From Isoetes taiwanensis (Eukaryota > Streptophyta > Lycopodiopsida > Isoetales > Isoetaceae), in the NCBI GenBank assembly GCA_021234155.1, contig JAJEKV010000023.1, positions 8,438,610-8,502,609 on the forward strand: 64,000 nucleotides of DNA. Reading direction: 5' to 3'. The first letter of the stretch is position 1; each line of letters begins with the position of its first letter. The notes under the pieces are model-generated. The model worked only from the letters and a program-made list of their open reading frames with translations. It was not told where the DNA came from and did not search any database. Shown in pieces: positions 1 to 64,000 of the stretch. A program made the translations under genes and the position numbers.

Positions 1-1154
1 CAGCCCATGGCTTACATTTTCATGATTTCTATCTGTGATGATACGGGAGAGATTTCGGGATGGGCCACCCGCGGAACTATCGGGGTGACCTCACCCTTCA
101 ATGGTTGCTTGGGGATAACAACCCCTACGGCTGATCATGCTCGGACACACGCTCTTCATCAAGAGTACATGCCGAGCTTGCACATCATTTACCTCTCGGC
201 AAGCGGAAGTCTTTGCAACAAATAAGGAAGTATCACGGGACATCGAGGATCTTCCCTATGCACAAATTTATATGCAACACCTCGCCGGTTACAATCGATT
301 CGTGCTCTTACGGATAGCAAAGGCGGTCCCCACAGTAGGATAGCCCTCTGTCAACTCTCAACTCTACGCCTGCATGCGGGATCGTTGGTGTAAAGCTCTT
401 GATCCGGCCCTTGTCGGTAAATTAGGGGGCGGGGCTCGGCAACCCACGCCCACGGGCATGGTTCCCTCTCCCTATGCTTCCCAGGTGTTCCTCCATGCCC
501 CGGGTTCACGACTTCGATTGGCGTCTCCCCTTTTGGACAAAGGTCATAGATGGCCATCTTTGGATGGACTCCACCTCGGATCTCGGCGGATCTCCGGTGG
601 GATCCCGTTTTGTTCGCCGCTCCCATTGGGAGGAGGGTGCCACTCTTGATAACACCACAATTGGATCTATATTGCTAATGGCGTGGTTGGCAGCGCCCTG
701 GCGATCGCTACATGGTCTTGACACCTTCTTGCGAGAATGCCGCCACCTCACCGGATCCTTTGGTTCACCTTCAAGCGGGTTTTGTGCTGCTCTAAAATGC
801 ATCTTGCTCGGCTCCTTAAATCGGCGGCGTCCCATTTTTCACTTTGCAATCCGAATGATGCCGTCGGTGCCGCCGGCCTCGGACCTGCACTTTTGCTCAT
901 GGAATGTCGGTTTGTTTCTTAGGCGCCCATGCTGCCCTTGAAGACATGGTGCGATCTCATTTTCTCATTGATGCAGATCCTGCCCTTGGCCTCAACACTC
1001 CTCCTGCTCTACAAACACGCCAGGATCTCATTGGCAAGTACCATAATGGTGCCCGTCCTCACTCCCGTGAGGATCACTTTCAGACAGACGGCTTCCCGCC
1101 CTCATAAACACTTCCTCCTTTTCTTCACTCTGAGTGTCGTTTGGTGGGGGGGAG
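1..1154 (+). mobile_element. 3' internal end of an LTR element, coding content not recognised
   Basis: This stretch lies directly upstream of a candidate LTR and ends in a purine-rich tract (about 1142-1154, mostly G) of the kind that primes plus-strand synthesis in LTR retrotransposons. Several open frames of 60-155 codons exist on both strands, but none shows integrase, reverse transcriptase, RNase H or gag motifs I recognise. It may be a non-coding 3' region of a large element whose body lies before the window, or strongly decayed coding DNA. Confidence 0.4.
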
Positions 1155-1690
1155 TGTTAGTCCTGTGCCTCCTGGTACAGGACTATTCATGCATACGACG
1201 GACCAAGTCAAGCTCAAGGATCCGCAGTCAACCGGGTCAGCCATCCAAGGCCCCGCAGAAGACCAAGCAGCAGCCTATCAAGAGGCGCCACTCAGACAAG
1301 TGACGGGCCGTCACCGCCCGCGTCAGCGTGATCCCAGGCACCTCAAGAGGCACCGCCAGCATTCCTGCAAATCAGGCCTCCTTCCAGGAGTCGGCACCGA
1401 GATCAGGCAGAGTGTCTATATTGGGCCAAAGGCCATTGTACTATATATATGAGTAGAGCTAGCACATGAGTTTAAGATGAGTTTTGAGTCTGGTCTCTCT
1501 TCAGTCTTCTCTCGATTTCGAGAGCTCATGTATGTTCATCATTGATATCAAGGAAGCTTATCATTTTCCTCTCATTGTTCTCTTTGGTTCTGTTTTCTTC
1601 TTCTTGTTCTCTTCTTGCAAATCCCGCGTGACATAGTCCCCCAGGATTCTCCTGTTAGATCCAAGGGTCCTCACAGAGGGCTGTCTTGCA
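1155..1690 (+). repeat. candidate 3' LTR
   Basis: The segment starts with TGTTAG right after a G-rich polypurine tract and can be closed at a CA at 1689-1690. It contains a TATA-like box (ACTATATATATGAG, about 1440-1453) followed by a pyrimidine-rich leader, as expected for the U3-R-U5 layout of an LTR promoter. The partner LTR is outside the window, so the 3' boundary and a target-site duplication cannot be checked. The start is better supported than the end. Confidence 0.5.
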
Positions 1691-4163
1691 GGAGTTCCCG
1701 AACCCAGACCCCAAACACACCTCTGGCAACTACAAAGAAATAGAGGTGACAAACTGGAAAGATGACCAGAAATATCCCAAGATGGTGGGACTTTCTTTTA
1801 CCACCTTAGAGTGGTATACGAATATACTTCTAGTTTACGCAATGCAGTCTCTGTATCAATACCTGGCAACTCCATATTTTGATCGGATCAAGTGCCAAAG
1901 CTATGTTGTCTTCACTTGTTGCAACGACGTCCACAGATATCCCTAATCCTTTGAATATGAAGACAACCTACCAATGTCAAAAATAAATTCAAGTTACATT
2001 TCGAACTATGACAATAATTTGTGCTAAAGTTGTGGATACCTTTGTCAAGAACCATATTGACTTACGATTCTTGTGCTCACAATGTCCATCATGGTAATCT
2101 TTTGTTTGATAACAAAGTCATCAGTAATGCATGCACCATACATGCTTAGTTCAATAGTTACAGACAAAATTATCAAACTTCTGCCAGCATCAAAACCTTG
2201 CTCAGGTTGTGCGATTTTATAATCAAAGTACCACTGCATGTGGATGGTTGGAATTTTTAACTCCAACTAGAACATATTTTTTTGCAGACTTCATTGATTG
2301 AGGATGCAAAATTTGAATGCAAAAACAATAGATGTTTCATGCATATACCATAAAGAAAATATTTGCAGAAATGTATAACGAAACATGAGCACCAAAATAG
2401 GCCAGCTCTTGAGCCTCCTCGGATGTGGGGTATGGCACTATCAACATGTCAAGACACCATAAACATCCTTCCAAACCTAGATAGAGCAAAGCAATTATAG
2501 TATATTTTTTCAGAGTCGTTGCATGGTGGCCAAATCTGAAAACCCTAAATCTAGCCAAGATAGACTCAGCGAAATTGTATAAACAACGATGGGAAGCTCA
2601 CATCTCTAGTTTTTCAATGCCCTAGAAAAGTCTCAAATCTAACAGTCGAGCCAGAAGTATGAAGAAAGTGCAATAGGACGCCACATGGCACCCTTAAGTG
2701 CCTTTGTATAAATAGTCAGAACCGTTATAGTCTCCCCAATCTCGTATTGTTACCTATATTATATTCTATATACATGATGATCCTTTTACATTCATAGTGT
2801 TGTTGAGGTTTGAATCCAGATCCTCGTGGTTGATTTTGATGTATATGCTTCATCCATTGGCATTCACTGGCATCCTTAAACCCCAGTTAGTCCTTGTGGA
2901 TAATCCATGTTGCTCATGGTGTATAGTGTAGCAAGGTGAGGGGCATAGTTGAGTGTTTTTATGTATTCCTAGTGATAGTAACTATAACGACTCAATGCTT
3001 GATAGTGGCAACCAACCGAGCCCCAATATTATATGAATCCCGTGTCAAAATCATGTAATTGGTGGGTATTGTTGGTAGCTTGCCCCTTGCTATAGAACAA
3101 AGCTAACAACCGCATGTTTTCTTGGTTCTCAAAGATCTAACACTGCAAAACCGTATTCATCAAGCCTAGCCTAGGTATGTAATTGGTGGGTATTGTTGGT
3201 AGCTTGTCCCTTGCTATAGACAAAGCTAACAACCGCATGTTTTCTTGGTTCAAATCCCTAATCCAATACGTACGATGGAGGTTATTGCAGCTTCAAGTAC
3301 CATGCCATGTATGAGTAAGAACTAAATTGCTGCTAACCTTGAGAAAAGTACATAAGCCAACCCTGTTGTGTTGAACGTGTGATCACACATTGACTAATGA
3401 CTGGATATTAACTACCAACCAAACCTTGATGAAAGTACATATACGTCAACCCCACTATGTGAAGCAGGTTACGATGAAAGAAACTCCTCAAAACTATTCA
3501 TAATCAGAACATAAAATCCTGCCAACAAAAACCAGGAAAAGGTTGAGTTTTACAGAGGTGTTTAGAATTAGCAACATCAAGGGTTAAAAATGCAAAACGA
3601 ACTTATACATTTAACCTTTAGTTGACAGCCAACACAGAACACCCCTGATTTTGCAGAAACTTATGGCATTGCTAGATTTCAAATTAAATTGAGTCTTTCA
3701 AGCAAAATAACAAACATCCAAGCTTCTAAGGCATTTGCACAACGGAGCAATAATCCTTTTTCTCTCTCTTATTCTCTCAATCTTTGCAAAAGATCAGCCA
3801 GCCAACCAATACATCTGCCTTACAATGTACATCCGCACTGACGCATCATTAAGAACAAGAGGTTACAACAAAGAAATACTTCTTTGAAGTCAGTTTAATT
3901 TAAAAAAGAATATACTCGAGGGCCAAATAACGGAAAGAAATACAAGTGTAACAGGACAATTTCCAGACATATATAAATACACTGCAACCACCTGCATTTT
4001 CTCTACATCTTGGCTGCTTCAGATTTAAAATCCAGGGCTCATATACAACTTCAAGGAGACTTGGGGCAAGCTTCCCTCAGAATACAATTGGCTTGAACCA
4101 AATCTTCAACATTGACCAGCCATTATGTATCAAGTCTATCTAATCTTTCTGTGTGTTGGCATA
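1691..4163. other. intergenic DNA downstream of the DA2-like gene
   Basis: I see no convincing coding region here. The part next to 4163 should contain the 3' UTR of the minus-strand RING gene. The only clear structure is a 75-bp direct duplication (3054-3128 and 3178-3251). Confidence 0.5.
3054..3251. repeat. 75-bp direct duplication
   Basis: A 75-bp block beginning TGTAATTGGTGGGTATTG and ending TTTCTTGGTTC at 3054-3128 recurs at 3178-3251 with only a substitution and a one-base deletion. A 49-bp spacer lies between. It looks like a local segmental duplication and carries no terminal inverted repeats. Confidence 0.85.
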
Positions 4164-7100
4164 TCAATCCTTTCTTCCATTGGCACGAATGTTGCTCTTT
4201 CCCTGAGCTTCTGCAAGAGATAAGGCAATTGCCAGTATAATTTGATCTTCAAAACTATCAGGAACTGCAACTGTGCCCATTGGTTCTACTGTTCCCTCTG
4301 CATTCGAGGCTATCTCAGGTGCTTCCCCTTCCCAGGGCAGATCAGAACCAGAAGGAATGTTATTGCAGAAACTAGTTCCCCCCTCCACAACTTCTGATCT
4401 TTGATCTACAGCCTGGGATGATCCTGTACCGTCCTCATGAGTCCAGAAAGATGGACACTCTCCTGCAGTAGTAGATTCTCTTGCACCTGGCCATGGAGAT
4501 CCATGTGGCACATAATCTTCGTTACGATATCTCTGGACATTCTGTAATCCACCGTGTTGATTGCCTGAGATATCAACCCCCTGAAAATGCAAGGCTTGAT
4601 TTGCATATGAATTCCTGTCCCCTACAATTGGTGGTATCGTCAAATTCATCAGGGAAATCAATCCATTAAAAACACCAATTTCCAACTTGACAACTAGAAC
4701 CCACCTGCTACAGAATTCCCCGGGGTTTGATCATCTATATAGGGTTCTCCAGTACCAACGCGATGCCGAAAACCATTTGCATGCATATATTGAACAGGTG
4801 CATTTGTATTGACTAATACCATTGAATCAATCGGAGCAGGTTGCTGCATGCCTTGTTCCTGCAATGAAGTCAAAGTTAGCGAAAACATGTCAGCTTAAAA
4901 GACAATACAACTACCTCACATAGAAATCATGCTGGGTTCAAATAAATGACAACATTCATATCTTTATAAGCCAAACTTATATACATACATGCACACTTTT
5001 CAATCTGGTATTTTGAACATTTGTCTATAGTAATTTTACCTGGAGAGAGAGAATGATTGCCTTCATAACCATAAACTCCTCCAAATCCATAAACTCCTCG
5101 TCCCTGAATAATAACATCCCACAAATTTTACATAACAAGTGTAATTTAAACAAAAAAAAATGCATGCCAAAAAGGCACTAGGTAAAACACCTGTTATGTC
5201 GCATATAAGGATGTGTGCCACCTTGACCAGCTTGTATAACCATGTCATTCGCAGTGGCAATTCTAGAAGATAATGGGGGTGCTAAACCACCCTCTCTCTG
5301 GGAGAGATCACTTGAAGATAAGAATAAACTTTGTTCTTGATGGCGATTTGTATCAACTCGATCGTCCCTTTGCCGTACATGTTCAAAGACTGGAGTTCCT
5401 CCTTGCACGCCCCAGCCAACATCCCTCTCCACCAAAATCCCTCCATCATCCCCAGAAGAAACAGGAGGTTGAATATCCTCAACTATATTTACTTCATTAG
5501 GACTTCCGAGCCTTTGAATCTGACGTTCTTCTTCATCAAGAAGCTCCTGCTGCCGTATCCGTATTTTGGCTTCGATGACTTTCTGTTCTTCCTGCAAGTT
5601 AACACCAGATTTTTTCCTCATTTATTCCCAAAGACCACGCACACCGGATCAATGACAGAAGGTAAACAAACAGATCTAGAATGCCCAAAAACTATTTGAC
5701 CCAACAAGTTTCACATGCTTAAACACAAACTGGGTAACAACAGCAGTGTGGGAAATATAATGTATTCTTCTATTAAGACATGATAGATGACCAATATAAA
5801 CTAGCACTTGGATATAGGAAAGAGTTGTTGAGATGATCAATTGCCTTTAACCCTTCCAACTGCAACGCAAGCCTATATATTTGACCATTAAAAGCCATCT
5901 CTATGAATCCTTCACTCTAGAAGACCATAGCTCTGATAATTCTCAGCATGTTTGACACAGATGAACAGCAAATATAAAGAAAATGAGCTAAAACTGTCAA
6001 AAAGGACAGTGTGTTCTGGAATAATATTCCACTTGGAAGACCATCTTCTGCCCTTGGTTCATGGTTGCATCAAAACATGTTTCTTACATGTAATGAACCT
6101 GTCAATATGCTAAGAAACGAAACTTTGTGCACGTCACATTTACATCATGTTTCACAATGTATTTCAAATGCTTTTGCTGATGGCATGTTTTTTCTCGCCA
6201 AGCAGATTTCTGTGTGGTCCAACCAAATCCCCAAATTGGTATTTTTTAACAATCTGCCACACATGACCTGCATGCCATGACTCTAATCCATGAATCTAAC
6301 AACACGAGATCACGTTTATAATCCCAAACTTTAGTGCGGATTATGCAGATTGGGAGAAGTAGGATTCAAATTCCAACTATTTCATCCAACACCTCCGACT
6401 ATTCCATTATGCATTTTTATTTGCCAATGCAAGCAACAATTTGACAGCACAAGGTTGTGCTCGCAAAGGAAGGAAAAAATCATAAGGGTAAACTATGAAG
6501 TGTAGATAATGCTCAATCATCCATTGGTGATTTCCTTATGCTCTTTTTGCTTCTGAACCAAGCACGTCTTAAGAACTAGCATTTAGGAAAAATCTTCCTT
6601 AGAGGGGTACCATTTCTTAAAAGGGTTTCAAACTGTACCAGACTCATACTTCAAATGTTCCATTCCTTATGGTCTTTATCATAGCGTTCCTGAATCCCTT
6701 CTAGGATAATAGCTGCTTTTTCCTCTATCATTTGAACACTCACCCCATTCAAGTTCCCAACCCAAAATCTGCCTCTTTCTAAATGAGGCATCTGACAACA
6801 TAGCACAATAGATATTTTCCTATGTGCCCTTAATTAAATGCATCTGCCTTCCCGCAGGCTTGGTCAGCCACAATACTGATGCAGCAGGCTATTCTCCAAT
6901 AAGCCCCTTCCTTGCACAAGCTTATCATCTCACCAATACATTTCTGCAGAAGCTGCAATGCGGTGGCACCTCGTTCTTCGATTTTGAGAAGAAATATAAA
7001 ATGATGTCCTTTTAATACCTTACCTATGCCCACAAAATATTACAAAAGAAGGGAAAGAAATAGGTGATGGTGTTCAACAGACTACAAAACTAAAAGACTA

Positions 7101-8764
7101 CCTATGTTCCAAATGAAAAGTCAGAAAATAAGCAGTCAGTGGACAATATTAAGTCTTAAATGTTCTTTTTCCTAAGGTCCACTCTTTTCAACCACCACAT
7201 TCATATCCTTGCTATTAGCATCATGTTCATGGTGCAAAGCTGTACAATGCCACTTATGAAAGGTGGAGCATTGGAGGACAGGCAGCCATGATGACCAACA
7301 CATCATTGGCAAATTATATCTGCATCTTCAGGTTTCAGACAGCAAGAAAAGAAGATAAGAACTGTGTATATTGACTTTGTTTGTATAGTCTGCGAGGTGA
7401 AGTTACAAGACCTAGGTCCACTGCACAAAAGGCCAGAAACCGTTGGCACTATTGTTTACCACGCCTCTCTTGTTTATTGACTACAGTAAAAAGTAAGAAG
7501 CAATTAAATAAATTTTGAAGCCAAGAAGCATACAGCTTGCTCGACGCCTTTCTCTTCCTGTGTTCTGAATCCCCGGTACTCCACAGCATACTGTTGTGTT
7601 TTACAAAATGGGCATCTGGGAGAGTTAAGGAAATATCATGCAAAGGCCTACCTGTATGAACTTTCAATAAATGTTCTCTACACATGTACACTATAATCAA
7701 GGATACTGAGTTGGCCGTGAGGAGGAGTGCGGAGGCTTTACTTGCAAAAAGCATTCTGCAAAATTGAATTCAATGACAAAGGTTGACAATATGAGTTTCT
7801 TCCTGTTTTAAAGATACAGTTATGCTGAAAGATACAAAGAGCTCACCTGTACATATTCCTTTCGTGCAGCATTTAGATCTGTTCAAACTTGGATAATGCT
7901 GCATAGGTTGCCAAATATTAACAATAAGTTAATCAATGAGCAAGACAAGAGCCATCGCATTTGCATGCATCATTTTTGTCAAATATACATAAAAAGAAAT
8001 GTGTTTTTGCAACACGGAAGCAGCTGCATTTGGAAATCACCCATTCATAATATGGTGAGCAGGCTTGGCCAGCGTAAATTCTTCATTGGCTTAGATACAA
8101 GGGACAAACCAAATTGAAATGTGATTACTTCAACCAGTAAGAAGTGAAGATGTCTAAGAGTCCACCTCTATAACTTATTAACACCTTATAACTGTACTTT
8201 TTGCTGGAAATACTAGTCCCCTGAAGGAAAAAGCTAATCCCAAATAGATGAGCCTGGCCGTCTTAAAAGGGAAAATAGCAAAAGTAGTTCCTCTCTGGAC
8301 AAGTTAAGTGACGTTCCCAGATTTGTCCGAAATTGTTGACTGTCATTGTCATAATTTTGTGAATACTTGGAATTACTCGCTCTTTGCAGTAATATATGAC
8401 TGAGGATTACAATTAGAAGCTCTAATGCAAACATATACAATAACATAAACCTGGCAACAAGCATGTCTGTTGCTAGCAAGTATTAGAAAAAGTAAGGACG
8501 ACAGTCAATATTCTTTCTATAAACAATTCGTTCAAATCGACCTAGCAGATACTAGATGTGCTTAATCCGTACCAGAAAGCAAATGGGGCATTCGTCCAGA
8601 TCAAAGGCTGCCTCCTCGACTCCTATATAACAAGGCGCAAGTTTGCCATCAAGAATAAGTTTCCGAAGCCTCCGTTGATCCACATCCTTGTGTTGATACA
8701 ACCCTTGAGGTTTAGTATAGCGCTCGTCTACAAGAGGGCGTCTTTTACCCAATTTATTTCCCAT
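4164..8764 (-). CDS. RING-type E3 ubiquitin ligase, DA2/GW2/SIP5-like (8 exons, intact)
   Basis: Eight exons on the minus strand join in frame with GT/AG borders: 8764-8573, 7898-7847, 7755-7707, 7615-7534, 5591-5191, 5103-5040, 4858-4705 and 4621-4164. They give 1452 nt, or 483 residues plus stop. The start is at MGNKLGKRR, the conserved N-terminus of plant DA2/GW2 and SIP5-like ligases. The RING uses C59, C62, C74/C75, C80, C83, C99 and C102 (CPIC...CC..GIC.EC...CPFC) and is completed only by splicing exons 1-4. A helical [23 protein letters not shown] segment starts near residue 126. Two ubiquitin-interacting-like helices follow, at about 265-282 ([13 protein letters not shown]) and 455-472 ([11 protein letters not shown]). 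Such proteins transfer ubiquitin from an E2 to substrates, and DA2/GW2 limit organ and seed size. Whether this copy is the DA2/GW2 or the SIP5 branch I cannot tell. An AG acceptor at about 8791-8792 suggests a 5' UTR intron. No stop or frameshift was seen. Confidence 0.95.
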
Positions 8765-9709
8765 ATGCACAGCGAGCTTAACAACATCCTATAATTTCAA
8801 AACCAATACTCCATTTTCATCTATTCTTAGCCTCCGGCAGCCTGCAACGCATCTAGAGGCCCAAACCCAACCATGATTTCTAAGCCGCATTTGCCTCTTT
8901 GAAAGAATACCTCACAACAGAATACATCCCTGGTCTGACAAATTGCTCCAAAATCTGGGCCCTCGGAAGGGCCCTGTCAAAGAAGGGGGCTGTTCTTACA
9001 TGCAAGGGGACCCAAGCTGAAGAGATATTCCTCCTACACCAAAACGGATGAAAAATGGATCAATCTAAAGGGCAAGAGCGAGGGAATAATCCCCAAGTAA
9101 TGAATTTGCTGCCGGAGTTGGCTATGGCGATGCTTCGGCTATGGCACGTGGTGGTAGAGTGCGGAAAAATAAGAGGGAGAACTTGAAGCGAAGGAACGTT
9201 AACCCGAAGCCTAACCGTGGTTACAAATGTTAACCGTGGTTAAGATAAATTAAATTGTTAACTTACCTTGCCTAAAAAGTTGGAATTGATGTTATCTTGG
9301 ATTTTATTGGGGACCTACAAAAAATAATTCAACGAGAACCTGCAAAGAACCACTTAGTAAAATGTAAGCTTAATTTTCTCTATGTACCAATTCAAACGGA
9401 AAATTGTAACTTTATGTAAGAATTTTTTTATTCAGCTGACCATTTAAAAAGTGCATCCTTCGCAGTGAGACATGTCAAAGGAAGAGTGAACTCTGAATAG
9501 CCCTGGACAAATCATCAATAAATTTTGGCAAATTCAAGAAAGTATTGAACATCTCCGACCAAAGAAGGTCTTTGCCAATCCAGAATAATACTAACTTTAC
9601 CTGGGTCCATGGAAAATCCCTGACTTTTAGTGGCTTTTTACGCTAATCCACATTTTCGTTTCTTATTGCCGAAACTTGAATGCTAATTTAATCTCTAAGA
9701 CCATACAAG

Positions 9710-9793
9710 TTATGTAACATATGCCTATTCAGACGACTCTAACCGGATCTTCTAAGGTTCTGTCTTATGCAACATATGCCTATTCAGACGACT
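9710..9793. repeat. 29-bp direct duplication
   Basis: A 29-bp block containing CATATGCCTATTCAGACGAC occurs at 9710-9738 and 9765-9793, differing by one base. It is a small local duplication without recognisable function. Confidence 0.85.
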
Positions 9794-12524
9794 TTATCTT
9801 TAGGTATTCCATGAGTTTATAGTTGCGCGCACGCCAATGTGAAATGAACATCGACTAATCACGAATTGACCAGATTTGTCGTGAGAGAAGAATTCCTCTG
9901 TCATGATGTGTCCTATATGAATTCGTGTTCGTCTCTACGGTGTCTAATAAATTGAGGGGATGCTCCCACAATGTCTAGTAAACTAATGTCAAGGAGGGGA
10001 GGAAGACGTAACACATGGCCCCTATATCTCCTAGAGATGTGTAGCCTCCTCTCAGCCTCTCCTTCAACCTCCATTCATGCCTCATGCTCCAGTACTACTT
10101 TTGTTCTTTTCTATGCCTATATTAATTCATATATCTAAACGTCTATACATGTTTTAAGATGCATGTATATATTTTTCAATGGTCAAAACCCACCTTTCAC
10201 GAAAAGCCTTCATGTAATATATGCATTGCCTCTCTGAGTTTTCCAAATTGCTCAGGTATAAGTTAATCCCTTAAGTTTTTACCATTGTGACTTTATGCAA
10301 TCTAAGATGTGGTCAAACCAATCGAATAGTTGTTCCTATACAAAAGTATCTTAGGCAACATTTTCGTTTTAAATATAATATTAGTATATAATATAATAAT
10401 ATATAAAACCCACCGGCCTAATGGCTAAACGACAAGTATGCCTACCTAGAATCATGACAATATATCCTATGAAAATTCCATAATACCCATTTTTTGCAAA
10501 GAATGGAAGGTAATACTCAAGAAGGATTTACATCCCTTGGAACTAGTCTTTGATATTGTTAAGAGATGTTATAAAAGATTATTTTCTTGTAAAATTCAAT
10601 AACTCTATCAGAACATCATGTTATAAGACTGCATTAGTGCATAGGTCCTCCTATATCTTTGAGTAACAATGTCCATCACTCTGACACGTATATATTTCTT
10701 CCTCTTCGTTTTTCCAATGCAAGTATACAGCATTGCTAGACATTAAGATCCATTATATCCAAGCATCATGGTAAAACACTTATATGTCACCCAGTTCTCA
10801 GCTCAATTGTACACATTGCAAAAAGATATCCGGATTGAAAAGTACAAAATTTAGGTACCTATCTAGATCTGGATCAAATCATATGCCAATGGAAAGCTCT
10901 CTCTATATAAGCTTTTATACAAACCCAAGATCATCTGAGTCTGACCTCTGTAGCTCAAATTTACGAGGGTTGAAACAATTGACATTCTCTCTCTAGTGCT
11001 TCTCTTTTTATATATTTTTAGTGACTTAGATATTATATACAATGGTTTGGTTAAAAAAAAAAACTTCTCATAAAAATCTTATTTTTGATTAAAACAAACG
11101 AAAATTTTGTAAAAAGCATTTGCAAACGTAATTGAACAATGTTTGATTGGTTTTTGTGCCATTAGCAAGTACCTTAATTGAATGTTTGTTTAGAATCTTT
11201 ATAGGTAGATATAGACGAGCTTGAACAATCGAACATCACCTTGGGAAATGATCGTTTCTAGTCAAGAAATTCCATCACTTTGACTGCCAAAGGGTGAAGC
11301 AAAAAATTATTGAATCCAAAAGAGCAATGACAGAATCAAGTAGATGAACAATGAGGATGGCAATATTCATGATTAGTTAAGCTCTATATCCTTGTGATTG
11401 CTCATAAATAATAATATAAATTTCTCTACCTGTTGGAAGAACGAATTTATAGCCAACAACGAATCAACAACGCCCATCTGAGATGTGGGTATTAAATGTC
11501 CACTTTGGAGCAAAAAAGATGAAGCTCCGTTTCAAATAATAATGGAGGAATCACATTGTTGGATTAATATATACTTGTGCGATCCACATATTTTGACCCT
11601 TATAATCGTATATTCTGCATACATAAATATAAAATTGGTGATGTGCAATTATGGTTTGACGATTGCAACATCCTTGCAAAAGGAAAGTATGCTCAGAATC
11701 ATCATACCTTTTAACATGATTTGAAGAACTCATTCTCGTAAAATCCCATTGAATTAATGTGATTGTGTGATAAGGCTCAATTGGATCATCCAGAACTTGA
11801 AAGCAAATCAAAATCCAGGAAACTACTGGCTTCCATTAAATATATAGAACCAAATAGTGAAAGTATAACTTGTAACTGCAAAGCTTAAGAAATTAATAAG
11901 ATTTGGATCTGCTGCAAAACCCTACTCTACACTTGAAAACCTTTTATTTTTCATCTTAATAGGAGTTTAAAAGCTTAGGCTTTCACACCTTCACAGGAAA
12001 CTCTAGGATGCTCTTGCCCATTTGTGGGGCTATCTAATAAGCATAAAACTTGATAGCACTGCATGGATGTTGGTAACCTTCCTCCTCGTTATAATAATTA
12101 TCTGAAAACAAAGTACATAACTCCAAACTAGCATTCCAGCAAAATCAAAAGAAAGCAAGGTAACATACCTTGAGGCAACTGTGCAATAATAATTTCTTTA
12201 GCATGGAAATGGTAATGACTTGAGCATATTTGTAAGGTCCACTATTGGTGCCATCTATTCAATGAAACCTATTTTTGTTTTGCCATTGCAATTTCTTTGA
12301 CCTGGTTGTATTGTGCAACGATGCAATGACAAAAAAACAAACAAAAAAAGACTTGCTTACAATGGAATGGAATGCCAGTGTTATCAAAATCGTCAAAAGA
12401 AGCTTCATGAAGGTTTAGAGGCAGATTTGTGAGACTAGCAAGAATCATCATCTTACTGAGATGCAAAAATAAATTCGTCCACAAATAGCAACCTCTAATT
12501 TTCGCAGGCATAGGTAGATCCAGA

Positions 12525-12601
12525 GGCATTGATGTAGAGAAAAGTTGTATCATAGCTCTAGCAAAGGCATTGATGTAGAGAAAAGTTGTATCATAGCTCT
12601 A
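12525..12601. repeat. 36-bp tandem duplication
   Basis: A 36-bp block beginning GGCATTGATGTAGAG occurs at 12525-12560 and again at 12566-12601 with no mismatch that I can see and a 5-bp spacer. Perfect identity suggests a recent slippage or repair event. Confidence 0.9.
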
Positions 12602-13118
12602 ACTCCAAGCTCTCATCTGAACAACGCTGCTTTGCCTTCGCATCACCAAGCCCTGCAAGAAAAAATAGAATTGAACAAGAAAGAAAGCCCTAAAATATAT
12701 TTTTGATGCTTGCATGTCTTCATAATTTATGATATGGTGAGAATTATTAGATCTAACAATTGAAAATTGCAAAAATAAGTAATGTGCGTGTATGCACACT
12801 CTAGATGTACACATTAGTACATGAACTCAAATAAACCACAAAACCAGGAGGGACAACTTAGCAAAGTTAATATTAGAATATGTCGGAGCTTGGGTGTTGA
12901 TATGGCAAATCATAGATTGAGTTGAGATCATGAAATCATGATGCTAATGGTTCTTCTTACATAGACATCTAAATATGTTATCCTCAAGAGAAGGAGAAGT
13001 ATCTAAAGGTTTTATGATTAACATGAAGATGCTAATGGAGGATGCCTCACCCGAAGGGATTTGAAGGGAAAAACCTTAGCAGTAATAAGCCTATTGACAA
13101 ACTATACAATGATAGATA

Positions 13119-14325
13119 TCAATGAAGTGTGGGAGGGCACAAGGGGGTGCACATATCCATCACCTCCTGGAGATATGGTGTTTGCAGCATCACATGGAGT
13201 GACTGGCCAGGCAGAATCAACTCATCATAGCGCGTCCTAATAGGTCCAAAAGTTGAGCAGTGCCTAAGAGTATGACAGTCATCCTCAATAATTCCCAGCT
13301 GGCAACACTGACATAGCATGCTCTCTCATGCTTCTCAGATCCATCTACCTGTCTCAATGCGAAGGCGATGAGCAACTGTGTGAATGGACACAATGAGTCT
13401 GCAGTTCTTCAGGGGTAAATGCATCTGCAGGTACTCTTGTAGATCCCACTTGAATGTGGGATTGATTTGGCTCTTGCAGCGTGCAATTTTTAGCTGTCCC
13501 AAGCCCCAGGATCCCAAAGCTTGTTGAGGAAGCAGGTATCGAGATACTGTCTCAAAGTGATTGTGATCCTCCTCAGTTTCTACCTGTATACCCTTGTGCT
13601 CGTGCTCATTTCATCTGGAGATCCAATTAGCTTGCTTCTCCTTCCAGTAGGCTTTGAGGCATTTTGGACCCATTACCATGGTATAATTAAGGTGTGGGGG
13701 CGAGTGTTGCCCATGCTGACCACCTTCTGAAAGTATATGAGATGATGCTCTAGTGCCGCCCACTGCAAAAGCAGGAAACCAGTCTCCTGCAGAAGTACCT
13801 AATATGGCACCATGGATTTGACTCCAAGTGCTTGGGCTAGAAAGGCCTTTTGAACCCGCTTCAAGTCATTCTAGGTGATAAGTGATACCATCGGTCTCCA
13901 CATCTCCAACCCATATAGAAGAATGGGCTCTACTAAAACCCTGGCAAGTGCGATTGGTGCGCCCAGTCGTAAAGCTTTGTTTTGTAGCTATTGTCCTGCA
14001 TTGCGTACAGAGCTTTCCAGCTTGTCGCCACTCATTGCCGGATAGAAGTGTTATGGCAATATTGGACTCCACTCCCAGATACTTGTAGGCGGGCACAACC
14101 TCCACATTATGACCTTGATAAGTGATGGAAGGCAGTCTTGATTGACGTGAAAACGATATGAGGAGCACCTTATTCATAGCCAAATTGGCACGCATTTCAG
14201 TGGCTTGGTTTGCTGCATATCGGCCAGGGTGTGAGCTAGGAGGTCCACATCATCGGTGTAGATGAGCTATCGGACAATATGGCGCATGAGTTGAGCCCCT
14301 CCACCACTTTGATGAACAAGCTGTG
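13119..14325 (-). pseudogene. LINE (non-LTR) reverse transcriptase C-terminal fragment, decayed
   Basis: Reading the minus strand from 14325, broken frames show a degenerate catalytic box (YTDD followed by VDLLAHTLADMQ, near 14260). Next comes the thumb region YKYLGVES (about 14070), and at about 13320-13120 a C-terminal zinc knuckle CQCC..G.IEDDCHTL..C. The same protein family occurs in better shape at 37735-38811 and 54380-54750. Several frameshifts and stops separate the pieces. Unlike those copies, it lacks the 3' UTR hairpin and the CTATT tail, so its 3' end is truncated or lost. Function is gone; this is an old copy. Confidence 0.85.
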
Positions 14326-14339
14326 GCGCTCCCCGAATC

Positions 14340-15727
14340 TATACGATGCCCCCATTGTACAAATACGGAAATTCCCCTCCCGTGGCGACTATATCACCAT
14401 GGTAGGGCCCTCCGTCATATTCGGACCACTTGGGATGGCCAAGTGTCCGGGCGAGGAACACAAAGGTGTCATTTGTCCCACGTCCTCTATGGGAGTCCTA
14501 TACAGCGGAAGCGTACATCCATGCTAGCATACAACACTCGTGCTGAAATAATATACCACCACGAAGGGTGGCCCATCCATCATCATCAACGAAAAAAGAA
14601 TACAACTATAAATAACATGAGCAATACACCATGACAAGACCGCTACCCGGGGCTCAGACTCCATGGGGTCACTGACGGTCAAGGCCTCAAGATGTCAACA
14701 GACGGAAGTATAACATGGCGTTGGCTGGCATAAGACAATGGCTAGGGTAGTCCACTCCATCCGCCCCTCCTGTGCACACTTTGCAGATAGGCTGAAACAT
14801 GCTATGGCGTGATTGTAGCCTTTCGGGGACGCAATCTCATGGAATCACCCCATGAGACTACTCTGGGTTACATCTCCCTGATCCGATGAGGCATGTCAAA
14901 GAAGTGTCCCCTCCCCGAACGTAATGGATCCCTAGGTGTGCTAGAGACTACGTGCCACTAAATGCACATGTAGCCGTACCCGACTGGAACCCCCCAAAAT
15001 CCATGGACTGTTAGGCGCGTCCATCGAGCCCAGGAGGTCGATATAGGCACGCTCCTACGACCCAGGAGGTGTCGGACCCATACCCGGCCCCACCGCAAGG
15101 ACCGGCTATAAGCCTAGCACAATGTAGGAGTCTTGTAGCCGCGCTAGGCAAGACCCCACCCCCGTTTCACCATTGTGCTCGTTGTCTGGTGCTGAATCAT
15201 GCGATAGCCTCCACAACCAGGTGGGCTCTTGTGCACAGGCCGCAATTATTGGGTATTACGGGGTCTTTGAAAGAGAATTTAACCATTCCATCTATTCAAA
15301 TAAGTGTTAGCAGAATTACAAGCTATCTAGGGACTAACCAGTCTCTTGGCTAGAACCATTATCACGGAAAGCCTCCATTCTTCAGGTCTGTTGGCAAGAA
15401 TTGGTAGCTGCTCCTCCTCTCCTCTTCCCCACTCCATTTTGGGGCAGAAATGGGGGTAGGACCTCAATTTCTTCTCCCAAATTGGCAAGTCCCACTTAGC
15501 CAATCAATTTGGGCCAGGTGTCGCTTCCCTATTGGTTCCCGTTAACTAATTATAACCTAATTAGCATAATTAGGTTATTTATCCACTAATTTTATTAGCA
15601 TAGCTAATAAAATCCCTTTTAAGTGAACCCAAGTTACCCCCTATTGACCCTTAGGGGTCTAGTTAAATCCTGGTGACGTGTCATAGTATGCATACGTACA
15701 CCATATAAATACCTGGAACGTCACATT
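14340..15727 (-). repeat. 3' LTR region of a chromodomain Ty3/gypsy element (far end uncertain)
   Basis: On the minus strand a polypurine tract (CCAAGGGGGGAGAA, about 15745-15728) is followed by TGTGACGTTCC, the usual start of many plant Ty3/gypsy LTRs. A TATA-like ATTTATATGG motif follows near 15707. The stretch down to about 14340 has no coding content and meets the LINE fragment there. The inner edge is well supported by the tract; the outer edge is a guess because no second LTR is present. Confidence 0.55.
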
Positions 15728-16186
15728 CTCCCCCCTTGGATTAATGTTGTCCTCAGCATTAGGGTTAATAGACAATGAAATTATAGAAGATAACTTTTAT
15801 TCATTGAAAATAACACAAGATTACATATATGTAATGTATCATAGTTACGATACTAATAACTTAAGAGTGCACTCATAAACAACAAAGTTTTGAATACAAG
15901 GGATGGCACCCAGGGTGAGGCCTAGGATCTGTTGCGATACGTCAACATGCCCTACTGGCCTGCAGAAGTAACATACATTAGTATTTACAAAATAATTTAA
16001 GTAGTGTGGTTGAAGGGACCACCCCCTTAAAGTAAAAAAGGCTTGCATGTTGTCTCGGCGTAAGGAATGGCCATATTCCCATTATAGCCGCAGATGAATG
16101 CATCCTATCATGAAGCCTATATGCCCAGTTCCCCACCTAAAATGCATGTAGCCCCAACCCCTAAAATGATCCATGTCGGATCCCTC
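15728..16186 (-). other. 3' untranslated segment of the chromodomain Ty3/gypsy element
   Basis: This segment lies between the chromodomain fragment and the polypurine tract and has no long open frame in the chromodomain strand. It is probably the 3' UTR of the same element. I see no other motif. Confidence 0.5.
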
Positions 16187-16397
16187 TCATATGATCCCTG
16201 CCGGATCCATAACATAACGCTTACCATGAGGGTTGGAGACGATCGCATCTTGAATGGTTCGACCCTGGCATTCTCGCATAAAGTCTGGGTAAGTCTTATC
16301 CAAACCCGCTTTAAGAACCCATGTCGCGTCTTCTGTGGGTAAGTGTTTCCACTTAACCAAGTATTGCAAGATTTGAGTTCGGCGGGTTTGCTTATAC
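16187..16397 (-). pseudogene. Ty3/gypsy chromodomain (C-terminus of pol), cut by an LTR element
   Basis: The minus-strand frame contains YLVKWKHLPTEDATWVLKAG and, shortly after, YPDFMRECQG. This is the chromodomain signature at the C-terminus of plant chromoviral integrases, which steers insertion to modified histones. The frame enters the neighbouring LTR exactly at 16398, so the upstream part of the polyprotein was separated by that insertion. Removing the insert in thought keeps the reading frame open into 19640-19807. No integrase or reverse transcriptase of this element is in the window. Confidence 0.85.
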
Positions 16398-17085
16398 TGG
16401 CAAGGCAAATAATAGAAATAGGCTTCGTGCAAACTTCGGGTTACTATTCCTGCAACTAAAACGGCGGAATCAAGGAGTTCGAAATAGCAGGGCACAAATA
16501 GCTTATCTGGAGAAAGGTTCGAGAGGTTATAAGGAAACGGCTGTCTGCACCAACGGAACACAGAGACATCATCTGATTTTGAATCCGGCAGCAAGGATCT
16601 TTGGTCTCCTCTTCCGGCACCTGCAGAATCCGGCAGCTATATACCTTCTACTTCGGCTTCAAGGCAACCAGTTCCGGATTGCTGTGCTTAAATCCAATCT
16701 GCCTACCTCTGATTTAGATGAAGATCTTGTAGGCGGAGCTTCTGGGTCTGTTCTGCCTGCAGGCTTTCCTGATAAGCTTGGGATTGAATCGAGTTCTAAT
16801 CCTTGATGGTTGTGATTGAGCCTGTCTAAGCCCAATACCATTGTAAGATCGGATTGATCGCAAGCTGAAGGGATAATAGGTTGCGACCAATTCCTTTCAT
16901 TCCTTTTCCTTGGAAATTGCCTTAGATTCTATCTGGATCCGGTTGGGTGGAAACTGGATGCCTAATCCATTGGTTGTGGAAACCAAGTTGATTGTTCTTA
17001 TCAAAGACTGTCTTCTTCTTATCTTGTCTATATAATTGTGGATCAAGGTAGTCACGTCTTTAAGCTTTTCCCTTAAAGCGTATCA
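16398..17085 (+). repeat. 5' LTR of the gag-only element
   Basis: It runs from TGGCAAGGCAAATAATAG to AAAGCGTATCA and matches 18971-19639 almost throughout. A TATA-like CTATATACC lies near 16638. Compared with the 3' LTR it has about 21 extra bases near 16425-16446 and a different short block near 16740-16770. It ends two bases before the primer-binding site. Confidence 0.92.
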
Positions 17086-17087
17086 AG

Positions 17088-17099
17088 TGGTATCAGAGC
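17088..17099 (+). promoter_or_regulatory. primer-binding site for initiator tRNA-Met
   Basis: TGGTATCAGAGC is complementary to the 3' end of plant initiator tRNA-Met, the usual primer of plant LTR retrotransposons. It lies two bases after the LTR end, the expected spacing. Confidence 0.95.
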
Positions 17100-17122
17100 A
17101 CATCGATCCTCAGATCTGATCA

Positions 17123-18270
17123 ATGGCCCAACGCTTCAATGTTACTGAAGCGCAATATCAGCAAGCCTTGTCTAACGCTGGTTATATTGCATCCCAGTCA
17201 GCATTGCCTATGCCTAGCAGTCAGCAAGAGTATGACAGGCAAGTGGAACTGTTGGCTATTCTGTACCGCTTCCTTCCAAATATTTATCAGCAACCTTCGC
17301 AACCTCCTTTGCCTAATGGTCCTCCTCCAGTAAATCCTCCACCGCCACCTAAGCTGAGAAAATGGTTAGAGAAAGCGGATATGCCGTCTTTCAAAGGGGG
17401 AAAAACAAAGCCTGTCAAGGTTGTCAGTTTTATTAGCCAATGGGAAAAGTTCTTTGAACGAGTGCAGGCAACAGATGTGGAAAGACTGCAAGCCATGGAC
17501 ACTTATTTGAAAGATCGAGGTGGCAAGGCAGACGAGAATGTGATCCCAGGAATAATAATTGGGAAAGTTTCAAAACGGCTTTTGAAGCACATTATTTACC
17601 CTCAAACTATCACAGTGAGTTACGCAGGGAATGGGATCGTCTGAAACAGGGGGAAACTGAGAGTATTCGGTCCTACACATCCAAATTCACTCATTTAGCG
17701 GCACTAATAAGGAATCTGGATGGGAAAGAGCTTCTAAGAAAGTATGTCAACGGATGTAGGGATGATATTTATGCGGAAATGGAAATATTTTTCCCAAAAA
17801 ATTTGAATGAAGCCATAAAACTAGCATCCGCAGTGGAGCGGAAACTAGATCCAAAGTCTAGGAAGTTTGATATTTGGGATGAGGAAACTTCAGACCAAGA
17901 GGACAAAAAGAGTAGCAAAGAGAAAAACGGAAGTAAGGAATCTTCCAAGAACTCTAAGAGGAAGAGAAATAACGGCAATGGTAATGGTTCCGAAAGGAAG
18001 CGTGAGGAGGAAAGTCAAATTAGACTGCGGAAGGAAATTAAGGAACCAAAAGGTGGATGCTATAGATGCGGAGGAAATCATTTCCTAAGAGATTGCCCTT
18101 TTAGGGAAGGGGGATTCACAAAAGTGGAACCATCTAAACCTCAAAAGGTTGTACCAATACATGCTATTGAAGGTCCCAAGCCCGTGGTTGTAGAAATGAA
18201 GGTCCCAAGCCCGTGGAGGATGTACCTGCTGAAGATCGGAAGAAAGGCGAGGAACGGGCAAAGGCTATAG
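17123..18270 (+). pseudogene. Ty3/gypsy gag with CCHC zinc knuckle, one frameshift
   Basis: The frame opens at ATG 17123 shortly after the primer site. The first 140 or so codons include a proline-rich stretch (PPLPNGPPPVNPPPPP) and the gag core (FISQWEKFFERV). A single shift near 17530-17550 moves the frame; the continuation carries WESFKTAFEAHY and RLKQGETESIRSYTSKFTHL, the retrotransposon-gag domain. A lysine/serine/glutamate-rich linker follows, then one zinc knuckle CYRCGGNHFLRDCP near 18058-18100. The protein would form virus-like particles and package RNA. Near 18170-18215 a short block is duplicated in tandem. No protease motif follows, and the frame ends at 18270. Confidence 0.88.
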
Positions 18271-18970
18271 CCAAAGAACGGAGGTGGCTCCAAATTGGAA
18301 CTATGGGATAAACATCATAAAAATTTACATTTCTTAGGGTAAGATTTGTATGATTTGGTTTGATTTGATTTGTAATATTTGATTTTTATGTAGAATGAAA
18401 ATTAAATTATTATGAAAGTATGGTGCATTAGATGTAATTTTTGAAAGGTGGTAACTGTTGTTATAGCACAATAGGCCTAACAAAATTACATCGGTACCGT
18501 GGAGGTACGAAATTACATAGTACCGTGGAGGTACGAAAAATACTAACGCATCGTGGAGATACAATAATTTAGTATCGTGGAGATACTACCAAAGAGTACC
18601 GCGGAGGTATGAACGATAGCGATGTGCCGCGGAGGTACAAGGATATATCGTACTGCGGAAGTACGCGCATATCCGTAACTATTTCCTGAATTTGCAGAAC
18701 CTTCAGACGTATGGGGCAATCGCCTTGAGAAGGGATGGGGCCCACTAGAGCGTGCTTGGAAGATCGCGGACGATCTTCTTTAAGAAGGGATGGATTGATA
18801 TGGGGGCATGCTAGGGGGAGTGGTCCAGTGGAAGAAAAGAATTAAGGCAATGGGGCATTTTGAAAGTCAATGGTTACAAGGCATGGGAAAAAAGGGGCAA
18901 GGTTATTTTACACGACCAATAAACGCCAAGGAAAGGGAGATATTTTTAAGAAAAGGGATATCTCTTGATA
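18271..18970 (+). other. non-coding 3' interior of the gag-only element
   Basis: About 700 bases between the gag stop and the 3' LTR, where pol would be in an autonomous element. It holds the hairpin array and a purine-rich stretch (AAGAAAAGGGATATC, about 18949-18963) that may act as polypurine tract. No protease, reverse transcriptase or integrase motif is visible. Confidence 0.8.
18494..18664 (+). repeat. array of seven short hairpins (GTACC-GTGGA-GGTAC type)
   Basis: Seven inverted repeats of 15 bases start at 18494, 18520, 18548, 18572, 18596, 18624 and 18650, spaced 24-28 bases. Each has 5-base arms around a GTGGA or GCGGA loop. Arms change together: GTACC/GGTAC, GTATC/GATAC and GTACT/AGTAC, with GTACC/GGTAT and GTGCC/GGTAC giving G-U pairs. 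The third (GCATC/GATAC) has one mismatch. It lies in the non-coding part between gag and the 3' LTR. Confidence 0.85.
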
Positions 18971-19639
18971 TGGCAAGGCAAATAATAGAAATAGGCTATT
19001 CCTGCAACTAAAAGGGCGGAATCAAGGAGTTCGAAATAGCAGGGCACAAATAGCTTATCTGGAGAAAGGTTCGAGAGGTTATAAGGAAACGGCTGTCTGC
19101 ACCAACGGGACACAGAGACATCATCTGATTTTGAATCTGGCAGTAAGGATCTTTGGTCTCCTCTTCCGGCACCTGCAGAATCCGGCAGCTATATACCTTC
19201 TACTTCGGCTTCAAGGCAACCAGTTCCGGATTGCTGTGCTTAAATCCAATCTGCCTACCTCTGATTTAGATGAAGATCTTGTAGGTGGAGCTTAAGGTCT
19301 GCATCACGCTTTGCAGCTTTCCCCGATAAGCTTGGGATTGAATCGAGTTCTAATCCTTGGTGGTTGTGATTGAGCCTGTCTAAGCCCAATACCATTGTAA
19401 GATCGGATTGATCGCAAGCTGAAGGGATAATAGGCTGCGACCAATTCCTTTCATTCCTTTTCCTTGGAAATTGCCTTAGATTCTATCTGGATCCGGTTGG
19501 GTGGAAACTGGATGTCTGATCCATTGGTTGTGGAAACCAAGTTGATTGTTCTTATCAAAGACTGTCTTCTTCTTATCTTGTCTATATAATTGTGGATCAA
19601 GGTAGTCACGTCTTTAAGCTTTTCCCTTAAAGCGTATCA
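18971..19639 (+). repeat. 3' LTR of the gag-only element
   Basis: This is the partner of 16398-17085, starting at TGGCAAGGCAAATAATAG and ending AAAGCGTATCA. It lacks about 21 bases present in the 5' LTR and has a different short block near 19292-19320; the rest is nearly identical. Confidence 0.92.
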
Positions 19640-19807
19640 GTCCCTGAAGCATCAATCACTTTTAGATGATCACTCCATATTGGAATTTTAATACGATCAG
19701 GCCAATTGGAGATCTGAAAGCAATTATACAACTTCTTACGAATTTCTTGAAGCACCACCTGAGAAGAAATACGCTTATCATAAAAGACCTTTCTTCGCCT
19801 TCGCTTC
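19640..19807 (-). pseudogene. open segment continuing the chromodomain frame beyond the LTR insertion
   Basis: The minus strand is open (containing SNWPDRIKIPIWSDHLKVID), and its end at 19640 would join in frame to the chromodomain fragment ending at 16397. I therefore read it as the upstream part of the same Ty3/gypsy polyprotein. The residues themselves show no motif I can name. It is cut at 19808 by the trinucleotide array that opens the PLE array. Confidence 0.45.
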
Positions 19808-19809
19808 CA

Positions 19810-24372
<4,563 letters not shown>

Positions 24373-24402
24373 CTAGAAAAAGTGCCCAGCGTTGCTGGGC
24401 TT
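24373..24402 (-). other. Helitron 3' terminus: hairpin plus CTAG
   Basis: Read on the minus strand: GCCCAGC-AAC-GCTGGGC hairpin, then ACTTTTT and CTAG. It signals termination of rolling-circle transfer in Helitrons. Host base T follows. Confidence 0.9.
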
Positions 24403-24490
24403 CTTGTCAGGCATTAAGTTCAAGAGCTATAAAATGTGAGTTTTATTTTACAAGGGCGTATTTCAACGATGCCAAATTTGTCCATGAATT

Positions 24491-24781
24491 TTAAAGCAAT
24501 ATTGTGTTTGTCATATGCAGCAATACATGAAGGCTGTTCATCATGAATAATAGCATGATAAAGCTCCAAATCATGAAAAATGCCACATCTCCAAGTGAAC
24601 ATAAAAAATCTGAAACAATCACCTCTCTCAGTCTGTCACTTGGAAGTGCAGCACAATTAACCAAGCCCTCCAACTTTTCCTTCTCGGCCCGTGATAAGCT
24701 GGCTTCTTTGCAATACAATCTAGCCTCATCATATAGCTGATCATGTGAACCCTTAAAGTACAATAGACAAAGCTTTAGCAA
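24491..24781 (-). pseudogene. NPH3-domain-like gene fragment carried by the Helitron
   Basis: The minus-strand frame contains LYDEARLYCKEASLSRAEKE followed by KLEGLVNCAALPSD. The spacing LY...Y.K....LS..E..KL.....C..L matches the central part of plant NPH3 domains (BTB-NPH3 adaptors of CUL3 ubiquitin ligases). Only one segment is present and the downstream residues depart from the family, so the assignment is tentative. It lies close to the Helitron 3' end in the element's own orientation, as captured fragments often do. Confidence 0.45.
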
Positions 24782-25420
24782 ACGCTAGAAACAACCTGAA
24801 TGGGAAAGGATGCCGATTACTCCTACAACGATGAAAATAATTGAGCAGAATATTTGTACCAATGTGGTCAAAATATAAGAGCTTACATTCGTATCATATT
24901 TCTATACATATATATTTGTCAATCTAATTGTATAATTAGCTATATGTATAGTTGTGGCATCCCTCAAATTTGCCATGAATGTATAAGGCTGGCACACATG
25001 ACAATTTTGTATAAGGTAGATACATGACAAATTTGTAGATTTTTTTCAATAATAGCATGATATTTACGCATGGCAATGTACCGCGCACAACCAAATAGTG
25101 GTTTGCTAAAGTGAACATCTGTAGCCTGTTTTGGTTGTTTTTGTAGCATGTTTTGGTTGCTCGATGTGTCAAGGGAACATTGTAGCCAAATTTGGTTGTT
25201 TGATGATGTGTCAAGAGAACATTTGTAGCCCAATTTGGTTATTTAATGAAGATGGTCCAACTAAAAAACCATAAAAGTTTATTTCCATTAAGCTACAAAT
25301 CTGGTGGATTTAAGTTGAGAAACATGTAAATTCATGCAATAATAAAAGGAAATAAAATAAGTGATTATTCTAGTGATAAATTGCGCCGACACAAATTGCC
25401 AAATAAAAGTTGGTATTCTG

Positions 25421-25450
25421 GGAAGGGACTCGCAATAGACACAAAACCGG
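25421..25450 (-). repeat. B2 split direct repeat (3' end of DIRS-like element)
   Basis: The plus strand reads GGAAGGGACTCGCAATAGAC and then ACAAAACCGG, matching B1 at 26473-26502 except for one inserted A and the first base. It marks the 3' end of the element. Confidence 0.8.
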
Positions 25451-25582
25451 TGATAGATAGGCTTGTCATTCATCACAGCAGCAGTATACAATGGTTTTGA
25501 GGAAGAGAGAGGGGTAGCCGACCATAGGAACAATATCGGACTACCCCATAGAAAGAATGTGCACAGTCAATATAGAAGGGCA

Positions 25583-25663
25583 TTGGCGACAACTTCTCAC
25601 CGGGATAAAAAACCCCGCCCTTGCGGGTTTTCGAGGAAAACCCTAATGAGAAATGGTCGCCAA
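25583..25663 (-). ncRNA. structured hairpin element, copy 1
   Basis: Nested inverted repeats: TTGGCGAC (25583-25590) pairs with GTCGCCAA (25656-25663), and TTCTCA (25594-25599) with TGAGAA (25647-25652). Between them is a core with CCCGCCC, TTGCGGG, TTTTCGAGG and a T/A-run. The core matches copies at 35145-35228, 38839-38925 and 54793-54875. The RNA sense is the minus strand, matching the element it lies in. Whether it acts as RNA is inference. Confidence 0.6.
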
Positions 25664-26041
25664 CAACCTTGAATGTGATGCCTGAAAATCCGAAGAAGAT
25701 GGCAGGACGGCGAACCCAAAGGGAACAGGACCCCAGAGGACGGCAGAAGCCCCGAATGTGTCGCCTGGAGAACCGGAAAAGATGATGTCGGGCACGACCC
25801 CATAAGATAGCGGGACGGAGAGAGACGAAGGAGACATGTCGATGGCGAAGTCGAGAAAGCAGGATCCCTACACGACCGCCAAAAGAACCTGCAGCAACTC
25901 AAAAGAACCCCCACAAAAATACCCGTAAATGGTTAGACGGAACTAACATGCATGGCATGGACAAGGTAAGCCGCACCCCGAACCCCTGCAGAGAAGAACA
26001 GATTAGAACACCAAAATCCGCACCCCGAAGGAAAAAAGCAT

Positions 26042-26227
26042 CACCCCGCGGGTGGAAAACAAGTAAGTGGAAAAAATAGCATCACCCTCAAGGTGGAAAA
26101 AATAGCATCACCCTCAAGGTGGACAAAAATAGCATCACCCTCGAGGTGGAAAAATAGCATCACCCTCAAGGTGGAAATAAATAGCATCACCCTCAAGGTG
26201 GAAATAATTAGCATCACCCTCAAGGTG
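26042..26227. repeat. minisatellite of seven short palindromes (CACC-CTCAA-GGTG)
   Basis: Units starting near 26042, 26083, 26109, 26136, 26161, 26188 and 26215 repeat every 24-27 bases after the first gap. Each holds a CACC...GGTG inverted repeat with variable centre (CTCAA, CTCGA, or CCGCG in the perfect palindrome CACCCCGCGGGTG) and an AAAATAGCAT spacer. It lies in the tail between A2 and B2 of the DIRS-like element. Confidence 0.88.
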
Positions 26228-26345
26228 GAAATAAAAACAACATATGAACAGTGACATGAAAGTAACGCAAAAACATTATTATAGCAAATGCCAAGTGAAC
26301 AACATGAAAAAGACGTGTCCCCCTGAGCAGGGCGGGAAGGGGGGG

Positions 26346-26462
26346 AAGCTTGGAGCAGGAAGGAAGCTGCTGTGAGAAGACGCCGATAACCGGTGCTGAA
26401 GGAGAAAGAGCCTTATATAGTGGCTCGTCCCTCCCCAGAATGGCGATCCGATGGCTCGGATC
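26346..26462 (-). repeat. A2 split direct repeat with TATA box and palindromic core
   Basis: The 117-bp block is identical by eye to A1 at 33179-33297. On the minus strand it begins with the palindrome GATCCGAGCCATCGGATC (7-base arms around 4 bases) and contains CCACTATATAAGGC, a TATA-type promoter. B1 lies immediately beside it, giving the B1A2 junction expected from a circular intermediate. Confidence 0.88.
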
Positions 26463-26502
26463 GCGCGCGATTCGGAAGGGACTCGCATAGACACAAAACC
26501 GG
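26463..26502 (-). repeat. B1 split direct repeat
   Basis: The plus strand from 26473 reads CGGAAGGGACTCGCATAGAC and then ACAAAACCGG, matching B2 at 25421-25450. It adjoins A2 through the short GC-rich CGCGCGATT. Confidence 0.8.
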
Positions 26503-26639
26503 CCGACTACCAGAGAACTTCCTAACTACAAGCCCAACCGCCGCGAAACCTCCAAATGTTGAGACGGGTCCCGAAGCACATAGCGAGAGTGAGAAGACGA
26601 AGAACGCCAAATGCCGGAGCCCCGGCAGATCATGCGGAA

Positions 26640-27522
26640 CCTCGCTGGCGGGCCGGGCCCGGCCAAGGCCGAAAGCGCACGCGCACTCATAAAGAGACGG
26701 GTCCAAGCCTATAGCTAAAAGACAATCCCCTCCACCACAAGCGAGCAATGAATAGGATAAAGGGGCAAAGAAGAGGGAGAGGATTTAAAAGAGGCCCGCC
26801 TGGTCGGAGGATCGAGGAGATGGTAAGAACCGGCGGAGATCAAACGCTGAAGAATAGTGATCGGCATGCGAGGGAGGGCAAACGGGCTAAAGAAACCGAT
26901 GATGATCGGCGGGGCAAGTTGATCGCTGGCTTTGAACGGGCGGATCAAAATGTCGACGCGGAGATAACGAGAAAGAAAGATCACGCCAGGCCAGAGCTTA
27001 GGGCCTCGTGAGATGCGCAGTAAAAGCGCAAAAAAGAAAGGACGATGAGGGCAAACGGGCCAAAGAAGGAACGGGCGGCGGGTGGTGGCAAAAATGGAGA
27101 ACAACAGAGCTTAACATGTTGAGGCATGAGGGGAGAAAAGTGCGAGGGGGACGAGCTCGACGAGAAGTAGACCGATTTGCCAAGCGACGGTAAAGGAAGA
27201 ACGGCGGGGAGGGCAAAGTTGAAAACTTGATGAAAAAGGATATTGCAGCAGAGGCCGGTAATGGACGCAGGGCGACAGATTTAGAATCATGAAGAGTGGC
27301 AAAAAGGCGGCGAACAACAAAGGGGAAGCCGAGATAAGAAACGGCATGGAGGCGCACCAAACAACAAAGCGGGCGGAACAAAGCCATGTAAGTCGCGAAG
27401 AGACGAGGGGCGCTGGGCGAAAACACCAACGGCAAAGTTGAGAGGAACAAAGGGACCTCCTGAGGAGCAAGTAATCGAGAGGCAGCTGCCACACAACAAC
27501 ATATAAACCATGTTAAATTCAA
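26640..27522 (-). pseudogene. tyrosine recombinase of the DIRS-like element, broken
   Basis: The minus strand shows in order a core-binding domain (ATYMALFRPLCCLVRLHAVS, then FVVRRLFATLHDSKS and AISFFIKFSTLPSP), a segment around FFALLLRISRGPKLWPGVIF that should hold the first catalytic arginine, and near 26745 SLACGGGDCLLAIGLDPSLY, a degenerate form of the HSLRxGG box. The enzyme would integrate a circular DNA copy without a DDE integrase. At least two frameshifts separate the parts. The final catalytic tyrosine was not identified. Confidence 0.72.
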
Positions 27523-28400
27523 TCAAATTGACAACGAAAAACATAAAGAGCTACATGGCGTCGACACCCCGCAAAAGGGGCCGGCTAACCGGGGCAATAA
27601 CGCCAATGAAAATGCATCAAAAACATAAAGTCTTGAATAAAAAGGCCCACGCCGACCCCGGCCCAGAAAGCAGAGGCCACCAAGGGGCGTAGGCCAATGA
27701 AGAACCACCAACGTCATACGAGCCCGACACGCAGCTGCATGGAACAAAACACGTGGAACCAAGGCGGGTGGAGGAAAACAAAAATTGTTAAAGAGATGCC
27801 AATCATAGGTAAAAGCATCCGGGGGAATACGGTGCGGATATGCTAATCGAAAGTGTTATAGACGGGAAGCTTGTGGTTAGGGGCGAGGCAAACCGGTCAA
27901 CATGATGTGGGCCCCACAAAGAATCAACATAACTAAAACACCATGGAGCAAGAGTAAACTCATCCGCCCGAGGAAGGCGAAAGATAATCCGCCCATTCAT
28001 TCTCGGGAGCGAGGAATCCAAACAGCTCCAAGGAGATGGAAAATGAAAACAAATGAGGAAAATCTCGAGAGTAAGAAAATGGATATCAAAGCGAGGAGGA
28101 ACCCCTTTCGCAGTAATAGCGCCACATTCGACATTATCTCCCCGAATCAGAACTAGGCGAAAGCATGAAGAAAAGGCAAAGCCGAACGCGAAAACCCGGT
28201 AAAAGCTTAAGAGTTCCCGCCAAGTAGAAGAGCGAGAAAATCCGATTCGCAGAAAAGGCCAACAAAATCGACGCTGGTCCGTCCCCGGAAGAAGGAGCCA
28301 TCCCCCAACCAAAAGAACTAGCATCAAACCCAAGGACGGCGGATGGACGGGCGGATGGGGAAATAGGGCTTAAAACTTAAGGACGAGGCAATAGATTCCC
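27523..28400 (-). pseudogene. RNase H region of the DIRS-like element, broken
   Basis: The frame at 28333-27803 contains SSTWRELLSF, VLIRGDNVECGAITAKG, and PRADEFTLAPWCFSYVDSLW followed by GPHHVDRFAS. The RE, DN and AD...DSLWGPH.VDRFA motifs are those of the DIRS-class RNase H and the linker after it. It adjoins the reverse transcriptase upstream and the recombinase downstream, as expected. Stops and a shift near 27760-27800 break the frame. Confidence 0.75.
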
Positions 28401-28473
28401 ACAATACAATTTCCATACACAAGCTAAAGAAGATAACTAAATAGGAGCATCCCAATGCAAAGGTTGAATAAGG

Positions 28474-29486
28474 TTATAAGAAAAGAATGTCAAAGCAGAG
28501 ACAAGAGAGCCAAAACAATGCGCAGAGATCTGAGGAACCCCAAGAATTTGGCAAGGTGATTAGACGGAGGCGGGAAGAGGAAAGAAGTTTAAGAGGAGAG
28601 ATGAAAAACTTAGCGAAGTTTCTTAGAAGAGAGGCATATAACCATGGCGTAAGCGTCAAGGAGAAAACCAAGGAAAATGGTGCGGTGGGATAAACGCAAA
28701 CGACATTTCGGCCAAGCAATGAGAAAACCAGCAGCTTGCAAATCAGAAATAATGCGATGCTGAAGAGAACTAGGATCATGCTGAGCGTTAAAAAGAAAAT
28801 CATCCATGTAAGGGGTGCAAATAATACCAAAATACAGCGGCCAATGGCTTAACTAAGGGGCGCATGACTTTAGTAAAGACAAAGGGAGCAGAGGCCAAGC
28901 CGAAGGGGAGCATGGTAAAGACAAAAAAATGCGGGCAAACCGGAAACCCCAAAAAAGTGTGATGAGGAGGCCAAATGGGGACATGATGGTAGCCGGATTT
29001 CAAATCCAAAGTAAAAAGAAAGTCGTGGGGCTGAAGAACGGCTAAAGCATCCGACAGAGACTCATAGCGAAAAGAAGGCACCGACAAAAAGGAATTGAGG
29101 TAGCGTAAGTCGAGAATCAAGCGGAACTTATGATCCCCCTTTGGCACGACGCCGAGAGGTGAGCAGAAAAAGGGGCGAGCGGGAACTTGCATCACGGCAA
29201 GACCGTAACGCAAAAGGTCTTGAATGGCCGAATCCGCAAAAGGGATATGGGACGACTGTGAGAGGAAAGGTTCGGGCAAAAAAAATGGTTGAGGCGGAGG
29301 TCCCCGAGCCCAAGGAAGAGCGTGAACTATGCCGGATCCAAGATGTAACAAGAGAATTGGCGTAAATCGAAAGCCAAAAGGGCAAAGAAGGGAAGACGGC
29401 CACGCACAGATAAAGTCGCCAGAATGAGAATCAAGAGCCACCGGATCAAATGGGAGATGAGGCAAAGGGGAAGAAAAACTTGACAA
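28474..29486 (-). pseudogene. DIRS-class reverse transcriptase, one frameshift before YMDD
   Basis: The open frame 29486-28800 (228 codons) carries PLGVVPKGDHKFRLILDLRY, LFTLDLKSGYHHVPI, FLGFPVC and FTMLPFGLASAPFVFTKVMR, the fingers and palm motifs of DIRS-type enzymes (SGYHHVPI and LPFGLxSAPFVFTK are diagnostic). A shift near 28810 separates the catalytic YMDDFLFNAQHDPS, which is open in the next frame and followed by FLGFLLDAY. The enzyme copies element RNA into DNA. Apart from the shift, the catalytic residues are preserved. Confidence 0.88.
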
Positions 29487-29591
29487 TCTGGCGGAAAAAG
29501 ATCCGCCGTAAAAAAAGAATAACCTTTATTCATTATAAAAGGAAAATACATGCAAAGCGACGAACGACAATAACTACACCAACATTTCGTC

Positions 29592-30604
29592 CTAAGAAGA
29601 CCAAGGAGGAGGTAAAGTGGATGGAGGCAGGGCCGGATGAGGTGTCTGCGGTGGAAAAGCCATCAACGGGGCAGGATTGAGAGGAACGGAGTGAGGAAAA
29701 GGCGAGAATAGGGGGAACAAGATTATGGAGGAACGGGCGACGAAAAGCAATTTTCGGGCGGTGTGGCGAGAACGACCGCAAAAAGAACAGCGAAGATTGG
29801 ACGGGTTGGAGGGAGACGAGGCCGGAGAGGAAAAAGCAGCGGACGGAGGGTAAGGAGAAGTGCGAGCGCGGGAGAGGCGCTTTTCCTGGGCAAATTTCTT
29901 AGCTTGATGCAGACGTTTGGATTCATCAGAAGAGAAATTCAAACTAGGTGACTCGCCAAACCGAAGGCTTAACGCCAGATCCATGTTGGTCAGCAATAAG
30001 CACAAATTTCATTTCTTGGTCCGCCAAACGCTTACCTTCTTCTACCATCTGCAACACATCGTCTGGAATAGCGACCCCCAACATAGTCAAACGTCAATCC
30101 AATCCACCAAACCGAGAGGGTGTCCATGGCCGCAAAGAAACTCATAGTAATGCCGCATGGAATCGCTGGCCAAAAGGTGGGGTAGGCCGAGAATGCTCGT
30201 TCCCCGGTCGTCCGGCCAAGGTGGTCAAGCCGGGCTTGGACCGAGATGCTTCTTTGGTTCAATGACGCCCGGAGTGCTCGAAGAGTCTCTCTCTTTGTTG
30301 AAGCTCCCGCACAATTGAGTATACTCGGGGAAATGGGAGTGGAATGTGGGGTACAAAGCAGAGGCTGAGAGACGCGGGGGCAAAGACGAGAAGAGAGGAG
30401 CCATCCGAGTAGGAGATGAAGGAGCCGCGGGCACCAAAGTGGGGAGAAGACAAAGGCGAGCAAAGGCTGGAAGGAGGCCGAAAGAAAAATTAGACGGCGT
30501 AATCGTGGAGAAAGAGGAGGAGAAAAGGGACTAGCATCCACTCGAGTCCCGCCGAGACAAAGAGGCTTCACGCTGGCGACGAAAGCACCCGCCACCGAAA
30601 GCAA
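29592..30604 (-). pseudogene. gag-like region of the DIRS-like element with a degenerate zinc knuckle
   Basis: Two minus-strand frames (30604-30032 and 30005-29592) include RLHQAKKFAQEKRLSRARTS and then CSFCGRSRHTARK. The latter is a C-x2-C-x4-H knuckle whose last cysteine lies in another frame (ENCFSS). The position upstream of the reverse transcriptase and the basic, proline/serine-rich content fit a DIRS ORF1 nucleic-acid-binding protein. Stops and shifts abound. Further upstream frames (32069-31488) may be its N-terminal part but carry no motif. Confidence 0.55.
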
Positions 30605-33178
30605 GCCGCGGTTGGAGAAAGTTTAACTCATGGAGAAGAACCGAAGTAGTGGTGCTAGACGCCCGGGCCAATAACCCAAAAAAAAAGAATACGTGAGAGC
30701 ACAAAAAATAATAGTCCAAAGGTGATGCCACCCCCGGAGAAGAGAAAGAAGGCGTCTTGACAGGCCAACCCCAAGTCCGCGAAGAATCCAAACAATCGTC
30801 CGCCCGAAGGGAGAGAATGCGACCAAATGACGAGAAAATGACGAATCAAAAGAAACCAGCGTGAAATGCACAACCGCAAGGAACCTAACTAGAGTAATGC
30901 CAATACGGCCAAAAATGCAACCCCCCTTATGCAAAAGAAAAACCCCCAAGAGTCGAGAAAAGGGGATAACACAATACCAAAGCCACCAAATGAAAGAAAA
31001 CCCTCATAATGTGATATATGCAAGGAACCCACCCTTCAAAGGGAAATTACAATAGTAGAACAAAAAATCCAACCAAACCATGGACGAGACACCAAGGAAA
31101 AACAACTCCAAAAATGCACAAAACAATTAACGACGCCCAACGCAAATGATGCCCCCCAAGGGAAAACCCGATACAACATCCCGTCAAAAACCCTTATAGG
31201 CGTACCCCCCCCCGGAAAACAACAATTATGCGCCGTAAAAAAAAAAGAAAGTACCCAAGAATGTCAACCCACATCATGGTCCATGAAAAAACCCCCTATC
31301 AAACATGAAAAGGGAAAACAATTGTCGTATCCCATTACATTCAAAGACGATAGAAGTCCCACATCCAACATAGACCATAAAACACAAAAAAAACAATTGT
31401 CTTATTCCATTTTATTCAACGAGGGCACCAACACCCCTACACTGCCCAAAAACAAACACAAAACATATCCCCAGAGATCAGGGCTAATCACGCAATCAGG
31501 CCCAACGAAATGGCCGGATAAGTCGGGAGAAATTGAGGGGGATACTCTGTCAAAATAAGCAAAAACTCGCGCAGCTGGATCGGACGTAACGACGAAAAGC
31601 CCCATAGCAAAATGATGTCTCCCAGGAACCGAGCTCGAGCTGGATCAACAAGTCTATATGAGCGGAATACCCTACGCACAGCAGGAGAAAATGCAGCATA
31701 AAGGCGTAGGGCCCGGAAGAATTCTTCAGGCCAATCGATGTCCGCATGGTCAAGCTGCAAGGCGTTCCGAGCAGAAGGGTGTAAAGCCTCCAGATGAGAA
31801 GCATAGAGATGGTGGGTAGTCATCGAGATCTCAGGTGGAGAAAAAGGTGGAAAAAACCCCACAGGGAAAATCTTGGCAGAGCACAAAGGACAAGGGAACG
31901 GCATCGGAGTTGAGAACGGACCCAAGGAGGTAAGCGGCAATGAATTGTCTGCTCGAAGCCACGCTGGGGAAAAAGGAAGCCATGGCCAGCAATATAACGA
32001 TCGAGGAGGGCAACACAAGGGGAAGGAATGAATGGTGAGGCCCCTGCTAGCCGAATGAATGGCGGCCAAGAACGGCTGGGAAAAGCATGCAAAAAACTAG
32101 TGGCAGCCAGAAGCCAGCAAAATTAGCGCGCCCACAAGCAACAGCCAAAAATACGACAGAAGATTTGATAGAAAATCAGCGAAAACATACCGGAGGAGTG
32201 CCAGAAGGAAGGAATGTGGGTGGCCACGCACTAAGAGGAAGCCAGTCCAACCCGAAACCTGCAAGCAGAGGTCGGAGAGCCCGCAGACAGCGCCCATGCT
32301 CACGGAGGCGGCAGAAGGTCCCCAAGTACATCCTACAGAAGCAAATCATGGCGAAGAAGGAGAAATCCCAGGAATAGAGGCGAGAGCAGAGGCCCGAAGG
32401 TGCGGGAACCAGCAGGGCAAATACAGCTAAGAGCCAAAGGGGCCAGAAGGAGCAATCGTATCCCAGGTTTGCAGCCATGCAAGCGAGGCTACGAACAGAA
32501 ACAGAACCACAGGGCTGAAGTCAACCTAAGGCAGCGATGAAAATCCCCTAGCCAGCATAAGGAGAGGTAAGCGGACTGACCAAACGAGCATGTCAGGAAA
32601 GCGAGATCACAGAGAAGCCCCAGCCGGGAAAGATAAAGAGAGGATCAATCCACAACCGAAGAGCCAAGGGCAGATCGGAATACAGAGAATAAGCGCCAGG
32701 CAGCCAGGGATAGATCAAAAATGAAAACAAAGAAGAGAAGGCAGCATGCGCCCCCAACGCCCAATCCGCCCAACACGAAAAATTTTTCCACCCAAACCCC
32801 AGAAGATCCACAGAACATGATCACACAATTCAACAGAACGGACCAGGAACCCACAAAACGGCCCCATCACACCGAACCCGTCTAATAACTAACAAAGAGC
32901 CTAGGGACCAAAGTCAACATGCCAATAACCAGAAGAGCCACGATCCCAGTAGAAAAATAGCACCAAAGACAAGCCATGCAGAACGAAAATAAGCTATAGA
33001 AGCATACTAGTATGGAATAAGGACCAATTCGAGGAATCATGCTGAGCAGGGAAGAGGAGGGAGCGTACCGTCCAAAAAATGATGAAGAAACACGCCAGGC
33101 AGGTGCACGCCGCGAGAAGGTGAAGCCCGAAACTGGTGGAGAAACTGGGGACGAAATCCATCGGATGAAGGGCCCGAG
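30605..33178 (-). other. 5' interior of the DIRS-like element, function not recognised
   Basis: The stretch is strongly purine-rich on the plus strand. It holds several minus-strand open frames (for example 32069-31488, with ALHPSARNALQLDHADIDWP) without a motif I can name. It lies between terminal repeat A1 and the gag-like region, so it is leader and possibly ORF1 start. Confidence 0.5.
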
Positions 33179-33297
33179 AAGCTTGGAGCAGGAAGGAAGC
33201 TGCTGTGAGAAGACGCCGATAACCGGTGCTGAAGGAGAAAGAGCCTTATATAGTGGCTCGTCCCTCCCCAGAATGGCGATCCGATGGCTCGGATCGA
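33179..33297 (-). repeat. A1 split direct repeat (5' end of DIRS-like element)
   Basis: Identical by eye over about 117 bp to A2 at 26346-26462, with the same palindromic core and CTATATAAGG promoter box, here placed to drive transcription into the coding region on the minus strand. Confidence 0.88.
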
Positions 33298-34338
33298 TGC
33301 GATTAATATTTATTTTCGAACCAAATAAACTTAAATCAACATGTGATATATCAACATGTGATATATCTGCTTTTGCATTAACTTGCACTACCTGCAGAGC
33401 CATACAATGGGCTATATCCTGTAAGCAGCACGGTGATTGGAAAGCAATAATCTATCTATATCTTGGTAATCACTGCACAAATCCTTTGAAATGTGCACTT
33501 GAGATATTTCTTAGTTGAAAAATATCTTCTCTGGCAGACCGTTTGATAAAATGCCTTTAGATTCATCCAACAGCATGTTTAGTCCCTGCATTTTGCAAAA
33601 ATCAATTGTTGCGAACAAAGACAAATATATATTTACAGATAAAACTTGGAAAGCAATAACAAACCTTTGTGTGCAAATCAAAGTATGATACTTTACCTCG
33701 TAGATCTGGTGTGTATTGGTACATGTAACCAGACAAAGAAGTGAAAAATAAAGAAGCATTTAGCCACTCCAGAATTTTACTCATGCATAAAAGGTGCTTA
33801 ACTACTGATAATAAACTGGTTTTAGAATCAGATGTTATTATCAAAGGTCTCCCTTCTTAGGTTTGAGGCAGAACCGACTATGTATGGCTGGTTGACACTA
33901 TGTTTGCGGAAAAACCCTGGTAGGACACCATGTTTGAGGCAGAACTTGACAATATGTATGGCTGGCTTGTGCATCCTATTTGGCTTCCTTTGAGATAAGT
34001 ATAAAAGTGTGGTTCCTGTAAAATATCATTTAGCTTTGTAATAAGAAAAATTGAAGTACTTCATGTCCCTGCCAAATCATGCAGAGCACTGGAGCCAAAT
34101 GGGATTTTCCAATTGGTAAGCCATCTCTTACATGTTTCCATGATGGCTTCCCACTGGGATCATATTCATAAAGGTCTCCAGTGATCCTGCAGATAATGAT
34201 GAACTTTGACATCTCCACTCAAATTATTATGAACATATGTAAAACATCAAATAGCCGGCATAATTGGTACCTTAGGCAGAACATGATATTGTGCTTCAGA
34301 TTTCCAGTATCAACAAGATTTGCAACATCTTCTCGACA
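33298..34338 (-). pseudogene. host-gene exon fragments (beta-propeller-like repeats) carried by the Helitron
   Basis: Two minus-strand segments look like exons. About 33772-33695 reads LEWLNASLFFTSLSGYMYQY and ends at a GT donor. About 34190-34080 follows an AG acceptor and reads ITGDLYEYDPSGKPSWKHVR. The LF.....G.LYEY...W pattern resembles repeated blades of a plant beta-propeller-type protein of unknown name, but I cannot assign a gene. Preserved splice borders suggest capture of genomic DNA rather than cDNA. The rest of the interval is intron-like. A tandem AACATGTGATATATC repeat sits near 33340-33368. Confidence 0.4.
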
Positions 34339-34517
34339 AGCCATCGGATCGGCATTCTCGAATGGGCAAGCATGCAATTCTTGCATGCATGCATGCATCC
34401 ATGCATGCATTGCATGCATTTTCTGTGGCTCTAGTTCATTTGGGATCGCTATTTCTTGCAGCTTCTTCATCGACTTCTCATCGGCATTTTCTCCTCTCTC
34501 AGCAGTTCCCTTGACTC
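34339..34517 (+). repeat. A1 of the mini split-repeat element
   Basis: It starts GCCATCGGATCGGCATTCTC, includes a TGCATGCA-rich block (34373-34419) longer than in A2, and ends GCAGTTCCCTTGACTC. It matches 34736-34894 apart from the expanded block and a few substitutions. Confidence 0.82.
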
Positions 34518-34684
34518 TCTTTTTTTTTTATACCAGGCAGGGGAGGGGCTTCTCCCTGCTTGGTTTGACAGTTTGACGTCTTTTTCCATATTGGGACATG
34601 TTCTTCCCCGATCTTGTCCCCTTTTTCGCAATCCTTCAGCCTTCGACCTCGGTCCCGTTTTGATAAGGAAGTTCTCTTTTTGTC

Positions 34685-34894
34685 GGGAGCTTTTGTCTGT
34701 TTTCATGCGAGCCCTTCGAGAATTCCATCGATCCGAGCCATCGGATCGGCATTCTCGAATGAGCAAGCATGCATTTCTTGCATGCATTGCATGCATTTTC
34801 TGTGGCTCTGGTTTATTTGGGATCATTATTTCTTGCAGCTTCTTCATCGACTTCTCATCGGCGTTTTCTCCTCTCTCAGCAGTTCCCTTGACTC
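34685..34894 (+). repeat. B1-A2 junction of the mini split-repeat element
   Basis: B1 (GGGAGCTTTTGTCTGTTTTC, 34685 onward) runs into the palindrome GATCCGAGCCATCGGATC (34730-34747) and A2. The same order occurs on the minus strand at 26502-26346, and the flanking AAGGAAGTTCTC is shared as well. Confidence 0.82.
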
Positions 34895-34919
34895 CCACCC
34901 ACCCTCCCTTTTTGTTGTT

Positions 34920-35020
34920 TTTGTTGCGTGGCACGCATGACCAGCCCCTCGCTTTTTCGAGGTTATTTTTTGTTGCGTGGCACGCGTGACCAGCCCCTCG
35001 CTTTTTGAGGTTGTTGTTTT
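34920..35020 (+). repeat. tandem duplication in the mini-element tail
   Basis: A block GTTGCGTGGCACGC(A/G)TGACC followed by AGCCCCTCGCTTTTTCGAGG occurs twice (near 34923 and 34971), each with a CCTCG...CGAGG-like inverted repeat. Confidence 0.75.
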
Positions 35021-35144
35021 CTTATCTTTGTGTTCTAGTTTGTTGATGTGCAGGTACAGTGGGATGCGCGACTCCGTCTTCTTCAGGCTTCGGGGGTTTC
35101 TTTGTTGGAGCAATTTTTTGCAGCCTTACGTTGTGTCCAAGCCC

Positions 35145-35228
35145 CTTGCAGAGGGCTTATCACTAGGGTTTTTCCTCGAAAACCCAAAAGGGCGAGGTTT
35201 TTTAATCCCCGTGATAAGCTCCCTGCAG
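35145..35228 (+). ncRNA. structured hairpin element, copy 2
   Basis: CTTATCAC (35156-35163) pairs perfectly with GTGATAAG (35211-35218), extended outward by GCAGAGGG with CTCCCTGC. The inner CCTCG/CGAGG stem encloses AAAACCC-AAAA-GGG, followed by a T6 run. The core equals copy 1 and the LINE copies while the outer stem differs in sequence. It lies in the tail of the mini split-repeat element. Confidence 0.62.
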
Positions 35229-35410
35229 GTACACTTAACCGACATCTGTAGAATTTTTTTGGGGTCCAGATGATATAACTGGATATTCCCTGTGTTTTTT
35301 CATTGTGGGTAGCTTGCAAATATGCAGCTACCCACTCTCAACCATTGTAGAACTCTGCTGAGATGAATGAAAAGCCTAGCTAGTGGGAGCTTTTGTCTGT
35401 TTTCATGCGA

Positions 35411-37734
35411 ACACATTATCTTCTACAAGGATTAACTTTAAAGTCTTTTTGGCCTTTGTTACAAGATGTTCTAACCATGTCTCTTTTTTGATCCACACAG
35501 GAAGTCCTTATCATTGCTAGGGACCTTATAGCTATGCATAATGGTTGTGTCTGCAGCCCTCCAATTTAACCATCTAACTCTAACATTTTTATGAACTTAG
35601 CTCTAAACAAGTCATATAACTTATGAACTGTTAGACACAAGAATGAGTTTTCCAACTCCTTAATATTGACCAAATTACTTTAATTATCGCCAAGGTCTGG
35701 GTTTAGCATTCCCAAGTACTTTTCCATTTTTTAGACCCACTTTCTTTCTCTCCTTTAACCTTAGCTTCATTTGGAGTAAAGTTCTCCCTCTATTTGGACA
35801 TAGCATTTTCAATATCAGCATCAATTTGAGATTGCAAATTCAATAACTTATTAGGCCTTTAACCAACGTAATAATATGTAAAGCTTTATGTTGTTTCAGA
35901 AATCTTTTTACCTGATACAATATTTGAACCAATATATAACGTATATGAAGATACCGCGGTTCATCATCCATTGCATTCACCTTCTGTACTCTCAATTGTT
36001 GAAGTTCATCGAGAAGAATATGTTGTATGAAATTTGTAAGTCTGGCATAGTCATTCGGTGCACTCCATAAATAATATCCTTGAGTTTTGTGCGCACAATT
36101 CCAGTTTAATTCAGCCTACAATTAAACAGAAAACATCAACTACAATAAAAAAGCCAATCTCACATAAAGCACGGGAAATTAAAGAGAAACACATACTCAC
36201 TGATGCGGCTCATTGCTCTTATCACTGCTGCTTCTCTTTGCACGTCTATTTAAACAAATGTTGCTTCCACTGAAAAATGCATACCGTGCACAAGTGAATA
36301 ACGATCTTTTATTTCTCGCGTCCAAGCGTCAGTGCAGTAATTTCCATCCCAACAAAGAAACATCTTGCCGTTCAAATCCTTCCCACTCTTGATTTGCTTC
36401 AAGCTCATTCTCAAATTGTTGGTTCTCTTCAATCCAATATGCTTTTCATGTGCACTTTATTTAATTTGTGACCTGACAATAGCTGCCTACTGCATTAGTG
36501 ATGGACAAGATAAAACTTCCTTTTTCTATCACATAACCATCAACTCTTAAAAATTATCGCAAAGTTTTAGCTTCCTTACTCACAATTCTGGTAGCCTATC
36601 CTCCTATATTATAAAACTGTGGCGTTGGTCTGTCTGCCCGATCGACGGCCGAGATCATCCCAATGTCCCTCCGCTCCGATCGACGGGCTAGATCCCAGCA
36701 TATTTTGCATTATTTCGAACTGATGGCGCAGATTGTGCCATGAGTGCATAATTTAGGATGAAAGGACACGAATGTAAACGTGCCGTGTGGATGAAAAAAA
36801 TCGTGGTGGCTAAAAAAAAGGGAATTTGGATGATATTGTCGGATGTCTGCCCATGGGATTGTTATCGAGCAGTCGATTGTAGTCGACATTTGCTCCTACT
36901 CCCTCTCCAGATTTAAGGTAAGTGTTGTGATCCATTTAAAAGGCATAAAAAATAAAGATTGAAGGCATAATTCTAACGAGGATCCCTGTTGAAAAGTTTT
37001 TGGGAGAAATGTCTTTGGAAATGTCTGTGATCCCTGTTGAAAACTGTGATGTGATGTGTTGACAGTTATTCTCATCTTGATGAAAGCAGTGTATTTTGTT
37101 CTCTGCAGATTTAAGGTAAGTGTTGTAATTCGTTTTATTTTCTTCTTTTCAAATAGGAGGGCATATGGGTTATAAGACCTCCGTCCTATTTCCTTCTGTT
37201 CTTGCTGAAGAAATTGTTCCAATTCCTGCTTTTCTCACTCAGACCATCTATAAGTCATATATTCAAGTGTTGCCATCCCATGCCAGCAGCTTTTACTTGC
37301 ATCTTTCTTTCTGCCGTAAATATTGTTGAAGTCTCACTCTATGCGACCAGTCTAGCAGGGTTCTGAGTTAGCATGTGCTAGGATGCCGCTGAATATGACT
37401 GAGCATGGCCTCCTAGAGCTTTGTAGCAAGCGAACTACTTCCGACCTATGGTAGGCTATGTGGATGCGGCATAAATATTGCATTCTGGATCTTGGGATAG
37501 TTGTTTCCCTGGTTGGTCGATTCATGAATTTGCCCATATGTACTGCCCACAATGCGTCCGGTCTACATAAATTTTGTTTCCAGATCTGTTTGTGGTACCA
37601 TTAGGTTATCTGATTCAAGATTGAGATCTATCAGAGGTTTTTAAAGATCAAATCTAGGCATATGAACACTAGAATATCTGAACATGGGTTGTCCATAGTA
37701 AACTGTTTTGTTTCTTAAAGCTCCAGGCGCTATT
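35411..37734. other. Helitron interior without recognised genes
   Basis: AT-rich DNA with short frames only. A minus-strand segment at 36432-36250 (MFLCWDGNYCTDAWTREIKD) looks exon-like but matches no family I know. A GATCGACGG-rich patch near 36640-36690 starts after TCCTCCTATATTATAAAAC, a possible second Helitron 5' end. A short direct repeat (AGATTTAAGGTAAGTGTTGT) occurs at about 36909 and 37108. Confidence 0.4.
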
Positions 37735-39002
37735 ATAGCAGGATCTCCTTCACTTACCCCAAGGCTTCCCTCATTCACTTACCAGGGACAAGAGGTAGAG
37801 GTGGCTCCGACCTACAAGTACTTGTGGATCGAGTTCTCAACTACCACCCATTGGGATGCTGCCATCAGGTTGCGGCTCACGGCGGGTTGGAAAGCACTAT
37901 GTGCCATGCAGAACAACAGCCACAAGGTAGAGTTGTATGCCTGGGGCCACCAGTCACACTTGTTTCGGGCCTTGGTCGAGCCGGTCCTTTTGTATGGGGC
38001 AGAAGTGTGGGGCCCGGTGATATCCCTCAACACCTGGAATGACCTCGAGCAGGTACAGAAGGCCTTCTTGGCACGGGCCCTGGGGGTGAAGTCCACAGTT
38101 CCATACCAGATCCTACTCCAGGAGACAGGCTTTCTACCCCTTCAACGGGCTGCATTGGAACGCCATATCGTTTACTTCCAAAAGGTGGTCGCTATGGCTG
38201 ATACACGCTTGCCCCAGCTTGCTTTCGCCACAGTGATGGGTCTCCAACGCCTGAAATCCTGCTGGAAAGACACGCAAGCTCAGTGGTTCTCACGCTGGGG
38301 TGTGCAGGCAAACAGATGCGTCCAGGTCAGGACAAAGAAAGATCGCAAGGCACTTAAGCTGTACCTAGATGCTACTTTCCTTCGCAAGCTCTGGGATGCA
38401 GATGCTTTGACGCACGTTAAGCTGGCACACTATCATCAGCAAGTCAATCCTAGGCTCACAAGAGGCCCACACCAGTACTTGTACACCCAGCTGCCCATGA
38501 AGAAGCGCAGACTTATCGCTTCCATTCGCACGGGTGCACATCGCCTCCGCATTGAAACAGGGCATTGGGCTCAGGAAGCACGAGAGCAAAGGCTTTGCCA
38601 GTGTTGCCACCAGGGCACCATTGAGGATGAATGTCATACCCTCCAGATCTGCCCAGCATTTGCCCATATCCGAGAGCGATATGTTCTATTACTAGTACCT
38701 GGCCAGCCGTTGCATCAGTTACTGACTACGGCGTCAGTGGGTTTGTTGGGGTCATACCTCCAGGAGGTTATGGATGCACGGACTCATTTGTGTCCTATGG
38801 GACGGTATTGAACTGTCCTATACAATTGTACAGCATGCCAGCATACTTATTACTGCTAAAGGTTTTTCCCTCGAAAACCCTTCGGGGCGGGGGTTTTTTA
38901 ATCCTGTCAGTAACACGCTTGCTGCTCTCTTTTTTGTTTGGGTCCCATAGGCCAATTGGTCTCCGTGGACGCTAAAAATCTATTCTATTCTATTCTATTC
39001 TT
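37735..39002 (+). mobile_element. 5'-truncated LINE: RT thumb to tail
   Basis: The open frame (to 38811) covers the end of a LINE reverse transcriptase and its C-terminal domain: YKYLWIEFSTTTHWDAAIRL, EPVLLYGAEVWGPVI, IASIRTGAHRLRIETGHW and a zinc knuckle CQCCHQGTIEDECHTLQICP. A 190-bp 3' UTR with a strong hairpin and a (CTATT)n tail follows to about 39002. It lacks the endonuclease and RT palm, so it is dead on arrival. It is the best-preserved member of the family whose other copies are at 13119-14325 and 54380-54952. Confidence 0.9.
38839..38925 (+). ncRNA. structured hairpin element, copy 3 (LINE 3' UTR)
   Basis: TTACTG (38850-38855) pairs with CAGTAA (38908-38913), with outer CAGCA/TGCTG. 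The inner core is TCGAAAACCCTTCGGGGCGG followed by GGGTTTTTT, giving AAAACCC/GGGTTTT around a TTCGG loop. In LINEs, a 3' UTR stem of this kind can be the RT recognition site; that role is inferred here. Confidence 0.65.
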
Positions 39003-40029
39003 CTCGATCTCTATATTTTGCTTCTGCATTGTGCACTATGCAGACCAGATGGATAAGTCTCTTATGGTTCCTCCTGCTACTTCTTTGCCATTGTGTTCAT
39101 TATTTTGAATAGCTATTTCTGAATAGGTAAGGCGGATGATTATAAATGGTAAGGTCACTTTACATGGTATAAAATGTTGGCTCAAACCTAAACTGCAAGG
39201 TCCCTTTTATTTCTAAATGATAGTTATAAGTAGCTTTTTAATGTTTCCAGCGAGAAGCTTCTGTCACATACCAACTGATTTTTCTCTGCGAGTTGTTGTT
39301 GATACTTAATGAGCCACTTAATGCCCAATTGAGAATAATGCTCTATCCATGTCTTGAAGCGAGATTTGCACAAACAAATGTGAATATTGAGCTGCTTCTA
39401 TTACCATTGGAGAAACATGCACTCGTATAGTGGAAAAAAAGAAGAATTTGAGGTCTATCTGACATTTATTTTCAAATGGATTTGTAGAGCATAAGCAAAT
39501 CAAAAAATCTAGCAGAGTTGATAATACTTTCCTCACAATAACTTTAGTTTCCAATTGATATATTACTATAGTTGTAGGCCAACAAAAGCAGATGTTGCAC
39601 TACTATTGCGCTCAGATTAAAATTAAATGTTTAGATGTTGTTGAAGTGGGAAATTGAGGTGACAGTCACACGGTTCAATCTTGGATGTCAGTTTAAAATA
39701 GGATGCCCTGTTGTGCTATTTAGCAATGTGAAAACTTACAAAGTAATATAGTTCAAGACCCCGTTGTTGTTGCTGGGTGTTTGCAGTTCTAGAGGAAGAC
39801 CAGGTTTAAATGCATGGAGCGCAAATTGTAGAATGTTTTTTGTCCTCTCCTTTTTTTCTATTATCAAGTTCTTTGTTTGTGTTTTTATGGAAAATGACTG
39901 CTTGATGTTTTCTCATAAACAGATTATGAAATTCTTAAAGCATCATGAAGGAAATTACAGTCATTTAGAGGAGGTTTAAGCTGTCTTCAACAATTGATCA
40001 TGAGGAGATCGTCTGCAACTTTGTGCAAG
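39003..40029. other. Helitron interior, nothing recognised
   Basis: AT-rich DNA with only short open frames on either strand. No motif, repeat or splice pattern that I could assign. Confidence 0.4.
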
Positions 40030-40275
40030 ATGACATAGTGGAAGATAGTCATTGACATTTATGCAAAGTCTGGGATTATGATGAGGCATTTGAAGTATGT
40101 TTCAGGATATATTCCAGTTTATGACGACATGCATTATGAAAACATCAGACCAACCAGATTGGTTTTTTGAAATGTTAATTGGTATGTATTCGAGATGTGG
40201 AGATTTAGAAATAGTGTGCAATGTGTTTGACATCCCATGCAGCGAATCAGTTCTTTGGAAATTAGAACAGAGTAA
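40030..40275 (+). pseudogene. PPR-protein gene remnant
   Basis: Broken plus-strand frames include VIDIYAKSGI (about 40049-40078) and MLIGMYSRCGDLEIVCNVFD (about 40172-40231). Both match the plant pentatricopeptide repeat pattern LI.MYAKCG.L..A..VFD of organelle RNA-binding PLS-class proteins. Stops and shifts make it non-functional, and only about two repeats are visible. It probably reached here by Helitron capture or as background DNA. Confidence 0.55.
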
Positions 40276-40559
40276 ATCCTTTTCATTAGTTCTAGATTGC
40301 GATATTGTTATTGCACAAATGCTGGTTGAACTGAGATGGATGTCAGGATTCTGTAGCTTATAAACTTTTCCTCCTGAAAACGCCTCTATACTCTATAGTA
40401 TAGTACGTCTATAAAAAAAAGAGGGGTATTTTTTATTTATATATTTATATAAATATAATGAAGAATAAAAAACTTCTAACTAATATGTTAACCGGATTTA
40501 TGCCGCTAACCAAGTATTTTATCATTAGCATCTAGCTCAAATAGTTAATTTAACGTGTC

Positions 40560-40931
40560 TACTTCTATATTATATCTGTCTCTTATCATCTGGTATGCAT
40601 GGCATTGATGGAATCACCTTACACAGCAGACTTCTGCTTTGATATTACAGCTAAGAGCCCAAGTGGCTTCTTCAAAGAATCAATCTTTTGTTCTGTCAGT
40701 GATCTCTGCCAGAATCTCTGCTTCTCGTTATTTCAGACTGGAGGAGTTCTGATATTGCCTTCAAAACGACTCCAAATCGAGCTTCTGCTCTTATCGATTC
40801 ACCTTCTGTTTCTCCAAAAAGGCACACACCTTTCTATTCCTTTTCCTTGACGCGTTTTTCTTGTTTGGTGTCCCCAGCCAAACATAGACATCTGTCCTCT
40901 GTGACATGTGTACTGTAAAGGCTATATTCCA
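40560..40931 (-). repeat. partial Copia LTR (minus strand), outer end uncertain
   Basis: On the minus strand a polypurine tract (AAGGGGGAGAATAT) is followed by TGGAATATAGCC at 40931, a plausible LTR start. The LTR extends to lower coordinates, where no clear CA end was located; about 40560 is a guess. Confidence 0.5.
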
Positions 40932-41066
40932 ATATTCTCCCCCTTAGCCTTTACAATTCATAACTCCTACTTGGGACTTAGTAGTCACCAATTTAGGCCC
41001 ATAAAGAACCTTTGTGAGCATATCAGCTTGTTGTAATTTTGTTGGTATATATTCCACATTTATCTC
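40932..41066 (-). pseudogene. Copia RNase H C-terminus and polypurine tract
   Basis: The minus strand reads VEYIPTKLQQADMLTKVLYG then PKLVTTKSQVGVMNCKG and a stop at 40946-40944. This is the usual end of Ty1/Copia polyproteins (YIPT..Q.AD..TK.L), directly followed by the purine tract. The rest of this element is absent. Confidence 0.82.
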
Positions 41067-41084
41067 CCCCTTTTCTACCTAGGA

Positions 41085-41795
41085 AAGCGGCATAAAGTAT
41101 GTTAAAGATGTTAATTACATACCTGGACTTGAAGAAAAGTTGTTGTATGTTTCTAAGATCAATAAATGTGGCTTGTATTTGGACAAGGAGAAGTAATACT
41201 TACCCATATGCCCCCAGTTATTCCCAACTCTGAACTTGTTGCTCGAGGCATTCTCCAAAATGATCTTGATTGCTGCTGCTACTGTTAACATGTCTTCGGA
41301 TGAGCTATGGCACGATCGTTATAGTCATTTTTGTCAATCTCTTTATATGATTCATGACAATGATATGGTCGTTGGACTGCATGTCGTACATGCCCATATG
41401 TGGTGCTTGCAATCTTAAAAGCAAGTAGATGCACCTTTTTCCAAGGAGGCCGTGAAGAAAACAAATGACATCTTGAAGTTGGTGCATAGTGATGTGTGCG
41501 AAATTAAGATCTTTTTTTTTAGTGGAGCACACTACTTTTATACATTTATTGATGATCATTCTAAGATGACATGGGTGTATTCTTTGCATTACAAATCTGA
41601 TATACTTTACTCTCTAAGTTTAAGGAGTTCAAGGTTATGGTTGAAAAACAAACATGGAAGCTGATTAAGGCATTCAAATCCGACAATGGTGGTGAATATA
41701 AGAATCATTCTTTTGATGCCTATCTTCGAGATTCTGGGATTGTGCACGAGTTGAATGCTCCATATTGTTTATGGCCACAGTTAATCCACAGTTAA
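41085..41795 (+). pseudogene. Copia GAG-pre-integrase and integrase fragment
   Basis: Plus-strand pieces read IKYVKDVNYIPGLEEKLLYV, LWHDRYSHF (pre-integrase zinc region, decayed), ILKLVHSDVCEI, FYTFIDDHSKMTWVY and, after a shift, WKLIKAFKSDNGGEYKNHSF. The D and DNGGEY motifs are from the integrase DDE core. It ends where the duplicated block at 41814 starts. Its orientation is opposite to the adjacent Copia RNase H piece, so the two come from different insertions or an inversion. Confidence 0.82.
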
Positions 41796-41813
41796 ATACA
41801 TATGGCTGTACAG

Positions 41814-43082
41814 GATCTTCCACAAAGAATAGCTTCCAACAATTTAATCATAATGGCTTCTGCTTCCATACTCTGCACCAGATTCCAGCTACGATACAAA
41901 ATTGCTACACGACAGTTTCTCTCGGTTATGGAAACACAACATGCTACAATATATATGACATACGTTACAGCATTACAGATATAATCAAGACACACAAATG
42001 CAGCAATGCTTATTGCCAGTCCCGAATCACGAATGTCTTTGTCCTTAAATGGCTCTAGCAATGCAAATGGCATCAATGACAATCTGAGTATGAAATTCTC
42101 AACTTTATCCATTTCCAAGATGCCGCTGAACAGCATTTTCATGAAGAACAGATATTGAAGTCCTCTTACTAATCCAGAAATAATAAGTAGATGAATCAAG
42201 CGGGCAATTCCACAGTTACAACCTTCCTTAAACGTCCGACCAAGGTTGCCCTCCTGCCAACAAGAGTACTAACAACGTTGTGTACAACAGCTCCAAAAAT
42301 GACAGCATGTCCCATAGCTGCCCAGAATCTGAAATAACCACAGGCTTGCACATCTTGCACCCAAGATCTACCAACTGCTTCAATGGCCTTAATCACATTC
42401 ATGCCTTCAACAACCTTCCCAAACACAATCCTCTACGTACAGATCAAACCAACACTTCCTATTCACTTCAATCTGCTATTTTCCTTGGCCGTCTAAGTAC
42501 ATATCCAATGATCCTTTTTTTTTTTTCTATAACCTTTTGCTTGAATCTTGACTCACCGATAAACCATTGACCAAACATTGACCCAACACCAGATAAATCC
42601 TTAATGTAAAAAACATATGCAGATTCTAAAACGTAAGTACAATTTTCAGTGGTCATGTCTTACCAATGTAATCACTGCATCTTTCGCATTATCCTTCATC
42701 TCTGTATATACCTGCACGCAATTAATATATGACCACATGAGAAAATATATGGATGAGTTTCAAAATCAAGATGAAAATAACTGTATATGACTATACAACG
42801 ACTGACAAAAAAAGTCTGCAAAGCATAAGCATTAAAGACAACCCAAACGGCAGTAAAAATATGATCATGCCATACTCGTTAGAAATGTGGAAGGGAATTG
42901 ACCCATAACCCGCCTTTAGCATCCGGCGACAGGATCTTCCACAAAGAATAGCTTCCAACAATTTAATCATAATGGCTTTCGCTTCCATACTCGCACCGGA
43001 TTCCAGCTACGATACAAAATTGCTACTACGACGGTTTCTCTCGGTTATGGAAACACAACATGCTACAATATATATGACATAG
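41814..43082. repeat. about 160-bp direct duplication (41814-41980 and 42926-43082)
   Basis: Both copies run from CAGGATCTTCCACAAAGAAT to ACAATATATATGACAT with scattered substitutions and small indels. They bracket the cyclophilin fragment. Confidence 0.88.
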
Positions 43083-43084
43083 CC
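41814..43084 (-). pseudogene. captured host-gene fragments including a cyclophilin C-terminal exon
   Basis: Minus strand: an AG acceptor at 42434-42433 is followed from 42432 by RIVFGKVVEGMNVIKAIEAVG and, after a one-base shift, CKPVVISDSGQL (42346-42315). This is the C-terminus of cyclophilin peptidyl-prolyl isomerases, which fold proline-containing proteins. Other exon-like pieces lie at 42712-42663 (VYTEMKDNAKDAVITLV) and 42199-41792 (membrane-rich, unassigned). The block 41814-41980 is repeated at 42926-43082. These are gene scraps and cannot encode an enzyme. Confidence 0.62.
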
Positions 43085-44149
43085 CGGCCTAAAAGGTTGC
43101 CCTCCCGCAAACTGACTACAAACCCTATAACTTTTAAATTTGCCCCAAAGGTGCCATTAAACCACCCACGCTCTCAACACAAAACGGAGACTCTCTCGAT
43201 GCTCCTTGCCATATTTCCTTTCGCCTCAACCAAGAATGCCCCAAAACCCCCTGTCCAATTTTTCGTTTCTCGGCTCTATTTTGTTGATTCATCTGTGTTT
43301 TCTTTTTTTTTTTTTCATTTTAGATTGGAGAATTTGGAAGCTTCGGGATCGGCTGGAGATTGTGCTCCTATTCAACAGTAGCATAAACCAAAAGGCGGGA
43401 TCAAAGACGGTGTGAATGGTCATGCAACGGCTTCAATTGGTTTTGCGAACTCAAGCGGTGATAAGGCCACACTTGCCGCAGATTATGGCATTCTGAGATG
43501 GATGATAAACTTGCAAGACATCTACTTCCAACACAAAAATTTGAAAACCCATCGGCCGAGGTAAATAATATTAACAATTAAACCGTGAATCCCCAAATCG
43601 ATTTTGCTTGCATGATGGATTAATCGGCATATTCCAACAGGGGGCTCTGTTCTTCATCAACAGGGTTGGATGTTATAATTTTGAATCCTTCCCTTCTTGC
43701 CATTTTTTTTTCTTTTCGAGCGCTGTCCGGACCTTGCATGATTTTTTCATCTAGAATACTGCAAAAAAAAGGCCCTACTTCTACAAAATCAAAGGATCTT
43801 ACCGGTTTGCTCTGTTCTTCATCAACAGGGCTCGATGTTTTAGGCTTAAATCCTTCCTTTTTTTGCCGCCCAAGTGATGCAGAAGTGAAGATTTGCTATG
43901 TTCTTCATCATCAGGGCTCGATGTTTTAGGCTTAAATCCTTCATTTTTTGCCGCCCAAGTGATGCAGAAGTGAAGAAATGAGGTCGCGACCATGACTGGA
44001 TAGCTCGAGCCCGGCTGAGACGGCTCAAGCGTCATATTCAAAACTGCTCAATGCCATCCTATATCACACAGTGCCCCCGAAACATAACCGCTAAATCTAA
44101 GGGATCAAAAACAGGAAAAAAAATTGAATGGTCAAGATGCTGCACAGAC
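43085..44149. other. Helitron 5'-proximal interior with a roughly 90-bp repeat
   Basis: No gene recognised. A block starting near GCTCTGTTCTTCATCAACAG occurs near 43645, 43809 and 43898, the last two as near-perfect tandem copies (TTTTAGGCTTAAATCCTTC, GCCGCCCAAGTGATGCAGAA). Confidence 0.6.
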
Positions 44150-44199
44150 TATCATAAAATGCCTTTATTATTATATATAGATAGATAGATAGATATAGA
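44150..44199 (-). other. Helitron 5' terminus
   Basis: The minus strand starts with TC (TCTATATCTATCTATC), then an AT-rich stretch and AAAGGC, like many plant Helitron 5' ends. Host base A precedes it. Confidence 0.85.
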
Positions 44200-45170
44200 T
44201 AGTCATTTATTTGTTGCAGCAGCATAGGGATTATTGTTCTTGATGACTTAAGTGTAATAATACAGATATTAAGACCGGGTTTGTTAAATTTTAGCATAGA
44301 TGTGATAAGGTTACACAGATGTGATCTGTCAGAATTCATGTAGATTTGATGTGATTTAACTAGCAAGAAGGTTCGAGCTGGTTGTAGGATACAGCACAAC
44401 ACCACATATTAGATATGAAATGGATTTTTGCTGCACTAACCAAAAGGATATCAGCTGATTAACTTGTCTAATGATTACTTTGGCTGGTTTTCTGGTTTTC
44501 TTAAGATGTAAGATATTTGCTGGTGAAGGGCGATAAGCCAGATAGCCCCATAGCTTACCTGCTAGCAACGTTGAATTTTACCCTTGGCTAACTTTCAATG
44601 GGTTTGCTCCAGGTAACCGGTGCTATCTCTCCAAGTTTTTCTCATTTCTATCAGTTGGAAGCATGGGATTTTTGCTACTATACAGTGTTTATTCTACTTG
44701 GTTTAAGTTCTTCCAAAAAGTATACTCTACCCATATGTATACTTCAAAGGATGCAGCGTTGTTATGATTATCTTTAAATGATTCTATGATAAACATTATT
44801 GTTTTTTTTTTTTTTGAAGGACGACTATGATAAACATTATTGTTGACAGGCATGCATCACAATATTCGTAATTTCTCTTGTTTTTATACCACTCTTGGAA
44901 AATTTTGAATCTACATTAAGACATCTTTGTGATATATTATATAAACTTGGGCTAGTTCTATTGTCCATTTTGTTTTTTACATCTTAAGTTGTCCATATTC
45001 CTAGAAATCTGCTTTTTATCCTATTGTCCATTTCTATTCTATTACTTTTTATTATTCTAGTGTCCATATTGCTAGAAACTTGCTCTTGCTAGAAACGTGC
45101 TTGTACTTTAAATTATTCTGTTAGATTGTATTATTCTGTTAACTGTATTATTTTATCTTTTTTTTTCATT
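44200..45170 (+). mobile_element. Penelope-like element 5' unit 3, right part (after Helitron)
   Basis: The sequence resumes exactly where the left part stopped at 24372 and continues colinear with units 1 and 2 to the same stop point, then the next TTA tract. It has no reverse transcriptase. Confidence 0.88.
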
Positions 45171-45312
45171 TATTATTATTATTACTATTACTATTACTAT
45201 TACTATTACTATTACTATTACTATTACTATTACTATTACTATTACTATTACTATTACTATTACTATTACTATTACTATTACTATTACTATTATTATTATT
45301 ATTATTATTACT
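45171..45312 (+). repeat. TTA/CTA microsatellite at the PLE unit junction
   Basis: Mostly the hexamer ATTACT/TACTAT, grading into TTA at both ends. Sister units have pure TTA here, so the CTA variant spread within this copy. Confidence 0.95.
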
Positions 45313-45680
45313 ACTACTTGTTGTTTACTCTACACACATAATGACTTGGGTACATGAGACCTACCTGAAACATTAAAGATTATGAGGAAAGTAGGTTATT
45401 GTTACATGGGTAGAACAAAGAAAATATTAAATGTAGTGGACCTTATGTCTTCACACATTTGTTGATGGTAAAATTGAATAATATCTTCGGAATAAACATA
45501 AATTTAGGGCATGCACAAACGTATCGACGTAGCTGGAGACCCGAATGGCGCTTGATCATTCCAGATGGGCACTTCGGATTCCTTGGCTCCATAAAAAGGT
45601 ATTCAACACTGCAAGTTCGCTTTGGGGCATTCTTCCATATAGTCTTAGCTGCCGGATTGATGGCATAGCTACCTGCTTCT

Positions 45681-46193
45681 TGTTAGAATCAGAGCTTGGG
45701 GTTTGAACCCAAGTATGCCAAGTCTCTGTCTCCTTCAAACCCACCCGCTCCTAAAACTGCATACACGCACCTTGTATCTGCACTCAGCTCCACATTTTCT
45801 ATCACAATCATTCATCTATATATTTTCTTATCAACCTGGATATATCCACATGTCAAATCGTGCATGCCCTTCCTATAGAAAGTTTTCCAACTCACCTAAA
45901 TAATAGGATGCCCTGCTGTCCTTAAGTTCCAGCTGTCAAAGTCATTGACTTTGACCCGTTTGACCAGTCAAAACCCTAAGTGGCGGGCAGGGGGTATCAC
46001 GCGTTTTCTGGCGGCCGTAGCAACGTCTGGGTAGTACCTGCCCACCACTTTTCAACTTCTATGTTTTTTTCTTGCATTCACTGCCACTGCTTCTCATGAA
46101 TGCTTGTTTGAATCCTCATTAGCCTAGGGGAGCCAAGATGTGGTCACTAATCCCCTTATATGCTCGAATATCACATGACACATAATTTTAACA
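45681..46193 (-). repeat. Copia 3' LTR
   Basis: A 513-bp copy, nearly identical to 50504-51016, preceded (minus strand) by the polypurine tract. Confidence 0.96.
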
Positions 46194-47800
46194 TTCCCCC
46201 TTCATGTGATATTCCCTGTTGTCACAGTGTAGCAAACTTCTTAATTCCACAAAACGGACAATGGTAAGGCTTTTGTAAGTATATCCGCTTTCGTTGATCT
46301 TGTGAACTAACATAAGTTAAATGCACACGATCCTTCTTTACCATATCCACGAAAATGAACCTCCATATCAATATGTTTTGATCTTTCATGCAGAATGGGT
46401 TTTTGTCATAGCAATACAACTAGTATTATCACAATAAATGAGTGTTGGTCCTCTTTGAGCAAATCCAAATTACGCCATAAGCCTTCTTTCCCAAATAAGT
46501 TCCTTAGTCAATGTGGTCTTTGAGTTGTACTCGGCTTCAAAGACTAGATAAAGCAATCTTTGCTTTGCTTCTTGCACTTCAAGCAAACGGGGCTCCACCT
46601 AATAAAATAACATACACCGAAGTTGATTTTCGTTTATCTAAATCTCCTCCCCAATCAGCATCACAATAAGCCCCGCAATTGCAAGTTGGTTCCATTAAAT
46701 ACTATACCAAAATGCATTGTACCTTTCAAGTATTTGAGAATCCTTTTTTTTTGCATTCAATTGTACTTTACCAGCCTTGTCATTGTACCTACCGAGAATA
46801 TTAAGCGCAAATGCAATGTCAGGCCTAGTACAATTGGCTACATAGGACAAACAACCAATCAAACTTCGAAGGTATTTTCTCCATTTGTTTGCTTTCTGTT
46901 TCTGTCTTTGGGCTCATATCTGCAGAAATTCTGTGACCCGGAACCATAGGAGTATATGCCATATTGCAATCTTCCATATGAAATTTCTTCAACATGTTTT
47001 GAATATGCCCTTGTTGACTCAAAGCTAATATCTTGTGATTTTCGTCCCTGTAAACATCTATGCCCGTAAAACCTCTTTAATTCTCCAAGATCACTCATTT
47101 GGAATCGTTTCTTTAAGATATCTTTGCAATGATTTAGTACTTGAGTTCCCTTTGATATCATAATATTGTCATCAACATATAAAGCAATAATGCACCAGGC
47201 ATCTCCCATTTTGAACCTATAGATATTACCATCATAATTGAGCTTCTCAAAACCTTGTTCTACAAGATATCCATCCATACATTTATACCATTCCCTAGGA
47301 GACTGTTTAAGACCATAGGCTGCTCTATTCAACTTCCAAATTTTTCCTTTGTCCTCTTCAAACCCAGGTGCAGGTCTCAAATAAATTTCCTCCTCTGATT
47401 TAGCATTCAAGAATGCTGTACTTACATCCATATGATGGATTTCAAGGTCACAAGCATTAGCAATAGCTAATAACATTCTCAAACTATTTATCTTTACCAA
47501 TGGTGAGAATGTTTCATCAAAATCTTCCCCTTTTTTTTCGTGTAAAGCCCCCCGTGCAACAAGTCTGGCTTTGAATTTCTTAGTATTTTTGTCTACTCTG
47601 GTTTTATTCTATAGATCCACTTACTTCCAACTATATTCTTATCGGAAGGAATATCTACCCTTTGTATAAGTGTTTGTTCTTTTGAATGCTCTCATTTCTT
47701 CTTCCATAGCACATTTCAGTTCTTTCCATTCATATCTTGAACTGCCTCCATATAATTTTGTGGAATCTTGTCTGTTTCAAGTATCAAAATGTCAAATCTG
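46194..47800 (-). pseudogene. Copia reverse transcriptase and RNase H, frameshifted
   Basis: The frame 47500-46859 carries MDVSTAFLNAKSEEEIYLRP, YGLKQSPREWYK and the catalytic LYVDDNIMI, the RT of Ty1/Copia. Upstream (to about 47790) KNIVGSKWIY lies in another frame. Downstream, LRSLIGCLSYVANCTRPDIA is shifted again, and the RNase H part down to 46200 is fragmentary. The enzyme region is recognisable throughout but cannot be translated as one protein. Confidence 0.9.
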
Positions 47801-49175
47801 ATGATTAATTTCTCCTACACGAGATCTAAGTCTTTTACTTTTCCCAAGTTCAGTTCTACCATAAGACTCTAAATTATGTTTGGCTTCTTCTGCCAACATT
47901 TGAGCTTCTGTTCGTCTGGGTTTTCTTTTTGGTCTATCAGTTTTATCACCCTCTGCCTCTTGGTGTTCAATCTCTTGTTCAGCACTTGATTCCACTTCTG
48001 GCTCAACAACATCACTTGGAATCATTTCTGACTCATTATCAGAGTCACTCAAATCTACCTGCTTCAATCCTTGAGTTTTCTCCTCTTCACTTATTGACTG
48101 ATTTGCTTCTTCAATACTATCTTTCCTTTCACTTTCACATGGATCTTCAGTATTTATCTTGGGAATTTTCCTATAAAATTCATTTTCATTGAAGACCACA
48201 TCTCTACTCACTATAATTTTTTCTTCTAGCGGGATCATATAATCACGAATGCTTTCGAAGTTAGAATCATACCCTACTAGATAAGATATGTATGCTCTAT
48301 CATCCAACTTTTTCCTTAGTTCTTAGGGCACATGTACAAAGCATAAACACCCATATGCTTTTAATCTATCATAAGAAAGTGACTTACGGACCAAAGCATT
48401 TTCGAATTGCACCTTTAATACTTGATGAAGGTAACAAGTTTTGAATGTAGACGGCCGTCTTCACTGACTTCATCCCATAAATAATTTGGTAAGCGAGTAC
48501 TTCAACATGGACCTCACGGCATCAAGCAATGTTCTATTTTTCCTTTACGCAACTCCATTTTGTTGTGGTGAGTATCACGCATGTCAATTGCCTCCCCGAT
48601 TCCCCTTTTTGCACAAAAGCTTTAAATTCATCGAGATATATTCACCTCCTCTGTCGACCTTATGCACTTTATCTTCCTTCCGTTTCTAGCTTCGGTTTCA
48701 GATAAATAACTTCAAAGCATCACAAGCTTGGTCTTTTGTTTTCAAAATATAACACTTGGTTTTTCTGCTTGAAATCATCAATAAAGCTCATGAAATATCT
48801 ATGCCCACTCAAACTAGTAACATTTATAGGACCACATAAATCTGTGTGCACCAAATCCAAAATGCCCTTTGCTCTTTTGTGTGACCTTTTAAATGGCAAT
48901 CTTTGACAGCCCCCACATAAGAACTTTTCATTTTGTACCTTGGCAGATATTAATCCCTTTTCTCCAAGTCTTTTAATTGTTGCAGCATTTACATGACATA
49001 ATCTGTTATGCCATCTTTTCACATCTGAATATTCCACAAGGTTAATTTCATGAAGATGCTCCATATCCAATCCAAAGAGATTACCAACTCTTTTGCCAAT
49101 AAACTTTAATTCACCATTAAGAAATACTTTACAACGGATCTGTTCAAACAGTACTTTATATCCCAAATCCACAAG
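47792..49175 (-). pseudogene. Copia GAG-pre-integrase and integrase, broken
   Basis: 49172-48720 contains VKRWHNRLCHVNAATIKRLG and CGGCQRLPFKRSHKRAKGIL (zinc region), then LVHTDLCGPINVTSLSGHRY and FMSFIDDF from the catalytic core. Between 48720 and 48310 the core is shifted several times (YSPQQNGVA still visible). 48307-47792 is the acidic C-terminal linker (SYLVGYDSNFESIRDYMIPL) leading to the RT. The element could not integrate itself with this enzyme. Confidence 0.88.
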
Positions 49176-50467
49176 TTAGCATACGGATATGAGATTTCTA
49201 ACAAGACTGGGCACACACAAAACATCTCTCAATTTTACAGTTTTGCCATTTAAGTCAAACAACTCTAAAACTCCGGTATCTTCTATTTTCTTCAAACCCC
49301 CATCACCAAGTTGCACATATCCTTCCTTCTTTTCCCAATCCTTAAGCATATGCAAGTCACACATCACACTTTTTTCTGCTCCTGAATCTATAACAACAAA
49401 TTGGTTATTGCTTTTCCTTGGAAACTCTGAAACATTACAAGCTAAATTCTTCCTTACCTCCAAGGTATCATTCTCAAGTTCACTTTCACTACTATCTTGC
49501 TTTTCTACCACATTAATACTTGAGCCTCCTTTGAATTTTCCCCTGCCTCTGCCACCTCTATAAGTTTCAGGGAATCCCCCTCGACCTCTTCCCTTTTTAG
49601 GACTTGGGCAATCAAAAGCAAAATGCCCTTTGCCTTCACAATTGAAACATCTAAATTCCTTCTCACTATTGTTTGGACATTCACTCTTTAGGTGACCAAA
49701 TTGATTGCAAGCATAACAAGGTCCTACTTTCCTTCTTACAAAACCACCTCTTTTAGTCTTACCTGTATACAAGACCTCTGAGGATTGATCAGCTTCCTCC
49801 TGTATAATAGTAGACTGTTCAAACTCTGTGCGTATCATTCTGATAGCATGCTCCTTGGAAGTGGCTACATTTCTGAGTAAAGTTGCCAAGTGACTATTAT
49901 GAGATACTGCTCTTGCCAAAGCAAGTATTTGATACTGTTCATTCAAGATATTTCCAGCTCCCTCAAGTTCTGCAATAATGGACTCAAATCTCTCCAAAAA
50001 GTCAGTCAGGTTATCCTTCTCAAACAATTTCATCTTCCTTAACTGTTTTTCTAGCACATCTATTTGTGAATAACTTTTTTGTTCATAGTGCTTTATCAAA
50101 TAATCCCACATTTCCTTAGGCTTCATGCCTCGAAGCTTCGATTTTAAAAAGCGGTGCCTACACATGATTATGGCACGGGCCTCCATAATCTTAGCTTCAT
50201 CTTCGCTCCGAACTTCGGAGAAGTTGCCCTTGCGAGAGACACACCTTCACCGAAGTTCCCCACGATTGAGCATTGAGCATTACCACTACTAGCAGCAGTT
50301 GAATTACCTGAGCTAGTTGCACCGCTTACTGGACTACCATCAAACAAATACCACAACTTTTCAAACTCCAGCACACCTCTAATACCCACCTTCCAGATTT
50401 GAAATCCTCCATCTCCTTTAAAGACTTCAATAGAGTTCAATAGATTTGCCCCGAATCTGGTTGTCAT
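49176..50467 (-). pseudogene. Copia gag and protease, one frameshift and one stop
   Basis: It starts at MTTRFGANLLNSIEVFKGDG (about 50467); a shift near 50200 leads into 50186-49176. That part has the gag domain (MWDYLIKHYEQKSYSQIDVL), two zinc knuckles (CYACNQFGHLKSEC and CFNCEGKGHFAFDC), an RG-rich tail and the protease motif VIDSGAEKSV. A TAA at 49178-49176 separates it from the in-frame integrase part. Confidence 0.92.
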
Positions 50468-50490
50468 TATCACAGGGCAGGAACTAGTTA

Positions 50491-50503
50491 GCTCTGATAT
50501 CAA
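50491..50503 (-). promoter_or_regulatory. Copia primer-binding site
   Basis: TTGATATCAGAGC directly after the 5' LTR resembles the initiator tRNA-Met site (TGGTATCAGAGC) with one difference. Confidence 0.85.
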
Positions 50504-51016
50504 TGTTAGAATCAGAGCTTGGGGTTTGAACCCAAGTATGCCAAGTCTCTGTCTCCTTCAAACCCACCCGCTCCTAAAACTGCATACACGCACCTTGTAT
50601 CTGCACTCAGCTCCACATTTTCTATCACAATCATTCATCTATATATTTTCTTATCAACCTGGATATATCCACATGTCAAATCGTGCATGCCCTTCCTATA
50701 GAAAGTTTTCCAACTCACCTAAATAATAGGATGCCCTGCTGTCCTTAAGTTCCAGCTGTCAAAGTCGTTGACTTTGACCCGTTTGACCAGTCAAAACCCT
50801 AAGTGGCGGGCAGGGGGTATCACGCGTTTTCTGGCGGCCGTAGCAACGTCTGGGTAGTACCTGCCCACCACTTTTCAACTTCTATGTTTTTTTCTTGCAT
50901 TCACTGCCACTGCTTCTCATGAATGCTTGTATGAATCCTCATTAGCCTAGGGGAGCCAAGATGTGGTCACTAATCCCCTTATATGCTCGAATATCACATG
51001 ACACATAATTTTAACA
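50504..51016 (-). repeat. Copia 5' LTR
   Basis: A 513-bp copy, two differences from 45681-46193. The primer site adjoins its inner end. Confidence 0.96.
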
Positions 51017-51021
51017 CTTCT

Positions 51022-51383
51022 TGCTTATGGGAAGACGAAAAGGTGGTTTCAACAAGGGAACCATCTTAAAAATGGAGGAGGAGAAAAGACAAGCTGTCAA
51101 AAGGAAAAAACTTTTTGATTATCACATCCCTGCCAAAGCTTCGGTGATGGCTGGCTGCTCCAGTTTAAGAGCCACTAGGAATGCTGAAGTTGCCTTAGAG
51201 AGAGAGGTTTTAGCGAAAGTGACTAATCCAGCCATAGAAGGCATTATGAGTCAGGCCACTGAAAAAACTATGGAGCAAGCTGCTGCAACAGTTGATCCTA
51301 TTGAAGACCAAAGTGCAATGAGGAAATCTAGCAGATCTATACAAAATGAGGCCAATATGACCAACAACCATAATCAGGTCTGA
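51022..51383 (+). CDS. PLE unit 4 first exon, part after the Copia insertion
   Basis: The frame continues the split first exon and reads KGGFNKGTILKMEEEKRQAV and SQATEKTMEQAAATVDPIED, ending near a CAG/GTCTGA donor-like site. It is conserved in all five units, which argues that it is part of the element's protein or leader. No known domain is recognisable. The next coding part begins near 52670 after about 1.3 kb of intron-like DNA. Confidence 0.5.
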
Positions 51384-52661
51384 TTTAGAACAGTAACTTT
51401 AGAATTTATATAATATGGTCATTTATTTGTTGCAGCAGCATAGGGATTATTGTTCTTGATGACTTAAGTGTAATAATACAGATATTAAGACCGGGTTTGT
51501 TAAATTTTAGCATAGATGTGATAAGGTTACACAGATGTAGATCAGATCTATCAGAATTCATGTAGATTTGATGTGATTTAACTAGCAAGAAGGTTCGAGC
51601 TGGTTGTAGGATACAGCACAACACCACATATTAGATATGAAATGGATTTTGCTGCACTAACCAAAAGGATATCAGCTGATTAACTTGTCTAATGATTACT
51701 TTGGCTGGTTTTCTGGTTTTCTTAAGATGTAAGATATTTGCTGGTGAAGGGCGATAAGCCAGATAGCCCCATAGCTTACCTGCTAGCAACGTTGAATTTT
51801 GCCCTTGGCTAACTTTCAATGGGTTTGCTCCAGGTAACCGGTGCTATCTCTCCAAGTTTTTCTCATTTCTATCAGTTGGAAGCATGGGATCTTTGCTACT
51901 ATACAGTGTTCACTCTACTTGGTTTAAGTTCTTCCAAAAAGTATACTCTACCCATGTATACTTCAAAGGATGCAGCGTTGTTATGATTATCTTTAAATGA
52001 TTCTATGATAAACATTATTGTTTTTTTTTTTTTTGAAGGACGACTATGATAAACATTATTGTTGACAGACATGCATCACAATATTCGTAATTTCTCTTGT
52101 TTTTATACCACTCTTGGAAAATTTTGAATCTGCATTAAGACATCTTTGTGATATATTATATAAACTTGGGCTGGTTCTATTGTCCATTTTGTTTTTTACA
52201 TCTTAAGTTGTCCATATTGCTAGAAATCTGCTTTTTATCCTATTGTTCATTTCTATTCTATTACTTTTTATTATTCTAGTGTCCATATTGCTAGAAACTT
52301 GCTCTTGCTAGAAACGTGCTTGTACTTTAAATTATTCTGTTAGATTGTATTATTCTATTGACTGTATTATTCTTTCGCATACTTATATGGTATTTGTTTA
52401 ATGCTCTTTGAACAAGGATTTTTTCTTTTCATTATCCAAGTTTTTGGCTTAGTAATAGCTAACACCTGGCTATTTCTAAGACTGCCAATTGGTCCATTCT
52501 ATTCTATTTTTTTCTATTCTTTAAGTTCCCTTCGGGAATGGTAAGACAATGGTATAGGCCTAGGGCATTTTTTTATGTTATCCCAGTTCCTAAGTTTAAC
52601 TTAGGACCAGGACTTGGATATAGGTGTTTTTTAATGTTTTTTAACGTTTTAACTCTAATAA

Positions 52662-53310
52662 TTGAACTACCTTATACTCTTAGATGATGATTCACTTGAT
52701 GAGGATGTTGACTTAAACAAGATGTGGATTAAGGAGCTTATTCTCTTACATTACCCTGAATGCATGATTTCTAGCCCCAATGCAGCAGTACAAACTCTTA
52801 TTGCATGCATTAAGAATACGGAGGTACATGAATTTATCATTTTTCAAGAGAAAAGTCTACCCGACAAAAAGAACTCTACTGTCAGCTATTTAGGATTCAA
52901 TGGCTGGTTCAAGTTTTTTATACTTATGAAGAAGGCCAATTTCAAGCTTGAGGTCTGCAAGGGTATTATCTCTGATGTCTATAACAGGATGCCTGAAATT
53001 TTCTATAGTAGAACGTGCCTTGAAGACAAAATGGGGAACAAGTTTGCAGTTGGTCTCACGGCCTTAGAACTTGCCAATAATATGATCCCTTCCCTGAAAA
53101 AGGAAGAAGTGCAAGCAGAACTTACTAAAGATTATTTACATGATGAGGTACAGAACTGCCTTTTTTCAGAATTTGATCTTTCGGATGATGAATATGTAGC
53201 AAAATAACAGGGGGTTCCAGGGGGATATGATATCGATGTAAACCCTGAAACCATAGACCTAAGACCATATCCATAAAACAATTCAATGGGTTATTATAAA
53301 AAAAACATAG
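52662..53310 (+). pseudogene. PLE N-terminal coding region, part 1
   Basis: Open from about 52679 after an AG acceptor (CTTATACTCTTAG) to 53207, with LDDDSLDEDVDLNKMWIKEL and NGWFKFFILMKKANFKLEVC. After a stop at 53205-53207 the frame still reads coherent residues (GGYDIDVNPETIDLRPYP) to about 53310. No known domain was recognised; by position it is the N-terminal extension of the Penelope RT protein. Confidence 0.6.
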
Positions 53311-53324
53311 ATTTAAGATAAAAA

Positions 53325-53605
53325 ATAGTCACGTTAGCTCACTGGTTAGATTGGTTAAGGTAGTCTTATTAGGGCATTGAGTTATTTTGGTAGAGGTTCA
53401 AACTCCCGTATTTCATATTCTAAAACCTTAAGCGAAGCCGTATAGAGGCTCGATATACTATCAAAACCTTAGGCAAACTCGTATTTGACATCTCAAAATC
53501 ATAGGCGCCCCCAATCATAAATGAGCATAATCGAAACGAGAGGTGCCCAGAGGCTCCAACATACAGTCTGAGCCGTGGGATTGACAGATCTGACGGCTGT
53601 GGTAG
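53325..53605 (+). mobile_element. tRNA-derived SINE-like insertion
   Basis: A-box-like TTAGCTCACTGG (about 53334-53345) and B-box-like GGTTCAAACTCC (about 53394-53405) are spaced as in a tRNA-type pol III promoter. The segment interrupts coherent PLE coding DNA and ends at about 53605. The boundaries are approximate, and possible target duplications (TCCAGGG at 53216 and 53606, or a shorter one) do not agree with the tRNA head. Confidence 0.55.
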
Positions 53606-54378
53606 TCCAGGGTGCAAGAAGAGGTACCTACTCTTACATTGATGAATTCATCACGTTTTCCTATTATACCAGAGCAAAGTGTTGAGTGTTATGGTGCTGC
53701 TTGGAAACATGCCCTTTGGATGAGTCAGAATTTTGGTGCCCTTGCACCTATCAATTTGGACACATGCACGGCTTTAACTGGAATCATAGACAATGACATC
53801 AAGATTGGAAAAATCAAAGCACAGAAACTTAAAAAGTATTTTAATAAGACTGAAGTTGCCCTTCCTTTCAAAATTTCTTTCTTTGATCAAGTCTGTTCCA
53901 AGGATACAAGGTACAGGTATACATGTGAGCCAGAAAGGCAATATGGCCTTTTCACAAGACAAAAGGGATGGTTTTTTTCTTAAGAAGATTTGGAGGACAC
54001 ACTGCCCCTTCATAACTTGCGGATGCACCAAGAGCAAGTTCAGTGATAAAAAAGAAGGTTGTGACAGTGGGATCATTTGGGTTGATCATGCTGTATGGTT
54101 TATTCTTAACAACTTAGAATCTGTTTATCCTGGCACTACACCTTTGGTAAAAATGGTTGGATTTACTAAATTGCTGCACAACATTCTCAGGCCTAGCATT
54201 CTTGCTTTCATTTCGTACCTTGAAGTGAGGAACACTATGATTAATATGACCATGAGCATTGCTTTAAATCATGGGGTAAGCCTCCAAACTGCATTTGGCA
54301 GTATTAAGCTGGCGGATATTGCTGACAGAACTCTTGTACCAAATGGCTACTACCGGACACAAAATAGTATAACATCCT
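53606..54378 (+). pseudogene. PLE N-terminal coding region, part 2 (frameshift in a T run)
   Basis: 53612-53983 reads VECYGAAWKHALWMSQNFGA and later CEPERQYGLFTRQKGWFF; a shift at a T7 run near 53973 moves to a frame with THCPFITCGCTKSKFSDKKE and VDHAVWFILNNLESVYPGTT. The cysteine cluster (C...C.C.......C) might be the CxC-type motif reported for endonuclease-less PLEs, but I cannot confirm this. It is cut at about 54380 by a LINE tail. Confidence 0.6.
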
Positions 54379-54379
54379 C

Positions 54380-54952
54380 TTCTAATCCCATGCTCACGAG
54401 GGGCCCACACCACTACCTGCGCACCCATCTACCCATGAAAAAGCGCAGGGTGATTGCTTCCATTCGCACAGGTGCACACCACCTCCGCATTGAGACAGGG
54501 AGATGGATTCGGGAGCCGCGTGAGGACAGAGTCTGTCAGTGCTGTCAACAGGGCGCCATTGAGGATGAAAGTCACGCCCTCCAGGCCTGTCCGGCATACC
54601 AGCATATCCGGGCTCGGTATGCTCGGTTAGTTGTGCCCCATCAGGCCTTGCATGAGCTACTGAGCATGGCCTCTGTAGGCTTGTTGGGATCGTACCTCCG
54701 GGAGGTAATGGATACGCGGACTCAGTTATGCCCCCCTGTCCGACATTAACCTCAGCTGTACTTGTGATTATGTATATAACTGTGCAGTATGTCAGCATCC
54801 TTATTGCTACTAAGGTTTTTCCCCCGAAAACCCTTCGGGGCGGGGGTTTTTTAATCCTGGTAGTAATACGCCTGCTGCTCTCTCTTTGTACTTGGGTCCC
54901 ATAGGCCAGTTGGTCTCCGTGGACGATAAAATCATATTCTATTCTATTCTAT
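54380..54952 (+). mobile_element. short 5'-truncated LINE inserted in the PLE coding region
   Basis: It starts at MLTRGPHHYLRTHLPMKKRR and carries the same C-terminal zinc knuckle (CQCCQQGAIEDESHALQACP), 3' UTR hairpin and (TATTC)n tail as the copy at 37735-39002. The truncation point is about 54380. No clear target duplication: only TTCTAA-like sequence is shared at the two ends. Confidence 0.88.
54793..54875 (+). ncRNA. structured hairpin element, copy 4 (LINE 3' UTR)
   Basis: TATTGCTAC (54802-54810) pairs with GTAGTAATA (54860-54868) with one G-U pair. The outer CAGCA/TGCTG and the inner AAAACCC-TTCGG-GGGTTTT type core match copy 3. Outer-stem bases differ on both sides compared with copy 3. 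Confidence 0.65.
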
Positions 54953-55168
54953 TCTAAAAGCATGACTAAACGAGGATCAACTTCCAATAAGACATTTTAT
55001 CCTAGTATGCCTCCAAGGATCACCATAGACCCAAGAGGTCATGCTGATAGCAGTATGGCGCAGAGTGCGACACCTATCAAGCTTGTTGGAGTACACCAAA
55101 ACAAGGATCAATATTCAGTAACAAAGGGAGGAAACAGAATCTCTTTGGAAGACACATCTTCAGCTTAA
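54953..55168 (+). pseudogene. PLE coding region after the LINE insertion
   Basis: Open frame with MTKRGSTSNKTFYPSMPPRI and GVHQNKDQYSVTKGGNRISL, ending at a stop. It is followed by a stretch (55190-55495) that starts GTATGATAATG and ends TTTTTTAG, which fits a 0.3-kb intron. PLEs are known to keep introns. Confidence 0.5.
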
Positions 55169-55495
55169 GAATTTTTTGGAAAAGAATTACGGTATGATAA
55201 TGCTTTCTTGATTACATTTATATACTTTCTAGTATTCTACTCTGCTTTCTTCACTTTGTTTCACGTATTTGAGACTTGAAACAAACTATAACTGATTACT
55301 ACATCTCTCCAGTTTTTCTATGGAAAAAGTTTTTACTGGAGAGATGATGATTGAATTAAAAACCCTTCCAAATCCTTTTATAGATATTTTGCATCTCTTG
55401 ACCAAAATAAAGGTCACAAAAGAGTGGACAGACATACACTGTTTTGTATACAGTTATGGATAGTCGAACATATTCTGACACTACTCTTTTTTAGG

Positions 55496-57451
55496 TCCTT
55501 CCTGATATAACTAGACTGATCACTAGGGATGCCTTCCAAAAAAGGCACTTGATTTCGACAAAAGACAAAAAGAAGACCAAAATTGTGCATAGCACTTTTT
55601 TCTCCAAATCTTTGGAACATTTCAGCATCGGGAATTTGTTTTCTGATATTTTATACAGTACAATTCCAGAAGCTACTTCCGCTCTTTTAGATAACACGAT
55701 TTTTGCTTGGAGATATGGGGATCAAATTCTTGATAAAGTCTATAAACCCTATAGAGTATTTGCTGATGGCATATTGAACAAGTGCCCTTGTGCAAACCCT
55801 AGTTTGTATAAATACTTAGACTCCAGTATTGGCCATATTAGAACGACTAATCTAGAGATTATACACTGCACTAAGTTAAGAGAAGCTTTTGCCAGTGAAC
55901 TTAATCATATTCCAGACTCCAGTTTTTCCATAGAAGAATTCATGGATGATCTGTCTAAAACGCGTGATTAGTTCTTCATGGTACACCATTATCAAATCTT
56001 GTTTTTGGATGACCTAGCCAGAAACAATATTAAACAGTTTATCTTGCATTCTGCACAAAAGCAAATTGTGGTCTACAAAAATTCACTTCCAAAGAAAAGA
56101 TTTCTATGGAAAGATGGTAATGTCAGGAAAAATTTGACTTGGCTTTTACAAAACTTCTACATTTCTGGATTGGATAAGGTCACCAATAATGCATCCTTTA
56201 TCTGCCAGCAGCATATCAGGGAATTGGGTATTTTGAGATTAAGCAGTGATGATTTTGAAATGATTCCTAGCAGTCCAGAACTGATAAAACTGAAATGCAA
56301 AAATGAAATTCTTAGTTTGAACAATATGCTGATATGTTCATCTAAGAAGCTCCCCTACTTACTGGGTATTTTCTGTTGAATTATGGCATTATGTTTGCAT
56401 TTGGAACACAACAGAAATTAAAACATGGTTAGGCAGCAAACTCAACCCGTGTTGGATGATCAACTCTACATATGATTTCGTACATTACAAGATGTTACGA
56501 AAATACCCTATTATCTGGCTTAGAAGGTATTCCTGAAATTATAAATGATGTTGCTGAGCTAATCTGGGATTATAAAGTCAACATACACCTCTACTACAAC
56601 TATTTGTTAGGCAGAGAATGGGAAAATCTACTGCTAAGTGGGAGAAATATAATGCTGGTGATACCAAAGGTAAGATGACGGTGACAGAAGTACTATTTAA
56701 ACAGATGAATGGATGGCTTCTTAACAATTGTTTTCTACAAATGGGAAACAAAATCTGGAGACAAAGAAGGGGCATCCGCATGGGGTTCTCCTGCAGCCCT
56801 GCTTGGTGCAATTTTTACCTAGCATGGTATGAGCTTAAGTTTATTTTGAAACTTGCACATCTCAAAAGGATCAAGGACATTCCCAGATTTCAATATTGCT
56901 ACAGATATATTGATGATCTTAATATGATCAATGCAGGGCCAGTTCAGGAATTTTTCTCAGAAGAATCAGATTGCACTATATATAACATGAGACATCTTTG
57001 GATCAAAGATGAAACAATGTACAGGCAACAAAATGGAGAGCCTATTCCGATTGGCTATAAAGTAGACTTCCTAAACATCACAGTCCAAGTACTTGATCCA
57101 AATATAGGTCTTTTTTCTTTCAAAAGGTTTGACAAAAGGAAAAAACTACCATTTAATGTGGTGAAGTTCATCAAAGCAAGTGGTTGTAGGCCGTATGGAC
57201 AAGCCTGCAAGGTGATTATATCCCAGATTATACCATATGTGTATGCTCATTCCAACCCTGAAACTGCTGCCTGGGATCTATGGGAACTCATGAATACTTT
57301 CTACAGCAATGGTTTTCACAAAAAGGATGTAATCAGAATAGTTTTCAACACTCTTAAGCATAATGTCTTTCCAGGACTACCATACGAGTTAGGAGACATG
57401 ACAAAGATCCTGAAACATAACCTTAAGTTCCTTTTAAAAAAAAAAGAGTAA
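55496..57451 (+). pseudogene. Penelope-like reverse transcriptase (one stop, one shifted segment)
   Basis: 55496-55971 has CPCANPSLYKYLDSSIGHIR followed by TTNLEIIHCTKLREAF, the conserved block upstream of the Penelope RT. After a TAG at 55969-55971 the same frame continues with LDKVTNNASFICQQHIRELG, the first RT motif. 56380-56617 is shifted. 56618-57451 is open and holds GIRMGFSCSPAWCNFYLAWY, the catalytic CYRYIDDLNMIN and the thumb to 57451. The enzyme would prime on exposed 3' ends, typically telomeric, when endonuclease is absent. No GIY-YIG domain follows the RT. Confidence 0.88.
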
Positions 57452-57569
57452 CCTTTTGATTATGGGGAGGGTGGGACTCCTGTTGTACAACAGGGTTCTA
57501 CTCTCCCTGTTGTATTTTTCAATTTTCAGAAGTATCCCACCTGAACTGTGGTAGGTGGCAGGGTTTTTT
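57452..57569 (+). other. PLE 3' UTR
   Basis: A short stretch from the stop codon to the start of unit 5, with an inverted repeat around GGGAGGGTGGGACTCC and a TTGTACAACAGGG motif. Unit 5 begins in a T/ATT tract at about 57570. Confidence 0.65.
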
Positions 57570-59342
57570 TATTATTATTATATTGCTTGTTGTTTACTCT
57601 ACACACATAATGACTTGGGTACATGAGACCTACCTGAAACATTAAAGATTATGAGGAAAGTAGGTTATTGTTACATGGGTAGAACAAGGAAAATATTAAA
57701 TGTAGTGGACTTATGTCTTCACACATTTGTTGATGGTAAGATTGAATAATATCTTCGGAATAAACATAAATTTAGGGCATGCACAAACGTATCGACGCAG
57801 CTGCAGACCTGAATGGTGCTTGATCATTCCAGATGGGCACTTCGGATTCCTTGGCTCCATAAAAAGGTATTCAATACTGCAAGTTCGCTTTGGGGCATTC
57901 TTCCATATAGTCTTAGCTGCCGGATTGATGGCATAGCTACCTGCTTCTTGCTTATGGGAAGACGAAAAGGTGGTTTCAACAAGGAAACCATCTTAAAAAT
58001 GGAGGATGAGAAAAGACAAGCTGTCAAAAGGAAAAACCTTTTTGATTATCACATCCCTGCCAAAGCTTCGGTGATGGCTGGCTGCTCCAGTTTAAGAGCC
58101 ACTAGGAATGCTGAAGTTGCCTTAGAGAGAGAGGTTTTAGCGAAAGTGACTAATCCAGCCATAGAAGGCATTAGGAGTCAGGCCACTGAAAAAACTATGG
58201 AGCAAGCTGCTGCAACAGTTGATCCTATTGAAGACCAAAGTGCAATGAGGAAATCCAGCAGATCTATACAAAACGAGGCCAATATGACCAACAACCGTAA
58301 TCAGGTCTGATTTAGAACAGTAACTTTAGAATTTATATAATATGATCATTTATTCGTTGCAGCAGCATAGGGATTATTGTTCTTGATGACTTAAGTGTAA
58401 CAATACAGATATTAAGACCGGGTTTGTTAAATTTTAGCATAGATGGTATAAGGTTACACAGATGTAGATCGGATCTGTCAAAATTCATGTAGATTTGATG
58501 TGATTGAACCAGCAAGAAGGTTCGAGCTGGTTGTAGGATACATCACAGCACCACATATTAGATATGAAATGGATTTTTGCTGCAGTAACCAAAAGGATAC
58601 CAGCTGATTAACTTGTCTAATGATTACTTTGGCCGGTTTTTTTGTTTTCTTAAGATGTAAGATATTTGCCGGTGAAGGGCGATAAGACAGATAGCCCCAT
58701 AGCTTACCTGCTAGCAACGTTGAATTTTACCCTTGGCTAACTTTCAATGGGTTTGCTGCAGGTAACCGGTGCTATCTCTCCAGGTTTTTCTTATTTCTGT
58801 CAGTTGGAAGCATGGGATTTTTGCTACTATACAGTGTTCACTCTACTTGGTTTAAGTTCTTCCAAAAAGTATACTCTAACCATATATACTTCAAAGGATG
58901 CAGCGTTATTATGATAATCTTTAAATGATTCTATGATAAACATTATTGTTGACAGACATGCATCACAATATTCATAATTTCTCTTGTTTTTATACCACTC
59001 TTGGAAAATTATGAATATACGTTAAGACATCTTTGTAATATATTATATAATATAAACTTGGGCTGGTTCTATTGTCCATTTTGTTTTTTACATCTTAAGT
59101 TGTTCATATTGCTAGAAATCTGCTTTTTATCCTATTGTCCATTTCTATTCTATTACTTTTTATTATTCTAGTGTCCATATTGCTAGAAACTTCTTCTTGT
59201 TAGAAACATGCTTGTACTTTAAATTATTCTGTTAACTGTATTATTCTTTCACATACTTATATGGTATTTGTTTAATGCTCTTTGAACAAGGATTTTTTCT
59301 TTTCATTATCCAAGTCTTTGGCTTAGTAATAGCTTAGTAATA
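57570..59342 (+). mobile_element. Penelope-like element 5' unit 5 (downstream pLTR copy)
   Basis: It starts with a short ATT tract and is colinear with units 1-4, with an open first exon at 57813-58310. Like unit 4 it extends past the stop point of units 1-3 (CTTTCACATACTTATATGG), but it breaks off in a heptamer array at about 59343. It is somewhat more diverged, with several small deletions, including loss of the T tract near 58940. Confidence 0.85.
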
Positions 59343-59760
59343 GTTTTTTATTTTTTATTTTTTATTTTTTATTTTTTATTTTTTATTCTTTATTCTTTAT
59401 TCTTTATTCTTTATTCTTTATTCTTTATTCTTTATTCTTTATTCTTTATTCTTTATTCTTTATTCTTTATTCTTTATTCTTTATTCTTTATTCTTTATTC
59501 TTTATTCTTTTTCTTTTCTTTTATTATTTATTCTTTATTCTTTATTCTTTATTCTTTATTCTTTATTCTTTATTCTTTATTCTTTATTCTTTATTCTTTA
59601 TTCTTTATTCTTTATTCTTTATTCTTTATTCTTTATTCTTTATTCTTTATTCTTTATTCTTTATTCTTTATTTCTTTATTTCTTTATTTCTTTATTTCTT
59701 ATTTCTTATTTCTTATTTCTTATTTCTTATTTCTTATTTCTTATTTTTTACATTAAATTT
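59343..59760. repeat. heptamer/octamer array (TTTTTTA, TTTATTC, TTTATTTC, TTATTTC)
   Basis: About 400 bp of 7-base units that change stepwise along the array, from TTTTTTA to TTTATTC (dozens of copies) through 8-base TTTATTTC to TTATTTC. A short interruption occurs near 59508-59530. The TTATTTC unit recurs at 62957-62983. Confidence 0.95.
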
Positions 59761-59763
59761 TTA

Positions 59764-59819
<56 letters not shown>

Positions 59820-60080
59820 ATTTTTTTTTTTTTTTTTTTTTTTTTTCAAAAGTTTGTTTGGGTGTGTTATGGCAGATCTTGTGTTTTTTTGCTGGGAAGC
59901 AAAAAAAAAATCAAAAAACACGATGTGTAGCATATGAACCATTAGTAAGACTGTTCATATAATGGTGTACACATCGTGCTTTTTGATTTTTTTCCTAACA
60001 GAAAACACAAGAACTGCCATAACACACCCAAACAAACTTTTGAAAAAAAAAAAAAAAAAGATAAAAATTTAATGTAAAAA
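59745..60080. repeat. long fold-back (inverted repeat with internal T/A tracts)
   Basis: The left arm (TTTTTACATTAAATTTTTATC, a T tract, then CAAAAGTTTGTTTGGGTGTG and TTATGGCAGATCTTGTGTTT) is mirrored by the right arm (AACACAAGAACTGCCATAAC, ACACCCAAACAAACTTTTG, an A tract, GATAAAAATTTAATGTAAAAA). The centre is around ACCATTAGTAAGACTG. It could be a fold-back transposon or MITE. Confidence 0.88.
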
Positions 60081-60165
60081 TTTTTTTTGGTGTGTATAAA
60101 AATTTTTTTTGGTGTGTTTATTTTTTTTTTTGGTGTGTTTTTTTTGGTGTGTTTTTTTTTTTTTT
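60081..60165. repeat. TTTTTTTTGGTGTG minisatellite
   Basis: Four to five copies of a T-run plus GGTGTG unit directly after the fold-back; GGTGTG echoes the fold-back's inner GGGTGTG. Confidence 0.9.
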
Positions 60166-60374
60166 TTTAATTAAATAATTTCATATAAGAAAATCATAAA
60201 ACATAAAGCATAAGAGACAACTTAAAATGCAATTTGCTCATGCACAAATGTATGTGCTTTAAATTATTTGGAGACATACAAAGCTGTCATATGGAAGCAT
60301 ACAAAACATCTTTTATTTAGTTGGCCACTCTCTGAATAGCAAAACACCAAGAGCACAATGTTCTAGACACAACT

Positions 60375-61999
60375 CTATGCACCCATGGTCTGTGGGTGCT
60401 CTCGAGCGAGCATAGTCAATCCTTTAAGGTTTCGTACTAAAAGAGCACGAACACGGTTCATCTCAGCCCTGAACACACGTCGCTCACGTGTGGAGACTTT
60501 CACGCGTTCATCGTCCATAGCAGTGAAGCATTCCTCAAGAATATCATAAACATTTTTTAATGAAACTTGCAGCTCTAAGATGTTCCTTCCTGCATGCTTC
60601 GCCATCTCCAATGCATCAAAAAATGGGCCATTCTCAACGTCTAAAACATTCTCTAATGCATTATCAATTTCCTTTTGCTCATCAATCGAGCCATCAGAAT
60701 CAACATCTATGAAGGGGGTAAAGAGTGATTTACTAAGTTCATCAATGTCCTTGTTTGCACCTACACACATGAACAAGTAATTCGTCAATAATATGATAAA
60801 ATAATAAAAATAGAGAAAATACTACATATTCAAAAACGCATTACTATGCCTAAGAAATAGATAAAGAATGATCTTTAAAATTTAAGGGGATGTAATCTTG
60901 GAAGGGAGTGAAATCGGGATCCTCAGGTGGAAAGAAGGCTGGGGTCTCTTGTTCATACTCAGTGTCCTCCACGTGCAAGGTTCCTGGAATCTCTGTGTCA
61001 TAACCATCATCAAGAGAATCACTGCTGCTTTCAGGACTAGAGAGGGGTGTGCATGAGCCATCAAGCTCATCTAATTTTCTGGCATCGTTCTCATCATCCC
61101 AAACCCTTTCGCCTTCTTTTCCCCACTCTGCGTGATGGGAACAACGCGTCACTAGGTAGACCATAGATAACGCAGGCGTACATCTTTGATGGAGGCCTGA
61201 GTGGGTGTGAGGGTCAAGCGCCATGCTGCTTCAACTCGCTCTTGGCTAATGTGTGCGGGATTGGATGGGAGCACCCAAGCACTAGATAGAATAAACTTTT
61301 CGGTTCTTAACATCCGTGCTATGGTGTAGCACAAACTAGGGGTTCTTTGCTTTCTTCCATGGTACAATATGAAATGCTTGGCGCGCTGCATCAAGTTTCG
61401 ATTGTCTAGCGTGACACAATCCTTGATTTCACCTGCTCCATATAAGGCATACTTATTCTTGCCTTTCTCCATTTCCTCTGCACTAACCCCTTTGGCATAG
61501 TACTTAAAATGCATTTTGCCCATATCCTTAAGGCAATATCCAAGCATGCCGTCGTAAAACAATGCAAGCGCAGTGTCCTTTAGGGCCTTGCACATGATTA
61601 CTCGCTTGTGGGGTTTATGCTCAACCCAATCGAGCATGCTTGAGACGGAGTTGATCAATTAGGGGTTGTCATCTCCATCCCGAAAACACACCGCAGATGC
61701 AAATGGTCCAACTCCGATCCCCGCCTCTGTGAAACCATTTCGCTATGCAATCGGTGTCAAGAAACCCGCACACCTTCAAGTATATTTCCTCCCCTGATGT
61801 CCTCGCCGCAATGCTTACGGTGGGACGCTTTAAGTCAAGGACACTAGAAGCCCGTGAACTAGGCTTCTTCCCCTTTGCTTTGTTGGCTTTGGCCTTCGTG
61901 ACGCTTCTCCTCAAGAAGCCTTTTCTTTCGCCCCGAAGCTTCGCCTTCTCCTCCTTCTCCTTAGCGTTGTTTTTTTTTTTCGTTCTTTACGTAACCCTA
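60375..61999 (-). pseudogene. unidentified gene or pseudogene (basic N-terminus, acidic C-terminus)
   Basis: Reading down from about 61999: a lysine-rich start (KANKAKGKKPSSRASSVLDL), EEIYLKVCGFLDTDC, then after a shift and a stop GIGVGPFASAVCFRDGDDNP. A second stop precedes an open stretch 61658-61152 with VIMCKALKDTALALFYDGML and KHFILYHGRKQRTPSLCYTI. The acidic part 61224-60850 (DELDGSCTPLSSPESSSDSL) is in another frame. A last exon follows an AG acceptor at about 60761 (SKSLFTPFIDVDSDGSIDEQ, then a helical arginine-rich end) with its stop at 60375. I recognise no family. The segments read like real protein, but the in-frame stops suggest a dead copy of a host or element gene. Confidence 0.45.
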
Positions 62000-63169
62000 G
62001 CAAACTTCATGCCTCTTTTCTCGCTTTGCGCAGATATCATGAAGAGTTATCTCCTTCTTTGGCCCGCCCCTCTTCCTCCCAATGATTAAAGGTTTCTCGG
62101 GGGCTAAAGGTGCATCAGTTCTTCCTCTTCCTCAACAAAGCTGGATTTATGGAAATAAGGGGCTGCAAAAAGAAGAAAAACTTGCATCCAACGCCCTAGC
62201 AAGAGCTTGGTGAGCCGCTTCCTAAGAATCTGCCTTCCTCATCTAAGCAAACTCGTGTCTAGAGGCTTCGTTGGAAAGGAACAGAAGTTTGGATTTGGAT
62301 TTGGATTTCAATGTGAGAAATGGTGCTTGGAAAATAACAAAGGTTTGGATTTCGATTTGGATTTCAAAGATGAAGAATGTAACAAACCCAAGGTGATGGT
62401 CGTGGTTTGAGTTGCATGGGCCATGGTAGATGTGTTCAAGTGGAGGATCTCTTGATCCAGAATCGAAAGAAACTCGATCTTCTCGTGATGTAAATGGGTG
62501 TTTTGTGAATAGGAAAGGGCCGAAAATGGATTGTTCGAGCAGATCGAAGCTTTAAAAATCTCAACCAAAATTAACTTCTACCAAAAAGAAACCCTGACCC
62601 AAATCTGCGGATCCATCGCTAAACTCGATCTTTTTTGTGAAATTGGTCGCTCGAATTGGCTTGGCGAAATTGGTTTGGGCGAAACCCGTGGGCTACGGTT
62701 TAAAAAGCTGATCGACGGTTTTGTGGCTACGGTTTTGATGGACGATGCAGCCACGGTTTTGATGGACGATGGTCGCTGCATAATTAGAACCCCAAATTAG
62801 AACCCTAAATTTAAAACAATGGTTTAAAACAAAAAACATTTCCAATGGTTCCAAAAAAACCCCAAACAACCATGCCAATGGTTAACCAAGGCATTTTTCA
62901 ATTTTTCTTTTTCTTTCCCCCACCAAAAATCGAAATAATCATTTGGGAACCTTATTTCTTATTTCTTATTTCTTATTTCCAACCTAAAAAAACAAAATCT
63001 CCAATAACACCACAAATGAAGAGTCCAACTTTTGGGCAGGTAGTTTCCGGCCATGAATCCTAAGACAGATCTACAAAACTGCAGAACCTTTAGGATTTTG
63101 CCAAAGTTGTGCTATAGCTTAGGATTTAGAAGTTTTTATAGTGGAGTTCGCCCTGTTCTAATTGCGCAG
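62000..63169. other. no gene recognised; short repeats
   Basis: Contains small direct repeats (GTTTGGATTTGGATTTGGATT near 62286 and 62343), a tandem GGTTTTGATGGACGATG(C/G) pair near 62730-62772 and a short TTATTTC run at 62957-62983. Open frames are short and unassigned. Confidence 0.4.
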
Positions 63170-63860
63170 CTTTTCCACCCAAATTGATCTTCGTAAAAAT
63201 ATTCTGCCCAAATTATACTTGCTCGGATTGCCAGAAGAGATTTATAATGTTCCAGGTAGTGAACTCATGGAGGATGTTGTTAGAGAGGTGAGTGATATTT
63301 TCACACTAGAGGACATACATAATACTCTTCAGAAAATGGCAAATGGAAAGGTTAAATATCTAATAGTGTGGTTATTGAGCTGATAAAATCGAGTGGTTCA
63401 TTTGTACATAGCAAGGTAGCAGGTCTTTTTAATCAAGCACTGCAGCATGGATTTCTTGACAAGTGGTGTATTAATCACCTGGTCCTATCTACAAATTAGG
63501 TCAAAGGGATTCTGTTTGAAACTATCGCACTATTATGGTTAGTATTGTGATGGCCAAGTTGTTTGCGCAGTGTTGGATAAAAAGCTAAGTAAAAGGGGCT
63601 GAAATTGAAAGAGTTAAGGCCTTGGACAAGCCGATTTTAGAAATAAACACTGTACCCTTAACCATCTGTTAACTCTCAAGGTGTTTATTGATGAGGCTAA
63701 AGGTAGGGAAAATGCCTTATATTATTGCTTTTGTCGACTATGCTAAAGCATTCGATCGGGTATCGAGAAAAAAGCTAGGAGTCGTTTGGAAAAATTGCAA
63801 GTTCCACATGAACTAAGAAGGGGTGGCTCACCTTTATGAAAGAGTGTTAGTGTTAGCAAT
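63170..63860 (+). pseudogene. LINE reverse transcriptase remnant (fingers and palm)
   Basis: Broken plus-strand frames read LEDIHNTLQKMANGKVK (63308-63358), VAGLFNQALQHGFLDKWCIN (about 63415-63474), and YYCFVDYAKAFDRVSRKKLG (about 63720-63780). The last is motif A of non-LTR reverse transcriptases (VDYAKAFDRV). Stops and shifts occur every 50-100 bases. It is the N-terminal half of RT, complementary in coverage to the C-terminal LINE fragments elsewhere in the window. Confidence 0.8.
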
Positions 63861-64000
63861 TATTCTAGATCAATGGCCTTCCAATTCTTGGACTGGCTAT
63901 GTCTAGATAATTTTAGAAGCATAAATTTACTACTAGCATTAGCATTATCTTATCTTATTCTTGGTAGCCTTTTAATATTTGGTTATTGTGTTTGGTGATG
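63861..64000. other. window end, nothing recognised
   Basis: AT-rich sequence with no motif I can assign. Confidence 0.4.

Follow-up and report, generated by a model that had tools for sequence, protein, structure and literature searches.

A small Helitron in Isoetes taiwanensis, very probably enlarged by two later insertions that include a PAT-like retrotransposon

The Helitron and its insertion site

The window analyzed here is a 64,000-nucleotide stretch of Isoetes taiwanensis DNA containing tandem repeat units, one of which is interrupted on the minus strand by a 19,827-bp interval with Helitron ends. Its features are as follows (window positions):

24373-44199, minus: Helitron insertion in its present form, 19,827 bp (supported by its ends, the hairpin and an empty A|T site in 4/4 sister units)
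24373-24400, minus: Helitron 3' terminus, hairpin GCCCAGC/GCTGGGC (24384-24400), then ACTTTTTCTAG
44100-44199, minus: Helitron 5' terminus, starting TCTATATCTATC
24373-25417, minus: Helitron core block 1, common to the C1067 and C951 copies
33302-34340, minus: core block 2, common to the sister copies
41771-44199, minus: core block 3, common to the sister copies
24474-24512, minus: possible Rep N-terminal coding remnant, short and tentative
25418-33301, minus: later insert, PAT-like tyrosine-recombinase (DIRS-order) retrotransposon, 7884 bp, absent from both sisters, exact junction
33178-33296, minus: split direct repeat A1, 119 bp, 100% identical to A2
26345-26463, minus: split direct repeat A2, 119 bp, 100% identical to A1
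26474-26505, minus: split direct repeat B1, with AAT between B1 and A2
25418-25450, minus: split direct repeat B2, the 3' end of the PAT-like element
28613-29525, minus: PAT-like element reverse transcriptase, interrupted by a frame change (RVT_1, E 2.8e-8)
34341-41770, no strand assigned: composite block of 7.43 kb, the second later insert; no recognisable termini, not present in either sister Helitron
34339-35410, plus: mini PAT-like relic (A1 34339-34517, B1 34685-34710, A2 34736-34894, B2 35385-35410)
37752-39001, plus: LINE-type piece, edges approximate (369-aa open frame 37702-38811)
41419-41792, plus: retroviral-type integrase (rve) remnant (PF00665 below cut-off in each of two frames, E 0.011 and E 0.15)
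41798-42244, minus: captured DUF7813 gene fragment (Pfam PF25105, E 1.4e-15)
42364-42432, minus: captured cyclophilin exon scrap (phmmer against PDB chains)

Read on the minus strand, the interval starts at 44199 with TCTATATCTATC and finishes at 24373 with GCCCAGC-AAC-GCTGGGC-ACTTTTTCTAG. The 5' TC and 3' CTRR of Helitrons are both present (TCTATATC...TTTTTCTAG) at ends that recur at other loci, and a GC-rich hairpin with a 7-bp stem and a 3-nt loop lies 11 nt from the 3' end. This hairpin is exact in seven of the eight 3'-end loci that were fetched (it is altered in L008), and a T directly follows CTAG in all eight (six distinct flanks, window included). The interval is bordered by A24372 and T44200, and its joined flanks, ATATAATA|TAGTCATT, are identical to sister unit 2 at A22497|T22498. 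Three more sister units are uninterrupted at the site (20679|20680, 51415|51416 and 58342|58343), and differ by a base or two immediately 3' of it; the A|T target is empty in all four intact sister units of the window, and there is no target duplication. A second A|T case is provided by a same-type Helitron inside the 5' end of the C951 copy, for which the C1067 copy represents the empty site. Positions 24373-44199 are a genuine Helitron insertion with correct boundaries, and the original prediction, made from these letters alone, stands with respect to the TC...CTAG ends and hairpin, the demonstrated insertion between A and T and the restoration of the unit 2 sequence when the interval is removed. 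The prediction had also described the host units as "PLE". In unit 20679-22496, neither a reverse transcriptase nor a GIY-YIG domain was detected by six-frame Pfam analysis, whose sole match was to Presenilin, below threshold (E 0.0056); this assignment, lacking a supporting domain in that unit, was dropped.

Genome searches, proposed with the prediction, returned 41 matches for the 3' terminal 100 bp (112 candidates, 40 scored) and 41 for the 5' end (406 candidates, 40 scored). Each end thus recurs and, contrary to the concern that the ends might be unshared or never paired, both occur together in four elements: the window copy, the C1067 copy (4472 bp), a 6.3-kb element at C951 and a 2.5-kb one at C1026.

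Sister copies, size and coding content

Sister copy A (C1067:4694743-4699214) is intact at 4472 bp; sister copy B lies at C951. Both are collinear with window positions 44183-42350, 42200-41771, 34340-33790, 33792-33302 and 25417-24362, and both are without 25418-33301 and about 34341-41770, a total of approximately 15.3 kb. On a smaller scale, about 42201-42349 of core block 3 is absent from both sisters, and approximately 103 bp of sister sequence is missing from core block 2 of the window at 33790-33792. Over 4284 aligned columns, the window differs from A by 2.3% (98 sites) and from B by 6.7% (288), while A and B differ by 5.3% (229). Because A and B have the same flanks, the large inserts belong to the window copy's own branch. 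The alignment of other copies, suggested with the prediction as a means of separating the original Helitron from later inserts, serves that end, and it refutes the description of the element as unusually long for a plant Helitron: the 19.8-kb reading fails because the sisters lack two stretches and the intact sister measures 4.47 kb.

It is accordingly very unlikely that the Helitron was truly 19.8 kb long when it moved into the unit, with the PAT-like element and the composite block already on board as cargo. Helitrons can carry gene fragments, and the window copy has kept both termini intact, but the two inserts are missing, with the same junctions, from its nearest relative (2.3% different) and from a more divergent copy (6.7%), the PAT-like insert possesses its own exact AAT-flanked empty site, and among the 40 scored 5'-end candidates the three matches of at least 90% are the window copy and its two sisters (C1067 and C951). 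Even less probable is an origin of the two ends from different Helitrons, as a chimera or end-bypass product, in which case the interval would not be a single element. Elements with differing interiors have the 3' terminal 100 bp in common, and for L004-L008, five of the eight 3' loci fetched, the match to the window is limited to about 95-130 bp; however, the C1067 copy is bounded by the same pair of ends with the core blocks in the same order, and this intact copy disfavours a two-Helitron reading, as does the exactness of the Helitron's empty site. On these comparisons, the Helitron proper is an ordinary plant Helitron of approximately 4.5 kb, non-autonomous and bearing gene fragments. Very probably, such an element resided in a tandem-repeat unit and was later enlarged by two insertions.

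No Rep or helicase domain was found in a six-frame Pfam analysis of 24373-44199 that covered all but 27 bases (34273-34299), as the original prediction had remarked by eye, and with the same coverage neither Helitron_like_N nor PIF1 was matched at E 0.5. Since the element has no RepHel domain, it is predicted to be non-autonomous. Elsewhere in the genome, RepHel is plentiful (1813 Helitron_like_N candidates, 150 scored; all 150 listed were above cut-off). The window termini were seen in none of 12 of these 150 listed loci, taken with 1.5-kb flanks; the sole significant matches in this search, at three of the 12, were to the 3' query's innermost 27 bases, which belong to the Rep-like remnant (E 2.7e-5 to 3.3e-4). 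This possible remnant at 24474-24512 (QYCFKIHGQIWHR vs GPYCFKIHGQIYHR) has blastn E-values of 1.7e-6, 7.1e-5 and 8.6e-4 against three of the 12 loci. The DUF7813 fragment has a single protein match, from Diphasiastrum complanatum (55%), and the cyclophilin scrap matches peptidyl-prolyl isomerases among PDB chains (phmmer, best E 2.3e-4), with Pfam Pro_isomerase at just E 0.12. A PDB search with the scrap at 24494-24784 gave no match, nor did Rfam at gathering scores anywhere in the window. Together with the YR-type retroelement, the LINE piece and the weak Copia-type integrase pieces described below, these gene scraps bear out the cargo listed in the prediction. The 6.3-kb Helitron nested in C951 was considered as an autonomous element and rejected, as no Rep domain was found in the three minus-strand frames scanned.

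Non-autonomous gene-capturing Helitrons are known from plants such as maize, rice and Arabidopsis. The window element resembles them in its TC 5' end, its 3' hairpin and CTAG, its A|T target without duplication and its captured exon scraps; it differs only in host and cargo identity, its length in the window being due to nested inserts. For maize Helitrons, PMC8547701 gives 2.4 kb as the median length and about 14% as the share of copies disrupted by another TE. The locus offers a worked example of an apparent giant that is a small Helitron with nested inserts, and of the need to read Helitron lengths against sister copies.

A PAT-like element in the first insert

The A1-B1A2-B2 arrangement of split direct repeats is present both in the insert at 25418-33301 and in a relative at C1056 that is 85% identical to it (A1/A2 99.2%, B1/B2 97.4%). 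An AAT core is found at both ends of the window element and at its internal B1|A2 junction; in the C1056 relative, the B1|A2 junction equals its own two ends joined at AAT. The empty site provided by the sister Helitrons reads ATTAATACC, compared to ATTAAT[element]AATACC in the window. In the one element with an empty site and at the junctions of one relative, integration is at the 3-bp core without further target duplication. Of the 16 half-kb steps between 25373 and 32873, 15 have an AT skew of at least +0.35, and there is little skew outside.

The reverse transcriptase has 773 protein relatives, and as a genome query it gave 8539 first-look candidates, of which 150 were scored. Its closest named relatives are reverse transcriptases of Klebsormidium nitens, which differs in being a streptophyte alga; identity to the named proteins is about 39-42%. 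In the C1056 relative, residues 41-642 of a 665-aa pol ORF align at 40% with one of these, P0003 (RVT_1 and PF05869). This relative has an RVT_1 match of E 4.1e-14 and sub-threshold RNase H matches (best E 0.023). The combination of DIRS-type reverse transcriptase and RNase H is represented by RVT_1 in the window, the C1056 domains and the alignment of pol residues 41-642 to P0003. In the window copy, no tyrosine recombinase frame was recognised; in C1056, PF00589 is matched at E 9e-4, below the curated cut-off and split over two frames, and the ORF following pol aligns (2e-20) with the C-terminal portion of P0011 from Klebsormidium, a portion without a recombinase label in the precomputed Pfam list. 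Pfam made no call for PF05869, a methyltransferase-like region, in the C1056 ORF, which aligns to P0003, a PF05869 carrier for which the listing does not give the domain position.

According to the defining features set out in PMC3266345, PAT-like retrotransposons (DIRS order) are matched here by the split direct repeats, reverse transcriptase with RNase H and 3-bp core integration without target duplication and, in the relative, possibly by a putative methyltransferase-type region and a candidate tyrosine recombinase (PF00589 below cut-off). Reported hosts of such elements are chlorophyte algae, nematodes and certain other animals, whereas the host here is a vascular plant. According to a 2022 review, DIRS elements were known only from green algae and are excluded for land plants. 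Against this, a table in the Ceratopteris genome paper contains 361 DIRS-labelled pieces (PMC6890710), and a passage of PMC11630846 (2024) that gives no example includes DIRS in the classes of plant retrotransposons. PMC4438587 counts DIRS with the most frequent superfamilies in one taxonomic group, left unnamed in the passage, and PMC3537659 derives the plant ALOG domain from a DIRS1-type recombinase, complete elements being described there as not known from streptophytes. No printed report of DIRS in lycophytes was found in the open-licence literature, the extent of which makes this a weak absence. The presence of a PAT-like element in a lycophyte is probably an extension of host range.

We consider it likely that PAT-like tyrosine-recombinase retrotransposons form a large and long-lived population in this lycophyte genome, with both reverse transcriptase-bearing and miniature forms and with conservative recombination at AAT. 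If so, the statement that land plants have no DIRS-order elements would be overturned, and nested copies in duplicated Helitrons would supply base-exact empty sites from which the integration reaction could be read directly. With an exact empty site, a full complement of split repeats and candidate relatives numbering in the thousands at first look, the nested element allows the recombination model of PAT-like elements to be put to the test in a vascular plant, and it may shed light on how the plant ALOG domain arose.

The second insert and the probable history of the locus

The composite block at 34341-41770 contains the mini PAT-like relic, in which A1 is truncated at its outer end, the LINE-type piece and the integrase remnant, which we take to be Copia-like. 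Neither a target duplication nor recognisable termini were seen for this block, and its junction replaces several bases of sister sequence. We judge the chances to be even that these 7.4 kb are filler DNA from end-joining repair and not a transposon insertion. The absent target duplication and imprecise junction are consistent with such repair, as are the lack of any visible Helitron 3' end at the borders and the resemblance of the middle of the block to sequence 1.2-1.4 kb from a Helitron 3' end in two of the five loci compared. Against it, a 1501-base probe taken from the block had no full-length match at any locus; the best was 92% over 604 bases, and no full-length donor was found (79 candidates, 40 scored).

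The Helitron entered between A and T of one tandem-repeat unit, most likely by rolling-circle (peel-and-paste) transposition with RepHel acting in trans. The first enlargement would then have been the 7.9-kb PAT-like tyrosine-recombinase retrotransposon, AAT of a circular intermediate recombining with AAT in the Helitron. The second would have been the 7.4-kb composite of mini PAT-like relic, LINE piece and integrase remnants, together with material that can adjoin Helitron 3' ends elsewhere.

A protein search with the LINE open frame gave two matches, neither of them named. The LINE-type piece is skipped by locus L052 (37751 to 39000), and L050 and L054 skip it likewise. A piece similar to it is present in the window at 54384-54955.

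Ends, insertion site and recurrence of the Helitron

On the minus strand, the Helitron starts with TCTATATCTATCTATC at 44199 and ends with GCCCAGCAACGCTGGGC-ACTTTTTCTAG at 24373. With both ends and the flanking bases A24372 and T44200 in place, the predicted interval 24373-44199 is correct to the single base. Helitrons insert between A and T without duplication. Comparison of the window with itself identified ~1.8-kb tandem units, one of which is split by the element.

Stretches made up of host tandem units (~1.8 kb each)
19810-24372
44200-45682
51017-52460
57566-59334

The empty site expected in a sister unit is present in unit 2 (TATAATA/TAGTCATT, between A22497 and T22498); three other intact units (20679/20680, 51415/51416 and 58342/58343) have 1-2 base differences just beyond the insertion site.

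Both termini recur in the genome (1,658,258,908 bases, 1110 contigs; window at C1027:8438610-8502609). A search with the last 100 bp of the 3' end yielded 41 matches, with 40 of 112 candidates scored, and CTAG was followed by T in all eight 3' end loci fetched, the window included, with six distinct flanks. For the 5' query the matches likewise numbered 41, with 40 of 406 candidates scored; among those scored, three (the window and its sister copies A and B) matched at 94-100% and the remainder at 75-86% over the terminal part. This search for other copies located both ends together in four elements, the window copy being one.

Other elements carrying both ends
C1067:4694743-4699214, copy A, 4472 bp, flanks ATACAATA and TAAGTATA
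C951, ~6.3 kb
C1026, ~2.5 kb

Sister copies and Helitron size

Copies A (C1067) and B (C951) are collinear with window positions 44183-42350, 42200-41771, 34340-33790, 33792-33302 and 25417-24362, the block edges of B being a few bases off from those of A. Two large stretches, 25418-33301 (7884 bp) and ~34341-41770 (7430 bp), are absent from both sisters with identical junctions in each, while ~42201-42349 is found only in the window copy and ~103 bp at 33790 only in the sisters. Aligning the sisters thus sets two inserts apart from the original Helitron, and the description of an unusually long 19.8-kb Helitron does not hold. Judged by this alignment, the Helitron itself is small and, as a Helitron, ordinary. 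Maize Helitrons are given a median length of 2.4 kb, with ~14% of copies interrupted by another transposable element (PMC8547701).

In 4284 ungapped columns, 76 differences are confined to the window copy, 17 to A and 207 to B, and all three copies differ at another 5; A is the nearest to the window copy. As the DNA flanking A and B is common to both (~93-98%), these copies look like a single old insertion within duplicated DNA. In the simplest history, an A-lineage copy would have moved into the tandem unit, with the inserts arriving afterwards. Another Helitron with this type of ends lies reversed inside the 5' end of copy B, between A and T, with copy A as its empty site; this nesting is an event independent of the window copy's inserts. 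The nested Helitron is ~6.3 kb (C951, about 1109126-1115422).

The two inserts

The first insert (25418-33301) has AAT on each side, and the empty site in the sister Helitrons is ATTAATACC.

First-insert anatomy in coding orientation (minus strand)
33296-33178, A1, followed by the coding region
26505-26474, B1
26463-26345, A2
25450-25418, B2

A1 and A2 are identical across 119 bp, and AAT also lies between B1 and A2. In a ~85% identical relative on C1056 (A1/A2 99.2%, B1/B2 97.4%), the B1/A2 junction is exactly both termini joined at AAT, as expected from a circle with a 3-bp core such as that described for DIRS1-like elements (PMC3266345). The reverse transcriptase of the insert matches RVT_1 (E-value: 2.8e-8); among named proteins, those of Klebsormidium nitens are the closest to it, the two best matches carrying no name. 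Residues 41-642 of a 665-aa ORF in the C1056 relative align to K. nitens proteins, its later ORFs align to two or three of these in their C-terminal part, and its recombinase ORF matches PF00589 under the cut-off (E-value: 9e-4). The insert agrees with the predicted tyrosine-recombinase-type retroelement inside the Helitron. Because of its split direct repeats, we provisionally place it with PAT-like rather than DIRS1-like elements, following the definitions in PMC3266345. The copy of this retroelement in the window is broken by frame changes. Searching the genome with the reverse transcriptase produced 8539 candidates at first look; 150 of them were scored and listed.

The plus-strand A-over-T bias is at least 0.35 in 15 of 16 half-kb steps of the first insert, with onset and offset near its limits. 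AT skew is ~+0.5 over 25418-33301 and ~-0.3 to -0.4 over an oppositely oriented relic at 34339-35410; this strong strand asymmetry, with a T-rich coding strand, is a mark of PAT-like DNA and weakens at the borders of the insert.

According to a 2022 review, DIRS elements had been found in green algae only. A table in a Ceratopteris paper has 361 DIRS-labelled pieces (45 kb in total; PMC6890710) and a 2024 review names DIRS as one of the plant retrotransposon classes (PMC11630846), which count against the novelty of DIRS in plants. Within the open-licence literature, the words DIRS and Helitron are absent from the main text of both Isoetes genome papers (one being PMC8566536).

The second insert (34341-41770) is a composite with imprecise outer junctions that lack a duplication. 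It begins with the miniature PAT-like relic (34339-35410), opposite in orientation to the first insert and with its outer A1 end cut off. Its middle is similar to other loci, and in two of the five compared (L050 and L054) this sequence is followed, 1.2-1.4 kb downstream, by a Helitron 3' end, suggesting a piece of another Helitron family; the other three have no such end within the stretch examined. The predicted LINE corresponds to a LINE-type piece at ~37752-39001, which the related loci L050, L052 and L054 lack. Of the predicted Copia pieces, integrase remnants were found at the right edge, with weak matches. A short motif, CTCGAAAACCC...GGGCGGGGTTTTTTAATCC (25606-25643, 35164-35239, 38859-38934 and 54812-54887), is common to the PAT-like element, its relic and LINE-type pieces, and resembles a shared tail or terminator-like module.

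Captured sequences and neighbouring elements

The predicted gene scraps are a DUF7813 fragment (PF25105, E-value: 1.4e-15) and a cyclophilin exon scrap (E-value: 2.3e-4 by phmmer against PDB chains; Pfam E-value: 0.12), both in the Helitron core. Among 201 candidates, the former has a single database match, at 55%, to a protein from the lycophyte Diphasiastrum complanatum. A captured 154-bp piece is doubled in the core of all three copies (41810-41962 and 42929-43081).

In agreement with the original prediction, a six-frame scan of the element identified neither Helitron_like_N nor PIF1. A stretch of ~39 bp (24474-24512), similar to the sequence coding for the Rep N-terminus in 3 of 12 RepHel loci, is tentatively considered a remnant. 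RepHel itself is abundant in the genome, with 1813 candidates, and all 150 scored were above the cut-off, so a putative protein acting in trans may exist.

TTA-type microsatellites separate several of the host units. The units have a conserved ORF (MGRRKGGFNKGTILKMEEEK...) that matches nothing in Pfam, and their naming as PLE is unsupported. A separate LTR retroelement (45681-51016; 513-bp LTRs, 99.6% identical) is inserted into the same array, sister units aligning to 45682 and restarting at 51017. At 16398-19639, two ~690-bp repeats (93.6%) enclose a gag ORF (17458-18270; PF03732, E-value: 6.9e-14) in a retroelement-like stretch that is possibly non-autonomous.
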